A stretch of 64,000 nt of DNA, from positions 248,001 through 312,000 of the forward strand of contig OZ017757.1 in NCBI GenBank assembly GCA_963969365.1, in the 5' to 3' direction. Numbering within the stretch: position 1 is the first letter of the stretch; each line of letters starts with the position of its first letter. Shown here in pieces: positions 1 to 64,000 of the stretch. A model generated the notes under the pieces. It was given only the letters and a program-made list of their open reading frames with translations, was not told where the DNA came from and ran no database searches. This stretch comes from Asterochloris sp. CNOR1. Lineage: Eukaryota; Chlorophyta; Trebouxiophyceae; Trebouxiales; Trebouxiaceae. The position numbers and the translations under genes are program-made.

Positions 1-1566
1 TGTCCGCAGCACTGCTGGAGTGCAAGGCTTGGGAGGCTGTAGTCATAGCACCATGCAGCACCATGTCGACGCATGTGGTGTGTGCTGCACTGATTGGCTG
101 TGCCTTGCCTGGCAGCTGAAGGAGGCTCAGAAGGAATAGCAAGCTGATTGGGAGACGCAGCAAATGCATGATTGCAAGAGCTGGCCATTCCAACATCCCT
201 GGGCATGAGTGCTGCCCTGACATCACAAGGATCAAGGTCACACTCACCAAGAAGACCTTTGGAAAACACCATTTATGCGCCTGTCTGACAGGTGAATGCA
301 GGCTTGAATGCCCCAGCCAGCCAAAGGCAACCTCACCTGCTGTTGGAGATACTGCAGACGGCACTGACCATCAAAAGCGCCTGTCTCAGGCAGGCCCACG
401 TCCTTCTGCCACTCCTTGACCGCCTCAGCTGTGAGGGCGCCAAAAAACCCTGCACTGAAGGGGCCAGCACTCACTGTGCTGTACCAGATGCACATACAGG
501 TACTTCCTGCAGAGGTTGACAGACGGCTGTGGCAAAGGCCACAGCTGTGGGGCAGTCGGAGCAGAGGTTGAGTATGCTGTCAACCAGTTGGAAGGCAACA
601 TGGCTTTCCAAGCCTGTCACAGGGGTGGTCAGACCAGACAGCTTTCAGGGCAGACACAGTTCCAGTGCTCCAAGCCGCCAAGCCCAGTTCCAGCATGCCT
701 AGCAACCTGTGAGCCAGTCACCACAGCCGGCCAGATCATTGCCTCAACAGACATGTGCACCAGTCCCGTGTCCTGAGCAGCAGAGAGATCATGCAGATGT
801 GTCTCACCAGTTGCCATGCAGGATGATCAAGGAGGCAGAACGATAAAGAAACAGGAATCGGGTGCCCCGCATGGCAGCCAAAGCACTGCAGCAGCGCACC
901 TGTGTACCCATCTGGTGTCTCCTGCAGCTTGGTGATGTAGCCCTGACTGTGCAGAAAGCGCTGCAGCTCCACCACGCCGTCCCCTGCAGAGATCAGCAGC
1001 CCAGCATTGGTCACCTATGCTCAGTCTAAGTAAGAGTATAGTGACAAATGTAGCTCTGACTGTGCAGAACGCGCTGCATCCCCACCACGCCAGCTTTCCA
1101 AATGGGAGCGAGGTGTTCCTCTGGGAAGGGTGACATGCTCACTGTGCTTCCAGAGTAGCATGATGTGAGCAGAGACACTCCAGCTCAGCAGAGCAGGAGA
1201 CCCGACGGTGCACTTGGCAGCCACCCTTAAGAACCGTGTTCAGGCAGGGGTCCATGCAAGCAGCCGTCTGGTATTAAGCAACAAGATGGGGTTGAAGCAG
1301 ATGCACACACAAGGACCTGCTGTAGGCGTCCTGGTACATTGCAAGCTGCCAGAGTTGGCTGCGCACATAACAACACTGTATGACACCTGGGCTGCTACCG
1401 AAGCACTAAGCAGCTTAGAAGCCAGAATGCAGGCTGCCATGGACATGCATGGAGGGCAAATCTCACCATATGATCCCTCAGTTAGCGTCTGAGCCCCGAA
1501 GTTGTATGTGGGCACACCTGCCTGCTGCAGGGTGCGCTGACGAGCCCTGAAGTCGTGTGGGGAGAC
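1..1566 (-). CDS. Peptidoglycan-binding-domain protein, partial (3' end off window)
   Basis: Spliced on the minus strand from exons 1566-1467, 983-900, 449-369 and probably 284-248; phases agree (1, 1, 1, 2). Exons 983-900 plus 449-369 together encode a full PF01471-like peptidoglycan-binding helical unit: residues ELQRFLHSQGYI, then a GYTGFFG loop, AVKEWQKDVGL and the terminal TGAFD. This pattern (hydrophobic-Q-x-x-L, G-x-F-G, A-V-x-x-W/F-Q, G-L-x-x-T-G) is the family hallmark. In plants and algae such domains occur in plastid and secreted proteins; the partner domain here is outside the window, so function stays open. The donor at 1467 (TATG|GTGAGA) is strong. Exon 1566-1467 contains two similar halves, so the true acceptor could be the inner one near 1530. 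The N-terminal exon was not found; it probably lies between 1600 and 2090, divergent from COG8. Confidence 0.6.
1048..1100 (-). repeat. Decayed intronic copy of the adjacent PG-binding exon
   Basis: The stretch matches the exon around 943-980 (shared CTGACTGTGCAGAA and CACCACGCC blocks) with substitutions. It sits inside the intron directly before that exon, about 107 bp away. Confidence 0.6.
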
Positions 1567-2229
1567 CTGCAGATGCCCAGGCACTTATGAATACGACGAG
1601 GTGCCAGGCAGTCATAGCAGGATGCATTCGTCAACCGCAGCAGCCTGCCAGTTGACAGCATTGCATGACACCACAGCACCTGTGCTTGATGCGCACTGGC
1701 CTGCTATGTGAGATAAAGGCTGCAGTGGATACGCAGCATGTGGGGACTCACTGCTGTGCTTGCTGAACATGCATAGCGCCCGCCACGCAGATGCTGCTTG
1801 CCTGCAGCGGCCGATACCCAATGTCAGCGCTTGTGACAGCTAAGCACCTGGGGCACAGCATGGCATATGGGGACCTCACATCCTGCTCGTGGGAGAGCAG
1901 CTCTGAGGCGGTCAATGCTATGTCTTGAATTTGTTCTTAGAGACATGTTGTGGGCAGCAGTGGCTCTGAGCCCCCGCTTCATGTTGTTCTGATAGGCAGC
2001 TGCTTGTTTTGTTGTGGCAGAAGCGCTCTGGGTGCGCAGCTGGCCACGGTCAAGATCTGCAGCTCAAAAAGTATGATCCGATGAAGTACTGATGGCTAGG
2101 TGGCTTCGCAGCATTATTGCCATTGGCTGCAGGTCCTGTCAACAAGCCATCTCAAATCACATTTTGCCTTCTCTACTCGACTGCCCTGTTGCACATGAAC
2201 GCTTCTTGAGCGCAGCCGCGCCTCTCATC

Positions 2230-5200
2230 ATGCGGCCCACTGAGAATGGCAGCATGTCCCCGCGGCCATCTTCCAGCTCAACAATGCCGGGCCGGACCTC
2301 TCTCCCAACGAGACCTTCTGAGCCCAATGCCTCTGGCAGACTTGATCCGGCTGCGTCCCAGGAGCAAGAGGACACCTATTTCACAGAGCTCCTATCCTAC
2401 AGTGTGGATCGCCTTAGCAAGGAGCCAGAGCTCCTGAAAACTGATGCAGAGCACATCAGGCAGCAGATGCAGGCAGGTTATCAGGTTGCAGCCTCACAGA
2501 GCCCTGTTTCATGGTGCTGCCGGGGCATTTTGCCCCCATCAAGTGCTTGTCAGCTCTGATGGCTTTGTAAGGGTGGCCTCTGTACCTGCCTTCAGCATCG
2601 CCATGTAGCATTTGTTACAGGTCAAGTCCTCTTCAGATTAATATGCAGCGACGCTGGCACACGCTCTTCGTAAGTGTGTGAATTGTCAGCAGCCAAATCA
2701 CCAGCCTTTAGCAGCAATTGCTGCCAGAAATATCAGCTGAACTGCTCTTTGCACAAGACACCAGCTGAGCCACAACCAGACTGATGCTGCTGCCAGCCGT
2801 GTCCATGCGTTAACCCAAAGCCTCTCTGCATAAAACAAGCCGGTGTCGGGCCTGCTGCTTTATGCAGGCATGCACAAAGCATCTCTGCATGAACAGAAGA
2901 CCAGCATAGGACAATGTCAAGCCTTCCTGCCAGCGTCCACAACGCGTCAAGCTGCATGGAAGCCTGAAAGCAGCATGTTGTTGGCTGCAGGAAGCTGGCT
3001 CAGTCACTGTGGCCAGTGCCAGCACTTTGCAAGGCATGCAGGGAGTGAGAAGTGCTTTGCTGTAGGTGCAGGAGTTCAGTACGAGCCGCTGCATGGCCTT
3101 CATCAGCACAACTGCAAGCAGCCGCAGCTGCTTCTTGAGCGCCTGCACTCCATGCTTGACAAGAGTGGCTCAAGAGGAGTGCCTCTTTGCGTGCAGGGGG
3201 GCCGCGCTGAGCATGCAGCTCCTCCAAGCCAGAGCACCTTAAGCAGGCCATGAGCAGGGCATCTGTGGCCGGTGCGCTTCATCACAAGGCCTTCATGCCT
3301 GCCAGCCTTAACTGCAGGAGCTCCGCCACGCGCGATAAGGTCCTGACAGCGGAAGGGGGCCAGGACCACAATGGGGCTGGTGCTGCACGCATTGCAACAC
3401 TGGCAGGAAGTGAGACGTGCAGCCCTCTAGTTGCAGGAGGCAAGCAGGAGTTGTATATGAGCCTTCATCAGCACAGCTGTTGTTGGCTCAAGCAGGGCTC
3501 CCAATATGGCCTGCAGGGCGTGTGAAGTGTGCAGGTTAGGGGACGAATAGGCTCTGCACATCCTTGAGGCAACAGCACGGAAGTCAGGCAAAAAGGCAGT
3601 GCCTCTGTTTCATGCAGGAGGCCAGTGTCAGCCACTACCGGGCCTTCATCAGCACAGCAGCCTGCCTGGCTCGGCTCCAAGAGGAGACTCAGAATGTGGG
3701 GGACCATGTTGACGCAATGCTTCAGGCAATTCCGTCACTGGCAGCCGCCTGCGACACCTTCAGCAGAGATGCGCGGGGCCTGCTGGAGCGCAAGGCTGCC
3801 AACAAGCAGCTGCGAAGTATGCTCCTGCATCTGGTGTAACTGGTGTTTTGAAAGTGCCCAGATCGACTGCTGGTGGTGAAGATGCGCTTTGCATCAAGTG
3901 CATGGTTTGAGAGAGGATGCAAGAATCTCGTGCTGCAGCACAGCTGTGTTTGAGCTCTCCTAGCTGACAAGCGCATATGTGCGCACTCCCTACACAGCAC
4001 GGTTTTGCAGTCTGCCACCTGTCGACCTTCAGCCTCAGGTTCACTTTGGTGTAAGTTCACCTTGCAAGCTCATGTCTCCAGGCACCCACCCTGCCCTCTT
4101 GGAGCTCCTGGAGGTTCCCCAGCTGATGGATGCCTGCGTGCGCAACGGCAGCTACGATGACGCTCTAGACCTCAGGGCTTTCGTGCGCAAGCTTGCGGTC
4201 ATGCACGGCGACCTGGGCATGGCGCAGAGGCTGCTGGGGGAGGCCACAGCTGTGGCCGACACCATGCTGCGCCAGCTGCTGGCTAGGCTGAGGACTAACA
4301 TCCAGCTGCCCGAGTGTCTGCGGGTCATCGGGTTCCTGAGAAGATTGGAGGCCTTTCCTGAGCAGGTTGATGGGGTTCAGGGGGTTAGGGTTTAGGGTTT
4401 GTGCACGCATGACAGCTGCTCAGGCCGCTCCAAAACTCTGACTCATGTGCACTGCACCTGCTCTTTTAGGGTTCCCCTGTACACCCCAGATCACTTCGAC
4501 TGCCTGCTGCAGGCACTGCGCCTGCAATTCCTGCGCTGCCGCGAGGAGTGGCTGGGGGAGCTGATTGCGGAGCTGGACCCTGGCAGCGCCTACGAGTACC
4601 TCAAGCGCCTGACAGACGTGCATCGCCTGCACATGTTTGATGTCGTGATGCAGTTTCGAGCAATCTTCTCCGACGAGAGCGCTGGCCAGGTGTGGTTTCT
4701 GCACACGGTCGTGGTACCGCAGGCCGGCGCCCATCCTCTGGGCCCTTGTCAGACATATGCTGGCCACGTGACGGAGTTGCGACCCTGCCTATGATTGCTC
4801 CAACCACCCAATGGATGGGCAACGCCTGAACACTTTTCACGAGATCATGCACCTGCGGTCAACTGTCCATGAGGGAGCTGGTCAGATGGCTGCCAGCCAC
4901 TGCCAAGACGGGTGTCAAGAGCTGCGCCTGCCAAGCATTCTCAATGCCTGTACCGCTCTGCTCAGCACACAGAGAAGGCTTGGTTTGTGACTGGACCTTG
5001 CCATCTCCTGTCATTGTGCTCAACCTGCAGCCAACCTGCTTTGCTATTTAGAGGGGCCATGGAGGGGACGTGGACATCATGTGCATGTGGACACTGAGCC
5101 CAGCACTACCTGTGTCAGATGATGTGCAGGTCTGTACATATCCCCATCTTCAACAGTCTTTTTTTATGGGAGCCTGCATAGCTGTGCAGGAGGGCTAGGG

Positions 5201-8144
5201 GTGTGGCCTTCATGTACAGTTTGGCCCAGCACTGCCCCTGCCCGCATCTATGCTGGTCTATTGATGTAACCATCTTATATGTTCAGTTTGGTGGGAGCCT
5301 GCTTCACTGTGCAGGAGGGCTAGGCAGGGGCTGAGGGCATCACACACACCTGGGCACAGCGCTGCCTGTGCCAGGATCTGTGCTCGTCTGTTCATGTTTC
5401 CGACTCCAGTGTTGAGTTTGACGGGGCCTGCTCTGATGTGCAGGAGGGCCAGGGCTTTGGACATCATGTACAATTGGGCCCAGCACTGCCTTGGCCAGCT
5501 TCACTGTGCCGGCCTGTTCATATTTCCAACCCCAAGGCTCAGCTTGACGGGGCCTGCTCTGATGTGCAGGACGGCCAGGCAGGCGATGGGGGCCTAGTGT
5601 ACAGCTGGGCCCAGCACCGCCTGTGCCTCTACCTGGGGGAGCTGCGGCAGCACCTGCCGCGCATCAGCGAGGGGTGAGCCTGCCATGCCATCCAAATTTG
5701 AGCAGATCTCGTCTGTGCCGCCTGCTGCACTGGCCTGCTTGCTCCCGCCATGAGCATGCATTGACTGGTCCTGCAGCACATGCCCCCGCGAGCCGGGGCC
5801 TGCGCGCAATTTGCCATGTGCTTGATCTCAGAGCTGCCCGCTCTGAAGTTGTCAGCTGCTGAAATGTTCGTGCCAGTCAGCAAGCGGTGTGCGCATGACC
5901 TCATCATGGCATACATCTGCACAGAAGGTCTACTTTCTGCACCAAAATCTGCCCTGCTTCTGCCAGGGGTGCACCTCCACCACAAGAGTGCTTGCTGCAT
6001 TGTGTCGAACAGTGCTCATGGTGGGGCCTGCTGCCTATAATGCCCATCTGAATTTGACTGGCAGTGCATGGCTGCAGCAGAGGATTGCAGCACAGCAGCT
6101 CAGCGCAGAGCAGTGTTGTGCTGTGCTGACATGAAGTCAGACGGTCACCGGTGCATTGCGCCCACTGCATGTGGTCTGTGCTCCCACAGCACAAGGGTTT
6201 CTATCCTCTGTGGCTCTCCCCTTACCCCCTTCTTTTTCTACTTGCAGGGGCAGTCTGAGCAGCGTGCTGGAGCACTGCATGTACTGTGGAATGAGCCTGG
6301 CACGGGTGGGGCTGGACTTTCGGGGCCTCCTTCCCCCCGTGTTTGAGGCCTGCATCCTTGCCATGTTCAGCAAGGTGAACAGTGGCTGCACCTCGTGCAT
6401 GGTCTTTCAAGCCAAGACGGCTGGGGTGACTGCTTCCCCCTCCAATTCAGACCCTGGAAACCTTGCCATCTTCAGGACAGCAAGGGTCAGTGGAGGGCTG
6501 CGTGAGGACATGCTTTTGTGCATGGGCGCTTTGGCTGCTTCAGTGGATTGAGATTGCTCACCGCTTCATGTTAGAGGCCTGGACCCTGGCCATATTCAGC
6601 AAAATGATGGTGGGCTTTGTGGTCGGCTGCTGAGATGTGCTGAGGTTCTGGAGCATTTGCATCACCACTTGATCATGCGGGGCTCGTTACCTGGGCAATC
6701 TTAGCAGGATGAGTACTGGAATCTGCCCTGCGTGTCCCAAGAAACATGCCCTTTGAGCAGCTATTGAGCACCTCGTGTATCACATCCGCAGTTGGGCTGC
6801 CATCCACATCATGTACGTGTCCCACAAAAGTAGTACATGCCTGCTGCAGGCTGTGGGCACAGCAGTGGACGTTTTCGTGGCTGCGCTGGACACCCACAAG
6901 TGGGTCACCCTCGGCTCAGTCTCGGCCCGTGCCCGCAGAGGCAGCGGCGCCCTGGCAGAAGCAGGTGGGCATGAGAGCCGTGTGTCCTCGCTGCACCTTC
7001 AATGAAATCATGGTGCTGGGTGCAGCCGGCTGACAGGTGCCAGCAAGGCTGCTTGACAGGTGCCTGAACATGCAGGGGCTGCAGCAGGGGGCGCTGGCAG
7101 AGTCAGGTGATCATATGAGCCATGTGTACTGGCTTCACCTGTGGGCAAACATGCGGCTGGCTGGACCTGCTTGACTTGTGCCAGGGCAGGAACTTTTTGA
7201 TCATCAGCAGGATTCTGAGGGTAGCATGACTCGGGACAGCCTGGCACAGCCTCTGGTGGGTGCAGCTCTCTCCAGCAGGTCATTCTGGCAGCTTCGTGCG
7301 GGCAGGCTGGCTCTGCAGAGCGCCAGACACACCGATCACGCATCCCTCACTTGACTCGTCTCAGAGCACATTCTTTCACAGATGCATGCCGATCTGCAGA
7401 TGGCCGCAGTGCACAGGCGGGCGCAGAAGAGGGGCCCCCAACCGCCCTGATGGAGCATGCCCCCCTGGCCAGCTTTGCCAATGGAGTGCTTAGCACCTTC
7501 AATGAGCTGCGACATTGTGCACCTCTGACCCTGGCGCCCACAATCGCCAGCATCGTACAGGTGGGTGCCCCGCTGGGCGAGGCCTCATGCTCAATGCCAT
7601 CCGACGAGTCAGGCGCAGTCTGTGATCAAATGGTGTGCCTGTCATCTAGTCTTGCTGCCTGGAGTGTGCTGCTGGAGGCCTCTTACGCTTTGCAGTCAGT
7701 CAACCACACCCCAGATGTGCCACCAGCGTGCTGCAGGAGGCCCTCCTACGGATCTGCAGCGCTCTAGCGCACTACAGCTCCACAAGAGTTTTGGATGAGA
7801 CCGAGCAGAGCCTGGTGGTGGGCGCCTGTAAGATGGCAAAGACTGTGCTGTGCCCGTATCTGGCAGCCTGCTATCGTCGGCTATATGGGGCCGCAGCAGC
7901 CGCATCGCTGGATCTGGCTGCAGCCACACGGCCTCTGCAGGAAGTGCTGGAGCCTGCGGTGGAGCAGCAGGAGCCTCCTGCTGCACTGTCAGTCACGAAA
8001 TCCACGCCAGATCGGAAGGGCAGCCTTCAGCATACTCTTGCAAAGGATGCTGCTGCTGGTGACCACAACTCAGATGTTACACTTCAGCCAAGCTCACAGG
8101 CAGCTCCATCTCAAGATCATAAGATTCAGTCTTCACAACCTTGA
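2230..8144 (+). CDS. COG8: Conserved oligomeric Golgi complex subunit 8 (COG8/Dor1), complete
   Basis: Nine exons: 2230-2472, 3618-3816, 4082-4365, 4513-4689, 5570-5673, 6248-6374, 6850-6964, 7400-7560, 7737-8144; every phase agrees and the product is about 605 aa, close to plant COG8. COG8 is a lobe-B subunit of the COG tethering complex that guides retrograde vesicles to Golgi cisternae. Seen directly: the Dor1 N-terminus ([17 protein letters not shown], then [15 protein letters not shown]), the signature [34 protein letters not shown], and [14 protein letters not shown]. Intron 1 is GC-AG: the donor is CAG|GCAGGT at 2473, required to restore QMQEA. The start at 2230 gives a family-like N-terminus; an in-frame ATG at 2092 would add 46 residues. 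The C-terminal tail after about residue 520 is low-complexity. The stop lies 192 bp from the stop of the convergent lipase gene. Confidence 0.93.
4372..4400 (+). repeat. Telomere-like TTTAGGG motif in COG8 intron 3
   Basis: About six bases after the donor at 4366 the intron reads GGTTAGGGTTTAGGGTTT, that is two units of the plant/algal-type telomeric heptamer preceded by a related GGGGGTTAGGG stretch. It is an interstitial motif, not a chromosome end, because coding sequence continues on both sides. Confidence 0.6.
5172..5551 (+). repeat. Three degenerate tandem copies of COG8 exon 5 edge
   Basis: Units begin at 5172, 5297 and 5426, and the real acceptor-exon unit begins at 5552, so the period is 125-129 bp. 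Each holds GCCTGC....TGTGCAGGA followed by exon-like sequence (GGCCAGG, TGTACAG, GGGCCCAGCA). The youngest (5426) is nearest the exon and most similar. Confidence 0.85.
6446..6606 (+). repeat. Decayed copies of the 3' end of COG8 exon 6
   Basis: The exon end around 6345-6377 (GAGGCCTGCATCCTTGCCAT, then TTCAGCAAG) recurs at 6574-6606 with a few changes and more weakly at 6446-6480. The splice donor itself has decayed in both. Confidence 0.75.
7078..7142 (+). repeat. Decayed copy of COG8 exon 7 end plus donor
   Basis: The segment GGCGCTGGCAGA....CAGGTGATCATATGAGCC parallels the exon 7 end and intron start at 6948-7000 (GCGCCCTGGCAGAAGCAGGT, CATGAGAGCC). It lies in the intron immediately downstream. 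Confidence 0.7.
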
Positions 8145-8336
8145 GGGCCGATGCATTTGAGAGTCTGACAATACATCAACAATCACCACTTCCCAGACAA
8201 ATGCATGCTCAGTAAAGTCCCCCTCCCCACATTGCTGTCACAGTGCTGAAACAGCCTCAAACCCATGGATGAGGGACCTGGCAGACGCCAGTGTTCTCAA
8301 CACTGAATGTGAAGATGAATAGAAGTGCAGACCGCC
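8145..8336. other. Short convergent intergenic region
   Basis: This stretch separates the COG8 stop from the lipase stop and must hold both 3' untranslated regions. No clear gene, repeat or strong terminator structure was seen; a polyadenylation signal could not be fixed by eye. Confidence 0.5.
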
Positions 8337-11300
8337 TCATGCGGTTTGAAACTCTCCCTCCTCAAAGCCTGGCATCCTCCGCGCCCTGTCAATCAGCAGC
8401 TTGTTTCTCCTCATGATCTGGTGCAGGCCATATGAGGTTGCGCGGAACGGCACAATTCCCTCCTTCAGCACCCTGCAGGTGCACAGCAATGTGGCTCTTG
8501 AACTGGCACCATGCCATCCTGGCCTGCAGACTCCGGCTGACTGGCCTGAAATGGGTCACTCATGCAGGTGCATGCTGTGTGGCTGCAGCCTCCTTGTCTG
8601 GAGCCAAGTTGCAGTGTAGGAAGCGCCAGACCGGAGCGAGCCCGTTCAGTCAGCTGCAGGCACTTCCGCCCTGCTGTGCTGGATGCCAGCCACCTTGGGA
8701 GGGTCGATGTCCGCATGCAAGGTGTTGCACAGATTGCACCAGATCAGAAGATGTTGATACCATGGGCTGCAGGCAGCGCTGCCCTGCTGTGCTACACGGC
8801 AGGCATCTTGGGAACAGTCTTGCATGTGGCGTGCTCTCTCAATCACGCCATCCATCTGCGGACTGCTTTGAGGACAGCAAGTCACAGGAGCCACCTCTTG
8901 AAGTAGTCCTTGTGCATGCCCTGCTCCTTGAGGAACTCGTGGTAGGGCCATTGCTTCATCTCGGTGCACTTCCTGGGCTTGCCATCCTCCTCTCTGAAGC
9001 CCTGCATGCAGTTGGACAGCTCCAGTTCCAATGGAGCCCGACAGATATACTTGTGCAGTCACTCAAGAGCTTTACCAGAGCCTCCAGCACTGCCAGCTTC
9101 ACCAGAATTAAAGGAAGGCTGCTCAATCACCCTAGTCCAAAGCCCCTGGGGGCAGGTAATCACTGACGATTGAGACAGATAGTACAGTACAGAGGTGTAG
9201 CAGCCGCTCTATCGACGTGCCTGCTCTGCCACACCATGTGGAGCTGAGAGCTGCACACACGACAGCAGTGTGTCCACAGCACCTTGCAAGGTCACAGCAT
9301 GCAATGCGCCCACCTGAGCAATCAGCTCGATGTTGTGCTCAGTCCCAGTGTCGGCCATGTGCGCCCCTGTCCGCAGGGTGGAATAACCAAAGGTTGAGAT
9401 GACGACAGTGGACGCCGCCCATACGGCAGTGATCACCACCTGCAGGCAGTGAGTGGCTGTTGCAAGATGCTGTAGCCCTGTGACTGCAAGTGTGTGCCAC
9501 TCAAAGCCAGGACCGGCGACATGACAAGTGTGAACACAGCCTACACCGATCTTACAGAAAGTCGTCACTGCAACGAGAAGGTCCATTAGCAGGTCAAGCA
9601 GCACGCAATTTCAACATGGCCAACAAATCAGCAAACCAGGCAGCAAACTCCCAGGGGGAAGACGGGGACACAAATGACGTAAACCTAGTGCCGACAGCAC
9701 AAGCTGTGGAGAGCGCAAGACGGCAGCACCCCAGGTGCGGTGGCTGCAGTGTGGCTTCTGAAGCCGCAGCTGTGGCAGCAAGCAAAGGCTGCAGACAACA
9801 GCCTGGCAGGTACTGGGCTAAGTGTGACGTAATTGCCAGTGCAGATCACTGTCCGGTCAATTCGTGCACCCGCTGACAGGAGGTGCACCACAGGGGATGC
9901 CTTCCCAGAGCCTCCATCGCCCTCCCTGCCGAGCATAGCAACTGAAAACTCTTGCAGCTGGCAAACTGGCTGGATGCAGGCTGGGGCTTACGGATCTGGC
10001 ACGAGGGGGCAGGATCTTGAAGAGGGGGATCAGCAGCTTGGCTGAGGGGTCGTCGACACGCTTAGCCTCCTCTGCCTGCCTGGCATCACGCGAGGCCTGG
10101 TCCTGCAGAAATGTGAACAGCACCCAGGTCGGCATGGGCGCTGCGTCAGGTCTCAGTCAGGGCACCTGCTCCACGGGCACAGCCACAGAGTGGAGTCGGC
10201 ACAGTATGTGGGGAGCACATGATCACTGGGCAGGCTGTCCCCCGACAGGCACTGGCTTCCATGTAGGCAAGTTGGCAGCATCACACGATTGAAAGGGGTT
10301 ACTGTGTCTAGACTGGTGCATTGCTGCTGTGTGACCTGTAGAAGGCTCTGCACCAGGCGCAGGGACAGGGTGGTGTTCATGCAGCAGGGTCAGTCTGGCC
10401 AACCTTTGACTGCAAGGTTCAGGCTGCTTCAGATGGCAGACTGGCCATTGGGCATCCTGCTCGTAGGGTTGCTGTATGCAGCCCAGACGTAGTGGCCGCT
10501 CATCCCAGCAGCGCTGCAAGCAATGAGGCACAGCAGGATGGCCCACCTCCTTCAGGGCAGACTTCAGCTCAGACCTGATCTTCTTGGGCTTCAGAGGATG
10601 CTTGAACACAGACACCACCAGAGTCCTGCCTGTGCAGCAGAGCAGGATTAGACATTGATTCTCAAAACATGTGGGCTCTGAAGCTGCAGAGCATGATGGG
10701 GCAGTACCAGGTCCACTGGTATGTGTTGCTCATATCACGACATCTAGCCCAGAAACAGAAGCTGCTGCAGCCAAAATCAATAGGCAAATCTGTCTGCTAT
10801 CAAGCTATTTGCTCAAAAAATGCAGAATAAACCCACACTGACAGCTTCGAGAGTCCCAAGAGCCCTTGGCCATGCTACTGCAGCAATCAAATTGCACTTT
10901 GCAGTGGTGACTAATTGCAAACATTACTGACTCATCCTGACTGACTAAACTTCTGGCCCAGATGCCCTTGGCTCTGCTGTTGTAGCACCCTTCTCCCTCA
11001 CAGCAGCAGGACCAAGATGGGACCACCGCTGACTCACCCACGCTGACAACCTTGGCAGCCCAGAAGCCCTTGGTCTTGCCTGCCGCGCTGAGCGCCAAAT
11101 TCCCCACAGACACCAGCATCATCACGCGTAGCGTGCTGCCCACAAGGCAGCGGACTGCATGGGGACCCGAGGACCTGCGTCACAACCACAAAGGTGAGCC
11201 AGGTCGTGTGAAGCTGCAGGTGGGCCAGCAAGGTGCTGCCACAACATCGCAAGTGACTGCCTGCTGTCTTGCAAGGCAGGCCCAGCCGTGGCCAGGGTGA

Positions 11301-13955
11301 GGACTGCTGGAAGCGCAGACATGCACAGTGCGAGAGGGCATGCAAACAGAGGCTTTGCCTGCTGCAGCCGCAGACAGAGATGTCAATTGCCTGCAGGGCA
11401 GCAGGAATTAACGCTGGTGGCAGTGCTGGCTGAGAAGTGCTCAGCACAGAGCAGCTGGCTGAGAGCAGCTGGCCTGCAGTCAGAGCAGGTATCCCTGGCA
11501 GTCTGCAGACTGCAAAGACCAGTTCCATTCCGGCACTTGGCAGCTCAAAAGCTTTCCTGGCCAGGGATTTTGCAGCAGAGCCCAGGACATGCAGCAATTC
11601 TGCCGCTGGTTGACAGCAACAGAGAGGTGGCAATATGTGTTGTGTAGTGCAGGGGACACTTGCACTCACTGGTTGTGGATGTCCAGCTGCAGCCGCTTCA
11701 CATTGCCGATCTTGGGGAGCGTGGTGTTGATCTACAAGCCAGCAGACAGTGTTTGAGTTGGGTTCTGTTTTGCCAACAGCGGGGCAGCCTGCTGGTCAAG
11801 CTCTTTTGTGCGGCCAGGGCGACTTGCTTCGCATGTGGTGAGACCATGCAGAGAATGCCTGGCATGCAAGGCATGCAGGTGGTACTGCAGTGCCTGAGCA
11901 CATGCGCGACTAGATCAGCAACGAGCAGCAGGTAGCATGGTCCGGTGGCAATCCAGGTGCTGCCTGACTGCATTGCGTCTGCCAGGCCCAGGTCGCAGGT
12001 TGCAGCCAGGCCGGGGGTCACTCACTGGGTTAGGGAAGGTCACGTAGTCTGCAGCACAGGAGAGCCACTTGTGAGCAGGTGTGAAGCAGACTGCAGGTCC
12101 AACCTATCTGGGACAACTGTAAATGCCCCAGGTCTCACAGGGCAGCAAATTGTATGTCATGCAAAGGGAGGGATCAGGCGGCCTCTCTCAAGCAGGGCAA
12201 CCAAATACAAGTGGTTTGCAGGTGCCTTTGTGCATCAACACCTGGAAAGGCCTTACTTCACGTAAGCTGCTATCAGCATAAGAGCCATGCTTGGAAGCCC
12301 ACACCAAACGATCGCAGTGCCATGAGGGCTTTGACAGCCGTGTGCTAGGATCAGGCTGGTCTGGCTCCTGCTGACAGGCGCTCGTGACACTGCCGTTGAG
12401 TTTGCCCGCCCCTCCCTTCAGCACTGGCATAGAACGGGCTGGACATGAAGCCGCTTCTTGCAGCCCCGTTGGATACCTGGGAGTCACTCCTTACTGTGGT
12501 GCAGCCCCTGAATTGGCCAATACTGTGGCAATGCAGGGCTCGGGAACAGCCAGCTCCACTGCACCCCAGAAGGCTTGGCAGTCTGCTGAACTGACCTGTG
12601 GAGTGTTGCTTCCAATGTTGCACCCCTTTTTCGCCGGCCTGGTCCCGCCAGTATCGAGGTACCCCCGGGTTCTCGAACAGGCAGCTGTACTGCACGTCGT
12701 CGGCAAACTTGATATGCATGGCCTGTGCCACTGAGGCTCCCAGGGAGTGGCCAGTTGTGTACATGGCCCACTCGGTCCCGCTGTAGTTCTGCTTCAGCCC
12801 CTGGATCAGCTTGCGCATCCAGTCTGCAGGGCAGATTGGAAGGGGGTCAGGGCAGGCGTGGGAGGGTTCTATGGGGCATGGATGGCCTGTGCGACTTAGG
12901 CTTCCAGGGGTTGGCCATTTGGGTTCACATGACCCCTGCCATTGTTCTGCTTGAGACCCTGGACCAGCTTGCGCATCCAGTCTGCAGGGCGTTCACAGTA
13001 CAGTGCAGAAGTGGCTGCTACTAGCGGGTGATGGAGCAGTATTTGCGCAGGGCAACACAGATGGGCGTCAGGGGGCAAGCAGGACCCTGGGAGGGTCCCA
13101 TCTGGAGCATGCAAGATTGTGCGAATTAGGTTTCCAAGGGGTTGACCAGAGGCGCACATGCCCTGTGCCTGACTTCGGTCAGCCCTGCTCTCGGCCACGT
13201 TTACATAGACTTACCTGCTCACCTCATGCACGAGGGTGCTGCATGCCAGTGCTCTGCAGCCTGCCAGGGCCAGGCTCAGGTCCATGCCTGCCTGCCTCAT
13301 CTGGGACAATGCCTGACTGCCCATTTTCTTCTTCTTGTGACCCACACCTCTCACCTCCTGCAGCCCTCATCAGGTCCAAGTCCTCCCCCTCCTTGTCCTC
13401 CTGCAGAGCCTTGTTCTGCTTCATCTGGCCCTTGATGAAAGGCGTGGGCCGGCTGGAGTGTGTCCCCATAAACACAAAAACTGCAGACATGAAGACGTGG
13501 TGTTTGCACCTGTATGGCATATTCACTGCAGGCGCCGGCAAGACCACGGACAGAACAATATTGCAGGCACTGCAATCCCTCAGGGTGGCTTTGGTTTCCA
13601 TGAGATGCCTTGCAGGCATGTCAAGTCGCAAACAGGCTGCAAGCAGGCATCCACAGCTGCATTTGCTCTCTTCAAATTTGCATTGGCTAAGAGGGAGGTA
13701 TGCTAAGCCGCTGGAGCTGTCAGTCAGTGTAATGTGTAGCGGCCATTGGACTGCGGGCTTGCCTGCAGCCTCCTTGTCCCGAGCCTTGCCACCGTCCTTG
13801 GTGATGGTGGTGAAGAGCCTGGCATTGAGTCCGACCTCTTCATCATACTCATGGGCGAACTCATGAAAGCCACTCAAGGTGCTAGGGAGAGGGGCATCGT
13901 CCTCATAGATTAGGGCTGAGAATGTGGCTAGCTGGCCGTCCGTGACTGTCGACAT
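8337..13955 (-). CDS. Class-3-lipase-like alpha/beta hydrolase with C-terminal hydrophobic segment, complete
   Basis: Eleven exons on the minus strand: 13955-13763, 13480-13355, 12823-12596, 12048-12026, 11731-11670, 11174-11038, 10629-10547, 10102-9992, 9439-9314, 9001-8895, 8472-8337; all phases fit and give about 443 aa. The nucleophile elbow GHSLG is at residues 131-135 (Ser133 the expected catalytic serine), followed by FENPGVPRYW and, after a 23-nt exon, DYVTFPNPINTTLPKIGNVK, where lipase-3-like proteins carry the NPxN strand. Exon 9 encodes a hydrophobic, possibly membrane segment (VVITAVWAASTVVISTFGY). The C-terminus (GFREEDGKPRK... ending EEGEFQTA) is unrecognised. Intron 1 is GC-AG (CAG|GCAAGC at 13762). 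Substrate is unknown; lipid or ester hydrolysis is inferred from the fold. The start is an ATG at 13955, only 70 bp from the stop of the upstream WD40 gene, so a further 5' exon cannot be excluded. Confidence 0.8.
10815..10995 (-). repeat. Two decayed copies of lipase exon 6 end plus donor
   Basis: On the minus strand the exon end (GGCAAGACCAAGGGCTTCTG then a GTCAGCGTGGGTGAGTCA donor region) recurs as AGAGCCAAGGGCATCTGGG.. with GTCAGGATGAGTCAG, and again as ATGGCCAAGGGCTCTTGGG.. with GTCAGTGTGGG. Spacing is about 75-100 bp. Confidence 0.8.
12900..13165 (-). repeat. Copies of lipase exon 3 start plus upstream intron
   Basis: The exon 3 start (CTGCAGACTGGATGCGCAAG, then CTGAAGCAGAAC) is repeated around 12950-12990 with few changes, together with intron sequence around 12838-12920. 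A third, weaker copy of the intron part is at 13080-13150. The unit is roughly 160-250 bp. Confidence 0.8.
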
Positions 13956-14025
13956 GAAGCCCGCTTTGAAAGATCAGATAATCACATTGCTGTATCTTTC
14001 TCTCCTGCCGGGGAAATGTTCATGT

Positions 14026-17000
14026 TCAGCATTGACAGATGTGGACTGCATCTGCTGTGCAGACAGCAAAGGTGGGCTGCTCTGCCTGTGGCTGTGCTGC
14101 TACCGCATGCACAGCAGCTGTGCTGGTAAGTGTTTGTAGGTGTGTGCCATCCTGCAGAGGCACCATCTGTGTCAGCGATGGGCCTGACTGACACTGAACC
14201 TTTGAACACTGCATGGCAGCAAGCACCTGACTGGGACATCTGTCAATTAACATGCACAGCATCTCCTGAGTAGATCAAGCCTGCCCACCTGTCTGGTGAC
14301 CTGTGCCCTGGCATGCGGGCCACTGCCGCCGCATGCGACATGGCCACCCTCCCCAAACTTGGCTGCATACAGCTGGCAGCCCTCAGGCTCCTCCTGATGG
14401 AAGGGCAGGTTGCTCATCAGCTGCCCTGACCCCAGATCCCACAGCTGCAGTGGATTCTGCCCGCGCCAAGACCCTGCATCCAGGTGTCCACACAGTGAGA
14501 ACAATGTGGCTGGATGCTGCATGGCTGGCTGACGGGTCACAAGGAAATTACCCGCAGGTGATGCAGCCGTGGACTGGAGGCAGCACAATGGACACACATG
14601 CAGCTGCTGCTACTTTGTTGTTGTCAGACTCCAGACCTACCTCAGAAGTTGCGGTGCAGCCAACACCATGGCAGCAGGCAGGAGGCTGCAGGTACACAGC
14701 CCGCACCGCCATGAGAGACGGCTCCACGATCAGCCTAGGCATGTCAGGCAGCTTGTGTCTGCGCCACCTGAACCATGTCAGGCAGCCCATGCAGGCATGC
14801 AAGCCACCCTGTGAGAGCCCCGTCACTTTCCAGATTATATGCATCCCCAGACGTCAAGGACCATATTGAGCAAGCTGCTGTGCTGGTGTGCCATGCAGCC
14901 TTCCCTGCGGCCCTGCGTACCAGGCTCAGTATAGAGCTGTTCATGCCTGAAGTGCATCTGCCATGTCAGGCAGCCTCAATCAGGCATGCCCACAGGCCTG
15001 CCCGTCAGGAGCTTGTTCCCTTCTTCCAGATTCAGTGCGTCAATAACAGATGAAAAGCCCCATTGAGGAAGAGCAGGGCCTGGATAGCCGGGCCGGTCGG
15101 AGCAGCAGCCTGCCTGTCAGTATCCGACACAGCATGACAAGTGCCTCACCTGCACAGCCGCACAGAAGCACCATGATGCCAAGCAAAGCCAAGGAGCCAG
15201 CCAAGCCAGCTGGCTTGCCTGTCAGGGACCCTTTACCCTTCAAAATCCAGGGCAGAGCGTCTCACAAATGAACAGCTTCAACTCTGCTGACGGATCATCT
15301 AGAGCGTCATCTGTGCAGCCTGCACCATGCTGGGCAGGTCACCTCACCTGTCAGTATCCTGTCCCCAACCAGATCCAGGGCGTCCCCACAGATGAAAGGG
15401 CCATACAAGGAGCGCACTGCCAGAGGTCCAGCCCGCTGGTCCCAGACCTGCACCGTCTTGTCCCATCCACCGGATAGTATCACCTGCAGGGGACAGAGAG
15501 GCAGCCTCCTGCATTGGTGATGGGCTATTACTTCTGACAAAGGTTTGTCTCAAGCAGCTGGTGTGCATTTGCAGTGGGGCGCTGCGCTCTGGCCTGCAGA
15601 CACCAGCCTCCGCTGAGCACTTCAGTGCTGAGACCTCAGGGGCATAACACCAGCGGCTGAGGCGTGCACAGTACCTGGCGCATAGTCACATATGAAGGCC
15701 TGCCTTAGTTGCTGACATCGGCCTGCAACAGCTGAATGGCGTGCCTCTGACACCAAGGCTGGCCTTGCCGTTGCTGCAAGCTTCTGCCTGGGCGCAAGCC
15801 ATTGATGAAGCACAGTGCAGCCTTGACACCAGGAACAAGTGGTGGTCTAAGCATGGACAGCCAGGCCTGTGCTCACTCAAAGGGACATGTCTTGGATATG
15901 AAATGGTCAGTGTCAGGATACTTAGGAGGAACAGACATCATAACGCTGTGCTGCAAAGCAGACGCCAGCATTACAAGCCAGCATCACACAGAGCTGTTCC
16001 AGATACATGGCCAATCCTTGCTTCTCAGCGAAGACTGCTCAGCCACAGCAGCTGCAGGCACCAAAGCGCTCACCTGCAGCTCTGGGAGAGGGCACAGATT
16101 GTTGTGACGACGCCCTGCTTGTGGACTCAACTGCTCCCAGCCGGCGGCATTTCAGGCCGCCCACACTTTGGCACACTCCTTCCGAAGTACAGCCTCACTG
16201 GAAGGCAGCCAAGTACCAGCGCCGCCCCCACACTGAGCCCCTTACCTGTGGGTCCTCATTGCTCCAGCAGAGGGCAAAAATATTGAGGCGGTGCCCTGCT
16301 GTGTGAACTCCATCGCCGCCAGCCAGGGTCAGCTCAGGCTGCCCCGTTGCCTCATCATAGACCCGGATCTGGGCATCACTGCCAGCGGAGGCGACATGGC
16401 CGCCCTGAGGGTGCACAGCCAGAGCGCACACCTGATTCCCGTGCTCCTCCAGCGTCTGCAGCACCTGTCCTGCAGGGCAGCAGGGTGCCAATCAGGCAGG
16501 CCTGTACATGGCATGGGCGAGGATCTTGTACCCTGCACCTGGCGTGCAGGAGAGTAGGCAGCGGGTCCGGGCAGGCGCGATCAGACAGCACTTGGTGAGA
16601 GAAACAGTTTGGTGTCAACTGCCCATTGTTGTTCATGTCTTGACCCTGCCCTGCGGGCCAGCAAGGCCTGGCAAGCTGGCTGGGGCAGCCTTCTGCACTG
16701 TGGCGTCCCCCTCGGTGGCAGCCGCAACCCATGCAGGACCTCCGCTGCATGATTAGCAGGCTTGCCTCAATCCTGTGCATGAGGCAGACCCCTGCTCAGC
16801 AAAGCCAAAGTGAAACTGCCACACATGTCCACAGTCATGCAGACTCCAGGGGCTTCATAATGATCTCCTTTCAGTGCGGGCTCAGCGGGTGTCGAACGCA
16901 GAGTGACCACCTGGAGCTTGCAAGGCGACCTGAGCTGCATGCATGCAAGTGCAGCTGACTGCCCTGCGCCACTCAAAGCCCTGTTGCTTATGCATGTAAA

Positions 17001-18139
17001 TGAGGGGTGACAAGCACGCAGGTGGATGCCAGCCAAGAGATGACCAGGCCTACCTGAGCTGGCATGGACCATCTGCAGCTGGCTGCCCCGCGCAAGCCAC
17101 AGCACATGCTTGCTGCTGCTGCCAGAGGACTCCCGCCGCCAGCGAACTGCCGTGCACGCAGGCACCTGGCTCCAGCCCTGCTGCCCACTGGCTGAGCTGG
17201 TGCCCTCAGGGCCAAGCGTGCAAGCCACCTCAGCAGAAGCTGACTTCATGATCTGGACCTGCAGGGGGCACAGCACTCATCCTACGCATGCAAGCAATGC
17301 TGTACACGCCAGCGCCAGGTGGCCCCAGGATTATGCGAGCACGAGAGCCACCTCTGCAGAAGTTGAGCTCAGGATCTGGACCTGCAGGGGGCGCAGCACT
17401 CCTTCTGTGCATGCAAACAATGCTGTACACGCCAGCCCTCAGGCGCAAGCAAGCGCGGGAGTCAGCTCAGCAGAAGCTGACTTCAGGATATGGACCTGCA
17501 AGGGAGCACAGCATGAGGGTGCCAACTGCAAGCAATGCAATAGCAAACAGCACCAGGGCTCCAAACATCTGGAGATTGGGGTGAGCAGGGCGCCCTCAGT
17601 GGTGCGTGAACACAGACATCCCAGCAGCAGCTGGATTTGGGTCTGGGGAGGGTGCCATCTGTGTATCACTTGTGCCTGTAGTGCACAGCAGCACTGACTG
17701 AGTCACGCTCCTTGGAGCAGCAGCACCTGCAGCTCTGCGCTGCAGCCGGTGTGCAGTGGGGATTGCTGTCAGCAGAGCAGAAGCTCTGCACTCCCTACAA
17801 GTGATACGTCAATCTCGTAGCAGGTGCTGCCTTGTATGGCGCTTCCTCAGAATTCCTTGCGATGAGCTATGCTCTCCACTGCTGAGTGACAACAACTCCT
17901 GAACCTGCAGTGTAAAAAGACAGAGGCAGGCAGAATGCAGACCAGCCAGCACACCTCGCCACTCCTGCACCCCACGGCCAGGAATGTGCCGTCTGCTGAG
18001 TAGCTGCAGGCAAGGGGCTCTGCATGCGCCATGCTGCAGGTGTGCTGAGGCTGCAGAGCTGCACCTGGCCATTGCTGCAGCACAGACGCTGGCAGTGGGG
18101 CCTGCTGCTGCTCTGCATTACTTATGCTGGCAGCAGGGC
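14026..18139 (-). CDS. WD40-repeat protein (N-terminus unresolved)
   Basis: Exons on the minus strand: 18139-17955, 17258-17054, 16469-16246, 15483-15348, 14473-14301, 14151-14026; all phases agree and yield the last 349 residues. Consecutive WD40 blades are visible: LACSYSADGTFLAVGCRSGE, then GNQVCALAVHPQGGHVASAG with DAQIRVYDEATG, then ILSGGWDKTVQVWDQRAG, then ILTGSWRGQNPLQLWDLGSG, then LYAAKFGEGGHVACGGSG, and a last strand TFAVCTADAVHICQC before the stop. WD40 propellers are protein-interaction scaffolds; the partner cannot be told. The first exon in view needs a phase-1 upstream exon that I could not find; an ATG-led open stretch at 18481 is a candidate. The gene may share its 5' region with the divergent zinc-ribbon gene at 18576. 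Confidence 0.8.
14990..15275 (-). repeat. Decayed copies of the 3' part of the WD40 exon 15483-15348
   Basis: Segments at about 14995-15070, 15110-15140 and 15210-15270 resemble the exon end and its donor (plus-strand landmarks CCTGTCAGTATCC, AGATCCAGGGCGTC, ACAGATGAAA). They are spaced about 105-125 bp and diverge with distance from the exon. Confidence 0.7.
17265..17515 (-). repeat. Two copies of the WD40 exon 17258-17054 start
   Basis: On the minus strand the exon start (CTGCAGGTCCAGATCATGAA, GTCAGCTTCTGCTGAGGTGG) is repeated at about 17385 and 17500, each followed by GGCGTGTACAGCATTG-type intron sequence, with a period near 113 bp. A further faint copy is at 17875-17910. The copies lie just upstream of the exon, each ending in a potential acceptor. 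Confidence 0.85.
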
Positions 18140-18575
18140 CTGCAAATCCAGGCAGACACAAGTAAGTTCAGGGTCAGGAATGCAGTGTTCAGAACATCCA
18201 CAACATTGAGGACCTTAGCGTAGCCCTTACTCCGGCTGGCCAGTGCATGGCGCTCCTCCTGTGACAGAGAGCTCCTCAGATCCTTGTTGGGTAAAGGTGG
18301 CAAGTACCTGGCAATGACAGTGATGCTGATCAGGTCCTGACGACCCAGACAAGTGGTGCGGTTGGCAATTCAAGCGGCACCTGGGTTCCTGTACGCCTGT
18401 GCTGCCATCACGGATCTCAGGAGTGAAGTGGTGGGTAACAGGGCTGAAGACATCCATGGTCAGGTCACGGTGGCTTAGCATGCAGCATATGAAGGGCTTG
18501 GAGCTTCACAGGCCAGGTCAATGTGTCCAGGTCCGCAGCCGTGGTTCCATGCTGCCCTCCCTCCGAAAGTGAAGC

Positions 18576-19757
18576 ATGTCACTGGCCAGCTGCCCACTCT
18601 GGGGCTACCACGTTCCAGTCGTGCTGGCAAAGCCATTTGTCAGGCACCAGGCTCCTTTGCCAAGGCACAGCCAGCGCAGGGCCATACAAGTACAAGGTGG
18701 GACCATGCATGTGCAGGTCACCAGGCATTCAAGAGGGGCACACCACCTGTTATGCAGTGGACCTGGCGTTCCAGATCTCGGCCATGTGTCGTGCACCTGC
18801 CTGGACGCTGCACTTGCTTGTGCAGGCACGTCCGCCCAGCCTGGACAGTCCAATGGCCCAGACATCAGCCGCCTGGCCCCCCACCTGCGCCAGGAGTGGG
18901 ATCATGCAGCGAACGCTCACCTGGGTAGCATCACTGTCAAACCAAAAAGTAATGTGAAAGCCTGGTGGAGCAGCGGCCTGTGCAAGACAGGCCAGCCGCA
19001 CAAGTGGCAGGCAATGGTCCACAGTCGCTCAGTAGGCGGGGGCTGCCCCTACAACAGTGGACGAGCGGTGTGTCCCTGCAATGACCTGGCCCACAACCAC
19101 CCAGAGGTAGCAGCAGAGTGGGACGGGGAGGCCAACGGGTTGAGAACACCAGACACTGTGACGGCATGTAGTGGGATCAGAGTGGCCTGGAGGTGTGGCC
19201 TCTGTGGGCACAGGTGGAGCACCCGTGTGTTGGACAGAACACGTGTGTTGGACGGAGCACATGGGACTGGATGCCCACATTGTGCCCGTGAGGCCCGCCG
19301 CATCCAGTCACGCCAGCCCAGCATCAGCAGAGGGGCACCAGGCCTGGTGCCTGAGTGGGACTGGGAAGCCAATGAGAGATGTGGCTGGTACCCAGATCAG
19401 ATCACGCTGGGCTCACGGAGGAAGGTGCACTGGGTCGTGCATGATGAGTGCAGGCTAGGCCTGGTGCACAAATGGCAGGCATCACCTCTTATGCGTGTTT
19501 CCAGACATTCTGGCTCCCCATTCCTCTCCGGTAACGCCGTGTGTGCATGCAACTCCCTGGCTGTACAGTGCCCAGAGGCAGCAGACCTGTGGCACTATGG
19601 GCTGAATGGTGCTGTGACTCCCCATGACGTGACTGTGCAATCCATGCAAGTCGTGTTCTGGCAGCTGCATGATGGCAGGCAGTGGCAGCAAGCAGTCAGA
19701 CCTGTAGTGTTGAGAGTGCAAAGGAGGTGCTTCTCAGAAGCACATGAAGTTCTGTAA
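18576..19757 (+). CDS. DUF4379-type zinc-ribbon repeat protein, copy 1 (intact)
   Basis: An open frame with three to four repeats of the probable zinc-ribbon (DUF4379, PF14311) pattern: PEVAAEWDGEANG, then a W-containing strand RVAWRCGLCGHRW, then GCPHCAREARR. Further CxC/CxxC pairs are AVCPCNDLAHN and AVCACNSLAVQ; the last repeat (PEAADLWHYGLNG) lacks a full cysteine set. Treble-clef/zinc-ribbon proteins of this kind are common in algae, phages and bacteria, sometimes joined to nuclease domains; none is seen here, so role is unknown (nucleic-acid binding inferred). A conserved acceptor (TGCAG at 18821-18825) precedes the shared core, so an upstream exon may exist and the ATG at 18576 is only a default. 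An 18-nt in-frame tandem duplication (CGTGTGTTGGAC repeated) lies at about 19222-19260. Confidence 0.75.
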   Translation: MSLASCPLWGYHVPVVLAKPFVRHQAPLPRHSQRRAIQVQGGTMHVQVTRHSRGAHHLLCSGPGVPDLGHVSCTCLDAALACAGTSAQPGQSNGPDISRLAPHLRQEWDHAANAHLGSITVKPKSNVKAWWSSGLCKTGQPHKWQAMVHSRSVGGGCPYNSGRAVCPCNDLAHNHPEVAAEWDGEANGLRTPDTVTACSGIRVAWRCGLCGHRWSTRVLDRTRVLDGAHGTGCPHCAREARRIQSRQPSISRGAPGLVPEWDWEANERCGWYPDQITLGSRRKVHWVVHDECRLGLVHKWQASPLMRVSRHSGSPFLSGNAVCACNSLAVQCPEAADLWHYGLNGAVTPHDVTVQSMQVVFWQLHDGRQWQQAVRPVVLRVQRRCFSEAHEVL

Positions 19758-19769
19758 GTTTTGAATGGG

Positions 19770-20850
19770 CACAGCCCCTGGTAGCCAAAAGGTCAAGGCT
19801 GCCCCATAACAGACCTGCTATCGTCAAGCATCTGACCCCGCCACAGTCAAGCTTGCAGACTGTTGCCAGCAAGCACCCTCTGCAACCTCGATCCGTGGTC
19901 CAGATCCCATCAGAAGGCCCTTGCACGACGTGGGCATGCCAGCTGAAACACTTTGGAGCCATGTCCAGCAGAAACCAGCTGGTGTTTGCGTTGCACACCC
20001 ATGAACAGAGACGCCAAGCCACTGTATTGCCACATGCTCACTTCAGGTCGGTCCACCCAAGCCGTGTCAGGGTTCCTTGCATGTTCAAGCTCATGGCACC
20101 AACAAAGCCTCATGAATGCTCTGCCAAGATGCCCACTGCAGGCCTCACATGTGGGCCTGCTGTCAGCTGTGAAGCTTCAGGGCCGCCGCAGATGTGCATG
20201 ACCCAGCTACAGGTCATGCAACTGGCGCATGTAGCTGGTGGTGAGATTGAGCAGCCTCACACAGTTATGACCAATGGCCCGCTGTGTACTTGCGCAGGAT
20301 GGCTGGCTGCTGCACTCCCACAGGACAGCTGGCTGATTCTGAGATCTCAAAGTACTTATCAGGTATTTTCATGCCACTGAGTCCACTCTACTTGCAGATG
20401 CCTGCTTGGAAGCAGAGCTGCATTGGGGCTGCCCAGCGTCCTGCAAAGCAACGCGTTAGCTTTGTACCAGGTGCGGTGCAGAGTGTGATACTTCACGCTT
20501 ACCGGGACGAAGAAGGTCCCGACAGCGTCAAGTTGGGCCAAAGGCTCACAACAGGCCGTGCTTGGAGTTGCATCAGGTGGCCACAGCTGTGGTTCCAAGC
20601 TGCCCTCCTCATGATTCACCATCATCAGATTGAAGCAGGTGGTAGCATGCCTATGGCCACCCGCTTACTGTGGAGAAACCCGGAAGCAAAGTTGCCTGTG
20701 AGCCTCCATCACACAGCCACCCTATTCAGTGCCCTGCAAAGACTGATCAGTAGCACTCAAGGCGAGCACACCTGCCTGGTGCAGTGATGCTGTCATCCAC
20801 CCATCTCTGCTTACCTGGGCACTGCAGCACAACACTTGCGCTGTTTGCAG
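19770..20850 (+). repeat. Duplicated upstream block of zinc-ribbon copy 2
   Basis: This segment is collinear with 22690-23100 plus 23545-24200 upstream of copy 3, and in part with 25900-26160. Shared landmarks are GGTCCAGA.CCCATCA, CCACATGCTCACTTCAGGTC-like blocks, CTCACATGTGGGCCTGCTGT, CCACAGCTGTGGTTCCAAGC and CAAAGACTGATCAGTAGCAC. Relative to copy 3 it lacks about 450 bp. No intact gene of its own is seen here. Confidence 0.75.
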
Positions 20851-21787
20851 GCAAATCTGATGAGCAGGCTGGCCCTGACATCAGCAGATGGGCTCCGCAC
20901 CTGCAACAGGAGTGGGACCATGCGGCCAACGCCCACCTGGGCAGCAAGCTCATTGCGCCCCAGAGCAACAGGAAGGCCTGGTGGAGGAATGGCATGTGCA
21001 AGACTGGCCAGCCGCACAGGTGGCAAGCATTTATACACGATCGCACAAGGGGCGTCAATTGCCCTCACGATGTCGGCAAAGCAGTGTGCCCCTGCAATGA
21101 TCTGGCTCACAACTACCCGGAGGTGGCAGCAGAGTGGGACTGGGAGGCCAATGGGAGAGGACACCAGAGACAGTGACGGCAAGCAGCCAATACAAAGCGG
21201 CCTGGAGGTGTGGCCTCTGCGGGCACAGCTGGAGCGCCAAGGTGTCTAGCAGAACACATAATGGGGCTGGATGTCCCCCGTGTGGGCGTGAGGCCCGCCG
21301 CAAGAAGACAAGGCGGCCCAGCATCAGCGATGGAGCCCCTTATTTGCTGGCTGAGTGGGACTGGGAGGCCAATGATGAGTGTGGCTTGCACCCAGAGCAG
21401 ATCACTCTGAGCTCAGCCAAGCAGGTGCACTGGGTCGTGCAAGACGAGTGTAAGCTGGGCCTGGTGCACAAATGGCAGGCATCACCCAATGATGGCATCG
21501 ATAACAGTACTGGCTCCCCCTTCCCATCTGGCCATGCTGTGTGTGCCTGCAACTCCCTGGCTGTGCAGTGCCCAGAGGCAGCAGACCTTGGGGATTTTCC
21601 ATTGATGGGAGACTTGACGCCCAGTGATGTATCAGTGCAGTCAAACAAATTTGTGGCCTGGAAAGTGTCCAACGGCAGGCAGTGGCAGCAGAAGGTTTTA
21701 AAGGTTGTCAACAATGTCAGAAGACAGCGCATCTCCAAACTCAGCAAACTTGACACTGATCTGAGTCTGTGGTCTGATCAAGTTTAG
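20851..21787 (+). pseudogene. DUF4379-type zinc-ribbon gene, copy 2 (one frameshift)
   Basis: The core starts after the TTTGCAG acceptor at 20844-20850. Frame one reads to a stop at 21174-21176; the rest continues in another frame from about 21150 to the stop at 21785-21787. Alignment by eye to copy 3 shows one missing base in the GAGGCCAATGGG stretch near 21150 (26 versus 27 bases). Both halves keep the zinc-ribbon cysteines (AVCPCNDLAHN, CGLCGHSW, GCPPCGREARR, AVCACNSLAVQ). The single lesion suggests recent decay, or a sequencing error. Confidence 0.75.
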
Positions 21788-22126
21788 ATGTTTTGTCACC
21801 AAGCAACACAAGAAGCACATTGGTGAAGCAGGCTTAGCCCTGTGCTGAGCTATGCACAACCAAGGACGCATCTGGGCCTGGCATGCACAGACTCAGACAT
21901 ATTTGCTGTGGCCATGCAAAGAGTCTCCAAGAGCCCATGATGACAGCCTCCCCAGAGCTTGCGAGGCTATGACTGCATACAGCAGCCCTTGCTGCCACGC
22001 GTCAGTCTGAGGTCCTGACGCTGCTCAAAACCACACCAGGGAACCTCACTGCTCTTGCCCAAAATCTGAAGAGTGTGCATGCGCATACATGGCAGTCGGT
22101 GCAGAGTGCTATGACTGGCGTGAACG

Positions 22127-23600
22127 TCACCCTGGGTCATTGAGGGAGCTGCAACTAACCCTCTGCAGATTTATGCAGGAGGGCCTTGTAGATCGCTTGC
22201 AGGCCCTGGGCAGCTGCCACCCTCTCTGATGCCTCTGGCAGAGCCTCAGCATTGTTGCAGGCCGGGCAGAAGTTGTGGAACCACTCTGCGACGCTGATGT
22301 TCTCTCCAATCTGCAGCACCCCGTCAACTTGGAATAGTGGCCGCCACACAGACACCATAAAAGAGGCCTCCAAACACACAGGCAGTCAGCTTTCCAGCAC
22401 TGCCATCTGAAGCAGGGGGAGCTCGACAAGCAGGTCAATGTGCTGCGTTGCTGCTGAGCTGCTGCCAACCTGATCAGCCGACTCAGGCAACATGCTGCCG
22501 ACAGATGCGCCTATAATCAACACAAAGCATAGGCAACCAGCTTCTCTGTGCAGTCGCCATGTGAGGTGCTGCTGCAAACTCTGCTTGCAGCCAACAGATG
22601 CGCCTGGCACTGATGCAACCAACCCAATCCAACACAAAGCCTGGGTAGGAAGTAGCTCTGCTGCCACTCTGAACAGCACCGCTGGACGGGTGATCAGAGA
22701 TCAGACCGCTGCCGTCAAGCTTCCAGGAAGTTGCCCGCAAGCGTGCTTTGCACCCTCAATTGTGGTCCAGACCCCATCAGGATGCCCTGTCACACCCTGA
22801 CCATGCCAGCTGGAACACTCTGAAGCGGTGCCCAGCAAGGAACAGGTGGCATGCAACGCGAACACCCCTGGGACTGTGTGTTGACAGGGAACACCAAGCG
22901 CCAGCGCTGCCACATGCCAACCTCACGTCAGCCAAGCTGCACTGCCACATGCTGACCTCTAGTCAGCCAAGCTCCACTGTCACTTGCTCACCTCAAGTCA
23001 GCCAAGCTACTGCATTGCAACATGCTCACCTCACGTCAGGCCACTCCAGCCAAGCCCTGCAAAGCTTCCCTTGCAATTCCAGGCTCGCGGTGGAACACAC
23101 AGACAGCCAGGCCCACCTGAAAACTGGCTACAATGCGTGTGCAAGCATCCTTCGACTCCGCTGACATACCCTTCCGGGCAGAGGCACTTGTGTGTTGCTG
23201 GAGCGTCGGCAGCACCTCATGGATGCTCTGCCAGGGGGCAACGCTGAAGGCTGTCTCAGAGACCCCAAAACTTTTCTCCTGCCCTGCCACAAGCTCAGCG
23301 ATGCCCCGCTCAAGGCCAACATGGCACTCCTCAGACGGGAAGCGGCACATCTCCCACAGCCGTCAGCGTAAGAGGCAGCTGCAAGGGCAGATCCGGCCGA
23401 TCCACTTGAAACCACTCACCCTCCTTTCAGGCTGCTGCGCTGCTGCCATGCTCCTGCGGCGAGCTGCCAAGCTGGGCGAATTTTGCTGCCCGCGCTGTCT
23501 AAACCTATCCTTGTCTGTGCAGCTTCTGCAGGGAATGGTGGCGCGAGGCTATGCCCACTGCTGGCCTCACATGTGGGCCTGCTGTCAGCTGTAATGCTTC
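22127..23600 (-). pseudogene. Unrecognised minus-strand gene, duplicate A (degenerate)
   Basis: Open stretches with protein-like composition lie at 23350-23100 (CRFPSEECHVGLERGIAELV) and 22340-22155 (INIT-like GENISVAEWFHNFCPACNNA). The second is clearly related to 31060-30970 (GETITVAGWRHKFWPVCNNA) and more weakly to 25580-25430. The 5' part near 23550-23400 resembles 28640-28490. No family was recognised and no continuous gene model could be built, so it is most likely a decayed or fast-evolving duplicate. The conserved W-x6-9-CPxCNN motif may be a metal site, by inference only. Confidence 0.4.
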
Positions 23601-24200
23601 AGGGCTGCCGCTGATGTGCGTGGCCCAGCTACAGGTTGTGCGACTGGCGCATCCTAGTGGTGGAATTAAGCAGCTTCACAAAGCTACAAATGGCCCGCTG
23701 TGCACTTGCACAGGACAGCTGGCTGCTGCATGTCGCTAAGTCTACTGCAGATGCCTGCTTGGAAGCAGAGCTGCATTGGGGCCGCCCAGCTTCCTGCAAG
23801 GCAACGCGTTAGGTTCGCACCAGGTGTGGTGCATAGTGTGACACTTCATGCTCCCCCTGATCAAGAAGATCCTGACAGCGTCAAGTTGGCCCAGAGGCGC
23901 ACACAGGCCAAGCTTGGCGTTGAAACAGGTGGCCACAGCTGTGGTTCCAAGCTGCCCTCCTCATGCTTCACTGATAGACTGAAGCAGGTGGTATCACGCT
24001 TATGGCCACCCGCTTACTCTGGAGGAACCTGACACTAAAGCTGCCAGTGAGCCTCCATCACACAGCCACCCTATTCAGTGCCCTGCAAAGACTGATCAGT
24101 AGCACTCAAGGCGAGCACACCTGCCTGGTGCGGGTGATGCTGTCATCCACCCAGTTCTGCTTATCTGTGCACAGCAGCACAACACCTGCTCTGTTTGCAG

Positions 24201-25101
24201 GCACATCTGATGTGGAGGCTGGCCCGTACATCTGCAGATTGGCTCCGCACCTGCAACAGGAGTGGGACCATGCGGCCAACGCCCACCTAGGCGGCATCAC
24301 CATCACTCCTCAGAGTGGGAGGAAGGTCTGGTGGAGCAGCGGCATGTGCAAGGCTGGGCAGCCACACAGGTGGCAGACAAGAGTCAGCCATCGCTCAAGG
24401 GGCGACGGATGCCCTCACGATGTTGGCAAAGCAGTGTGCCCCTGCAATGATCTGGCTCACAACCACCCAGAGGTGGCAGCGGAGTGGGACTGGGAGGCCA
24501 ATGGGGAAAGGACGCCAGAGACCGTGACGGCAAGCAGCAACACCAAAGCAGATTGGAGGTGTGGCCTCTGCAGGCACAGCTGGACCGCTACTGTCAACAG
24601 CAGAACACGTGGGCGCGGATGTCCCCGGTGTGCCCATGAGGCCCGCCGCATTCAGCTGAAGCAGCCCAGCATCAGCATTGGAGCCCCGCATCTGCTGGCT
24701 GAGTGGGACTGGGAAGCTAATAAGAGACATGGCTGGCTACCAGACCAGGTCACTCTGGGCTCAGCCAAGCAGGTGCACTGGTACGTGGAAGATGAATGCA
24801 AGCTGGGCCTGGTGCACAGATGGCAGGCAACACCCCTTATGCGCGTTTGCAAGAACTCTGGATCCCCCTTTCCATCTGGCATGACTGTGTGTGCTTGCAA
24901 CTCCCTGGCTGTACAGTGGAGGCAGCTGACCTGTGGGATTCTGTGTCAAACGGAGAATTGACTCCTGGTGATGTACCAGTGCAGTCCAACAAAGTCCTGG
25001 CCTGGAAGGGCTCAGATGGTAGGCAGTGGCAGCAGCGTGTACAGTACCTTGTCAGCAGTGTCACAAGACCGCACGTCAACCAACTGAAACAGCAAGGTTG
25101 A
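24201..25101 (+). pseudogene. DUF4379-type zinc-ribbon gene, copy 3 (4-bp deletion)
   Basis: The core begins after the TTTGCAG acceptor at 24194-24200, and the open frame upstream reaches back to 24002. Repeats match copies 1, 2 and 4 up to AVCACNSLAVQ; then four bases present in copies 1, 2 and 4 (CCCA of GTGCCCAGAGG) are missing at about 24918, causing an early stop at 24961. The remaining C-terminus (EAADLWDSVSNGELTPGDVP...) is intact in the next frame and ends at 25099-25101. The break removes only the last repeat, so a shortened protein could still be made. Confidence 0.75.
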
Positions 25102-25420
25102 ATAAATAACTAAGTCGAGGCTGTGGCTCCTGTGAATATATCTCCAGACAGATGTCAGGCCAACCGGGAGGCTCAGCCTCTTGCACAGAGAGTGGCTGAG
25201 CCTTGCGGCAAGCCATGTGGGCTCTAAGTGAGGCTACAGCACCATCGACACACAAGGTCGCTGCCCGTGCACTCATGCATGGAAGCGAGGCTGTTCAAGA
25301 GAGCAGCTTTTAGCCTGGATGGCATGCTCAACACTGCCTTTGCGTCAGGGCATACATGCTGGGCGAAGCAGATTGCCAGGGGTTCTGGTGTGATTGCCTG
25401 CTAGCTTGATAGAGGGAGCT
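25102..25420. other. Spacer between duplicated units
   Basis: The 3' flank of zinc-ribbon copy 3. No gene, conserved protein segment or strong repeat was seen by eye. Confidence 0.4.
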
Positions 25421-25424
25421 GCGA

Positions 25425-28400
25425 TTGACCCTTTGCAGGACTTTGCGCCAGGGCCCTGCCAAGCTCTTGCACAGCTGCTGCCTTTCTCATGCGTCTGGCA
25501 GAGCCCTAGGCGTTGTTACATACCAGGCAGGAGCTGTGAAACCGCTTGCCACGTTGATGGTCTCACCATCCTCTAGCAGGTGGGCAGCTGACGTATGGGG
25601 TGCAACAAAGCACTACAAAGGAGGTCTGAACATGCACATGTCGCCAGCTTTGCATTGTTGCACTCTGAAAGGGTTGCTCAGAAAAGAGTCACTGCACTGC
25701 AATGCTGCACAGATGCTGCCAGTGTCACCACTCAGCTCAGCTGACAACACATCCAGCCCACTGATGCGCCTGGCGCTGGCGCACATTGTCAACTCAAGAG
25801 ATCATGGCGCAGGAAGCAGATTTGCTGCCACCTGTACATTGAGCAGCACCTGCTAAGTGGGCCGCAAGACCTGGTGCGCCTACCCTTCCAGCATTTGGCA
25901 GGCACACTTCGCAACCTGACTTTGTGGTCTAGATCGCATCATCCTGGCCGTGCCATCTGGAACACTTTGAAGCAAGGTGCAGCAACAACAGCTAGTAAGC
26001 AACACAAACAGTCATGGCTAGTCTGTAAGCAGAGAACGCCAAGCAATTGCATTGTTGCGTGCTCACCTCAAGTCAGCCCACCGACTGCATTGCCACATGC
26101 TCACCTCAAGTCAGTCCACCCAAGCCACGTCAGGTTTCCTTGCATGATGATGCTCACGGTGGAACTGATATGCAGATGCGAGCAACTTCCTGACTGAAAG
26201 CACAGCAGCACCTGCAGGGAAACAGTTTCAAGATGATCAGCAAGAAGCTTGCTCATCATGATGTAGCGTATGCTGCCTTCACTGATGGCTGGGAGACCCC
26301 GACAAGGATCTCCTGCACTGCTGAAAGCTCAGTGCTGGCCTGCTCAATGGCCACATGGCACCCCTGCACTGTCCCCACAATTAGCATACCAGGCCCGCAT
26401 CAGACTCAATATGGTCAGTCAACAAGCAAAAGCGCTTCTCCACCCAGCTATACTTCACAGACCTGGGGTCAGGCCAGGCGGCGCAGTGACAGCCTCCACC
26501 GTTAGGTTGTGAGACACCTTGAGAACCTGCTCTGCCCAGGCAGCGGCTAACACTCGTAGTGTTGAAGCCTGCTCTCTGGCCTGTGCCTTGGCCATGTTGC
26601 CCTGCAGACGCGCCACGCTCTTAGCAGCTCGTCCACCCACAACATAACGTCCTTCACCTCCTGGACGCAAGCTGAGGCTGCTGGTGGAGCACAGTACCGT
26701 GTCACCAGTTTTACACAAGGCGGCCCATGCAAATGGCTGACAATGGCTCCTGACGCTGGGCAGACTCCCGCACCTGCACTGTGTTTGATGGCATCATCTT
26801 GCGAGCAGCTTCCCCAGTGAGCGCCCTCCCTGCAGCCTGCTTGCGAGGGGCCGCTGCAAACAGGGCACATGGGGATGAGCCCAGGTGTGTGCAGGCCCAT
26901 CCTCAAACCAGGCAGCAGCGTCAAGGGCGCCTCTGGCGAAGCACACCTACACAGGCTGCAGCTTTTGCGCTGTTCTGACGACAGCAGCATTGTGCAAAGC
27001 GTGTTGATCCATCAGGGGCCCCACCAGCCACATGAATCATAATGAAACCAGCTCACCCAGCACAGAGAGCTCGAACCACGCATCATCTCAGCACATGCAG
27101 TCGCAAGACTCTCCCCACCACATGGGGTAGTCCTGAGGGTGCGCTGCTTAAGTGGCGATGCCGGAGCAAAGCATGGGTCAGTTGCTGACCTCGACAGCAT
27201 GCGACTCCACTGCTGCTGCCTGCCTGCCTTGCCACACAGTTTCTGCAGTCCCAGCAACCGCCTGCAGGCAGCAGCTGACATCACGAGTCCCCGCAAAGCG
27301 CATGCTCTTATGTCAAAGGCATGCAACAGCAAATGTCACCAGCCGGACAGCAGCTTGTGCATGGGGCCATGCATGCAGCACCAGGGTCCACCGCCTATTC
27401 ACCTCCAAGAGCCCCACACAAGCTTCTGGACTCAGCTGCTCGACCCTCCAGAAGCTGCAGTGTCTCACGCCCGTCCCCAGTGAGGGCATCTGCACCTGAG
27501 GCCCACTGATACAACTCATACAGCGGGCAGGGGCCCCCTCGCCCTGCATCTTACAACACTCAATCTCTAGAGGGACTCCTAATGCTTTGGAGAGTCATGC
27601 CTGCCTATAGGCCTGCCAGATAGGCCAGGAAAGCCAGTCTTGGGAGCTGTATGACATTGAGGAGATGTCCTGCGTGCACATGCAGATGCATCCGATGTGA
27701 AACTGCTGGGGACTGCCACAAGCCCACAACACCATTATCCAAACAAAGTGACTGCTGCGCAGAAGGTGCATGAAGCAGCATGTCACCCAAGCAGCAACCA
27801 TGGATGATGGCTGTCTGGGTCCTGCCATGCGGAGCCTCACGACGCACCAGCAGTCCACTGACGCTTGCTGCAGCAGTTAGCCACAACAGCGCAATTGACC
27901 ATCTGCTGTAAGAAGCGTAGGTGCCTCCCAGCGCTGCACACAGGGCTCTGAGGAGATCAGCAGCCTTGGCCTGCAGAGCAGCATGACTTGACGAACGTGG
28001 GGAGGTCAAGATGATGGCAGCATCAATGGCATGGCAGAGCATGGCCTGCAAACGTCAAAGTGCCATGCCACTGCCATCAGCTGCATCGCACACTGCAGTG
28101 TAAACTCTTTGCAGCACGACCTTGCTCAGGCATGCAGGACGTGCCACCACATAGAATGGCAGCAGGTCTAGTGGCCCTTCACGACCGGCAGCAGCCCAGA
28201 GTTGCCACCCTGTCCCGTATGCCCGGGCAGATCTGCCTTGTGTGCTGTCTTAATGCTGCCCCTGTCAGTTCAGATTTAGCCCCACACCAACACCAACCCC
28301 CAGGCCACCGCAGCGAACTTAACAGTGGCTCAGGCCCACCTATGTTGGGCCGCCCAGTGGTCCCTGGGACACAGGTCGTGCCCTGGTAGACCAACCTATG

Positions 28401-28770
28401 CCTCTGCACATCCCACATCACCGACCTCACACGGAAGCACGTTCCCCACAGCCATCAGCGTAAGAGACCGCTACATAGCCTGCAGACCCAGGTGAAACCA
28501 TTCACCCTCCCCATCTGATTCGCCATCTCCTGGGGCTCTCCTGTTTATGTTGCAGAGCTGCTGCAACGCTCCTGCTGTGAGCTGCCAGGCTGGGCTCTGT
28601 GTCTGGTCAATCCCTACCTGTGCAGCTCCAGCAGCAAACGGTGGCGAAAGGCTGTGCCAACTGCTAGTACAGATGCGGCCAATCAGACATTGCTGTGTGA
28701 GGCTGCGCAGTCTCACCACCAGCTGGATGCACCTTGGTCCAGTTGCACACCCTGCAGCGTGGCCATGCAT
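25425..28770 (-). pseudogene. Unrecognised minus-strand gene, duplicate B (longest copy)
   Basis: Several exon-like stretches read well on the minus strand: 28640-28490 (GIDQTQSPAWQLTAGALQQL), 28042-27820 (AMLCHAIDAAIILTSPRSSS, then SRWSIALLWLTAAASVSG, possibly a membrane helix), 27330-27225 (RACALRGLVMSAAACRRLLG) and 26715-26480 (PGGEGRYVVGGRAAKSVARL). The 3' part at 25580-25430 is a badly decayed relative of the CPxCNN segment. I do not recognise the family and cannot fix all splice sites. The arrangement next to and divergent from a zinc-ribbon copy repeats that of duplicate A, so the two genes were duplicated together. Confidence 0.4.
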
Positions 28771-29457
28771 AACTGTGGCAGTCCTGAAGCACCGGGTACG
28801 GCACTCCCTGCTTGCCTGTTCTTATTGTACTAACCAGCGTGTCCAAGCTGCCAAGACTATTGCAGATCCCTGCTTTCAAAGTTGCACATGCCTGCTTTGT
28901 GAGTCGACAGAGAAAATGCAAACATCAGTCAGGCCTCTCAGAGGGCAGTATGGACTGAGAAGGAGCTTATTTTGCTCACATTGATGTCAGGCTGTACTTG
29001 AGCTTCCGAGCGTCCTGCATAAATGGCAACATGTTGGTCTTGGACATTGGCTGGTGCAGAGTGAGACCAAGCCATGTGGTACAGCTTCACGTGCTACGTA
29101 ATCCGGACTACAGCATCGAGTTGGGCCCGTTCACTGGGCAAGGGTCAGACTCCCACAGCTGTGGTTCAAGCTGCCCTCCTCATGAACCAACTATCATCAG
29201 ATCGAAGCCAGTGGAGCATGCTTGACGCCACGCCTCTTGAGACGCCATATACCATTGATGCTGTCAAGGTCACGCGTGAGGCACTTGGCACCACAGCTGC
29301 CAAAGCTGCACAGAAGACTCTATCATGCAGCCATAACTGGCCAGGCCTTACAGAGTAGTAGCATCCAAGCCAAGCAATACAGCTTGGTTCAGCAGTCCTT
29401 CCATGAAGGATCAATTCCTGCCTGAGCACAGCAGCACAACATCTGCTTGGTTTGCAG

Positions 29458-30374
29458 GCATACCTGATGAGCAGGCCGGCCCCGACATTAGCCAATTGGT
29501 TCTACACCTGCAACAGCAGTGGGACCGTCCGGCCAACACCCACCTGGGCAGCATCCTCATCGTGCCCCAGAGCCACAGCAAGGTCTGGTGGAGGAGCGGC
29601 ACGTGCAAGATTGAACAGCCGCACAGGTGGCAGGCAAGAGTCAGCAATCGCTCAGATGGTGCCAGCTGCCCCTTTGATGCTGGCAAAGCAGTGTGCCCCT
29701 GCAATGATCTGGCCCACAACTACCCAGAGGTGGCAGCAGATTGGTACTGGGAGGCCGACGGAGAGCGGACACCAGAGAATATGACAGCATACAGCAACAG
29801 CAGAGCGGCGTGGTTGTGCGGCCTCTGTGGGCACGTATGGAGCGCCCAAGGGGTGCACAGAACACATCAAGGGAGCGGATGCCCCCAGTGTGCCCATGAG
29901 GCCCGCCGCAAGAAGACAAGGCAGCCTAGCATCAGCGATGGAGCACCACACTTGCTGGCTGAGTGGGACTGGGAAAGCAATGAGACACATGGCTGGCACC
30001 CAGACAAGGTCACTCTGCGCTCGCCGGAGCAGGTGCACTGGGTCGTGCAAGACGAGTGCAAGCTGGGCCTGGTGCACAGATGGCAGGCATCACCCAATGA
30101 CCGCACTGAAGACAACACTGGCTCCCCCTTCCCATCCGGCCATGCTGTGTGTGCCTGCAACTCCCTGACTGTGCAGTGCCCAGAGGCAGCAGACCATTGG
30201 GACCTTCCATCAAATGGAGACCTGCCTCCCAGTGATGTATCAGTGCAGTCAAACAAGGTTGTGGCCTGGAAAGTGTCCAATGGCAGGCAGTGGCAGCAGA
30301 AGGTTCATGAAGTTGTCAACAGTGTTAGAAGACGGCGCATCTCTCGAAACAGCAAACCTGAGTCACTGAGCTGA
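29458..30374 (+). CDS. DUF4379-type zinc-ribbon repeat protein, copy 4 (intact)
   Basis: A continuous frame (back to an ATG at 29403; core after the TTTGCAG acceptor at 29451-29457). It shows the repeat order: HLQQQWDRPANTHLG with a WW-containing strand, AVCPCNDLAHNYPEVAADW, AAWLCGLCGHVW, GCPQCAHEARRKKTRQPSIS, HLLAEWDWESNETHGWHPDK, AVCACNSLTVQCPEAADHWD, and a last SNKVVAWKVSNGRQWQQK strand. These W-d/e-x-x-x-N plus CxxC units are the DUF4379 probable zinc-ribbon signature; zinc binding is inferred. With copy 1 it is the only undamaged member. It is closest to copies 2 and 3 over the whole length. Confidence 0.78.
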
Positions 30375-30949
30375 TTTGTGGTCAGGCAGAATTCAAGATT
30401 GTTTTGTCACTAAGCACCACATTGATGGTGAAGCAGACTAGCCCTGTTCTGACTTGGATGCACAACCAAGGATCCATCTGGGCCTCCTGTGAACAGACGC
30501 AGATGAATTGGCTGCAGCGTGCAAGCTTGCACTCTCAAGAGTCTCCCAAAGCCTATGCAAACAGGGTGAACTGGGCATGTCATGCAATGACTGCATGCAG
30601 CACCCAGTGCTGTCCATCGTGTGTCAGTTTGAGGTCCCACTGCTGGCTCAGAAAATTGCCAGGGGACCTCACTGTCCTTGCCAGAGAATCTGACAACTTT
30701 GCATGCAGACAAATGGCGCACGAATGGCGCAACAAAGGCAGTTCCATGGTATCAGTCATGTGTCCTCATGCTGTGGCCTGAGTGCCACCATCTTCAGGGC
30801 TTGCTTACCATAGGGTCTCCATGCAGGCCACAGCAGCTCCCTGGTGGCCTGGCTAAAGCGAACAGCAGCCACCTGAATGGCATTGTAAGCCCCTTGCTCA
30901 CTCCTTGAGGGTGGCACCAGAAGCACCGAGCTTATCTACAGGGGCATTG

Positions 30950-31312
30950 TCCTTGGGCTCATCAAGCAGGAAGCATTGTTGCAGACCGGCCAGAATTTGT
31001 GCCGCCACCCTGCCACAGTGATAGTCTCACCACCTTCAAACCGCCTGTTAACCTGGAACATTGCTGCGGCACAGACACCACAAGTCAGGGCCCACTGACG
31101 CACCTGCATCCAGCTTCCCAGAACTGCGATCTGAGACAGAAGGAGGAGCTCAGCAAGCAGTGCCATGCGCTGCAATGCTGCCGGGCTGCTGCCAGTCTCA
31201 GAGCCCAACTCAGGCTGCATGCGGCCAACGGATGCGTCTGGCATTGATGTGATAATGAAACCATTTTTACACAAGCATGGGCAGCAAGGCTGGCATCCTG
31301 ACAGAGTCACAC
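30950..31312. pseudogene. Fragments: minus-strand CPxCNN gene 3' end and a zinc-ribbon relic
   Basis: On the minus strand 31200-30970 encodes a relative of duplicate A (LLAELLLLSQIAVLGSW, then GETITVAGWRHKFWPVCNNA). On the plus strand 31277-31312 encodes QQGWHPDRVTLG, matching the GWHPDKVTL stretch of the zinc-ribbon copies with no other part of the repeat left. This is a truncated remnant of another duplicated unit. Confidence 0.5.
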
Positions 31313-31572
31313 TGGGACGCTTGAGCCAGCATCAAGGCAGATTGTTTCAAGCATGGACATGGTTCCCACGCACAAGCCATTTGAGAAGGACTTGACCTTG
31401 ACCTTCATGATGTGGATGAAAAACAGCACACCCTCCGGTAGCAACAAAATGGCTGTCAGATGGGCCTCATGTAGGTCACGTTCATGCGATCATGACCCGC
31501 ATCTTCGACTTGCTCTGATCCCCATCCCGGGGGACTCCTAAAAGGCCGTAGATCAGGCATGTGCGCGCTTCC

Positions 31573-34500
31573 ATGATGCAGCAGGTCTCAATGCACCATC
31601 CCAAAAGCATGTCAACACCCAGGGCCTTGCACTGCCCTGCTGCTGGTCCCGCCTGCACCAGACACCGCCGTTGCCGCATCCCAGCAGCAGCATGCAGGCC
31701 TGATGCAGCAGACTCAGCCCAACCAGTAGAGGCAGAGGTGCTCCCGCCATGGCGGTCCCAGCAGGCAGCGCCGGGGCAGCTGCAGGCCCTCAGGCTGCTC
31801 TGCCTGGCAGCAGCTGCAGCAGGGGCACCCCTGCTGCTGCCAGCCGACGCTGCAGACGCATCCCCTCAGGATTTGGCGCTCCTGGGGCAGTTGCAGCTGC
31901 CGTCGCTGCGCAACCCCTTTGACAATGGTGCCATTGGAGTCCTGGACTTCCTGGTCCACCATCCCTTCATAACTCTAGGAGCGGCTTTTGCGGTGTACTG
32001 GATTGTCCCCAGGACCATTAGATTTGCTGTGCGCTGGGTGGTGAGTGAACCTCAGGTTGACTTCATCTGAAGCTGACGTCTGGGCAGGCTCCCTCTGACT
32101 GGTTTTTGCAACCATGTGCTCACAGAGTGTTGACCCTAAGCATAGACCTGGCAACAGTGTTTTGTAGCTTAGATGCCTGCTTCACAAGCAGCACCAATGT
32201 TCAGCAGAGGGTGGTTGTGGCAAATTTACTGTCAATGGCCCCAGCTGGCTCACACCGCTTGGCTGGCTGCAATGTAAGCTTCTCATCTGACAAGCCATAC
32301 AATGCGGCACAATCACGAGAGTGCTTTTCTTTGCACCGCTCTTGGCAGTCAGCTGACTTGAAGTCAACTCTGCTGCAGGTCCTGCCGGCGCTGGCCTTCG
32401 GAGCCATCTACCTGGCACTCAGCAGCCCTGCAACCACCTTTGGCATCCTGAAGACTGTCTTTGGCTGTGAGTACACTCCCTGCTGCCTCAGCACACACAG
32501 GCAGGATTTGCCCCCATTTTGGCTTCCAGGATAGTCAAACATTTACAACTAACAGGGTCCACAGGCTGGGGACATTAACACTGGCTGTAGTACTGTTACT
32601 GGAGTCCCATCTTGCAGACTTTGAGGTTTGTTGCAGTCAGCAGGGTTGTGGCATGCCCACCGCGCTCTGCAGGTTTGCAAAAGGGATGTTGACACTGAAC
32701 TGATCAGACCTATGCCGTGCAGAGGTTGTGGCGCTCTCACCAGGCTCTGCCTCCAGCAACAGTTCTTGCACTCAGCCAGACTGGTGCCAGGCAGCCTCTG
32801 TGGCGCACCTGATGCTGGACAGCAGCAGCGTGCCCCTCCACGAATGGCATCCTCCCTGGCGCACCCAGCAGGCTCTGCATGCCTGCCTTCCACCACCACC
32901 TTGCATTGAGCCAGACTGCTGCTGTGCAGACTTTGTGGCGCACCCCGTCGTCGTTAGTGGGGGCATCCTCATTCTGCTGGCCCTGTCCCTGAGCCCTTAC
33001 ATCCTGGCGCTGGGAGGCGTGGCTCTGGTGCTCACTGGAGGCAGTCTCATTCCCGGGCCCATACGTGGCATCCTGCCCGCACCTCTGCAGCAGGTCAGCA
33101 GCATGTGAGCATGCAACCAAAACTTGACACAACAGGTGAACCCCATTGTGGGTTTTGCCAAGGTAGGGCTTGTCAGGCTGAGCTTGCGACACACAGCACG
33201 CCTGCCAAGCATGTGAAGCGGAAGCGATAGGCAAACATGGTTCGGGGACCACTTGCAGCATCGTGCCAGCCTTCCTGGGGCAGGTGAGTGGGCAGGCCCA
33301 CACTGGGCCTTCTTGCGGCTCCCTGCAGGCCACAGTGCAGTAGGAGACCCTGCTCCGACATGGGCACTTTTGTTCTTGGGCATCTGCAGCATAACTCTGG
33401 CACGTCTGCAGCGGGTGGACTGCTTGAGCCAGACACATTGTGGCCTGCTGGCCGCAGCGCAGTGAGTCAGGCTCAGGTGGCTGGCCAGCCTCCTTCCTGG
33501 CACCTTGCCTTCCCCGCCACGCACCATGTAAGCTTGACAGGCCCACATGGGGGCCTCCTGGCCCCCCATCTCGTGTCTGCAGTGGGTGAGTCTGCTCAAT
33601 AAGGCCAGTGTCATCCTGAGGGGCCATCTGTGGCTGCCCGCAGCCTACACAGGGGCTGCAGGTTTTCCTTGGCCAGCTGGTACTAAACATACGAGGGTTT
33701 AGTGATACGAGAACCACAGGCTGGCAGGGCTGCAAGACTTCCAGAAACAACAAAATCCAATCTGCATGGCAGGCTCTTCGGTTTTGGGGGGCCACGACGA
33801 TGGAGCTGCCGAGGCACCTGCAGCAAGCAATGGCGCCGAGTGCGCAGGCCCTCTTCAGACCACCTAGTGCGCAGGCCCTCTTCAGACCACCTTGTGAGCT
33901 GGACACCTGGACACCTCTAGGCAACCCTGTCATCAGAGCATTTGCCTGCCAATCCCTCTGCAGCCGACCCCATCTGCCTGGCAGGAGACGAGACGCAGCA
34001 CTTACTGACGCCTGCTGGCAGCAGCTCAGAATGACTGCGCCTGCAGGCCTCATGGCAGCGTGGCTTATGTCACCTCCCACCCAGGTGCTTCTGTTAATGG
34101 TCACCTGCAGGCCACACAGCAGCTTGACCTTGTGCCATCCCCTGCCCAGGTGATCAAATATCTGGTTTCCTGCAGGCCGTGTGGCAGCTGGACCTTATGC
34201 CAAGTCCTGACCAGCTGTTTGAGCAAGCCACATTTAGCTTCACTCCATTTCACCTCTAGTCCAGGTAGTCAGGCAACTAGCTTTCTGCAGGCCACGCAGC
34301 AGCTGGAGGCCGTCCAGAAGTCGATGAAGGGGCCTGTGCAAGAGGCTCAGCGAGGCCTGTCTGGGTTCACCGACCAGCTCTTCCACAAGGACCAGAAGGT
34401 GAAACAGCAAACAGGCTGGGTCGTAACGACATGGCAGTGGCGAGGGTTTGGGCACACTGTGACGTCTTGATTCCTGTGTCCTCTTTGATTTGCACACTGG

Positions 34501-34699
34501 ATCGTGTGATCCGATGGCTGCTCTCTGCCCACCAGCACATGAGGCTGCTGAAGTGCATGTTGCCTGAGCAGTCTGTGGGAGTGCTGCTGCATGTCGTCAC
34601 AGCCTCCTCTACTTTGCCCTGCAGGTCCTGAAGGCGGCCTTCCTGCAGAGCGCCCCATTGCTGAAAGACACTGCAACGCTTGAAGATTTCGAAGAATGA
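31573..34699 (+). CDS. Plastid-type membrane protein of unknown function
   Basis: Exons 31573-32040, 32379-32466, 32930-33093, 34291-34398 and 34625-34699; phases agree and the product is about 300 aa. The N-terminus is rich in Arg, Ser, Pro and Ala without acidic residues until about residue 45, then a hydrophobic Ala/Leu stretch (LRLLCLAAAAAGAPLLLPAD) ending AADA, which resembles a bipartite plastid/thylakoid transit peptide. Three to four hydrophobic segments follow: FITLGAAFAVYWIVP, VLPALAFGAIYLALS, GILILLALSLSPYILALGG and VALVLTGGSLIPG. The soluble C-terminus (QQLEAVQKSMKGPVQEAQRG ... TLEDFEE) looks helical. I do not recognise the family; a chloroplast membrane location is inferred. The exact start ATG is uncertain, and a further exon between 33093 and 34291 is possible. 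Confidence 0.7.
32610..32929 (+). repeat. Copies of membrane-protein exon 3 start
   Basis: The exon 3 start with its acceptor (GAGCCAGACTGCTGCTGTGC, TTTGTGGCGCACC) is preceded by related units at about 32770-32815 (CAGCCAGACTGGTGCCAGGC, TCTGTGGCGCACCTGATG) and a shorter one at 32858-32880, plus older traces near 32615-32680. Confidence 0.75.
33839..33892 (+). repeat. Perfect 27-bp direct repeat
   Basis: Two identical 27-base units (AGTGCGCAGGCCCTCTTCAG then ACCACCT) lie side by side in the intron before exon 4. Absence of divergence indicates a recent event. Confidence 0.95.
34100..34290 (+). repeat. Two copies of membrane-protein exon 4 start
   Basis: CCTGCAGGCC.C...GCAGCTTGACC at 34105 and CCTGCAGGCCGTGTGGCAGC at 34170 mirror the real acceptor and exon at 34284-34310 (CTGCAGGCCACGCAGCAGCT). 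Spacings are about 65 and 115 bp; an older trace is near 33325. Confidence 0.75.
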
Positions 34700-35285
34700 A
34701 CTGGGATGATGAGTGCCACAGGCAGGCGCTCACTGATCAAAGTACCCCTGGTGCGGCAAGAGTAACAAGCACTAACAATGTTATACAAAGGTGGGCTTAC
34801 ACTCACACGTTCAAAGGGTCTGCATGCAGAGGTGGTGACTTCCAATCTAAAGTGGGGAACTGCAGCCTGGGACACACTACAGCAAAGGGCGACAGTAGCA
34901 CACATTTACTTTCAGTTGCCACTGGTGGGCATGCAACTCTGAAAGACAAACAAGGTGACAGAGCAAACAACAGGCTGCAGGCATGACTCCTGCTGTCCTG
35001 CAGAAACAGAGCACCGAGAGGGTGGGCTGTAAGTGAAAAGCGACAAAGGCCAAGAAAATCCTGTTCCAGCGGGGCAGTCTGCAAGCGATACTGAGAGGCA
35101 CATGAAGCTGAGCATGGAGGCTGCTGGCTTCAGAATCTCCAGACTGCAAGGGCTGTCATTTATTCCCGCCGGTCACAGTGAAGAGTGTCTGATAGTGTAG
35201 CACGTGGGGTTCATCACAGGACTTGTGTACTGACTCAGGAAGATCGCGCACCATGCCAGCGTGGCAGGGGCCTGGGCCCGCCACC
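34700..35285. other. Convergent intergenic region
   Basis: It lies between the membrane-protein stop and the bZIP stop and must contain both 3' untranslated regions. No gene or clear repeat was seen. Confidence 0.45.
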
Positions 35286-38200
35286 TCACCACATGACAGC
35301 CTCCGGGAGCCACTGCTGGCAGTCTGGCATGCCCTGCCACATGCTGCTGGGAGGCATGCTGCTGTTGGGCAGCCCGGCGTGCAGGAGGTTGGCTGTGGCA
35401 GCCTCAGCAGACGCAGCTGGGAAGCCGAAGGACCCTTCATCTGGTAGCAGGCCTCCAGGCTGGTGCAGGGACATGGCCCCGGAGCCAACGAAGCCCGCTG
35501 GCAGGCCGGGCGACATGGCTCTCCCTATGCCGCTGCCCATGGCGAGGTGTTGGGACAGGGCCGGCGGATTCTGGAGACCATCCGTGCCGGGCGCAGGCGC
35601 CAGGGCAGGTGTGGTCTGCATGCCCATCAGCACCTCTGCAGTGGAAGGGAGTAGGCCTGTCAATGGGCAGCAACAGGCTAACAAATTGAGCTGTGCCAGG
35701 CAATGCTGTGCAAGCGTCGTAGCAGCTCACAGGGCAGCACAGTGTACTGAAACGTGACATGATGCCGCCTGAAGGCAGAGCCTTGCCTGCGCTGGGGGCG
35801 CGCTCCTGCTCTGCCACCATGTTACCAAGTGTGACCAGGGGAACGAAGGCGGGGTAGCTGGCCACAATGCCGGTGGCTGCCTGAAGCCCGGTCATGATCT
35901 GCAGGCACAGAGGCAGGGGCATGTTTGAACGCAAACACCAAGACACACAGAAGCAAGCAACACGTGCCCAGCATGCAAAACCGAAACCCTACAAACACCT
36001 CAAAACGTAATGTCCAGAAAAAGGCAGCCTGACACAGATTGAGTGCTGCACTCCAAGTAAAAGGGCTCTCACAATTTTGAGCAAGCTATACAGCTGCCAA
36101 CCTGTCAAGGTAGCAGCAGCAGCCTGCTTCCTCTTCAACAAGGCCTTGGACTTACCGACCGGAAGAAGGTGGCCTGATAAAGATCGATGGCTGCATGCTC
36201 AGCCTCATTGTTCTTCTTGAGGCGCTCCACCACCTCCACATTGGTCATCAGCTCCTCTGTGGCCACATACACGCTGTAGGCTGAGCCATCAGTGCGCACA
36301 GCCGCAGACTGCAGGCCAGGGCAAGTTGGGGGAAGTCAGGAAACAACTAGCCTCATGCAGCCTGCAGGGTTGAGCACAGCCGCACAGTGCGGTCAATACA
36401 TGCTTTGGCATTGCACTTGTTCAAGGTGACATGAGGAGCAGCACCTGGAGCCGAGTGAAGGCTGCAGATCGCGTGCAGGCCAGCTTGTTCTTTCATTGTG
36501 AGAAGATGTGAGAAGCAACTGATGCTGTGAGGTGCACTGGCCACCTCTGTGCAGCATCTGACATGATGCTGCCCCCTTTCAAAGGGCACGGTCATCGACA
36601 TTCCTCACCTGCATGTGCCACATCAGCATGCGCCGCTCCTGCAATAGCTTGTTAAGCTTTGCAAACATGTCTGCCCGCGACTGCAGCAACTGCGCCCGCT
36701 GCTGGGGCGTCAGGCGGAGTGCTGCCTGCAGGCAGAGGTAGACAGCAGCTCAAACAGGAAATCTTGCAAGTCAATTGCAGCAAGAGCAAAAGGTGTGGAT
36801 AGTGCACATCGACAATGTGGCTGTCACAACTCCTATCGCACAGTCTGACATGGCACTTTGCACAAGCTGAGGGGCAGACAGGGTTGCCTTTCAGGCTACC
36901 TTTTCATGCTTATGAGCAAGCAGGGACACACTGCCTTCAGGCGCCACATGTCTGTGTGACCAGCTGCAGATGCCCCATCTGAGGCTAGATTGACTTAGCA
37001 CTCTGCCTGTCCTCAAGCACATGGCAAGCTGTTGCAGTGTGGACTGTGCCAGAGCGGGGCAGCTGGCAGCTGCTTTTTGGGGCGTGTGCACTGCACATCA
37101 ACAGCGCAGATGGCTGAGAGCCGGGGCAGCTCAGCTGCCTGCACTCTGGGGGCCCCTGCACTGCATACCCTGACATACCCTGCAAACAAACAGCGTAGCT
37201 GGCTCAGAATCTGAGCAGCTCACCAAAATGTCGTGGACCTGCTGGCGAGTCAGCCCCCTGTTGGGCTCATTCCTCCCCGGTTCCATGATGCTGTGGAACA
37301 GCTTGCGCAGGAACATGGGCTTGGCCACAGCCGTCACCGACAGCCAGCGCCCAAACTGGTCGATGAGACCCTGCAGGGAGCGGCGCAGAGTTGTGAGCAG
37401 CGACTTGCGCGACCAGCCAGCACTGCGCCCAGCAGGCTGTGGGCCTGCAACAGCTGTTGCTCAGGTTGCACCCAAGGCGGTTGATGAGGCATTGCACACA
37501 GCAGCACATGACCACAGAGCGAAATTCAAAGCAAGGTGGATCGCGCTTAGCTCTGGTGTCAACGATCCCTTCCCGCAAGAGGGCTGTATATGGTGCCACC
37601 TATTGAACTAGATGAAGCGTGAGGCCAGTGGAAAATGAGCGCTGAGACTCAGGCCTGATGGCCAGTGTAACAGACTACTAATGCTGACTGATGCTGAGTC
37701 ACAGGCAGAGGGGAGGACATCAGATGTCTCATACGTACACTCAGGCTGACTCAACTTCTGGTACCTTGCTGCTGCTGGTGGGCCATCCCAGGGGGTACAG
37801 CTGACTGGGCATACCAGGTGTTGCAGGCCTGGCTTGCAGTGCTTGCCAGCAGCCCTGTGTAAGGCACCCAGCTGTGTGGGCCTCTTGCTCTTGCCCAGCC
37901 CATCAGAGCTCGCCGGCAGCCCTGTGCTAGACACCCAGCTGTGCTGTTTGCATGCTGCTGATGCCATGCCACCAGCGCTCGCCAGCAGCCCTGCCAGCTG
38001 TACAGTGCATGGGCAACTGGTGCCACACCAGCAGGGCTCCCCAGCAGCCATGTGCACTGGGGGCAGCAGGCATGGCTGCTGCACACTGCCTTGAGCACCC
38101 TGTCTGCGCAGCACCAACCTCGGTCACCCACCCCAAGCTGGCTGGAACCGCCCTCTGCCCAAGCTTCCAGCAGATACTGCCGCCTCTGACTGTGCACGAC

Positions 38201-41200
38201 CTGACACATTATGACTCCACACTCCTAAACTGTGTGGGCCGATTCCATTGCTGAGCGGCTGCTGTAACAACAGCCAGAGATGCGGGCCCCCGACCTGCTG
38301 ACTCTAGGCTGTGACCCACGGCAGCTGAATGGACTTTGAGAAGTCCCCACTACTGACTGATGGACCCTGTTGCTCTTGACTGTGACCACCCTGGCAGCAC
38401 CCAACAGGCCACCCAATATTAAGCAGCTAGCTACCCACTGCTGGACTGCTCATACCACTGCCTATGGCTGCTCACCTCAGCTTTCTGCCCTGCCAGCGAG
38501 TTCGCACTCCCGTTCGCCTCCCGCACAAGCCTCGAGAACTCCAGAGTGTACGCCTACAGGCAATGTGTGAGTTCAGGGACCCAGCATAACTTGTCCAAGC
38601 AGTGCCAGCAACACTTGTCTAAGCGGTGCCAGCTGAGCACTTGGCGTCCTTTTCTCCTGTGCCTCTCACTGACAGGCAGAAAGGGCGCCACGCAGCTGTG
38701 GCATGCAGTGTTTGCCTCTGCCGCATGTCTGGCCAGCACAGGTGTGCTGGTGGGCCACAAGCCAGCAGCAGCACTGCCAGGCTGCTCACAAACAGCTGTA
38801 CTTGTGCTGCTACCAGATCAACAAGCTGCGCTTCATGCCAGCAAGTGCAGTGCAGTGGGTGTCTTGAAGCTGCACAGTGTGCCAGGGCCTGGACCTTTGT
38901 GCGATGCTTGAAGCTGCATCATGAGCCAGAGCGTGCAGTGCAATGTGAGGCTCAAAGCTGCACAGCTCTGAGCTCTGTGTTCAAGTAAAAAGCACTGTGG
39001 CGTTCACAGTGAGTGCATCAGCAGGGCTCAGCACTTGTCAGCCCGAAGCACCCCATCAGCAGCATCAGAGCAGGTACGTCCAAGCATGACTCCAGCCACA
39101 TGCCACAGCAACCTCCACATGAGACCTTGCATCGCCACTGCAGCAGAGCGTCCACCTAAACGCCAGCATTCCCAAGGTCACACCTCACCTTCCACACATT
39201 CTGGTGCTCCAGAAGGCCCATCTGCTTGATCTGGCTGGCTGTCTGGAACCGCTCCTCCTCACGCAGGGGACTCAGCTCAAACACAGTGTTGTCATCCCAC
39301 TCAAAGTAGTGGAAATAGCGCTGCTTCTTGCTGGCGCCGGGCTGTGCCAGTGACCTGCCTGGCGCTGCCTGTAACGCTCCTGACTGCGCCAGCGCCTGCA
39401 AGCAGGATTGTTCAAGCCATGTATGGATCAATCAGTGACTTTGTTGTCCTGAGGAAGCTGCAGTGTGGCCTAAGCACCCAGTGCCCAGAGCCCCTGATTG
39501 TGCCGGCCCTTGCCAGCCAAATGCACATACAACTGACTGCTGCATGTGCTGTAGCAGGCAGCTGACGGCTGGTGCGCACCACAATGTTGTCGGCTCATGC
39601 TATCCAGCATCTGGCAATTAGAGGAGTGACACAGGCAAGCTAGTCGCTGCAATAAATGGATGGGCTGCTTGACAGCACGCATGGTGGAAGCGCACAAGCC
39701 CGGCGGCTGGCACCTTGAGCATGCGGGGACGTGCGAAAGGCACTCTCACAATCTGAGAATGTTCACAGCAGGCAGTGCGGAAGCACACCTGCTCAGAGCC
39801 TGGCGAGTTGATCATGAGGCAGGTTTCAAGCAGGCGATTCCTCTCTGCCAGGTGCCCCTGAGCCACCTCCATCTCCTGGAGGCGGGCTGTCAGCTTTGCT
39901 ATCTGCCCCTCGCGAGCCTCCTTCTCGGCCTGCAGGCGGGTGAACACCCTTCAGAACAGGCACAAACTTCTGCAGCTGGCACTACCTCAGCAGCAGCCAT
40001 AGCCAGCCAACATCCAGGTCAGGATCTCCAGCAGCCATGACCAGCCAACATCTGAGTCGAGGATCAGCAGTAGCCATGGCTAGCCAGCACCAGCAGCGGC
40101 CATGGCTATATGCCCAGTGGTGGGTCAAAACAGATTGAAGGAGCCCTGGAGATGAGTTGGACAATAGCTCTTTGTTCATCAGGGCACCCCTTGTGCACAT
40201 ATTCACAGCAAAGCGCAAAGGAGGCTGATCCAAAGCTTGCCAGGCTGCCTGTCGCAGGTCTTGAGATCAGCAGCCTGATGCCTGGCAGGACTCTCAGAAA
40301 ACTGAGGTCAGGCATGCATGTCTGGCATGCCTCAGGACACAGCTGAGGTTTTGGGCCTGGCAGCCTAGGCTCTGTCCATGCTCTGGCGCTGCGGACAAGC
40401 TGAATACAGGCGTGCATGTCTGGGCGTGTGCAGCACAGCACCTCACACCAAGAGCCCAAGCTTTGCTTCCCTTCTGGGCTCCCCTCCAGCACGCTTTCAG
40501 GTAGAAATCTGCGCCCAGCTTTCCCCCTTCTTGCAGAGGCTAGGCTCCGCTGAACTCAGACAGTGGAACCCCTGCAACCTGGAGCCCCCATCCAGCTCTG
40601 CTTTGGGCCTCAAGAGACACAAGCAACTGAGCACCATCTGGCAATCGTTATAGCGTTGCTGGAAGTGGTTCCACTCTTGCTCCCTGCAAGGCGCTGGCAT
40701 GTTTATTTGGTACACAGCAGAGCCCAGCCTGTGCTCACCTTCTGGCGGTCCCTGAATCGCTGCTGTGAGCGCTTGTTCTCCTCCTTCTTGCGAGCCAGGC
40801 GCTCGGCCTTAGTGGTCTTGCGGCGGGGCCCCCCCACACGCCCCCCGGCCGTGCTGGCCGGTGGCGAGGTCGCATTGTCGTGGGCATGGGTAGTGTCCTT
40901 GTCCTCTGAGCTGCCTGGCTGCCACTCAGGCTCGCTCGGGGAGTCCCCTGCAGCTGGCAGCAGTAGGGACACATCAGCTGTGTGTTGGCATAGCCACCTG
41001 AGCTCTGAAGGGAGTCAGCGTGACACCTGCAGCTGGCAGGAAAGGAACAGGCCAGCCTCTATGGGCAAGTGCACAGCGCTGTGTGGCAATCTCGAGTCGG
41101 CTGCGAGGGTGGGAGTGCGCCATGCCCCTGCATTTGCGCTGCCACTGGGGCTCTCTGGGGGAGTCAGCAACGCCCCTTTCCGCTGGCAGCAACAAGAAGA

Positions 41201-42097
41201 CTTCCCCAAAGTTGATGTTGCACAGTGCTGTGTGGCAATGACAGTTTGGCTCTGTGAGTAACAATTCCCGTGCAGAAGGCAGCTGCAGGACAAAGGCTGT
41301 CTGGCTTTCAGTAGGATGTGGGCCCCCGCCAGGGCCTAGTGTGTAGCCCAGAGGGAGACAGGTGGCGTTCCCTGCAGCAGGGCAGCTGCAATGGCCAGCC
41401 TCAGTGGCGCAGAACAGCAGCTCTCGCGTTTCCAGCATGCCGCTCGGAGTCCCTGCGCCTCACTGCATACCAGACACTGCACAGCTCAGGCAGCCGGCTA
41501 ACACTGGTGCCATCACAAGCTTGTGGGAGCGCACTGTTATGTTGTCATGACCCACCGAGGCTCCTGTATCCGACAACGCCATCGCCCAAGCGGTGATTGC
41601 CCCAGGGGTGAACAGCAGCTTGTTGCAGCATGAAAGGCACTCCGCGCAGCACCTCGTACATGCGGGTTGAGCTGCCATGACTCGGACAGCTGGCAGACGT
41701 TCAAACCCCTCAGCCGCCATACAGCCCGATGTGCCCATCTAAGCAACAAGGTCCTCCCAAGAACGTCATCAGAGACATACAGGGGCTGCTCCAGGATGTC
41801 GCAGGTTGGGGGCCAGGCATGCAGATGCGAGCAATCGTGCTCGATGGTCAACTCCAAGAGCAGCCATCCGTGTGGTCAAAACGGCAAACCTGGGTTCCAC
41901 CTGCTTCATATGGCGGCTGGCTGCGGGCTGCCTGTGCATGGATGCCACTCACATGATTTCGCGCTCGCATCAAGGCTCTTCATCTTTTGCGTCGCAGCGC
42001 CGCTGTGCAGCTGTACAGGCCTCTCAGCCTGCCCCTCTGCGCCAAAAGCCTCCACAAAGCTGTTTACCAGGTGCGATGGCAAGCTCTCCAGGTCCAT
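35286..42097 (-). CDS. bZIP transcription factor, complete
   Basis: Ten exons on the minus strand: 42097-41953, 40947-40739, 39929-39789, 39395-39189, 38553-38476, 37370-37224, 36725-36609, 36308-36156, 35898-35787, 35635-35286; all phases fit and give about 552 aa. The basic region is RKKEENKRSQQRFRDRQK with Asn106 and Arg114 in the N-x7-R arrangement. Splicing to exon 3 places Leu131, Met138, Leu145 and Leu152 in heptad register, which confirms both the zipper and the junction. Such factors bind DNA as dimers in the nucleus. The long region after the zipper (ASKKQRYFHYFEWDD..., LTPQQRAQLLQSRADMFAKL) resembles the helical tail of algal bZIP proteins; the last exon is Met/Pro/Gly-rich and may be an activation domain. 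Intron 9 is GC-AG (CAG|GCAAGG at 35786). The first exon (MDLESLPSHLVNSFVEAFG) rests on an ATG at 42097 and a strong donor with matching phase. Confidence 0.85.
37440..38090 (-). repeat. Copies of bZIP exon 6 start and a ~70-bp tandem array
   Basis: Near 37445-37485 the intron repeats the exon 6 start (minus-strand CTCATCAACCGCCTTGGGTG beside the real CTCATCGACCAGTTTGGGCG). Between 37830 and 38090 there are three to four degenerate units of about 70 bp with the landmarks GCCAGCAGCCCTG and CACCCAGCTGTG. Confidence 0.7.
38588..38640 (-). repeat. Short tandem pair next to bZIP exon 5
   Basis: ACTTGTCCAAGCAGTGCCAG and ACTTGTCTAAGCGGTGCCAG lie in tandem about 23 bp apart, beside exon 38553-38476. 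Confidence 0.85.
40985..41465 (-). repeat. Three or four copies of bZIP exon 2 start
   Basis: The exon 2 start with acceptor (plus-strand landmarks GCCACTCAGGCTCGCTCGGG, GAGTCCC, GCAGCTGGCAGCAG, CTGTGTGTTGGC) recurs at about 40990-41085, 41130-41240 and 41370-41460, each with a GGAGTC.. and GCTGGCAG core and a GTGCTGTGTGGCAAT tail. Period is about 100-130 bp. Confidence 0.75.
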
Positions 42098-42604
42098 GCT
42101 GTGATGCTCTCAGTGTAGACCCGCAGTACCTGCAGTACAACACCAGCAGTGCACGGCAGCACCAGCGCAGTTGCCTCAAGATTTTCTCTGGCAGGCTGCT
42201 GTGTGCAGCTGAAAGGATTCAGGCTGACTGGCAGAGTGTGAGTGCAGCAGCGTTTGTTGACCTCTCCACATGAGGCCATTTTGGTGCCTAGTGCCCCTGT
42301 CATGCCCACGCACCGATGCTGTCCAGGTGACGGACGCTGCAGCCGATTGATCTGCAGACGCCGAGGTGGAAATGCCAGGCCACTCGCCACTGCCTGCACA
42401 ATATGGCCGCGTCTCCCGGGCTCCAGCGTGCGTTTAGACTGGCCAAAAACTGACACTGCTATACCTGACTACCGTAATATAATCTTTGGATTCAGATTCA
42501 TTATGATCTCGCAGTGTCTGACCTCTCTCTCGTCGGAATCGTTCCACACGCAGCAGAAAGAACCAGGCGATTGAGCGCAGCCATGCACTCGAAAGTTTGA
42601 GTGC

Positions 42605-42885
42605 AACGCTGTGGGCAGCCTGCAACTGACAACAGAATCAGCAGAGCTGATAGAGCTGACTGCTACCTCGAAGTAGAGTGCCGTTGGCCTCATGTCCCTT
42701 TTACATACCGCTCCACAAGGTTCCATTGTTTTACATAAGGGCGGGAACCATTGGCTGCAGATATGCAGCAGGAAGATCCAAAACTTTTTAGCAACACTGT
42801 TGGGCAGCCTGCAGCTGCCAACAGAGCTGATAAAGCTGACTTCCACCTCGGACAAAGGTGCACTTGGCAGCCTCAGGAGAAGAAC
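42605..42885. repeat. ~198-bp-spaced direct duplication upstream of bZIP
   Basis: GGGCAGCCTGCAACTGACAA...CAGAGCTGATAGAGCTGACT..CCACCTCG-type sequence at 42614-42690 recurs at about 42805-42870 (GGGCAGCCTGCAGCTGCCAA, AGCTGATAAAGCTGACTTCC). It lies upstream of the bZIP start codon. Confidence 0.75.
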
Positions 42886-43301
42886 GTGTGAGGGTTTTGG
42901 GTCCTCTCACAATCATCAGTCCAAGTTTTTCACCTCAACGCTCTTATGCTGCATGAGCAAAGCACCCCTACAGGCTGCATCTTGTTGCACAGCACCGCGT
43001 TGGTGCTGTTCTAGTCACAGGTAAGCCTGCACGTACTGAACGTAGCCCCTTGCTTTACTGCTAGCACTCCGTCCCCAGAGGTGCTGTCCAGACTTTGTGC
43101 TGAGATGACAAGGGATGGCAGGGGTGCTCTTCTGGGGCTGCATAAACAGCTCAGGCGCACGATGCATTGCCATGGCTCAGTTCATATGGTTGCTTGATTG
43201 GAGATACTGAACAAGACCAAAGGCATAGTCTGCGAGAGGCACAACGTCCCCCTTCTGGCTCTGGCTTTGTGCTGACGGTATTCACAGAGCTGCAGACTTT
43301 T

Positions 43302-43329
43302 ACCTGTTCTGGCGCACGCCAGAACAGGT
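43302..43329. other. Perfect 13-bp inverted repeat (hairpin/palindrome)
   Basis: ACCTGTTCTGGCG, two bases (CA), then its exact reverse complement CGCCAGAACAGGT. It stands alone in intergenic DNA. It could be a dimeric transcription-factor site or an RNA hairpin; no adjacent T-run or gene supports one choice. Confidence 0.9.
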
Positions 43330-44731
43330 CTGCCAGGGATGATGCCAGCATGCCAAGCTGCTTGGGTCTATCAAAGTTGGATTGTCTACCACTGCAGCGC
43401 AGCCTGGATAAGTCAGTGCTGTGACAACACACTTCACCTGTGTCAACAGGCTGATGTGTACAATGGGCATCTTTTTGTTGATACATAACATAATATAGTT
43501 CATGGCCAGAGCTGCCTTGGACAATTGATGCTGCTGCCAGGTGCAGCCTCACACTGTGGGGGTGCAGCCAGCAGTTCATTGGACATCTGCCTGCTGTCTG
43601 CTGTGCATGCAGACAAGATACATTAGCCACCAAGAACGAAATACAAAGCTACCAAGAGGGCTTCTGGACAGGCCAGAGCACTGCCTACACTGACAGGCCT
43701 GCTGTGTTGAGGCAAGTGTGTCTGACTGAGTAAGTGCTGAATGCCCTCTATCGCACGGCCTCACTTTGCCTTGGGTGCCTCTTCGTGTTGGAGTCTTGGC
43801 TTAAGGTTGTGCACTTCACTGCTAAAGGGTTCACCCTGATTGTCAAGTATTTGTGATGCATGCTTGGCAGAGCTTGATCACTGCTTAATGAGGTGGATGC
43901 CTGCTGCTGCTTGCTGGGGCGGCCATCACAGAGCAACCGCCATGCAATATCCTGTCCTGGCACTCATTATGATGATCTTGAAGGCAACACTGTTGCTGCG
44001 CCATGCAAGCACCTGCCAGCAAGACTGGCCAGGTCACCCAGCCTTTGGCAGGCAGGCTCAGCAACCAGGCAGGGCTTGCAAGGGCGCCTGGTCCCAGATG
44101 ATGGCCCAGCCAAGATTGGGGTTTGCAGCAATGTGATGCAGGCCCTGAATGGCCAGGCAGACAACCTTTCACAACTCAGACTTATTCTGGCAGACTCATC
44201 AGGTCAATCTGCATGGGTGGCAGTCGAGTTAGGTCATGGTCTGACGGTAATAAACAATAAGAGTTATCAACCAGTCTCTCCCGTCGATCAGGCTGCAACG
44301 CATTGCAATGTCACAAGCGAGCTGGTTGCCGAATGCGGAGGACACTTCCCAGTCAACTGCTCAGTTAGATAAGTATGGAGGTGGGCATGCGACTGTTTGC
44401 ATCTGCTCGCATGCAGCAGCCTGCATCATGTCCTGCCCCAAGCTTTTCTCCCGGCACCTTCAGCAGTGCCAATCCCCCTGCATGCTGCACAAGCAATGCT
44501 CTGCCTCTCTGCAGGGAGGCATAGGCCAGCCATCAAACGGGGAAATTCAATGGAAGCTAGGCTGGAGTGGCTGCAGGAGGGATTGGTGAAGCAGCAGAGC
44601 GACATGGAGAGCGCACTGCACAGGGATGATAGCAATGCGAGATGGGAGCTAGATCAACAGGTAGCTGAGCTGCCTGCCACAGAGAACTCCTGGCAGACCA
44701 ATGGCTCTCCAAGCGAAGCAGTAGCGGCGGA

Positions 44732-47700
44732 ATGTCTGCAGTCACAACAGGCGAACCCGCTTCAGGCGATGTCAGCAACTGGGAGAGCCAGAAGTCCATG
44801 CGCTGGGCGCTGCGCAAAGCGGCGCTCTGCCTGCTTAAAGCTGGGCAGAAACTGCAGGCGATTTGCCTGGGCCACACAAAATCCTCATGCTGCGTCATGT
44901 TATGGGCACAGTGTGTGGTTGTGCAGCGTAGGTGCAGCAGCGGCTGCAGCTCAATGCCCAATCCACTGGAATACTATTCTGGCACTGAGCAGAGGCAATG
45001 CAGGCACCACCTGCAGCTCACCGTAACCTCCCACCTGCACGTGTGCTGCAGGAGCAACGCCGCCTTGCACACACCAGGTCGCAGGGCCTGTCCAAGTCCC
45101 TTTTGGCTCTGAGAAGCCCTGCTTTGACCCCACATGCACCTTTTACCTGCAACAGTGATGTTGGCAGGCACATAGCAAGTGGGGACTGGCTACTGGGTCC
45201 CTGGTCTTACCCCTTGGCAGCACTTGGCTACGCGCTAGAGCTGCTGCTTGGCATGCATGGAGATGCAGGACGAGGGGCAGGAAGCATCCTCTGATGACTG
45301 CCTTGCTAGGCCTGCTGCTTCGCTATGCTGCAATAGCAATGACACCCGCAGCACTCCAAAGTTGCGGGTCTGCAAATGTAAGGTACAAATCCCTTCACAT
45401 GGGGTTGCTGCAGGAGCGTCACTGGCAGGGCTGCCTGAGACTGAAGATTCTGGCCTTCGGCAGCCTGTGACACACCTCAGCTGCCTGTTTGAGGGCCTTC
45501 TTGACCCCGCCTGCACGTGTCTGCTGCAGGAGCGCCGTCGGCAGGCACGCATGAAGTCGCAGGGACTGGCCTTTGGCAGCCGTGCTTCTGACAGTCCTTA
45601 CAGCCAGACGATGCGCTCCCCTGGGGGCAGCAGGACCAGCAGAGACAGTGGGGCAAGCAGGCGAGCGTTGCTCCCCGTCTGCTTGCATGTGTAATGGCTC
45701 CAGCAGCAACAGAGATGCTGATGGCCCACCCAGCAGCTGCACAGTCCAGTAGCTGCTGCATGGGCCCAACATGCCAGCAGTGTCATCTCGTTGCGTGACT
45801 GCCCACGACCATGGCTGCTGCCCCAGACTGACAAGCAGCAGAGTCGTGACTGAGATGCATGGTGCCCACTGTCCCACAGTGACTGTAAGGCAGGGAGTTA
45901 AGGTGAGGCAAACTCCACAGAAAGCAGGGCCTGTTGCTTAAGCAGGTCAGCAGATGTGCAGAGCAAACTTGGCGACTGCTTGCAGCTGCACCTTGGCAAC
46001 ACCGCAACAGGGGGCAGGAAGTGCTGGTCTGGATGATTGCTGCAGGAAACAGAGGTGAGAGGGGTGCTGAGCCACAGAGACACATCAGAGGCCGCATGCA
46101 GGGCACATCACAGCATTCATTGAAGCTGCTGAGCAGAAGAGCTTCCAAACCAGACAATTCAAGGTACAGACTGGCAAACGCTGCAAGCGCGCAGGAAGTT
46201 GCTGGCTGGAACCCAGCTGCTCTTGTGCAAAGACAGGCAGTCAGAGCAAAGGCTGAGCCCCCAAGGAACGCCAGATGCCACATACATTACAACACCAAGA
46301 TAGAATCGCACCATTGCGGTGCAGGGATACCCGCGAAAGCAGGACAACACGGGGAACAAGGGAGACTTCGGAGACACCTGACACGCGCAATACCAGCTTG
46401 GCTGGGCAGCTGACGCCCATCCGGACCAAGGCAGACCAGCAGTATCCGCTGCGCGGGGAGCTGCATGTGGGTTGCCTTCTGGCTGTGCAGACCCACTGGG
46501 CATGGCCACTGCTGCCGAGCAGCACTCGCTGCATGGCGCACTGGATAGGGATTACTCAGCTGTCTGTGTATTTTCACTGGGGTGAGTCAGTGCTGACCAG
46601 CAGGACCTGCACAGCAATGTGCACATGGGGGCTGCACAGGTTCAGGTGGGCCACCTGTCTGTCTGTGGGACTTCAGTGGGCATGATTAAGCGAGAAACCC
46701 CCACACACACCAGCGCTGAACAGAGGTACTTGCTGTGCAGGGCTCTGCAGGTGAGTGTTGCTATGCTGACGTTTCTCATGAAGATCGAGCTGCCTCTGTG
46801 CATGCCTGGTCAAAAGCCATTGCTAACCAGCAGTGCCCAGTCTGTCATTGTGGTACCAGCCTGCATGTCTATAAAGCAATGTGACAGGGTATGCGCCTGA
46901 GCCTCTGCTCCCACTTTGCTCCTGCCAGGAGCGCTCACGGTGCATCACAAGTGTGTTAGGGTTGCAGTCTTCCAGCATGAAGTTAATCAGGCTGACAAGA
47001 TCAGTCGGCTTGCTGCACGCACAGGTGCCAGCTGCAGAGCCCTCGCCAGAAGGTCACTCAAAACAGCAATGCTTAGCTGCTCCCACATGTCGAATGCTAT
47101 CTTGGCTGGTTGACTCCACATGTTGAAAACCCAGAACTCGTTTGCTGCAGCAGATATTGATGTGCCCGGAGCTCACTCGCTGCTGCAGGTGGTGGGCACT
47201 GATCTCACTCCCTGCAGCAACTGGAGGGGTACAGAACCCACCCGTAGTCGCAGATGTAAGGGTACAGTAATCACTTACTGCCACAGCTGAAGCGGCACAG
47301 GTCTCACGTACTGCTGCAGGTGGAGGGGCAGCGGCCTGGGTCGGCGCCGGTGAGGAAGAAGCCCAGCATCGTAGTCCCCAAGTCCGGCAAGGGGTCTGGC
47401 CGGGGCATGTTCTCCCCCAAAACACCCATGAGGGGTGAGCATCAATGTGCTGTCAGGCCCGCAGCCTGTCTGCACTGTCAGCAACTCAATGGTGCACTGG
47501 CACAGGTCGGTAGACCACCTGGTCCCAGGCAGCTTAGCTGCCTAAGGCATGCTGATGACCTGCTTGTGGCATGCCCTGTTGTCTGCTGGCACCAGTCACC
47601 CTTGTAACATCAGCGGGGCTCTGCAGCCACCACCCTCAACAGGCACTTCATGCTGCGCAGCCGCCATGCCTCCCCTGTGGCGGCAGAACATCTCGAAGGC

Positions 47701-50700
47701 CAAACGCAAGTTTCGGAATGCCATGAGGGCTGTCAGCATCTTTAAAACGGCTGTACACTCCACCCCAGACCGCATCGAGCGGCTCGACTCTTTCGGTGAG
47801 CCTGAGGAACTTTCCAACTCACCTGGCACAACATGTCGGCCGGAGGTGCCTAGTATGAAAGTCAACAACTTCGCGATCATCATGTTCAGCGATAAGCTGT
47901 GCCTTCTGTGGCTTACTGGGTGCCTGGACTGCTCTGTTGAGCAGCAAACATCAGGCCTGGCACTCTATCCAGATCCTGCTTGGCCAGCAGTGAGGCCCTC
48001 GAGTGCAGCTCTAGTGCTGCACTCGGTGCGATGCCTTGTCAAGTGCCCTGTAAATACTTGGTCCCCAGACCAAAACAGTTGCACTATTTATGCAGCTAAA
48101 GCACCATCTGCATTGCAGGCCTGCTGCTGCACATGGTTCTCGGCCCCGACCTGGAGCGCTTTGGGGAGACCCAGACCAAGCTGCAGAACATGGTGGAGCG
48201 TGCGCAGCGCCTGCTGGCTTCCACAGCTGTGGTTGCTGGGGACGAGTCAGCCACAGCAGGCCTGGCCAAGGACAGCAAGAAGGGGTTGCCAGACCCTAAC
48301 AGCGTGAACACGCCTACCTCAGCCATGGCGTCTCGGGTGCCGCCCGGGCTGCCGGACAGCAGTGCAGCCTTTGCAGATGGCGCTGTGGGGGCGGCCAGCA
48401 GTTCAGAGCATGCAGAGGCCATCGAGAGCGTGAGGGCTAACGCGAACCGGGCCGTCATTGGTGAGCTCTCGGGGGCGACTCAGCTCTGTGCATCTGCAAG
48501 AGTGTTGTTCTGTGCTGCCAAGCCGCAGGCCGCAAAGATACAGCTAAATCTGGCATCACTGATGTCCCAGGATGTTAGTCATAGAGCATCTGACCAGGTA
48601 CTGGCTGAGGCCAGCTGGGCCTCAGTTGTGCGCTCCTGGAGGCCCCGGCTATGCGAACACACCACCGTCAAGGGCTGCTCTGTGCTGCCAACACACGAGC
48701 CAGTCCCATTGCATCCACCATGCTGCCAGCTGTAGAGGTCACATTACTAGCCAACTCGGCTGGCGCCACTCATGGCATCACTACTTGTTCAACCATTTGC
48801 AAACATTTTGATAAGCAGAAGCCTGATGGTCTGCCCCCAATCGGGGCATCATTGGTGGCCTCTGCCAGTATTGGGCTTGACATTGACACTCCCACCTTGC
48901 TGTGCCCTGGGCCGCATGCCAAGAGCCCAGTGCATGCTGCACAGAGCCTGGCTTGCCCAGTACTGAACCACTGTGCTGCTGGAAGTGCAGTGGCCGAATG
49001 TCGGCTGCGTGCCCAGCAGATGCTGGGTATGCCCATCCGACCTGTTATCAGTCATATGGTCCTGCTGTGTGCAGCAGTGTCTGCAGCCAAGGGATGGCTC
49101 TACAAGCTCTTAGCTTCATGGCCTGCACTCTAGTCTCATGCACTGCGATTATCAACAGCAGCAGCATCTGGGGAGCAGGCAGGGCCTGGGCGGATGCTGC
49201 ACCAAGCCAAACCTTCTGAATCTGCTGTGCACTGCAGCGTGTGCAACTGTGGGGACGGCTCACAAGCCCACCAGCTTCGTGCGCTCAAATCCGAAGCTGT
49301 GCTTTGTGGCCTGTATCTTGTACCTCATGCGCTGCAACAGCTGCAAGTGAGATGCAGCTTCAAGCCCAACGAGTGTATGTGCTTGACGCATGAATCTTGC
49401 TACATGAATCTTGCCCCTGCAGGGGCTGAGGCAGAGGAGCGGCTCAAGGCCCAGCAGATGCTGCGCATGCTGGCCAATCGCAGCAACTCGCGGTGGGTGG
49501 AGAAGGTGGAGTGGGAGGCACCCTTCACCTTTGATACCCCCAGGTTCCTCAAACTGCTGGGTGAGTGATGTCTGGGGTTTGCTGGATGACGTGGTGCCAC
49601 TGCAACAGTGAGCAGCGCTTGAACTCCTGGGCAGTCATGTGGATGACAGCAGCTCTCTTCGGGTGCCACTACACTGACCAGTCCGGTCTTGGATGACAAG
49701 TGAAGCTCAGCTGGAGTGGGAGCAACCCTTCACCTATGATGTCCAAATGCTTCTCAGTGAGCAGGGCTCAAGCTGCTGGGTGTGATGGTGCTGGTGGCGG
49801 CATCAGCATTCTCCAGCCGCCAGTGCGCGGCCTGTTCTGTCGGGGATGAAGGGTGACGCTAAGCTATGGTAGCTGTGCTCCTCTTCACCTTTGACGATAT
49901 CGTGTTTCCTAAACTGCTATGCTTGTCATCCTGCAGTTTCATCTTGCAAGCACAAACAGATGCAGGTGCCTGCAAGTTCCTTGAGCTGCTGGAAATGCAA
50001 AGGGGAGAGGATCGTTCTTTGCTGCACTACATTTTGCAGCCTGAAGGCATGCCCCCAGATTTCTTTGTTTGGTAAGAAAGCTGTGCACAGCCCCTGCAGG
50101 CGGCAGGCAGCTTTGACTGCATGCGCCATAAGCTGGAGTCTGCTGAGGCAGCCTCGCTGGCTGCCTGGCTATGGATGCGACCGGGTCTCCCAACTACAAA
50201 CGGTGTGCTGCAGGCTGCAGCAAGCATTGTGAGCACGGCGACCGCAAGGTGCTCTCGTCTGTTGAGGCAGCCTGTCTGGCTGCCTCAACCTTCCACCACC
50301 CGCTTGAATCTGATTTGTGCCTGCCTGCAGACGGCGAGCAATTCGAGCACGACAAGAGCAAGGCGCCCAAGTCTCTTGAGGCAGCCAGACAGGCCGCCTC
50401 AATCCTCTACCCACCCTTTGCATTTTCCTCTCGGTTTGCCTGCAGGCGGCGAGCAGTTTGAGCACTACAAGCGGCAGGTGCTGGAGCTGCTGCTGCTGGG
50501 ACAGGTGGCTGTGCAGCTGATTGCTGGGGAGGACACGGTAGTCATGCCGGATGAGTCACGACGACCCATCTGGGGGGTTGACACATGGGGACTGGTCCGG
50601 GCAGCCTGCCCTAACCGCCTGCCAGGTGTGAGTGGAAATCTGTGGCTTGGGCTGGTTGCAGCAGCTCAGATTGGCATGCTCCCGGCTAGTGCTGTGCAAG

Positions 50701-53700
50701 GCTGGTCATGGTGGGTGAGGCAGCCTGCCGAAACTGCTGGTTGGGGTGGGAAGCAGCTGCCTGTACAGCTGCTGGGGACAGTGTGCATGCCTGTGCTGCT
50801 CCACTCGCACTATGGCTGCTTGGGCGGCCCTGTTATGTTAGAAGCTGCTGTCTGTGGAGCTGCTGGGCACACTCCAGGCACAAGAGAGGGTAGCTTTGGG
50901 CTGCAGGCAACAAAGGGGGTAGAGGGGCTATCCCTGCGGACACTGGAGCTGCTGGCTCTGAGGGTGGCATTTGGACTGTAGCTTTAGATGGGATTCAGGC
51001 ACTTGCTCCTAAGGGCCCAGCACCCGCACATGTCTGTGTAATGCATCAGCACAGATCTGGGCAAACACATCTGTCGAGCTTCAGGCGGCTCCTCACTCTC
51101 AGTGGCTGCAGCGCATGAGGTACAAGGTGCAGGCCACAGAGCACAGATTCCAGCTTTAGGTGCACTTGTCAGTGGAATGCAGGCCCTCACGGTGGTTCTG
51201 GGCTGCAGGCAATGACAGGATAGAGGGGCTGTCGCTGGGGACGCGGCAGCTGCTGGCACTCAGGGTGGCGATTGAGGAGCTGGCAGGAGCTGAGGCCCTT
51301 GCCAAGCTGGTGCTCATCATCCACACCAGCGATGAGCAGGAGGCCGCGCTGCTGCAGGAGCTCAAGCTGAACAAGCTGCATGGGTGAGTGAGGCCAGGCT
51401 GGCAGCAGCAGGTACAAGTTGCACATATGGGTCACGTCACATGCACAGCAGCAGCAACGGATTCGCGAATGGCCTGCATCGCTAGCTTCTGAGGCTGTCA
51501 CATCTGACCCTGCCTGCAGGTTCCAGCGGGAGAATGTCATGATAGTCCCCCAGCAGCGGCGGGCAGGCTACTGCTACCGCACTGAGGGCCACTCCTTTGT
51601 GCGCCAGATAGACAGCGAGGAGCACCTGTGCGGCAGCGGGTATGCCATGATGCAGCTGGCCTGGCACCGCGAGGCCTTTACCCTGGGAGCCAATCTGACG
51701 ACGCGGGAGTTCCTGCCCGGAAGCGTGCTGGCAGCGCTGGAGTCCCGGGGTGTCCAGTGAGTGCTGCGGGTTGCGTCTGTGGGTGGCTGCTTTGCCTGGG
51801 AGCGTGCTGGCGGCGCTGGAGTCCCGGGGTGTCCAGTGAGTGCTGCGGGGTGCGTCTGTGGGTGGCTGCTTTGGGATGGGGTATCTCTGAGGAACTGGCA
51901 CCATGCACTGCAGCAGGGACAGGCAGGGCCCTGGTAGTGCAGGCTGCAATGCTTGCTATCTGCAGGTGGCTGTGCAGCAGACGGCCTTCTACTCTGACAC
52001 CCTGTGCTCACATGATCGATCATTCATTTCTGTCTGCAGGTGGCTGTGCAGCGGACGGTCCTCGGACCTGGGGCGCTGCAGCGTGGAGGGGGCCTTTGAG
52101 CTGGACTGCCTGGCCCACACGATGCGCCTGGCTGAGGAGCGTGGCTGCAACTGCAGCTTTGAGGTCAAGCTGGTAGACGGGCTGCCGGCGGCTCGCCAGC
52201 AAAACAGGTGGGCAGACACCTGCTCAGCCTGCTCTGCACTAATCTTAGGTCAGACAATGGGTTGTGCTGCCAAGGGGTGGGGACTGCGCAGAACATTGAA
52301 CTTGCAAACCCGCTGCAGCATAGCCTGCCACCTTAGAGGCAGGCGTCTACAGATGGGAGCCTCTGTGTGCTGAAGTTGTACTCCATTTGCTGGTAAAACA
52401 TTGACTGCTGGCGATTGTCTCCAGCTGCTTGATATACTTCAAAGGCCCCGTCAGGATGCTGCCAACTTCCAAAACGCCCTTAGCCTGCAGAAGCCTCTGT
52501 GCTCACATCATGCTGTTGGCCAGTCCTTCTGGCAGCTATGCAGCCTTTGGGCACAACAAAGCTGCCTGCTTATGGCTACCACCCTGCATGCCAGTGTTGA
52601 CTGCATTGCTGCACTCTGGGCTGCCTAAACATCTGCGTCTCCACTCTACGATGTGGCTGCCTGCTGCTTCCATGCTGCCTGCCTGGGGCTGATCATTTGT
52701 GGCTGCGCGTCTGCAGTTTGGTGCTGTCGCAGAAGGGTGATGTCAGGGGCCGCAAGACGGAGAAGGACACCGCCAAGTTTGGAATGGACCTGAAACATTG
52801 TGACCTTCAGGTGAGTAGCTGCGGCATACCAGCTGTGCAGGGCTCTACATGATGGCAACAAATGGTTACATTGACAAGCAGGGCAGGACGCTCCTTGTAA
52901 AGTCTGCTGCCAGCAAGCTGCTTGAACACAGCGCAGTGCAACAACTTGCTCCTGGGATTTGGTGCCTGCTCTGGCCGCTGTCAGCACATCACCTGCTGCT
53001 GCAGGCCCAGAAGCTGCCATCGCTGGGCTTGCAGCCCAGAGTGTGGTGCTTCTTGGGGCAACCCCACGAGCACATTGAAGTGAGCTGCCATCCAGATCTC
53101 ATCCAAATCCCACCCTGTTCCACCCTGCAGTCCCACAAGTTGGCAGGGCATCTCAGCGAGCTGACGCGGGGGATGAAGGGGCAGCTGCTGGTCAACACCG
53201 ACCGCTACTGCTTCCACCTGGAGACCCTGGCCAAGCTGCTGCGCAAGGGGCACACGGTGAGAGTGGACTGCGTGGGTACCAAGATGTGGCTGACCTGGAG
53301 CCTGGTTCAGGGCCAACCACCAGGACATGCCCATTTGGAGGGCTGCTGGGTCAGCAAGTGGCATCAGGTGGGCTGCTGGCATGTCTCCAGGCAGTGCCCA
53401 TCTCCCAGGCACTGACTGATGAACCGGAGGTAGAAATTCGAATGGATAGGTAAAAGGTTCGACTCAAATGAGCATGTCAGCTAAGTGCGGACACCCTGTC
53501 CAAGCTTGTATAGGGAGAACCTGGCGAGGTTTGAGGGCAGGGGGACTGTCCCCACGCCTGCCAGCGCACTCTCAAGGCCACTTGCTCTCTCCCAGGCCAG
53601 CGTGCAGAGTGTCGTACATGGTGTGCTGGGACACGAGGTGCAAGCTTCATGTGTTGTCTGATGGGCAATGTCATGGCCAGTTTGTGGGTCACAGGTGGCG

Positions 53701-56700
53701 GCTTGCCTGCTCCTCCATGCACCAGGCAGGTAACAGTCCTGCCTTGATGGTGAACAGCGCCCTGCAGTTTGTATTTATGTGGACAGACTGCAGGCCCAAG
53801 CAACCAGGTTGACAGCAGGCCGCCGTCAGCCTGCCAGATGGACCATGACGTACATGCCTGGGCAGCACCTGCCTGACCTGGCTCACGCGCCCTGATGCAA
53901 GCTATCTGGTCCCAGTGGCAAGCCTGCAATCAGCAGGGTAGTGCTTCAGGTTCACGGCCACCAGCACATACTGTTGTTGGAGGAGCGCAGCGGGGTGTCG
54001 GGGGCAGCCCGCCAGGTCAGTGGCTGGTGGGCACTGCACCAGAAGACATCCTTTCTGCAGGCAGCAAACCTTTTGCATCTGAGTGGCTGCCTGACCAGGC
54101 TGTCCCCACCCTGCTGCAGTCCTTCAGGCCGGACGTGGACCTGCACCAGCACCACGCCTTTGTATCATTCCACATGGCTGACCTGACCACCATGCCAGAG
54201 GTGTATGCTGCGCCGCTCGTCAGCAAAGTGCCTCTGCAGACGCTGAGAACGCACAAGGTGCGCTGGAGTGCCTTCTGTAGGACACTACCTTGCTGCTTCG
54301 GCTGCTTGCCAGGGGCCTTGCTGCAGCTGATGGGCATGAACCTGCTGCTGAGCTGGGGCCAACGCTGTGATGCGGAGTCATGAAAGACTGGACTGGAGAT
54401 GTGGGCAGGAGGTTCACATTGAAGGGTATGCTCTGCTGCACTGTCCCTGGGTCAGCGAGAGCTTCCCAGCAAACGCTGCGCACACACGAGGTGCGCTAGG
54501 GGGCCTTCCAGAGGACATCAGCCTGCTACGCTGGACCAGTGTTTGTTGTTGGTCCTGCTGTTGCCAATATGAAGCCAGCGTCAACATTGTGTTCCACACT
54601 ACGCTGCAGCAATTTGAGGACATCGTCCCGCACTTGGTCAAGCAGGACCGCAGCCCAACCTTTCGGGCAGCTGTGGCCCGCATGAAAGCCAGCAGCGGTG
54701 CAGGAAGCAGCCCCAGCCAGACGGGGCCAACAGCCAATAAGGTGGGTGCGAGAATGCGCCGCTCATGTGAGGACAGACATTGCGCCGGCCGAGCATGCCA
54801 TATCTGCCATCTCTGCGCAGTTGGGCAATGGATCAGCCCAGAATGTAGTGCAAGAACGCGCCGCCCATGTGGGGACAAACCTTGTGCTGGCTGAGAGTGC
54901 CATTTCTGTCATCAGTGCGCAGTCAGACAGGGAGCAGCCAAGAGGATTGCTGTGAGACTGGCATGGCAACTGGACCCAAAGCCCTGGCCTGGCTGGGCAC
55001 ACTTTCTCGGGCCATCAGCACTCAGCCAGGAAAAAGGCAATCACCACTGTGGTGGCTTTCTGGTGCCATCATGCTTTGGCACCATGCAATCCTGCCCCCT
55101 GCATGGCTGGTGCATCGTTGTTGCTGTGACTGATACCTGGTGCAGCATAGGCCTTTCAGTGTAATGGTAACACTCAGGCAGCCTTCAGTCTGCTGCCCGC
55201 AGAGATTGTGCACCCTGGTGGCCCCAGCCTCCTGCCTGCAATCCGCTGCCGGCAGGTTACATTGAGTCTCCAATGAACAACCTGCAACCCTACTGCCTGC
55301 AGGGCCTGTGCCATCTGGGTGCTGTGGTTGGCAGTAGTCCAATGTGGACGGTTTGCAAGGCTGCTCAGGCAGCCTCAAAAGTCTGACCTGCACCCCACTG
55401 CTGGCACCTCCGATGTCTGACCTGCACCCTGCTGCTGGCAAATCTCAGGCATCTTGGCGTTCAGATGGACCTCTTGCTTGCAGGGCATGATTCGACTTTC
55501 CAATGTCTCACCTGACTACAGCTTTCATCTGCAGGGCCTGTGCATTGTAGTGTTCGTGGCCGACAACGAGGCCAGCAACCACGCCGCCAGCCTGGCGCGC
55601 TCCTTGGTGCATCCGGCGCGGGACTCGGTGCACATTGCCACCAGCATCGCAGCTGACAGCGGATTTGCAGACGCCCAGCGCCTGCTGACCCGCCACACGG
55701 AGCAGTTTGAGCTCAGCACACGGATGAAGACTGATGTGCTGGTGTGGTGGCGCACATGATTGTACACACTCACTGCATTTGTTAGGCTTTTTGGCGAGTT
55801 TCTGTGGGGGGTTGGGGTTGATGGGGCAGCTTGGCTTTGCCCAAGACGTGTCTCTCATGCTTCCCCAATCTTGATTGCAAAGCGGTCCACAAGCCAGGCT
55901 TGTACAATGCACATGCCTGGGTTGGTGGGCGATGTGGTTGCGTGTGCCCTGCTTGCATGGCTCTCAATGCTGCTTTTGTCAACATTGTGCAACGCAACGC
56001 TGCCAGCGCCTCAGCTCATGGAAGCATGGTGGATCCACGTGCTTGAAATGGATTGTCTCCATACAGTCCCCTGCAGCAGAATTTTCTGCAGACATCCTCG
56101 CCCGCAAGCCCCTCCCTCCCAGCAGGTGGTTGGCCAGACAGTTGCTGCTTCACTCCCCCAACATCACTCTGCTACACTTCCCTGCTCTGCCAGCAATACT
56201 TTCTGTCACATTAGTTCAAGCCCCGCTGCACTGTTATTGCGTTGTTCTGCAGGTGCGGGGCACTCAGGCCCTGGTGGACTGCCTTCTGGAGCACGCCAGT
56301 GGCCTGCAAGCAGACCTGATTGTGATGGGGAGCCACCAGATCAGTAAGCCTGACTCGGCACTGATTGGAAGCGTGGCGCTGAGCCTGCTGAAGAAATGTG
56401 AGCGGTGAGTGGCAGCACAGGGCAGACCTGCATAACAAACTATCATCACCAGATCTGGCACCTTCTCAGTGCCAGTTCCCTCCAAGAGTGCTGCAAAGTC
56501 AAATAATCTTCCCCTGCACCTTCTGACTTGTCCACCATCTGAACCCCCTCTCAGCACCTTGCCGTGACAGGAGAGCACCTTCTCAGCACTTCCGTTGCTA
56601 CCAGATGGTGTATCACTTTTGGTCTGACTCAGGGCGGCTCTCGAGCTGCAGATGATGGTCATGCGCTTTTCAAATTCAGGCCGAATCTCTGCTGCCATGC

Positions 56701-58012
56701 AAACACAGCGCCACTGCCAACCCTTCCAGCTTCATGCTCAACATATTCAGCAGTGTGCCATCTTGATCAACTGCTGAATTGACTGATTGATGGTTACCCC
56801 TGTGGTTTTTGGCTACCTCCTCTCTGCAGGACCTAGACACTTCATCTGCAGGCCCCTTGACACTGCCAAACTCTCCAGCTTTGTGCACGTGGGGGACAGC
56901 ATGCTACCGTGCACATCATCTTGGCAGGCAGTGTTTGCCTGCCTGCCATTGAGAAGGGCCCAGTGCCTTCTGTGCAGGCCCATGGTGATTGCCAGACCCT
57001 CCAGCTTTGTGCCCAAGGGGGACAGCGGTGTGCGGGCCATGCTGGTGGTGGAGCACACTGCCCGTCCTCTGCTCAACTGGATGGTCTCCCGCCTGGTGGA
57101 CACTGTGAGGGGAGACAAGCTCTTTCTGGCTCGCGCCAATGCCAAAGATTCAGCTGCCCAGGTTAGGCACATCTTCTTCTCCTGTTCATGAGCTCTTTCT
57201 GTCATTGAGGGGAAGCAAGGGCTGACCAGCTTCCAGCATTTGTTGCCAATACCAGGGCTCAGCTACCCAGCCAGGGCGCAGCTACCCGGCCAGGGCAGAA
57301 GCAGCTGTGACTGTTACAGCAGCTTGCTGGCAGCGTGCGAGGGCAATCAACGAGAAATGATTGTATCTACTGGTGGCCATGGCCAACAGCCTGGGATGTG
57401 CGTTGCGCGTCACTCACACTGCGAATGTTTGCACCAAGCCCATGCGGCAACTGCTTCTTTGTGCAAGCTTCTCTTGGACAGGAACTCCCTATCTCGCATC
57501 AATACCAGCTGCTGCAGTTTGCAGAGCCCTGTAGGGCAAAACTACCCTTCTTTCAGGTTCCCATCTGCCAAGTTTGCTGCCTGCAGGACACCATGACCAC
57601 GCGGCAGCTGCTGGACCAGTTTGCAGAGGTGGCGGGTGCCAAGCGCGTGGCTACGGTGAAACGGGCCCTGGTCGGCAGCAACGTCACTGAGGCTTATGTC
57701 AGCGCAGCAGAGATGGACAGGGTGCACCTGCTGGCTGTTCAGGTGACTTTGAGAAAGCATCAAGTGGTGCATCTGCTGTCAGCAGGCAAAACGACTCTAC
57801 TTGTCACCATCTTAGGAAACCTTATCTGCGTGCATGTCGTGTGGGAAAAACGACAGGTTGGTGAGGCTACACATCCCTCTTTGCATTTGAGCAAACTCAG
57901 CACTGAAGCTGGGAGACACCCCTCCTGGCGCACATGCAAGCCCTGTAGCACACTCCAGCCTGCTGAGTGCAAGCAGGTGGTCTCAGATCTGACAAGCGGC
58001 CCCAAAAAATGA
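44732..58012 (+). CDS. Large protein: nucleotidyltransferase-like core plus two USP domains
   Basis: Exons supported by phase: 47320-47434, 47661-47795, 48119-48460, 49423-49560, 50446-50625, 51209-51383, 51520-51756, 52040-52207, 52717-52810, 53131-53256, 53596-53637, 54120-54257, 54575-54741 (phase of its 5' edge unresolved), 55535-55741, 56253-56404, 56978-57161, 57587-57742. Probable first exons are 44732-44857 and 45530 to about 45690; a further exon may lie at 53937-54015. The region from LKLLGGEQFEHYKRQVLELL through LALRVAIEELAGAEALAKLV, IIHTSDEQEAALLQELKLNK and GSGYAMMQLAW resembles UDP-sugar pyrophosphorylase-type folds, but the N-terminal glycine-rich nucleotide loop was not seen. 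USP-type segments follow: VVFVADNEASNHAASLARSL with DLIVMGSHQISKPDSALIGS, then AMLVVEHTARPLLNWMVSRL. The second USP domain lacks its C-terminal GS-rich part; the frame runs on from 57742 to a stop at 58012. It could be two genes. Confidence 0.6.
45045..45475 (+). repeat. Two copies of the exon at 45530
   Basis: CTGCAGGAGCAACGCCGCCT at 45047 and TGCTGCAGGAGCGTCACTGG at 45402 match the real acceptor and exon (CTGCAGGAGCGCCGTCGGCA at 45524), with downstream TCGCAGGG.CTG and GGC.TT.GGCAGCC landmarks. Confidence 0.8.
48990..49042 (+). repeat. Decayed copy of the start of exon 49423-49560
   Basis: GTGCCCAGCAGATGCTGGGTATGCCCATCCG-type sequence (GCCCAGCAGATGCTG core) repeats the exon stretch AAGGCCCAGCAGATGCTGCG about 430 bp upstream. 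Confidence 0.65.
49700..49925 (+). repeat. Two copies of the 3' end of exon 49423-49560
   Basis: The exon end (GTGGAGTGGGAGGCACCCTT, CACCTTTGAT, TCCTCAAACTGCTGG) recurs at 49708-49760 (CTGGAGTGGGAGCAACCCTT, CACCTATGAT) and 49876-49921 (CTCTTCACCTTTGACGATAT, TTTCCTAAACTGCTATG). Confidence 0.85.
50190..50405 (+). repeat. Two copies of the start of exon 50446-50625
   Basis: GACGGCGAGCAATTCGAGCA at 50330 and GCATTGTGAGCACGGCGACC near 50224 mirror the real GGCGGCGAGCAGTTTGAGCA at 50447. Each is followed by related sequence and a GAGGCAGCC tail shared among the copies; period about 110-125 bp. Confidence 0.85.
50903..50985 (+). repeat. Copy of the start of exon 51209-51383
   Basis: CTGCAGGCAACAAAGGGGGT then AGAGGGGCTATCCCTGCGGA and CTGCTGGCTCTGAGGGTGGC parallel the real acceptor and exon start at 51203-51270. 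The distance is about 300 bp. Confidence 0.88.
51723..51873 (+). repeat. 79-bp near-perfect tandem duplication of an exon end and its donor
   Basis: Copy one (51723-51801) spans the last 34 bases of exon 51520-51756, its CA|GTGAGT donor and intron start; copy two begins at 51802 with only a few differences over about 72 bases. Using the second donor would add a stop (GVQ then TGA), so only the first works in frame. Confidence 0.95.
51960..52015 (+). repeat. Copy of the start of exon 52040-52207
   Basis: CTGCAGGTGGCTGTGCAGCA then GACGGCC at 51961 duplicates CTGCAGGTGGCTGTGCAGCG then GACGGTC at 52034. The period is about 73 bp. Confidence 0.9.
54468..54930 (+). repeat. Copies near exons 54120-54257 and 54575-54741
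   Basis: An exon-end copy with donor lies at 54472-54512 (CAAACGCTGCGCACACACGA then GGTGCGCTAGG beside the real CAGACGCTGAGAACGCACAA then GGTGCGCTGG). A roughly 100-bp tandem pair begins near 54742 and 54845 (GAGAATGCGCCGCTCATGTG beside AAGAACGCGCCGCCCATGTG). Confidence 0.8.
56840..56910 (+). repeat. Copy of the start of exon 56978-57161
   Basis: CTGCAGGCCCCTTGACACTG then CTCTCCAGCTTTGTGCACGT repeats TGTGCAGGCCCATGGTGATT then CCTCCAGCTTTGTGCCCAAG. The following GGGGGACAGC is identical. Distance about 125 bp. Confidence 0.88.
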
Positions 58013-59178
58013 GTGTTTCAGGAGCAGCTTCATGCCACACTGCAGGCGCCCCTGGACAAGGCTGTCCCACCCCATGTAATAGACCTGCTCAGAGCCAGTA
58101 GGGCGCCTGTGCTGCTGATGCGGACCAATCAGCAATGGTGAAGTGTGAGACATCTCTGCTAAAACCCTCCATTGCCAGGCTCAAATTGGGTTGTCGCTTG
58201 AATGCAATGGGAGGGATGTGGTTGCATCGTGAGCCTGACCAGGTGAATGCAATGCAGTCAGTGCTCTTTGAAAAGATTATGTCTTGGGTATGCAGCACGT
58301 CAATGAGCGGCTGCAGCTGCAGCAGCTTGCCAGCAATGGTGGAATAAGAGCTTGCCTGCCATCAATTGCAAGTATGTTTGCTGCAGATAAGTATCAATCA
58401 AATTTATGACTGACAGTCTGGTAAACTCAGGGGCAGCATGTTCATCTGAAATTCTACACTGTAATGCAGTCAGGGACAGGGTGCTGAGGCAGACAAGAAT
58501 TGCTTGCTGAAGGCAACTCCTCGAAAGAGTTGCTGTCGCGCCTGGTCAGCAGTGATAATAAGCAGTGGTTTCAGCTGGCACTGTCAACACATTGCCTGAC
58601 TACAAGCGTGTCAACGCGACGGCTTACTGTTCTCAATGACACTGTCTGCCATCCGAAGCCTTGAGAAGTCTTCAAGGTCAGGCCCTCCAAGACAAGTTGA
58701 CAGGGGGCAGTGACTGCTGTAGCTCAACCTGATGTCAGGCCGTCTGGGAGCTGGCCAGCCTCCTGCAAAGGCAAAGTGTCACTGTTGCCAATGGAATGTG
58801 GTACAGCATAACGCAGCCCCTGATCTGGAAGGTCAACACAGCGGCAAACGGGGCCAGAAGCAATGAAAGAGCTGTGCATGGAATTGAAGTCACATGCCCA
58901 CAGCTGTGGAAGATCCATGCTGCCCTCCTCATCAGACTGGAGCATGCTCAAGACCAGTCGTCCATCCTGGAACTACCAGAAAACAGCTGTGCTGCCAAGA
59001 TCATGCGTAAGGCACCTGAAAGTAAAGCTGCTACAGCTGCACAGGAGGCTTCACCACGCAGCCACGCTAGGCAAGGCCCTGCAGAGGGACCCTCAAGGCG
59101 AGCATGCCTACCTGTACAGCAGTTCTGTGATGTAGGACTTGTGCAAGCACAGCAGCACAACAAGTGCTTTGTTTGTAG
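58013..59178. other. Intergenic region carrying the upstream block of zinc-ribbon copy 5
   Basis: No gene is seen from 58013 to 58730. From about 58740 to 59178 it resembles the upstream blocks of the other zinc-ribbon copies (CCCACAGCTGTGG at 58898, then CATGCTGCCCTCCTCATCA), which marks this as a transposed or duplicated unit. Confidence 0.55.
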
Positions 59179-60033
59179 GCAAGTTTGAGCACGAGGCCAT
59201 CCCCAACACCAGCAGATTGGCTCCGCACCTGCAGCAGGAGTGGGACCCTGCAGCTAATGCCCACCTGGGCAGCATCACCATCACTCCCCAAAGTTGGAGA
59301 AAGGTGTGGTGGAGCAGCGGCATGTGCAAGACCGGGCAGCCGCACAGGTGGCAGGCAACCATCAAAAACCGCTCCAATGGCAGGAACTGCCCCTACGATG
59401 CTGGCAGAGCAGCCTGCCCCTGCAATGATCTGGCCCACAACCACCCAGAGGTGGCAGCAGAGTAGGACTGGGAGGCCAATGGGGAAAGGACACCAGAAAC
59501 TGTGACGGCAAGCAGCCACTTCAAAGCAGCCTGGAGGTGTGGCCTCTGTGGGCACAGCTGGACTGCCGTTGTGCTTAGCAGAACACATGGGACTGGATGT
59601 CCCCAGTGTGCCCGTGAGGCCCGCCGCATCCAGACAAGGCAGCCCAGCATCAGCAGTGGAGCACCACACCTGCTGGCCGAGTGGGACTGGGAGCCCAATG
59701 AGACACATGGCTGGCACCCAGACAATGTCACCCTGGGCTCAGTCAAGAAGGTGCACTGGGTCATGCAAGACGAGTGCAAGTTGGGCCTGGTGCACAGATG
59801 GCAAGCAGCACCAGATTCGCGTGCTTACTATGATCATGGCTCCCCTTACCCCGTGCTCAGAGGCAGCAGATCTTTGGAACTTTCGGGTGAATGGAGAATT
59901 GACACCCAGTGAATGTTGCAGTACAGTCGAGCAAAGTCGTGGCCTGGAAAGGGCCAAGTGGCAGCCAGTGGCACCAGAGGGTTGATCAAGTTGTCAACAC
60001 TGTCAGAAGACATGAAGTGAAAAGGGCCAGATA
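59179..60033 (+). pseudogene. DUF4379-type zinc-ribbon gene, copy 5 (nonsense, deletion, frameshifts)
   Basis: The core starts after a TTTGTAG acceptor. It shows the usual repeats (AACPCNDLAHNHPEVAAE, AAWRCGLCGHSW, GCPQCAREARRIQTRQPSIS, HLLAEWDWEPNETHGWHPDN). The codon after EVAAE is TAG at 59463-59465 where copies 2 and 3 have TGG. Around 59850 about 45 bases including the AVCACNSLAVQ cysteines are lost, and further small shifts follow. It is unlinked from copies 1-4 by about 29 kb. Confidence 0.85.
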
Positions 60034-60395
60034 GCTTCAGTACTGTGGTTCCTATCCTGTATGCTAGCAGGTCCTTTCAAGTGTCGTTCTGGCCAGGGTG
60101 AGCGTCGCATCCCACTTTGTGTGCATTGAGACATCTACGCCTACAGGATGTCAGTGCATGCTTTTGATGGGCAGCTCCTATCGATCTACAAGTCTGCATA
60201 CCGCAACTGGGAGAGTGGTCCTTCTGACGGCTGTGGCCATGTTGCTTACAGTCATGGCAGAAGATGCTACCTCTGAGGGTCTAAGGTATTGGCCACGCAA
60301 TCACGGATCTTTGACATGCGTTACAGCTGTCTCTGACATGCGTGACAAGTATTCTGACTTCATTACCTCTCAAACAAAGCAAATGAGGCATGTTA

Positions 60396-63300
60396 TCATG
60401 CCCTTCTGACAGGTGGTAGACTCTTGGGGACTTCAGGGGTGTGAGGCAGGAAGCTGGGGCTGCCAGGCATGGCCGCCTGCAAACAGTGCAGCAAACCCTT
60501 TGAGCACAGCTTGCCCGTGCACGTGCTGGCAAAAACCCGTGCTCAGGTTGGCAGGCCACGTGTGATGCGCCCACCAAATGTTTGCCCACCACTGTGTGCC
60601 AGCCTGATATCTCTTTCCACGTGGACAGTGCATGCTGCCATGTGCCTAAGCAGTCCTAGCTCGCACTAGTGCTTATCGTCTACAAACAGCTCTAGAAAGT
60701 CCCAAAGGCCTACCATGCTTATCAGGACCATAGAAAACAAGCAACAAGCTCACCATCTCAGCCGGTTTGCGGGGCTTGGAGGGGCCGCAGATCAGCGCAA
60801 TGGTCCTCAGTATGTGACCCTCCACGCCCTCAGCCGAGGCGAGGCCCTCAGCACTGTCCACAGAAGCCGGGCCCTGCCCATCCCTGGGGGTCAGAAACAG
60901 AGCTGCGTCGCCGGCTGGGGCCAACACTGAGTGAGCGCGCAGCTCGTCCTGCAAGAGAGCAGGCAAGTAACGTATCAGGGCAGGGTGTGGCTAGACCGAA
61001 GAGCAGGCGGGTCCGGCGCCATCAGTTTGGGCACATGGCTCAGTCTGTGGGAGGGCAAGCAACCCTTGTACCAGGGCGGTAAGACCTGCCACAAGGTAAA
61101 GGGCACCATTCACCGAGCACCAAACCTCCTCCTTCGGGGGGGGATTCAATCTGGACAAAATACTGAGCACCTGTGCATTGTTCAGCTGACGGCCACCTTG
61201 CCTGCAGGTGCCAGTGCTGAGTGTGTGCACGATACCCACCAAAGTGAGTTAAGAAGTTGGCCGGCAACGACCTTACAACCGAAAGGTGAAGGGGCACAGA
61301 TCAAGCCCCAGAAAAGAGCTAAACACCTGCTGCACCAAGCCTGCCTCCATCAAAGCACTGGTCAGAGTCAGTCTCAGTGGTCCTTGTCTCATGCGACAGC
61401 TTGTCCTGCACCAGTGTGTGCATGCATGCAGCGCTGCCACTCACTGTCTCAGCAGCTTCACTGCTGCCCGCAAAGACTTGACTCACCAGGTCAAAGTCCT
61501 GTGCGTCCACATCTGACAGGTGGCGCCCATGGTGGGAGCCTGAGCCCGGATTGGAGGCCGTGGCCGCCAGGGAGGGGGGCTGCAGCTGATCCACAGCCTC
61601 ACGGGCGCTCAGGTCAGCCAGGTTGGTCTGCACATGCACCGGCAGCCCCAGGCGGATTGCCAGGTACCTGCAGCCAGCGCTGTCGCTTTTGTAGTACGGC
61701 TCAGCGCTGCGAACTATACATCTAGCCACTCTAGTGCTCAGGTCAGCCAAATTGGTCTGCAAGGGGGTGGACAGGCCCGTTTGACTGCCAAGTACCTGCG
61801 CCACACTAGGGATTCTGCTGAGGGATGATTCTGTATCTGATTTTCGGATGCCCCAGGTGCTCTGTTTCCTGCCTATCGCTAGGAAGCAGTCGGAGCAGTG
61901 ACTGGGCTCACAACGATCTGCCTCAGATGATAAGCAGGCCTCAGCAAACAGCGGCATCGCTGAGCCCCTGGCATAGATAGACAGCTCCAGTGGCACATCC
62001 CCAGCATGCAAGCGGCCTGCCTCGGCCTGACATGTGCTACCAGCCCTACCTGATGGCCTGGTCCAGCGTGAAGCGCTCCCTGAGGAGCAGGGTGCACTCC
62101 TTGCGCAGCCCCTCCAGCTCCTGCTTCTGCCGCTGGTGGTACTGGATCTTCTGCCTGCACACACGGAAAGTCATGGCTGGCTGGATGCAGGCTCTGACAA
62201 CAGAAACTGGCTGTCCTGCCACCTCAAGCACTGGACAACATCCTGCCTCTGCCAGTGGTGGGGAATTGATGGGCTGAGCAATATGCGGTGCTTCATGAGC
62301 ATGGCTCATGAGACATTGCATTCCAGTCAGCATGCAGTCCCAGCAACGCTTGTCGTCTGCTGCCCTGCAGACGTGGATTTTGGCCTGTTTGCGCATCAGT
62401 GACTGCTTACACTGCCTGCAGCCTGGGGCATCCACTGATCATACCCTCATCCGCCCGGCCGCGCCCCTGCACTACAGACATCCCCCAAAACAGACCTACC
62501 TGGGGTTTGCATGCCCCAGCGTGCTGGTCTGCACCAGCGCCTCCATGTCGCGCTGATAGTGCTCCATCTGGGACCGCAGCAGCACGTTCTCGGCTGCCAG
62601 ACGTGTGACCTCGCCACTCAGCAGCAGGTTCAGCTTCTCCCCTGCAGAAAAAGCCACGCAACAGCACACTTTAAGTTGTGCAGAGCAACAGCCCACGCAG
62701 TAGCACAGTGGAAGTTGTGCAGAGCCACAGCTTTGCCTCCGTTGCCGCAGTGGGTGGAGCACGAGGGCACTGCGAAGTTCGGTGTGACAGTGCTGCTGCA
62801 AGCCCTATGAAAAGCGGCAGGGTTTGTAGCTGCAGCTTGCTGTGAGCAAGGAGGGCCTGGCGCAAAAAGGCCCAGAAAAAGAGGGGTTGGCAATGCTTCA
62901 GGGCTGGCTGTCTGCAGAGAGGCCTGACAGCAAAGCTGAACAGGGGTTCTACAACTGCAGGGCGGTGCACTGTAGGCAGCATCAGGCGACATGATTGTCA
63001 GGTGCAGCAGCCTGCTGAAAGCAGATCAATCACAAGCTGCAGTGCCCCCAGGCAGGCGCACCCTACAGGCTGCTCAAGCACCGCAGCTGGCCAGCAAGCG
63101 CAGGAGTACACCCCTCAGGCTCAGCCCTGATCACTGTGAAACAGAGCCCTGTACCTTGAGCATCCGCCAGTAGTCCGTCATGCCGTGGGGGCATCTCCTG
63201 CAGGCTGCTCAGGCGCTGCAGCTGACGGTTGACGTCCCAGCTGCTGCTCTCATCCCGGGCGGCCTGCAGCTCTGCTGCCAGGTCGGCGTTCCGGTCTGAC

Positions 63301-64000
63301 AGGTGAGCCACCTCCAGCTGCTGGGCTTCCAACTCATCCTGCAGGCAGCAGCCCAAACCATTCACTGCTGTGTCAGCTCCTCTGCAAGTAATACCCTACA
63401 GCAACCATGAGAAACAGCTGCTTGACAGCCAGGCTATCATCTAGCTCCCCCCTAGCTGCTGAGCTTCCAGCTCGCAGCAGCAGGGCCAGAAAAGCCTCCA
63501 GGCAGGGCACATGCGGGACTCCATGAGGTGCTGGCAGAGGGCCCAGCCTGCAGGCAACAGCAGCAGACTGTGGCAGCCTCCTGCATCCACAGCTGGCAGC
63601 CATGCTGCTGGGCCCAATCCCTGTGGCAACAGCAGCTGTGGCGCGCGCCTGCAGTGGCCCGGCACCCCAAGTGCTGCGGCGACGTCAGGCCACTGGACTG
63701 CCTGACCTCACAAAGTCAGCCACACAAAGTGCCTAAGGGGGCTGGCCCATTAAAAGATGGCCCTGTGCCCCAGGCCTGCAGGGCCAACTACATCAGGCTG
63801 CAGAAGACAGCAGCCCCACCAAATGCAGCTGACAGCCCACCTGATGGGGGACCCTTGACCTGCAGGGCTGCCTGCATTGGGCAGCAGCAAGACAAGCACC
63901 AGGCGTGGCTGAGAACCCACCTGACGGGCCTGCACCTCGTGCTGGGCAGCCTGCAGCTGCATCTGCGCCTGTCTGATCTGGGCTTCAAGGCGCTCCTGTG
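60396..64000 (-). CDS. Coiled-coil protein of unknown function, 3' part (5' end off window)
   Basis: Exons on the minus strand: from beyond 64000 to 63921, then 63338-63155, 62641-62500, 62154-62050, 61667-61487, 60948-60754, 60476-60396; phases agree (0, 1, 2, 2, 0, 0). The visible part is about 290 aa. Strong heptad-type helix runs through EAQIRQAQMQLQAAQHEVQA, EVAHLSDRNADLAAELQAAR, VTRLAAENVLLRSQMEHYQR and QELEGLRKECTLLLRERFTL. A compact segment follows (YLAIRLGLPVHVQTNLADLS, then DVDAQDFDL), and the tail is Ser/Pro-rich, ending SLPPVRRA. I do not recognise the family; a scaffold, motor-adaptor or ciliary role are all possible. It is convergent with zinc-ribbon pseudogene copy 5, whose end lies about 360 bp away. 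Confidence 0.75.
61735..61805 (-). repeat. Copy of the start of exon 61667-61487
   Basis: On the minus strand GGTACTTGGCAGTCAAACGG then CAGACCAATTTGGCTGACCT repeats GGTACCTGGCAATCCGCCTG then CAGACCAACCTGGCTGACCT. The distance is about 130 bp upstream of the exon. Confidence 0.88.
62655..62735 (-). repeat. Tandem pair in coiled-coil gene intron
   Basis: Two units of about 33-38 bp with the shared landmarks CACGCA.(C/T)AGCACA and AAGTTGTGCAGAGC.ACAGC lie directly upstream of exon 62641-62500; part of a third unit follows toward 62735. Confidence 0.7.
63428..63482 (-). repeat. Copy of the start of exon 63338-63155
   Basis: On the minus strand CGAGCTGGAAGCTCAGCAGC repeats the exon start GATGAGTTGGAAGCCCAGCA about 130 bp upstream of the real acceptor. 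Confidence 0.75.

Follow-up and report, generated by a model that had tools for sequence, protein, structure and literature searches.

Why do introns in this part of the Asterochloris sp. CNOR1 genome hold copies of the edges of their own exons, and must a process aimed at exon-intron junctions be invoked to account for them? We analyzed a 64-kb stretch (64,000 nucleotides; hereafter, the window) together with 25 other 10-kb stretches of the genome (26 stretches, 314 kb surveyed). Exon and intron borders are those of self-trained gene models that used no RNA data and that sometimes call copies exons. Edges entered the 314-kb test if the exon had a score of ≥8 and a length of ≥30 bp, the intron was ≥80 bp and the target ≥40 bp, and a score of ≥32 between an exon edge and its own intron was counted as a match. 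A low-GC, virus-like stretch (L028) was excluded from the gene models and from all 254-kb and 314-kb counts.

Copies of exon edges in their own introns

Copies were detected in the own introns of 35/440 acceptor edges and 33/432 donor edges, as compared with 9/4400 and 5/4320, respectively, for edges from other genes (score ≥32), i.e., an enrichment of ~39-fold and ~66-fold. The own intron matched 0/440 acceptor and 2/432 donor edges when reverse-complemented, and 1/1320 and 2/1296 when shuffled. This comparison of own introns with other and shuffled introns, proposed as a check in a preliminary description of the window, bears out the exon-specific matches reported there. The remaining introns of the same gene gave 26/7074 edge matches, indicating that copies are local to their own intron. 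With the splice consensus trimmed and exon letters only (254 kb), 19/342 and 16/342 edges still matched, against 2/1710 and 3/1710 in the control.

Within the window, 23/99 tested introns and 27/166 edges held a copy (63/491 introns overall), in agreement with the "more than fifteen introns" first described. At least one match was found in 8/17 window gene models (tested edges) and in 30/52 models with ≥6 edges, and the claim that almost every gene is affected was thus too broad. The density of copies was uneven over the 26 stretches (P = 7e-5), the window being above average, and 35/55 acceptor-side copies crossed the junction by ≥8 bp on each side. We conclude that the copies of neighboring exon edges are genuine and quite frequent, though not present in nearly every gene.

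Chance and simple sequence had been dismissed as sources from the outset, and the data agree. Self-BLAST of the window returned 41 direct pairs (<500 bp apart, ≥28 bits) and 0 in each of three dinucleotide-shuffled copies, and simple-sequence repeats were rejected given the mere 13 TRF rows in the window. A mobile element or introner was also rejected on the basis of the cross-gene edge matches above and of three arrays (3/3) for which a search of the 56.4-Mb genome returned nothing beyond their own place; this test used exon edges and the three arrays as queries, and the genome search may miss diverged copies.

Individual copies in the window are as follows.

935-1091, minus strand: exon start of a PG_binding_1 gene (935-978) and copy (1048-1091), 91% identical over 44 bp, with unlike flanks, not a simple tandem unit
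5071-5627, plus strand: array of acceptor and exon start in the COG8 (Dor1) gene, upstream copies at ~126, 256, 380, and 510 bp from the real acceptor
6340-6609, plus strand: COG8 exon end (6340-6373) and copy (6569-6602)
6941-7184, plus strand: COG8 exon end and donor, copy starting at 7084 (6941-6998 and 7084-7140 in the edge test)
12714-12990, minus strand: acceptor-side exon edge (12724-12832) and copy in the upstream intron (12888-12990), by self-BLAST, 79% over 121 bp
17202-17513, minus strand: acceptor and exon start of a WD40 gene (CCCTGCAG|GTCCAGAT...), three copies ~110-123 bp apart
32747-32944, plus strand: acceptor and exon start, copy 135-136 bp upstream
50138-50471, plus strand: donor-side and acceptor-side copies in a single 243-bp intron (50203-50445), offsets 114-119 bp
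51714-51873, plus strand: exon end and donor, head-to-tail 79-bp unit, 95% identical, the youngest window case with a unit >60 bp
51953-52062, plus strand: acceptor and exon start, duplicated 74 bp upstream with a 91% match across 32 bp
54219-54517, plus strand: exon end and donor (54219-54284) and copy (54451-54517)
54731-54943, plus strand: exon end and donor, copy at an offset of 103 bp, 76% over 112 bp
56840-57026, plus strand: acceptor and exon start (56967-57026) and copy (56840-56900); the gene model encodes a universal stress protein (Usp) domain
61607-61803, minus strand: acceptor and exon start (61607-61676) and copy (61736-61803)

The copies of the array at 5071-5627 lie in an 880-bp intron (4690-5569) of the COG8 gene (Dor1 domain match, 277 bits). 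They score 83, 66, 47, and 31 from nearest to farthest, so similarity does fall with distance from the exon. As a general rule, the proposal that the copy nearest the exon is the most similar did not reach significance (12/21 edges with ≥2 copies, ties counted in favor; ~9 expected by a hand-estimated chance). A COG8 copy called as an exon by the gene finder (6544-6609) is probably a false call. The COG8 array, the WD40 array, whose neighboring acceptors are in register, and the array at 50138-50471 each had their own place as the sole genome match. No match was obtained in a PDB search with COG8, in a plasmid search with window positions 1-8000, or when the window was scanned for tRNAs and Rfam families.

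Orientation, spacing and unit structure

The copies are overwhelmingly direct. Within 1 kb, 123 direct and 5 inverted pairs were found (the window up to 60 kb and 20 other stretches, L028 among them, short hairpins dropped), and a looser cut-off across the 314 kb gave 176 and 16. The window had 8 inverted matches <200 bp apart, the shuffled copies 2-6, and only 1 of the window's 8 was left once palindromes were excluded. Spacing was 60-139 bp in 58/123 direct pairs. The regular spacing of 70-130 bp reported earlier holds insofar as 60-150 bp is the commonest range; strict regularity does not, as the lowest occupied distance bin is 20-39 bp and the highest 540-559 bp.

The three youngest duplications have units of 69, 79, and 102 bp and alignments of 71, 81, and 104 bp, respectively, i.e., they are head-to-tail with just 2 bp of extra matching. 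As aligned, 12/100 pairs tile the whole unit, and many others retain only a core, e.g., 935-978/1048-1091, whose 91% core with unlike flanks is left unexplained by a simple tandem unit. In an extension test of whole-unit coverage, extension scores exceeded random ones only modestly (4.0 vs 2.6 to the right, 3.6 vs 1.3 to the left) and carry little information, since the permissive scoring extends by chance. The alignments had a median length of 37 bp, with 36% of them ≥50 bp, whereas simulated random duplications at K 0.45-0.60 gave 68-75% ≥50 bp. The observed alignments are thus shorter than a random-duplication model predicts, which counts against what is otherwise our best explanation (below).

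Random placement or targeting of junctions

The preliminary description suggested that exon-intron junctions themselves are what is duplicated. For 155 pairs in 254 kb, the counts were close to those expected from random placement for exon-intron pairs (58 vs 53.2), intron-intron pairs (61 vs 52.6), and exon-exon pairs, and intergenic pairs fell below expectation (5 vs 11.3, z -1.9). Pairs with a copy across a predicted junction were in excess (73 vs 45.1, z 5.2), as were those with both copies spanning a junction (20 vs 8.0, z 4.8), and junction families outnumbered noncoding ones (81:36).

These excesses, together with the own-edge enrichment over control, are what a junction-directed process would produce, e.g., breaks at R-loops or splice-site DNA in transcribed genes that preferentially duplicate exon-intron borders. 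However, simulated random duplications in which exons evolve slowly yield a similar excess, the junction:noncoding ratio being 1.73 (K = 0.45) to 4.98 (K = 0.60), although a simulation with K of 0.30-0.40 and a lower number of indels gave just 0.74-0.95. At K = 0.60, a share of 0.40 of simulated junction pairs was still detectable, as compared with 0.06 of intron-only pairs. Only the slow-exon model absorbs the junction excess, and we set its parameters (an exon rate of 0.3, the indel rate and the unit sizes) by assumption.

Identities on either side of the junction provided a further comparison. For acceptors (25/41 edges usable), anchored identities were 0.631 on the intron side and 0.712 on the exon side, and the calibration at K = 0.5 gave 0.632 and 0.715 (random pairs, 0.526 and 0.572). 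Both halves of the acceptor copies therefore indicate a single age, one that fits K 0.45-0.60 and speaks against junction targeting. Donor identities (0.683 intron side, 0.718 exon side) fit more poorly, and the exon side was better than the intron side in 9/20 donors and 16/25 acceptors; this small difference between the two sides of donor copies is more in keeping with a junction-directed process. Taking together the simulated excess, the acceptor ages and the near-random exon-intron, intron-intron and exon-exon counts, we consider junction targeting unlikely and, despite the weaker donor fit, not required. The excess of junction edges is probably explained instead by slow exon decay, which keeps junction pairs recognizable for longer, a matter of survival and detection and not of targeting.

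Age and decay of the copies

Under a simple model, most visible duplications would be old, the two copies of a pair having diverged by about 0.5 substitutions per site. Only 8 young families (≥85% identity) were seen, as compared with 28.5 expected from a constant rate scaled on pairs with <80% identity. An overall constant-rate fit expected 8.1 young families, but the older classes were poorly fitted (in the main junction bins, 2.7 and 2.7 expected, 14 and 14 seen). Since the NNLS age fit was unstable across bins, just the young-family count was used. The modeled ages suggest an older wave of duplication that has since slowed, and given the scarcity of young copies the rate of units ≥60 bp therefore probably fell. 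More tentatively, and on balance we would not yet assume it, a past episode rather than a steady trickle may have spread ~100-bp tandem duplications genome-wide, lengthened many introns and then largely ended, in which case the exon halves could serve as a clock for dating the episode from a single genome. Repeat-induced mutation as the cause of few young copies was rejected given the ordinary substitution spectrum (Ts/Tv 1.12).

The copies decay like non-coding DNA. Among acceptor copies with enough codons (26/35), 10 were frameshifted and 1 had a stop, and 33 codon changes were synonymous and 86 other. Tandem exon duplication giving alternative exons was rejected on these grounds, with an array in stretch L021 as a possible exception. 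Selection could in principle have retained the copies as alternative splice sites, decoys or regulatory repeats, and the scarcity of young copies would suit this, as would the conservation, in junction-spanning copies, of the acceptor AG letters in 65/70 cases and of the donor GT in 37/42 (0.76-0.80 in the flanks); the AG figure also counts against our best explanation. However, the junction-spanning filter alone raises identity close to the junction, and the frameshifts (10/26), the neutral-looking codon changes and the agreement of acceptor identities with the neutral calibration make selective retention highly improbable.

Intron lengthening and possible intron birth

The median length was 498 bp for introns with a copy (n = 63) and 244 bp for those without (n = 411), a difference of ~250 bp, with 17/491 introns (best score 28 to <32) placed in neither group. 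Matches per 10 kb of intron were 1.8 in introns <300 bp, ~7 at 400-700 bp, and 4.6 at >700 bp. It is thus supported that local direct duplication lengthens introns. The earlier proposal that introns grow by repeated local duplication fits both these lengths and the direct orientation, locality and own-exon specificity of the copies.

Rogers 1989 and Gao and Lynch 2009 are said to have put forward a tandem genomic duplication model of intron gain. New introns could arise here if a duplicate bearing AG|GT supplied both donor and acceptor (the Rogers type), or if a duplicated acceptor region gave a new small exon and intron (the potato RdRp type). In the Rogers-type signature the donor flank and the acceptor flank of an intron are in-register copies; 0/292 introns showed this at a score of ≥30, and in-register flank identity in 353 introns showed no excess over control beyond z 0.86 in six ranges; the suggestion that AG|GT duplication creates introns thus gained no support. 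Out-of-register similarity of the two flanks at the same score was detected in 6/292 introns (control 0/1460). For the potato type, neighboring sites were copied in register for 11/478 acceptor and 4/478 donor pairs (control 2/2350 and 1/2345; gene models only). Examples of the acceptor pairs are 17352-17381 with 17054-17258 and 34111-34149 with 34291-34398, and acceptor spacing was a multiple of three in 8/11. However, the upstream exon scored ≤15 in 10/11 acceptor pairs and may be a gene-finder mistake in those cases, and 3/11 derive from the single L021 array. On this evidence we regard intron creation by either route as very unlikely.

Proposed explanation

We propose that the copies probably remain from small tandem duplications of an ordinary kind, mostly with a spacing of 60-150 bp, which struck the genome at roughly random positions. 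A duplication wholly within an exon would usually be lost, breaking the protein. One within an intron would survive, both of its copies fading fast, and one straddling a junction would survive if splicing keeps the outer copy in use. The exon half of such a pair would be held by selection on the protein, so that the pair stays recognizable for longer. Each surviving event would lengthen the intron, and repeated events would produce arrays. Because the three youngest duplications are head-to-tail with just 2 bp of extra matching, the most likely molecular route would be break repair with fill-in of staggered ends. Small tandem duplications via break repair have reportedly been seen in paired-nick work in plants and among natural insertions in rice.

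Intron lengthening without transposons is, in our judgment, poorly measured. Exon edges act as preserved reference copies by which small duplications of the past can still be read when those confined to introns have decayed, offering a way to count and date such events from a single genome. Two warnings follow for annotation and interpretation: exon copies beside splice sites may mimic a splice-site-specific mechanism though possibly reflecting survival, and gene finders may call fossil copies exons.

Comparison with known systems

In a potato RdRp gene, a recent tandem duplication over an intron-exon border produced a new intron, as found by species comparison (PMC4974935). The acceptor-side copies described here are likewise local duplications that take in the 3' end of an intron, the acceptor, and the start (5' part) of the exon that follows. 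Unlike that recent gain, the copies number in the dozens within a single genome and are mostly old, the in-register acceptor pairs being no more than candidates for intron gain. The tandem genomic duplication model of intron gain, for which PMC4974935 names Rogers 1989 and Gao and Lynch 2009 and which is also treated in PMC3443670, involves internal gene duplications of a similar kind, but its in-register flank signature was absent here, as reported above.

Introners, reported in green algae among others, are also a large-scale effect on introns, in which sequence is common to introns of unrelated genes (PMC9860276); in contrast, matches to introns of other genes were at background here and the three arrays matched only their own place. 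Experiments in mouse and human cells show that small tandem duplications arise when breaks whose staggered ends are complementary are repaired (PMC8355091). The Asterochloris copies resemble these products in being direct, tens of bp and more in size and, in the three youngest cases, head-to-tail with little microhomology; they differ in that their spacing is mostly 60-150 bp and their repair route is a proposed one. They are best classed with ordinary small tandem duplications, of which they are unusually legible examples.

Some exon edges recur within their own introns

The genome comprises 56.38 Mb in 21 contigs, and the available sections of the paper on the lichen alga Asterochloris glomerata (PMC6652019) report 56 Mb, GC of 56–62% over 98% of the genome and 9 introns per gene, which agrees with the size, GC and intron richness seen here. 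A gene finder self-trained on sequence alone reached the splice consensus CAG|GTGAGC (donor) and CTGCAG|G (acceptor) and predicted 119 genes with 701 exons on 314 kb, i.e., the window and the 10-kb stretches L009–L027 and L029–L034 of the same genome; all exons and junctions are thus predicted. Among eight window proteins or parts compared with Pfam, four exceeded the family cut-off (Dor1/COG8, 277 bits; WD40; PG_binding_1; Usp), one had a lipase class 3 match under the cut-off, and no family was found for three. The gene model at 44003–58141 probably represents several fused genes.

We aligned exon edges, each consisting of 40 bp of intron and at most 100 bp of exon, to their own introns and took a score of at least 32 as a match. 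Own-intron matches were found for 35 of 440 acceptor and 33 of 432 donor edges, far above all controls, i.e., edges of other genes against the same introns (9/4400 and 5/4320), reverse complements (0/440 and 2/432) and own introns shuffled (1/1320 and 2/1296). Other introns within the same gene gave 26 matches in 7074 comparisons, and exon letters only, in 254 kb, matched for 19/342 and 16/342 edges against 2/1710 and 3/1710 in the control. Exon-edge copies are real and well above chance, as claimed in the preliminary description, which had suggested comparing own, other and shuffled introns. Its statement that they occur in almost every gene was too broad: 63 of 491 introns carried copies, 23 of them among the 99 window introns. 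Copy density was unequal among stretches (P = 7e-5), and the window was richer than average (27/166 edges versus 41/706 elsewhere). By stretch, density ranged from 0/21 introns (L010) to 7/15 (L026) across 26 stretches.

Examples of exon-edge copies in the window
5071–5627, array in the COG8 gene, five acceptor regions with a spacing of about 127 bp
12714–12990, good example of an exon-edge copy
17202–17513, array in the WD40 gene, good example
50138–50471, good example of an exon-edge copy
51714–51873, good example of an exon-edge copy
56840–57026, good example of an exon-edge copy

Codon analysis covered the 26 of 35 acceptor copies with at least five aligned codons. Frameshifts were present in ten and a stop in one, and codon changes were 33 synonymous and 86 other; the copies behave like non-coding DNA. 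The stops or shifts previously described were borne out more by shifts than by stops. Among 21 edges with more than one copy, the copy nearest the exon, said to be the most similar, ranked first in 12, which does not bear out that rule. Junction letters were slightly better kept than their flanks (AG 65/70, GT 37/42), partly because the filter selects for conserved junctions.

Duplications are direct and local

Self-BLAST of the window, without gene models, revealed 41 direct pairs less than 500 bp apart at 28 bits or more, and none in each of three dinucleotide-shuffled windows. A count of pairs within 1 kb, excluding short hairpins, over the initial 60 kb of the window and 20 other 10-kb stretches gave 123 direct versus 5 inverted; 58 of the 123 were spaced 60–139 bp. 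The duplications are therefore direct and local. Many of the stretches sampled contain them: outside the window, 16 of 20 had at least one direct pair, and L009, L010, L022 and L028 had none within 1 kb. Two inverted pairs within 3 kb were listed by the window self-BLAST, 49293–49365/51078–51150 and a 27-bp repeat (96%; 50262–50288/50376–50402) amid tandem copies of that region.

Random placement and unequal decay

When the 155 pairs of 254 kb were placed at random, exon-intron (58 observed versus 53.2), intron-intron (61 versus 52.6) and exon-exon (24 versus 21.7) counts were close to expectation, which argues against a duplication process directed at exon-intron borders; intergenic pairs were somewhat fewer (5 versus 11.3). 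Junction-spanning pairs exceeded random (73 versus 45.1, z 5.2), as did pairs with both copies junction-spanning (20 versus 8.0, z 4.8).

We simulated decay after random placement, letting exon sites evolve at 0.3 times the neutral rate while the spare copy mutated freely. The junction:noncoding ratio of detected events was 0.88, 1.73 and 4.98 at a divergence between the two copies (K, substitutions per site) of 0.30, 0.45 and 0.60; an earlier simulation with fewer indels gave 0.74 at K = 0.30 and 0.95 at 0.40. The observed pairs formed 124 families of overlapping pairs (81 junction, 36 noncoding, 7 exon), and the ratio of 81:36 implies K near 0.5, a fit that depends on the values assumed for exons, indels and sizes, and on family classes defined not exactly as in the simulation. 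In this model, unequal decay can yield a junction excess, and a splice-site mechanism would be unneeded.

Identity anchored at the junction (30 bp each side; usable for 25 of 41 acceptor and 20 of 40 donor edges) partly agrees with this K. Acceptor identity was 0.631 on the intron side and 0.712 on the exon side, against 0.632 and 0.715 calibrated for K = 0.5, and the exon side was better in 16 of 25 edges. Donor identity was 0.683 and 0.718, corresponding to K of about 0.4 and 0.5, with the exon side better in just 9 of 20. This poorer donor fit counts slightly against random placement and in favor of junction targeting, which nevertheless remains improbable. Most likely, the exon-edge copies are ordinary random small tandem duplications, in which selection on the exon would keep exon-edge pairs visible.

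Young copies are scarce

Only 8 young families (at least 85% identity over at least 40 bp, junction or noncoding) were found versus 28.5 expected (P = 6e-6) from a constant rate scaled on pairs below 80% identity. A constant-rate fit to all classes expects 8.1 young families, yet misses most old ones. All 16 noncoding pairs of at least 50 bp were 70–85% identical. If duplication ran steadily, whether or not copies were lost, young pairs per unit time should equal or exceed old ones, so duplication of such units seems to have slowed. Caution is warranted because the 314 kb are 0.6% of the genome, the alignments fall short of the simulated lengths (36% reach 50 bp) and chance may account for about one-tenth of pairs (16 inverted versus 176 direct). 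Among small units (10–29 bp), young arrays are still common: 28 of 74 TRF rows reached 90%, although TRF is biased toward similar copies. The shortage of young copies is the part worth following.

Intron growth and intron birth

Copy-bearing introns had a median length of 498 bp (n = 63) versus 244 bp for those scoring below 28 (n = 411), a gap of about two duplication units. Matches per 10 kb of intron were 1.8 (<300 bp), 2.6 (300–400 bp), about 7 (400–700 bp) and 4.6 (>700 bp). This correlation with length supports the earlier proposal that introns grew by local duplication.

The Rogers model predicts that a newly formed intron has a donor flank and an acceptor flank matching in register. 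In-register flank identity was not above control in six ranges among 353 introns (z −1.91 to 0.86), and flank similarity at a score of at least 30 occurred in 6 of 292 introns, every one out of register; intron birth by duplication of AG|GT, also proposed earlier, thus found no support among these introns. Adjacent acceptors copied each other in 11 of 478 cases (control 2/2350) and adjacent donors in 4 of 478 (control 1/2345). The 11 acceptor pairs were located in L012, L014, L016, L021 and the window, three of them in one L021 array; 8 of the 11 spacings were divisible by three, and some may be coding repeats. The upstream exon scored 15 or less in 10 of 11, and some copies are mistaken for exons by the gene finder, e.g., a 22-residue exon added to the COG8 model (6544–6609) that resembles a decayed copy of the preceding exon end. 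Automatic annotation of this genome may be led astray by fossil copies of this kind. At L021 6699–7260, tandem units of 102–105 bp, two of them 94% identical, were predicted as short exons with 42–49 bp introns; this array could instead be a coding repeat.

Other features of the genome

The window also harbors a DUF4379 (treble-clef zinc finger) gene in five copies, two of two tested being confirmed by Pfam and the other three assigned from translations.

DUF4379 gene copies in the window
18576–19757
20784–21787
24002–24961
29403–30374
about 59179–59912

A genome search returned at least 45 matches including the query; of those listed, 40 are on contigs 12, 1 and 17, and those other than the query are 67–80% identical. 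Judged by these matches, DUF4379 is an expanded family. The stretch L028 (G000:C13:500001-510000), with no direct pair within 1 kb, has a low GC of 0.523 and an 817-aa frame (3264–5717) with Prim-Pol, D5_N and DUF5906 domains, and may resemble the virus-derived low-GC region reported in Asterochloris in the available sections of PMC6652019.

Comparison with known systems

Three young duplications have units of 69, 79 and 102 bp arranged head to tail, with alignments exceeding the unit by 2 bp. Slippage at Okazaki-fragment flaps, as in yeast RAD27 mutants, may be a source of the duplications. As a lead, these three cases would fit staggered-break repair with fill-in and at most short microhomology; such repair makes small tandem duplications in mammalian cells, according to the available part of PMC8355091. 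Our search of open-licence papers found no report of exon-edge copies in a trebouxiophyte genome, and the available parts of the Coccomyxa (PMC3446292) and Asterochloris (PMC6652019) papers do not mention them. The adjacent acceptor pairs, here predicted only, resemble the junction duplication in potato RdRp as described in the available part of PMC4974935.
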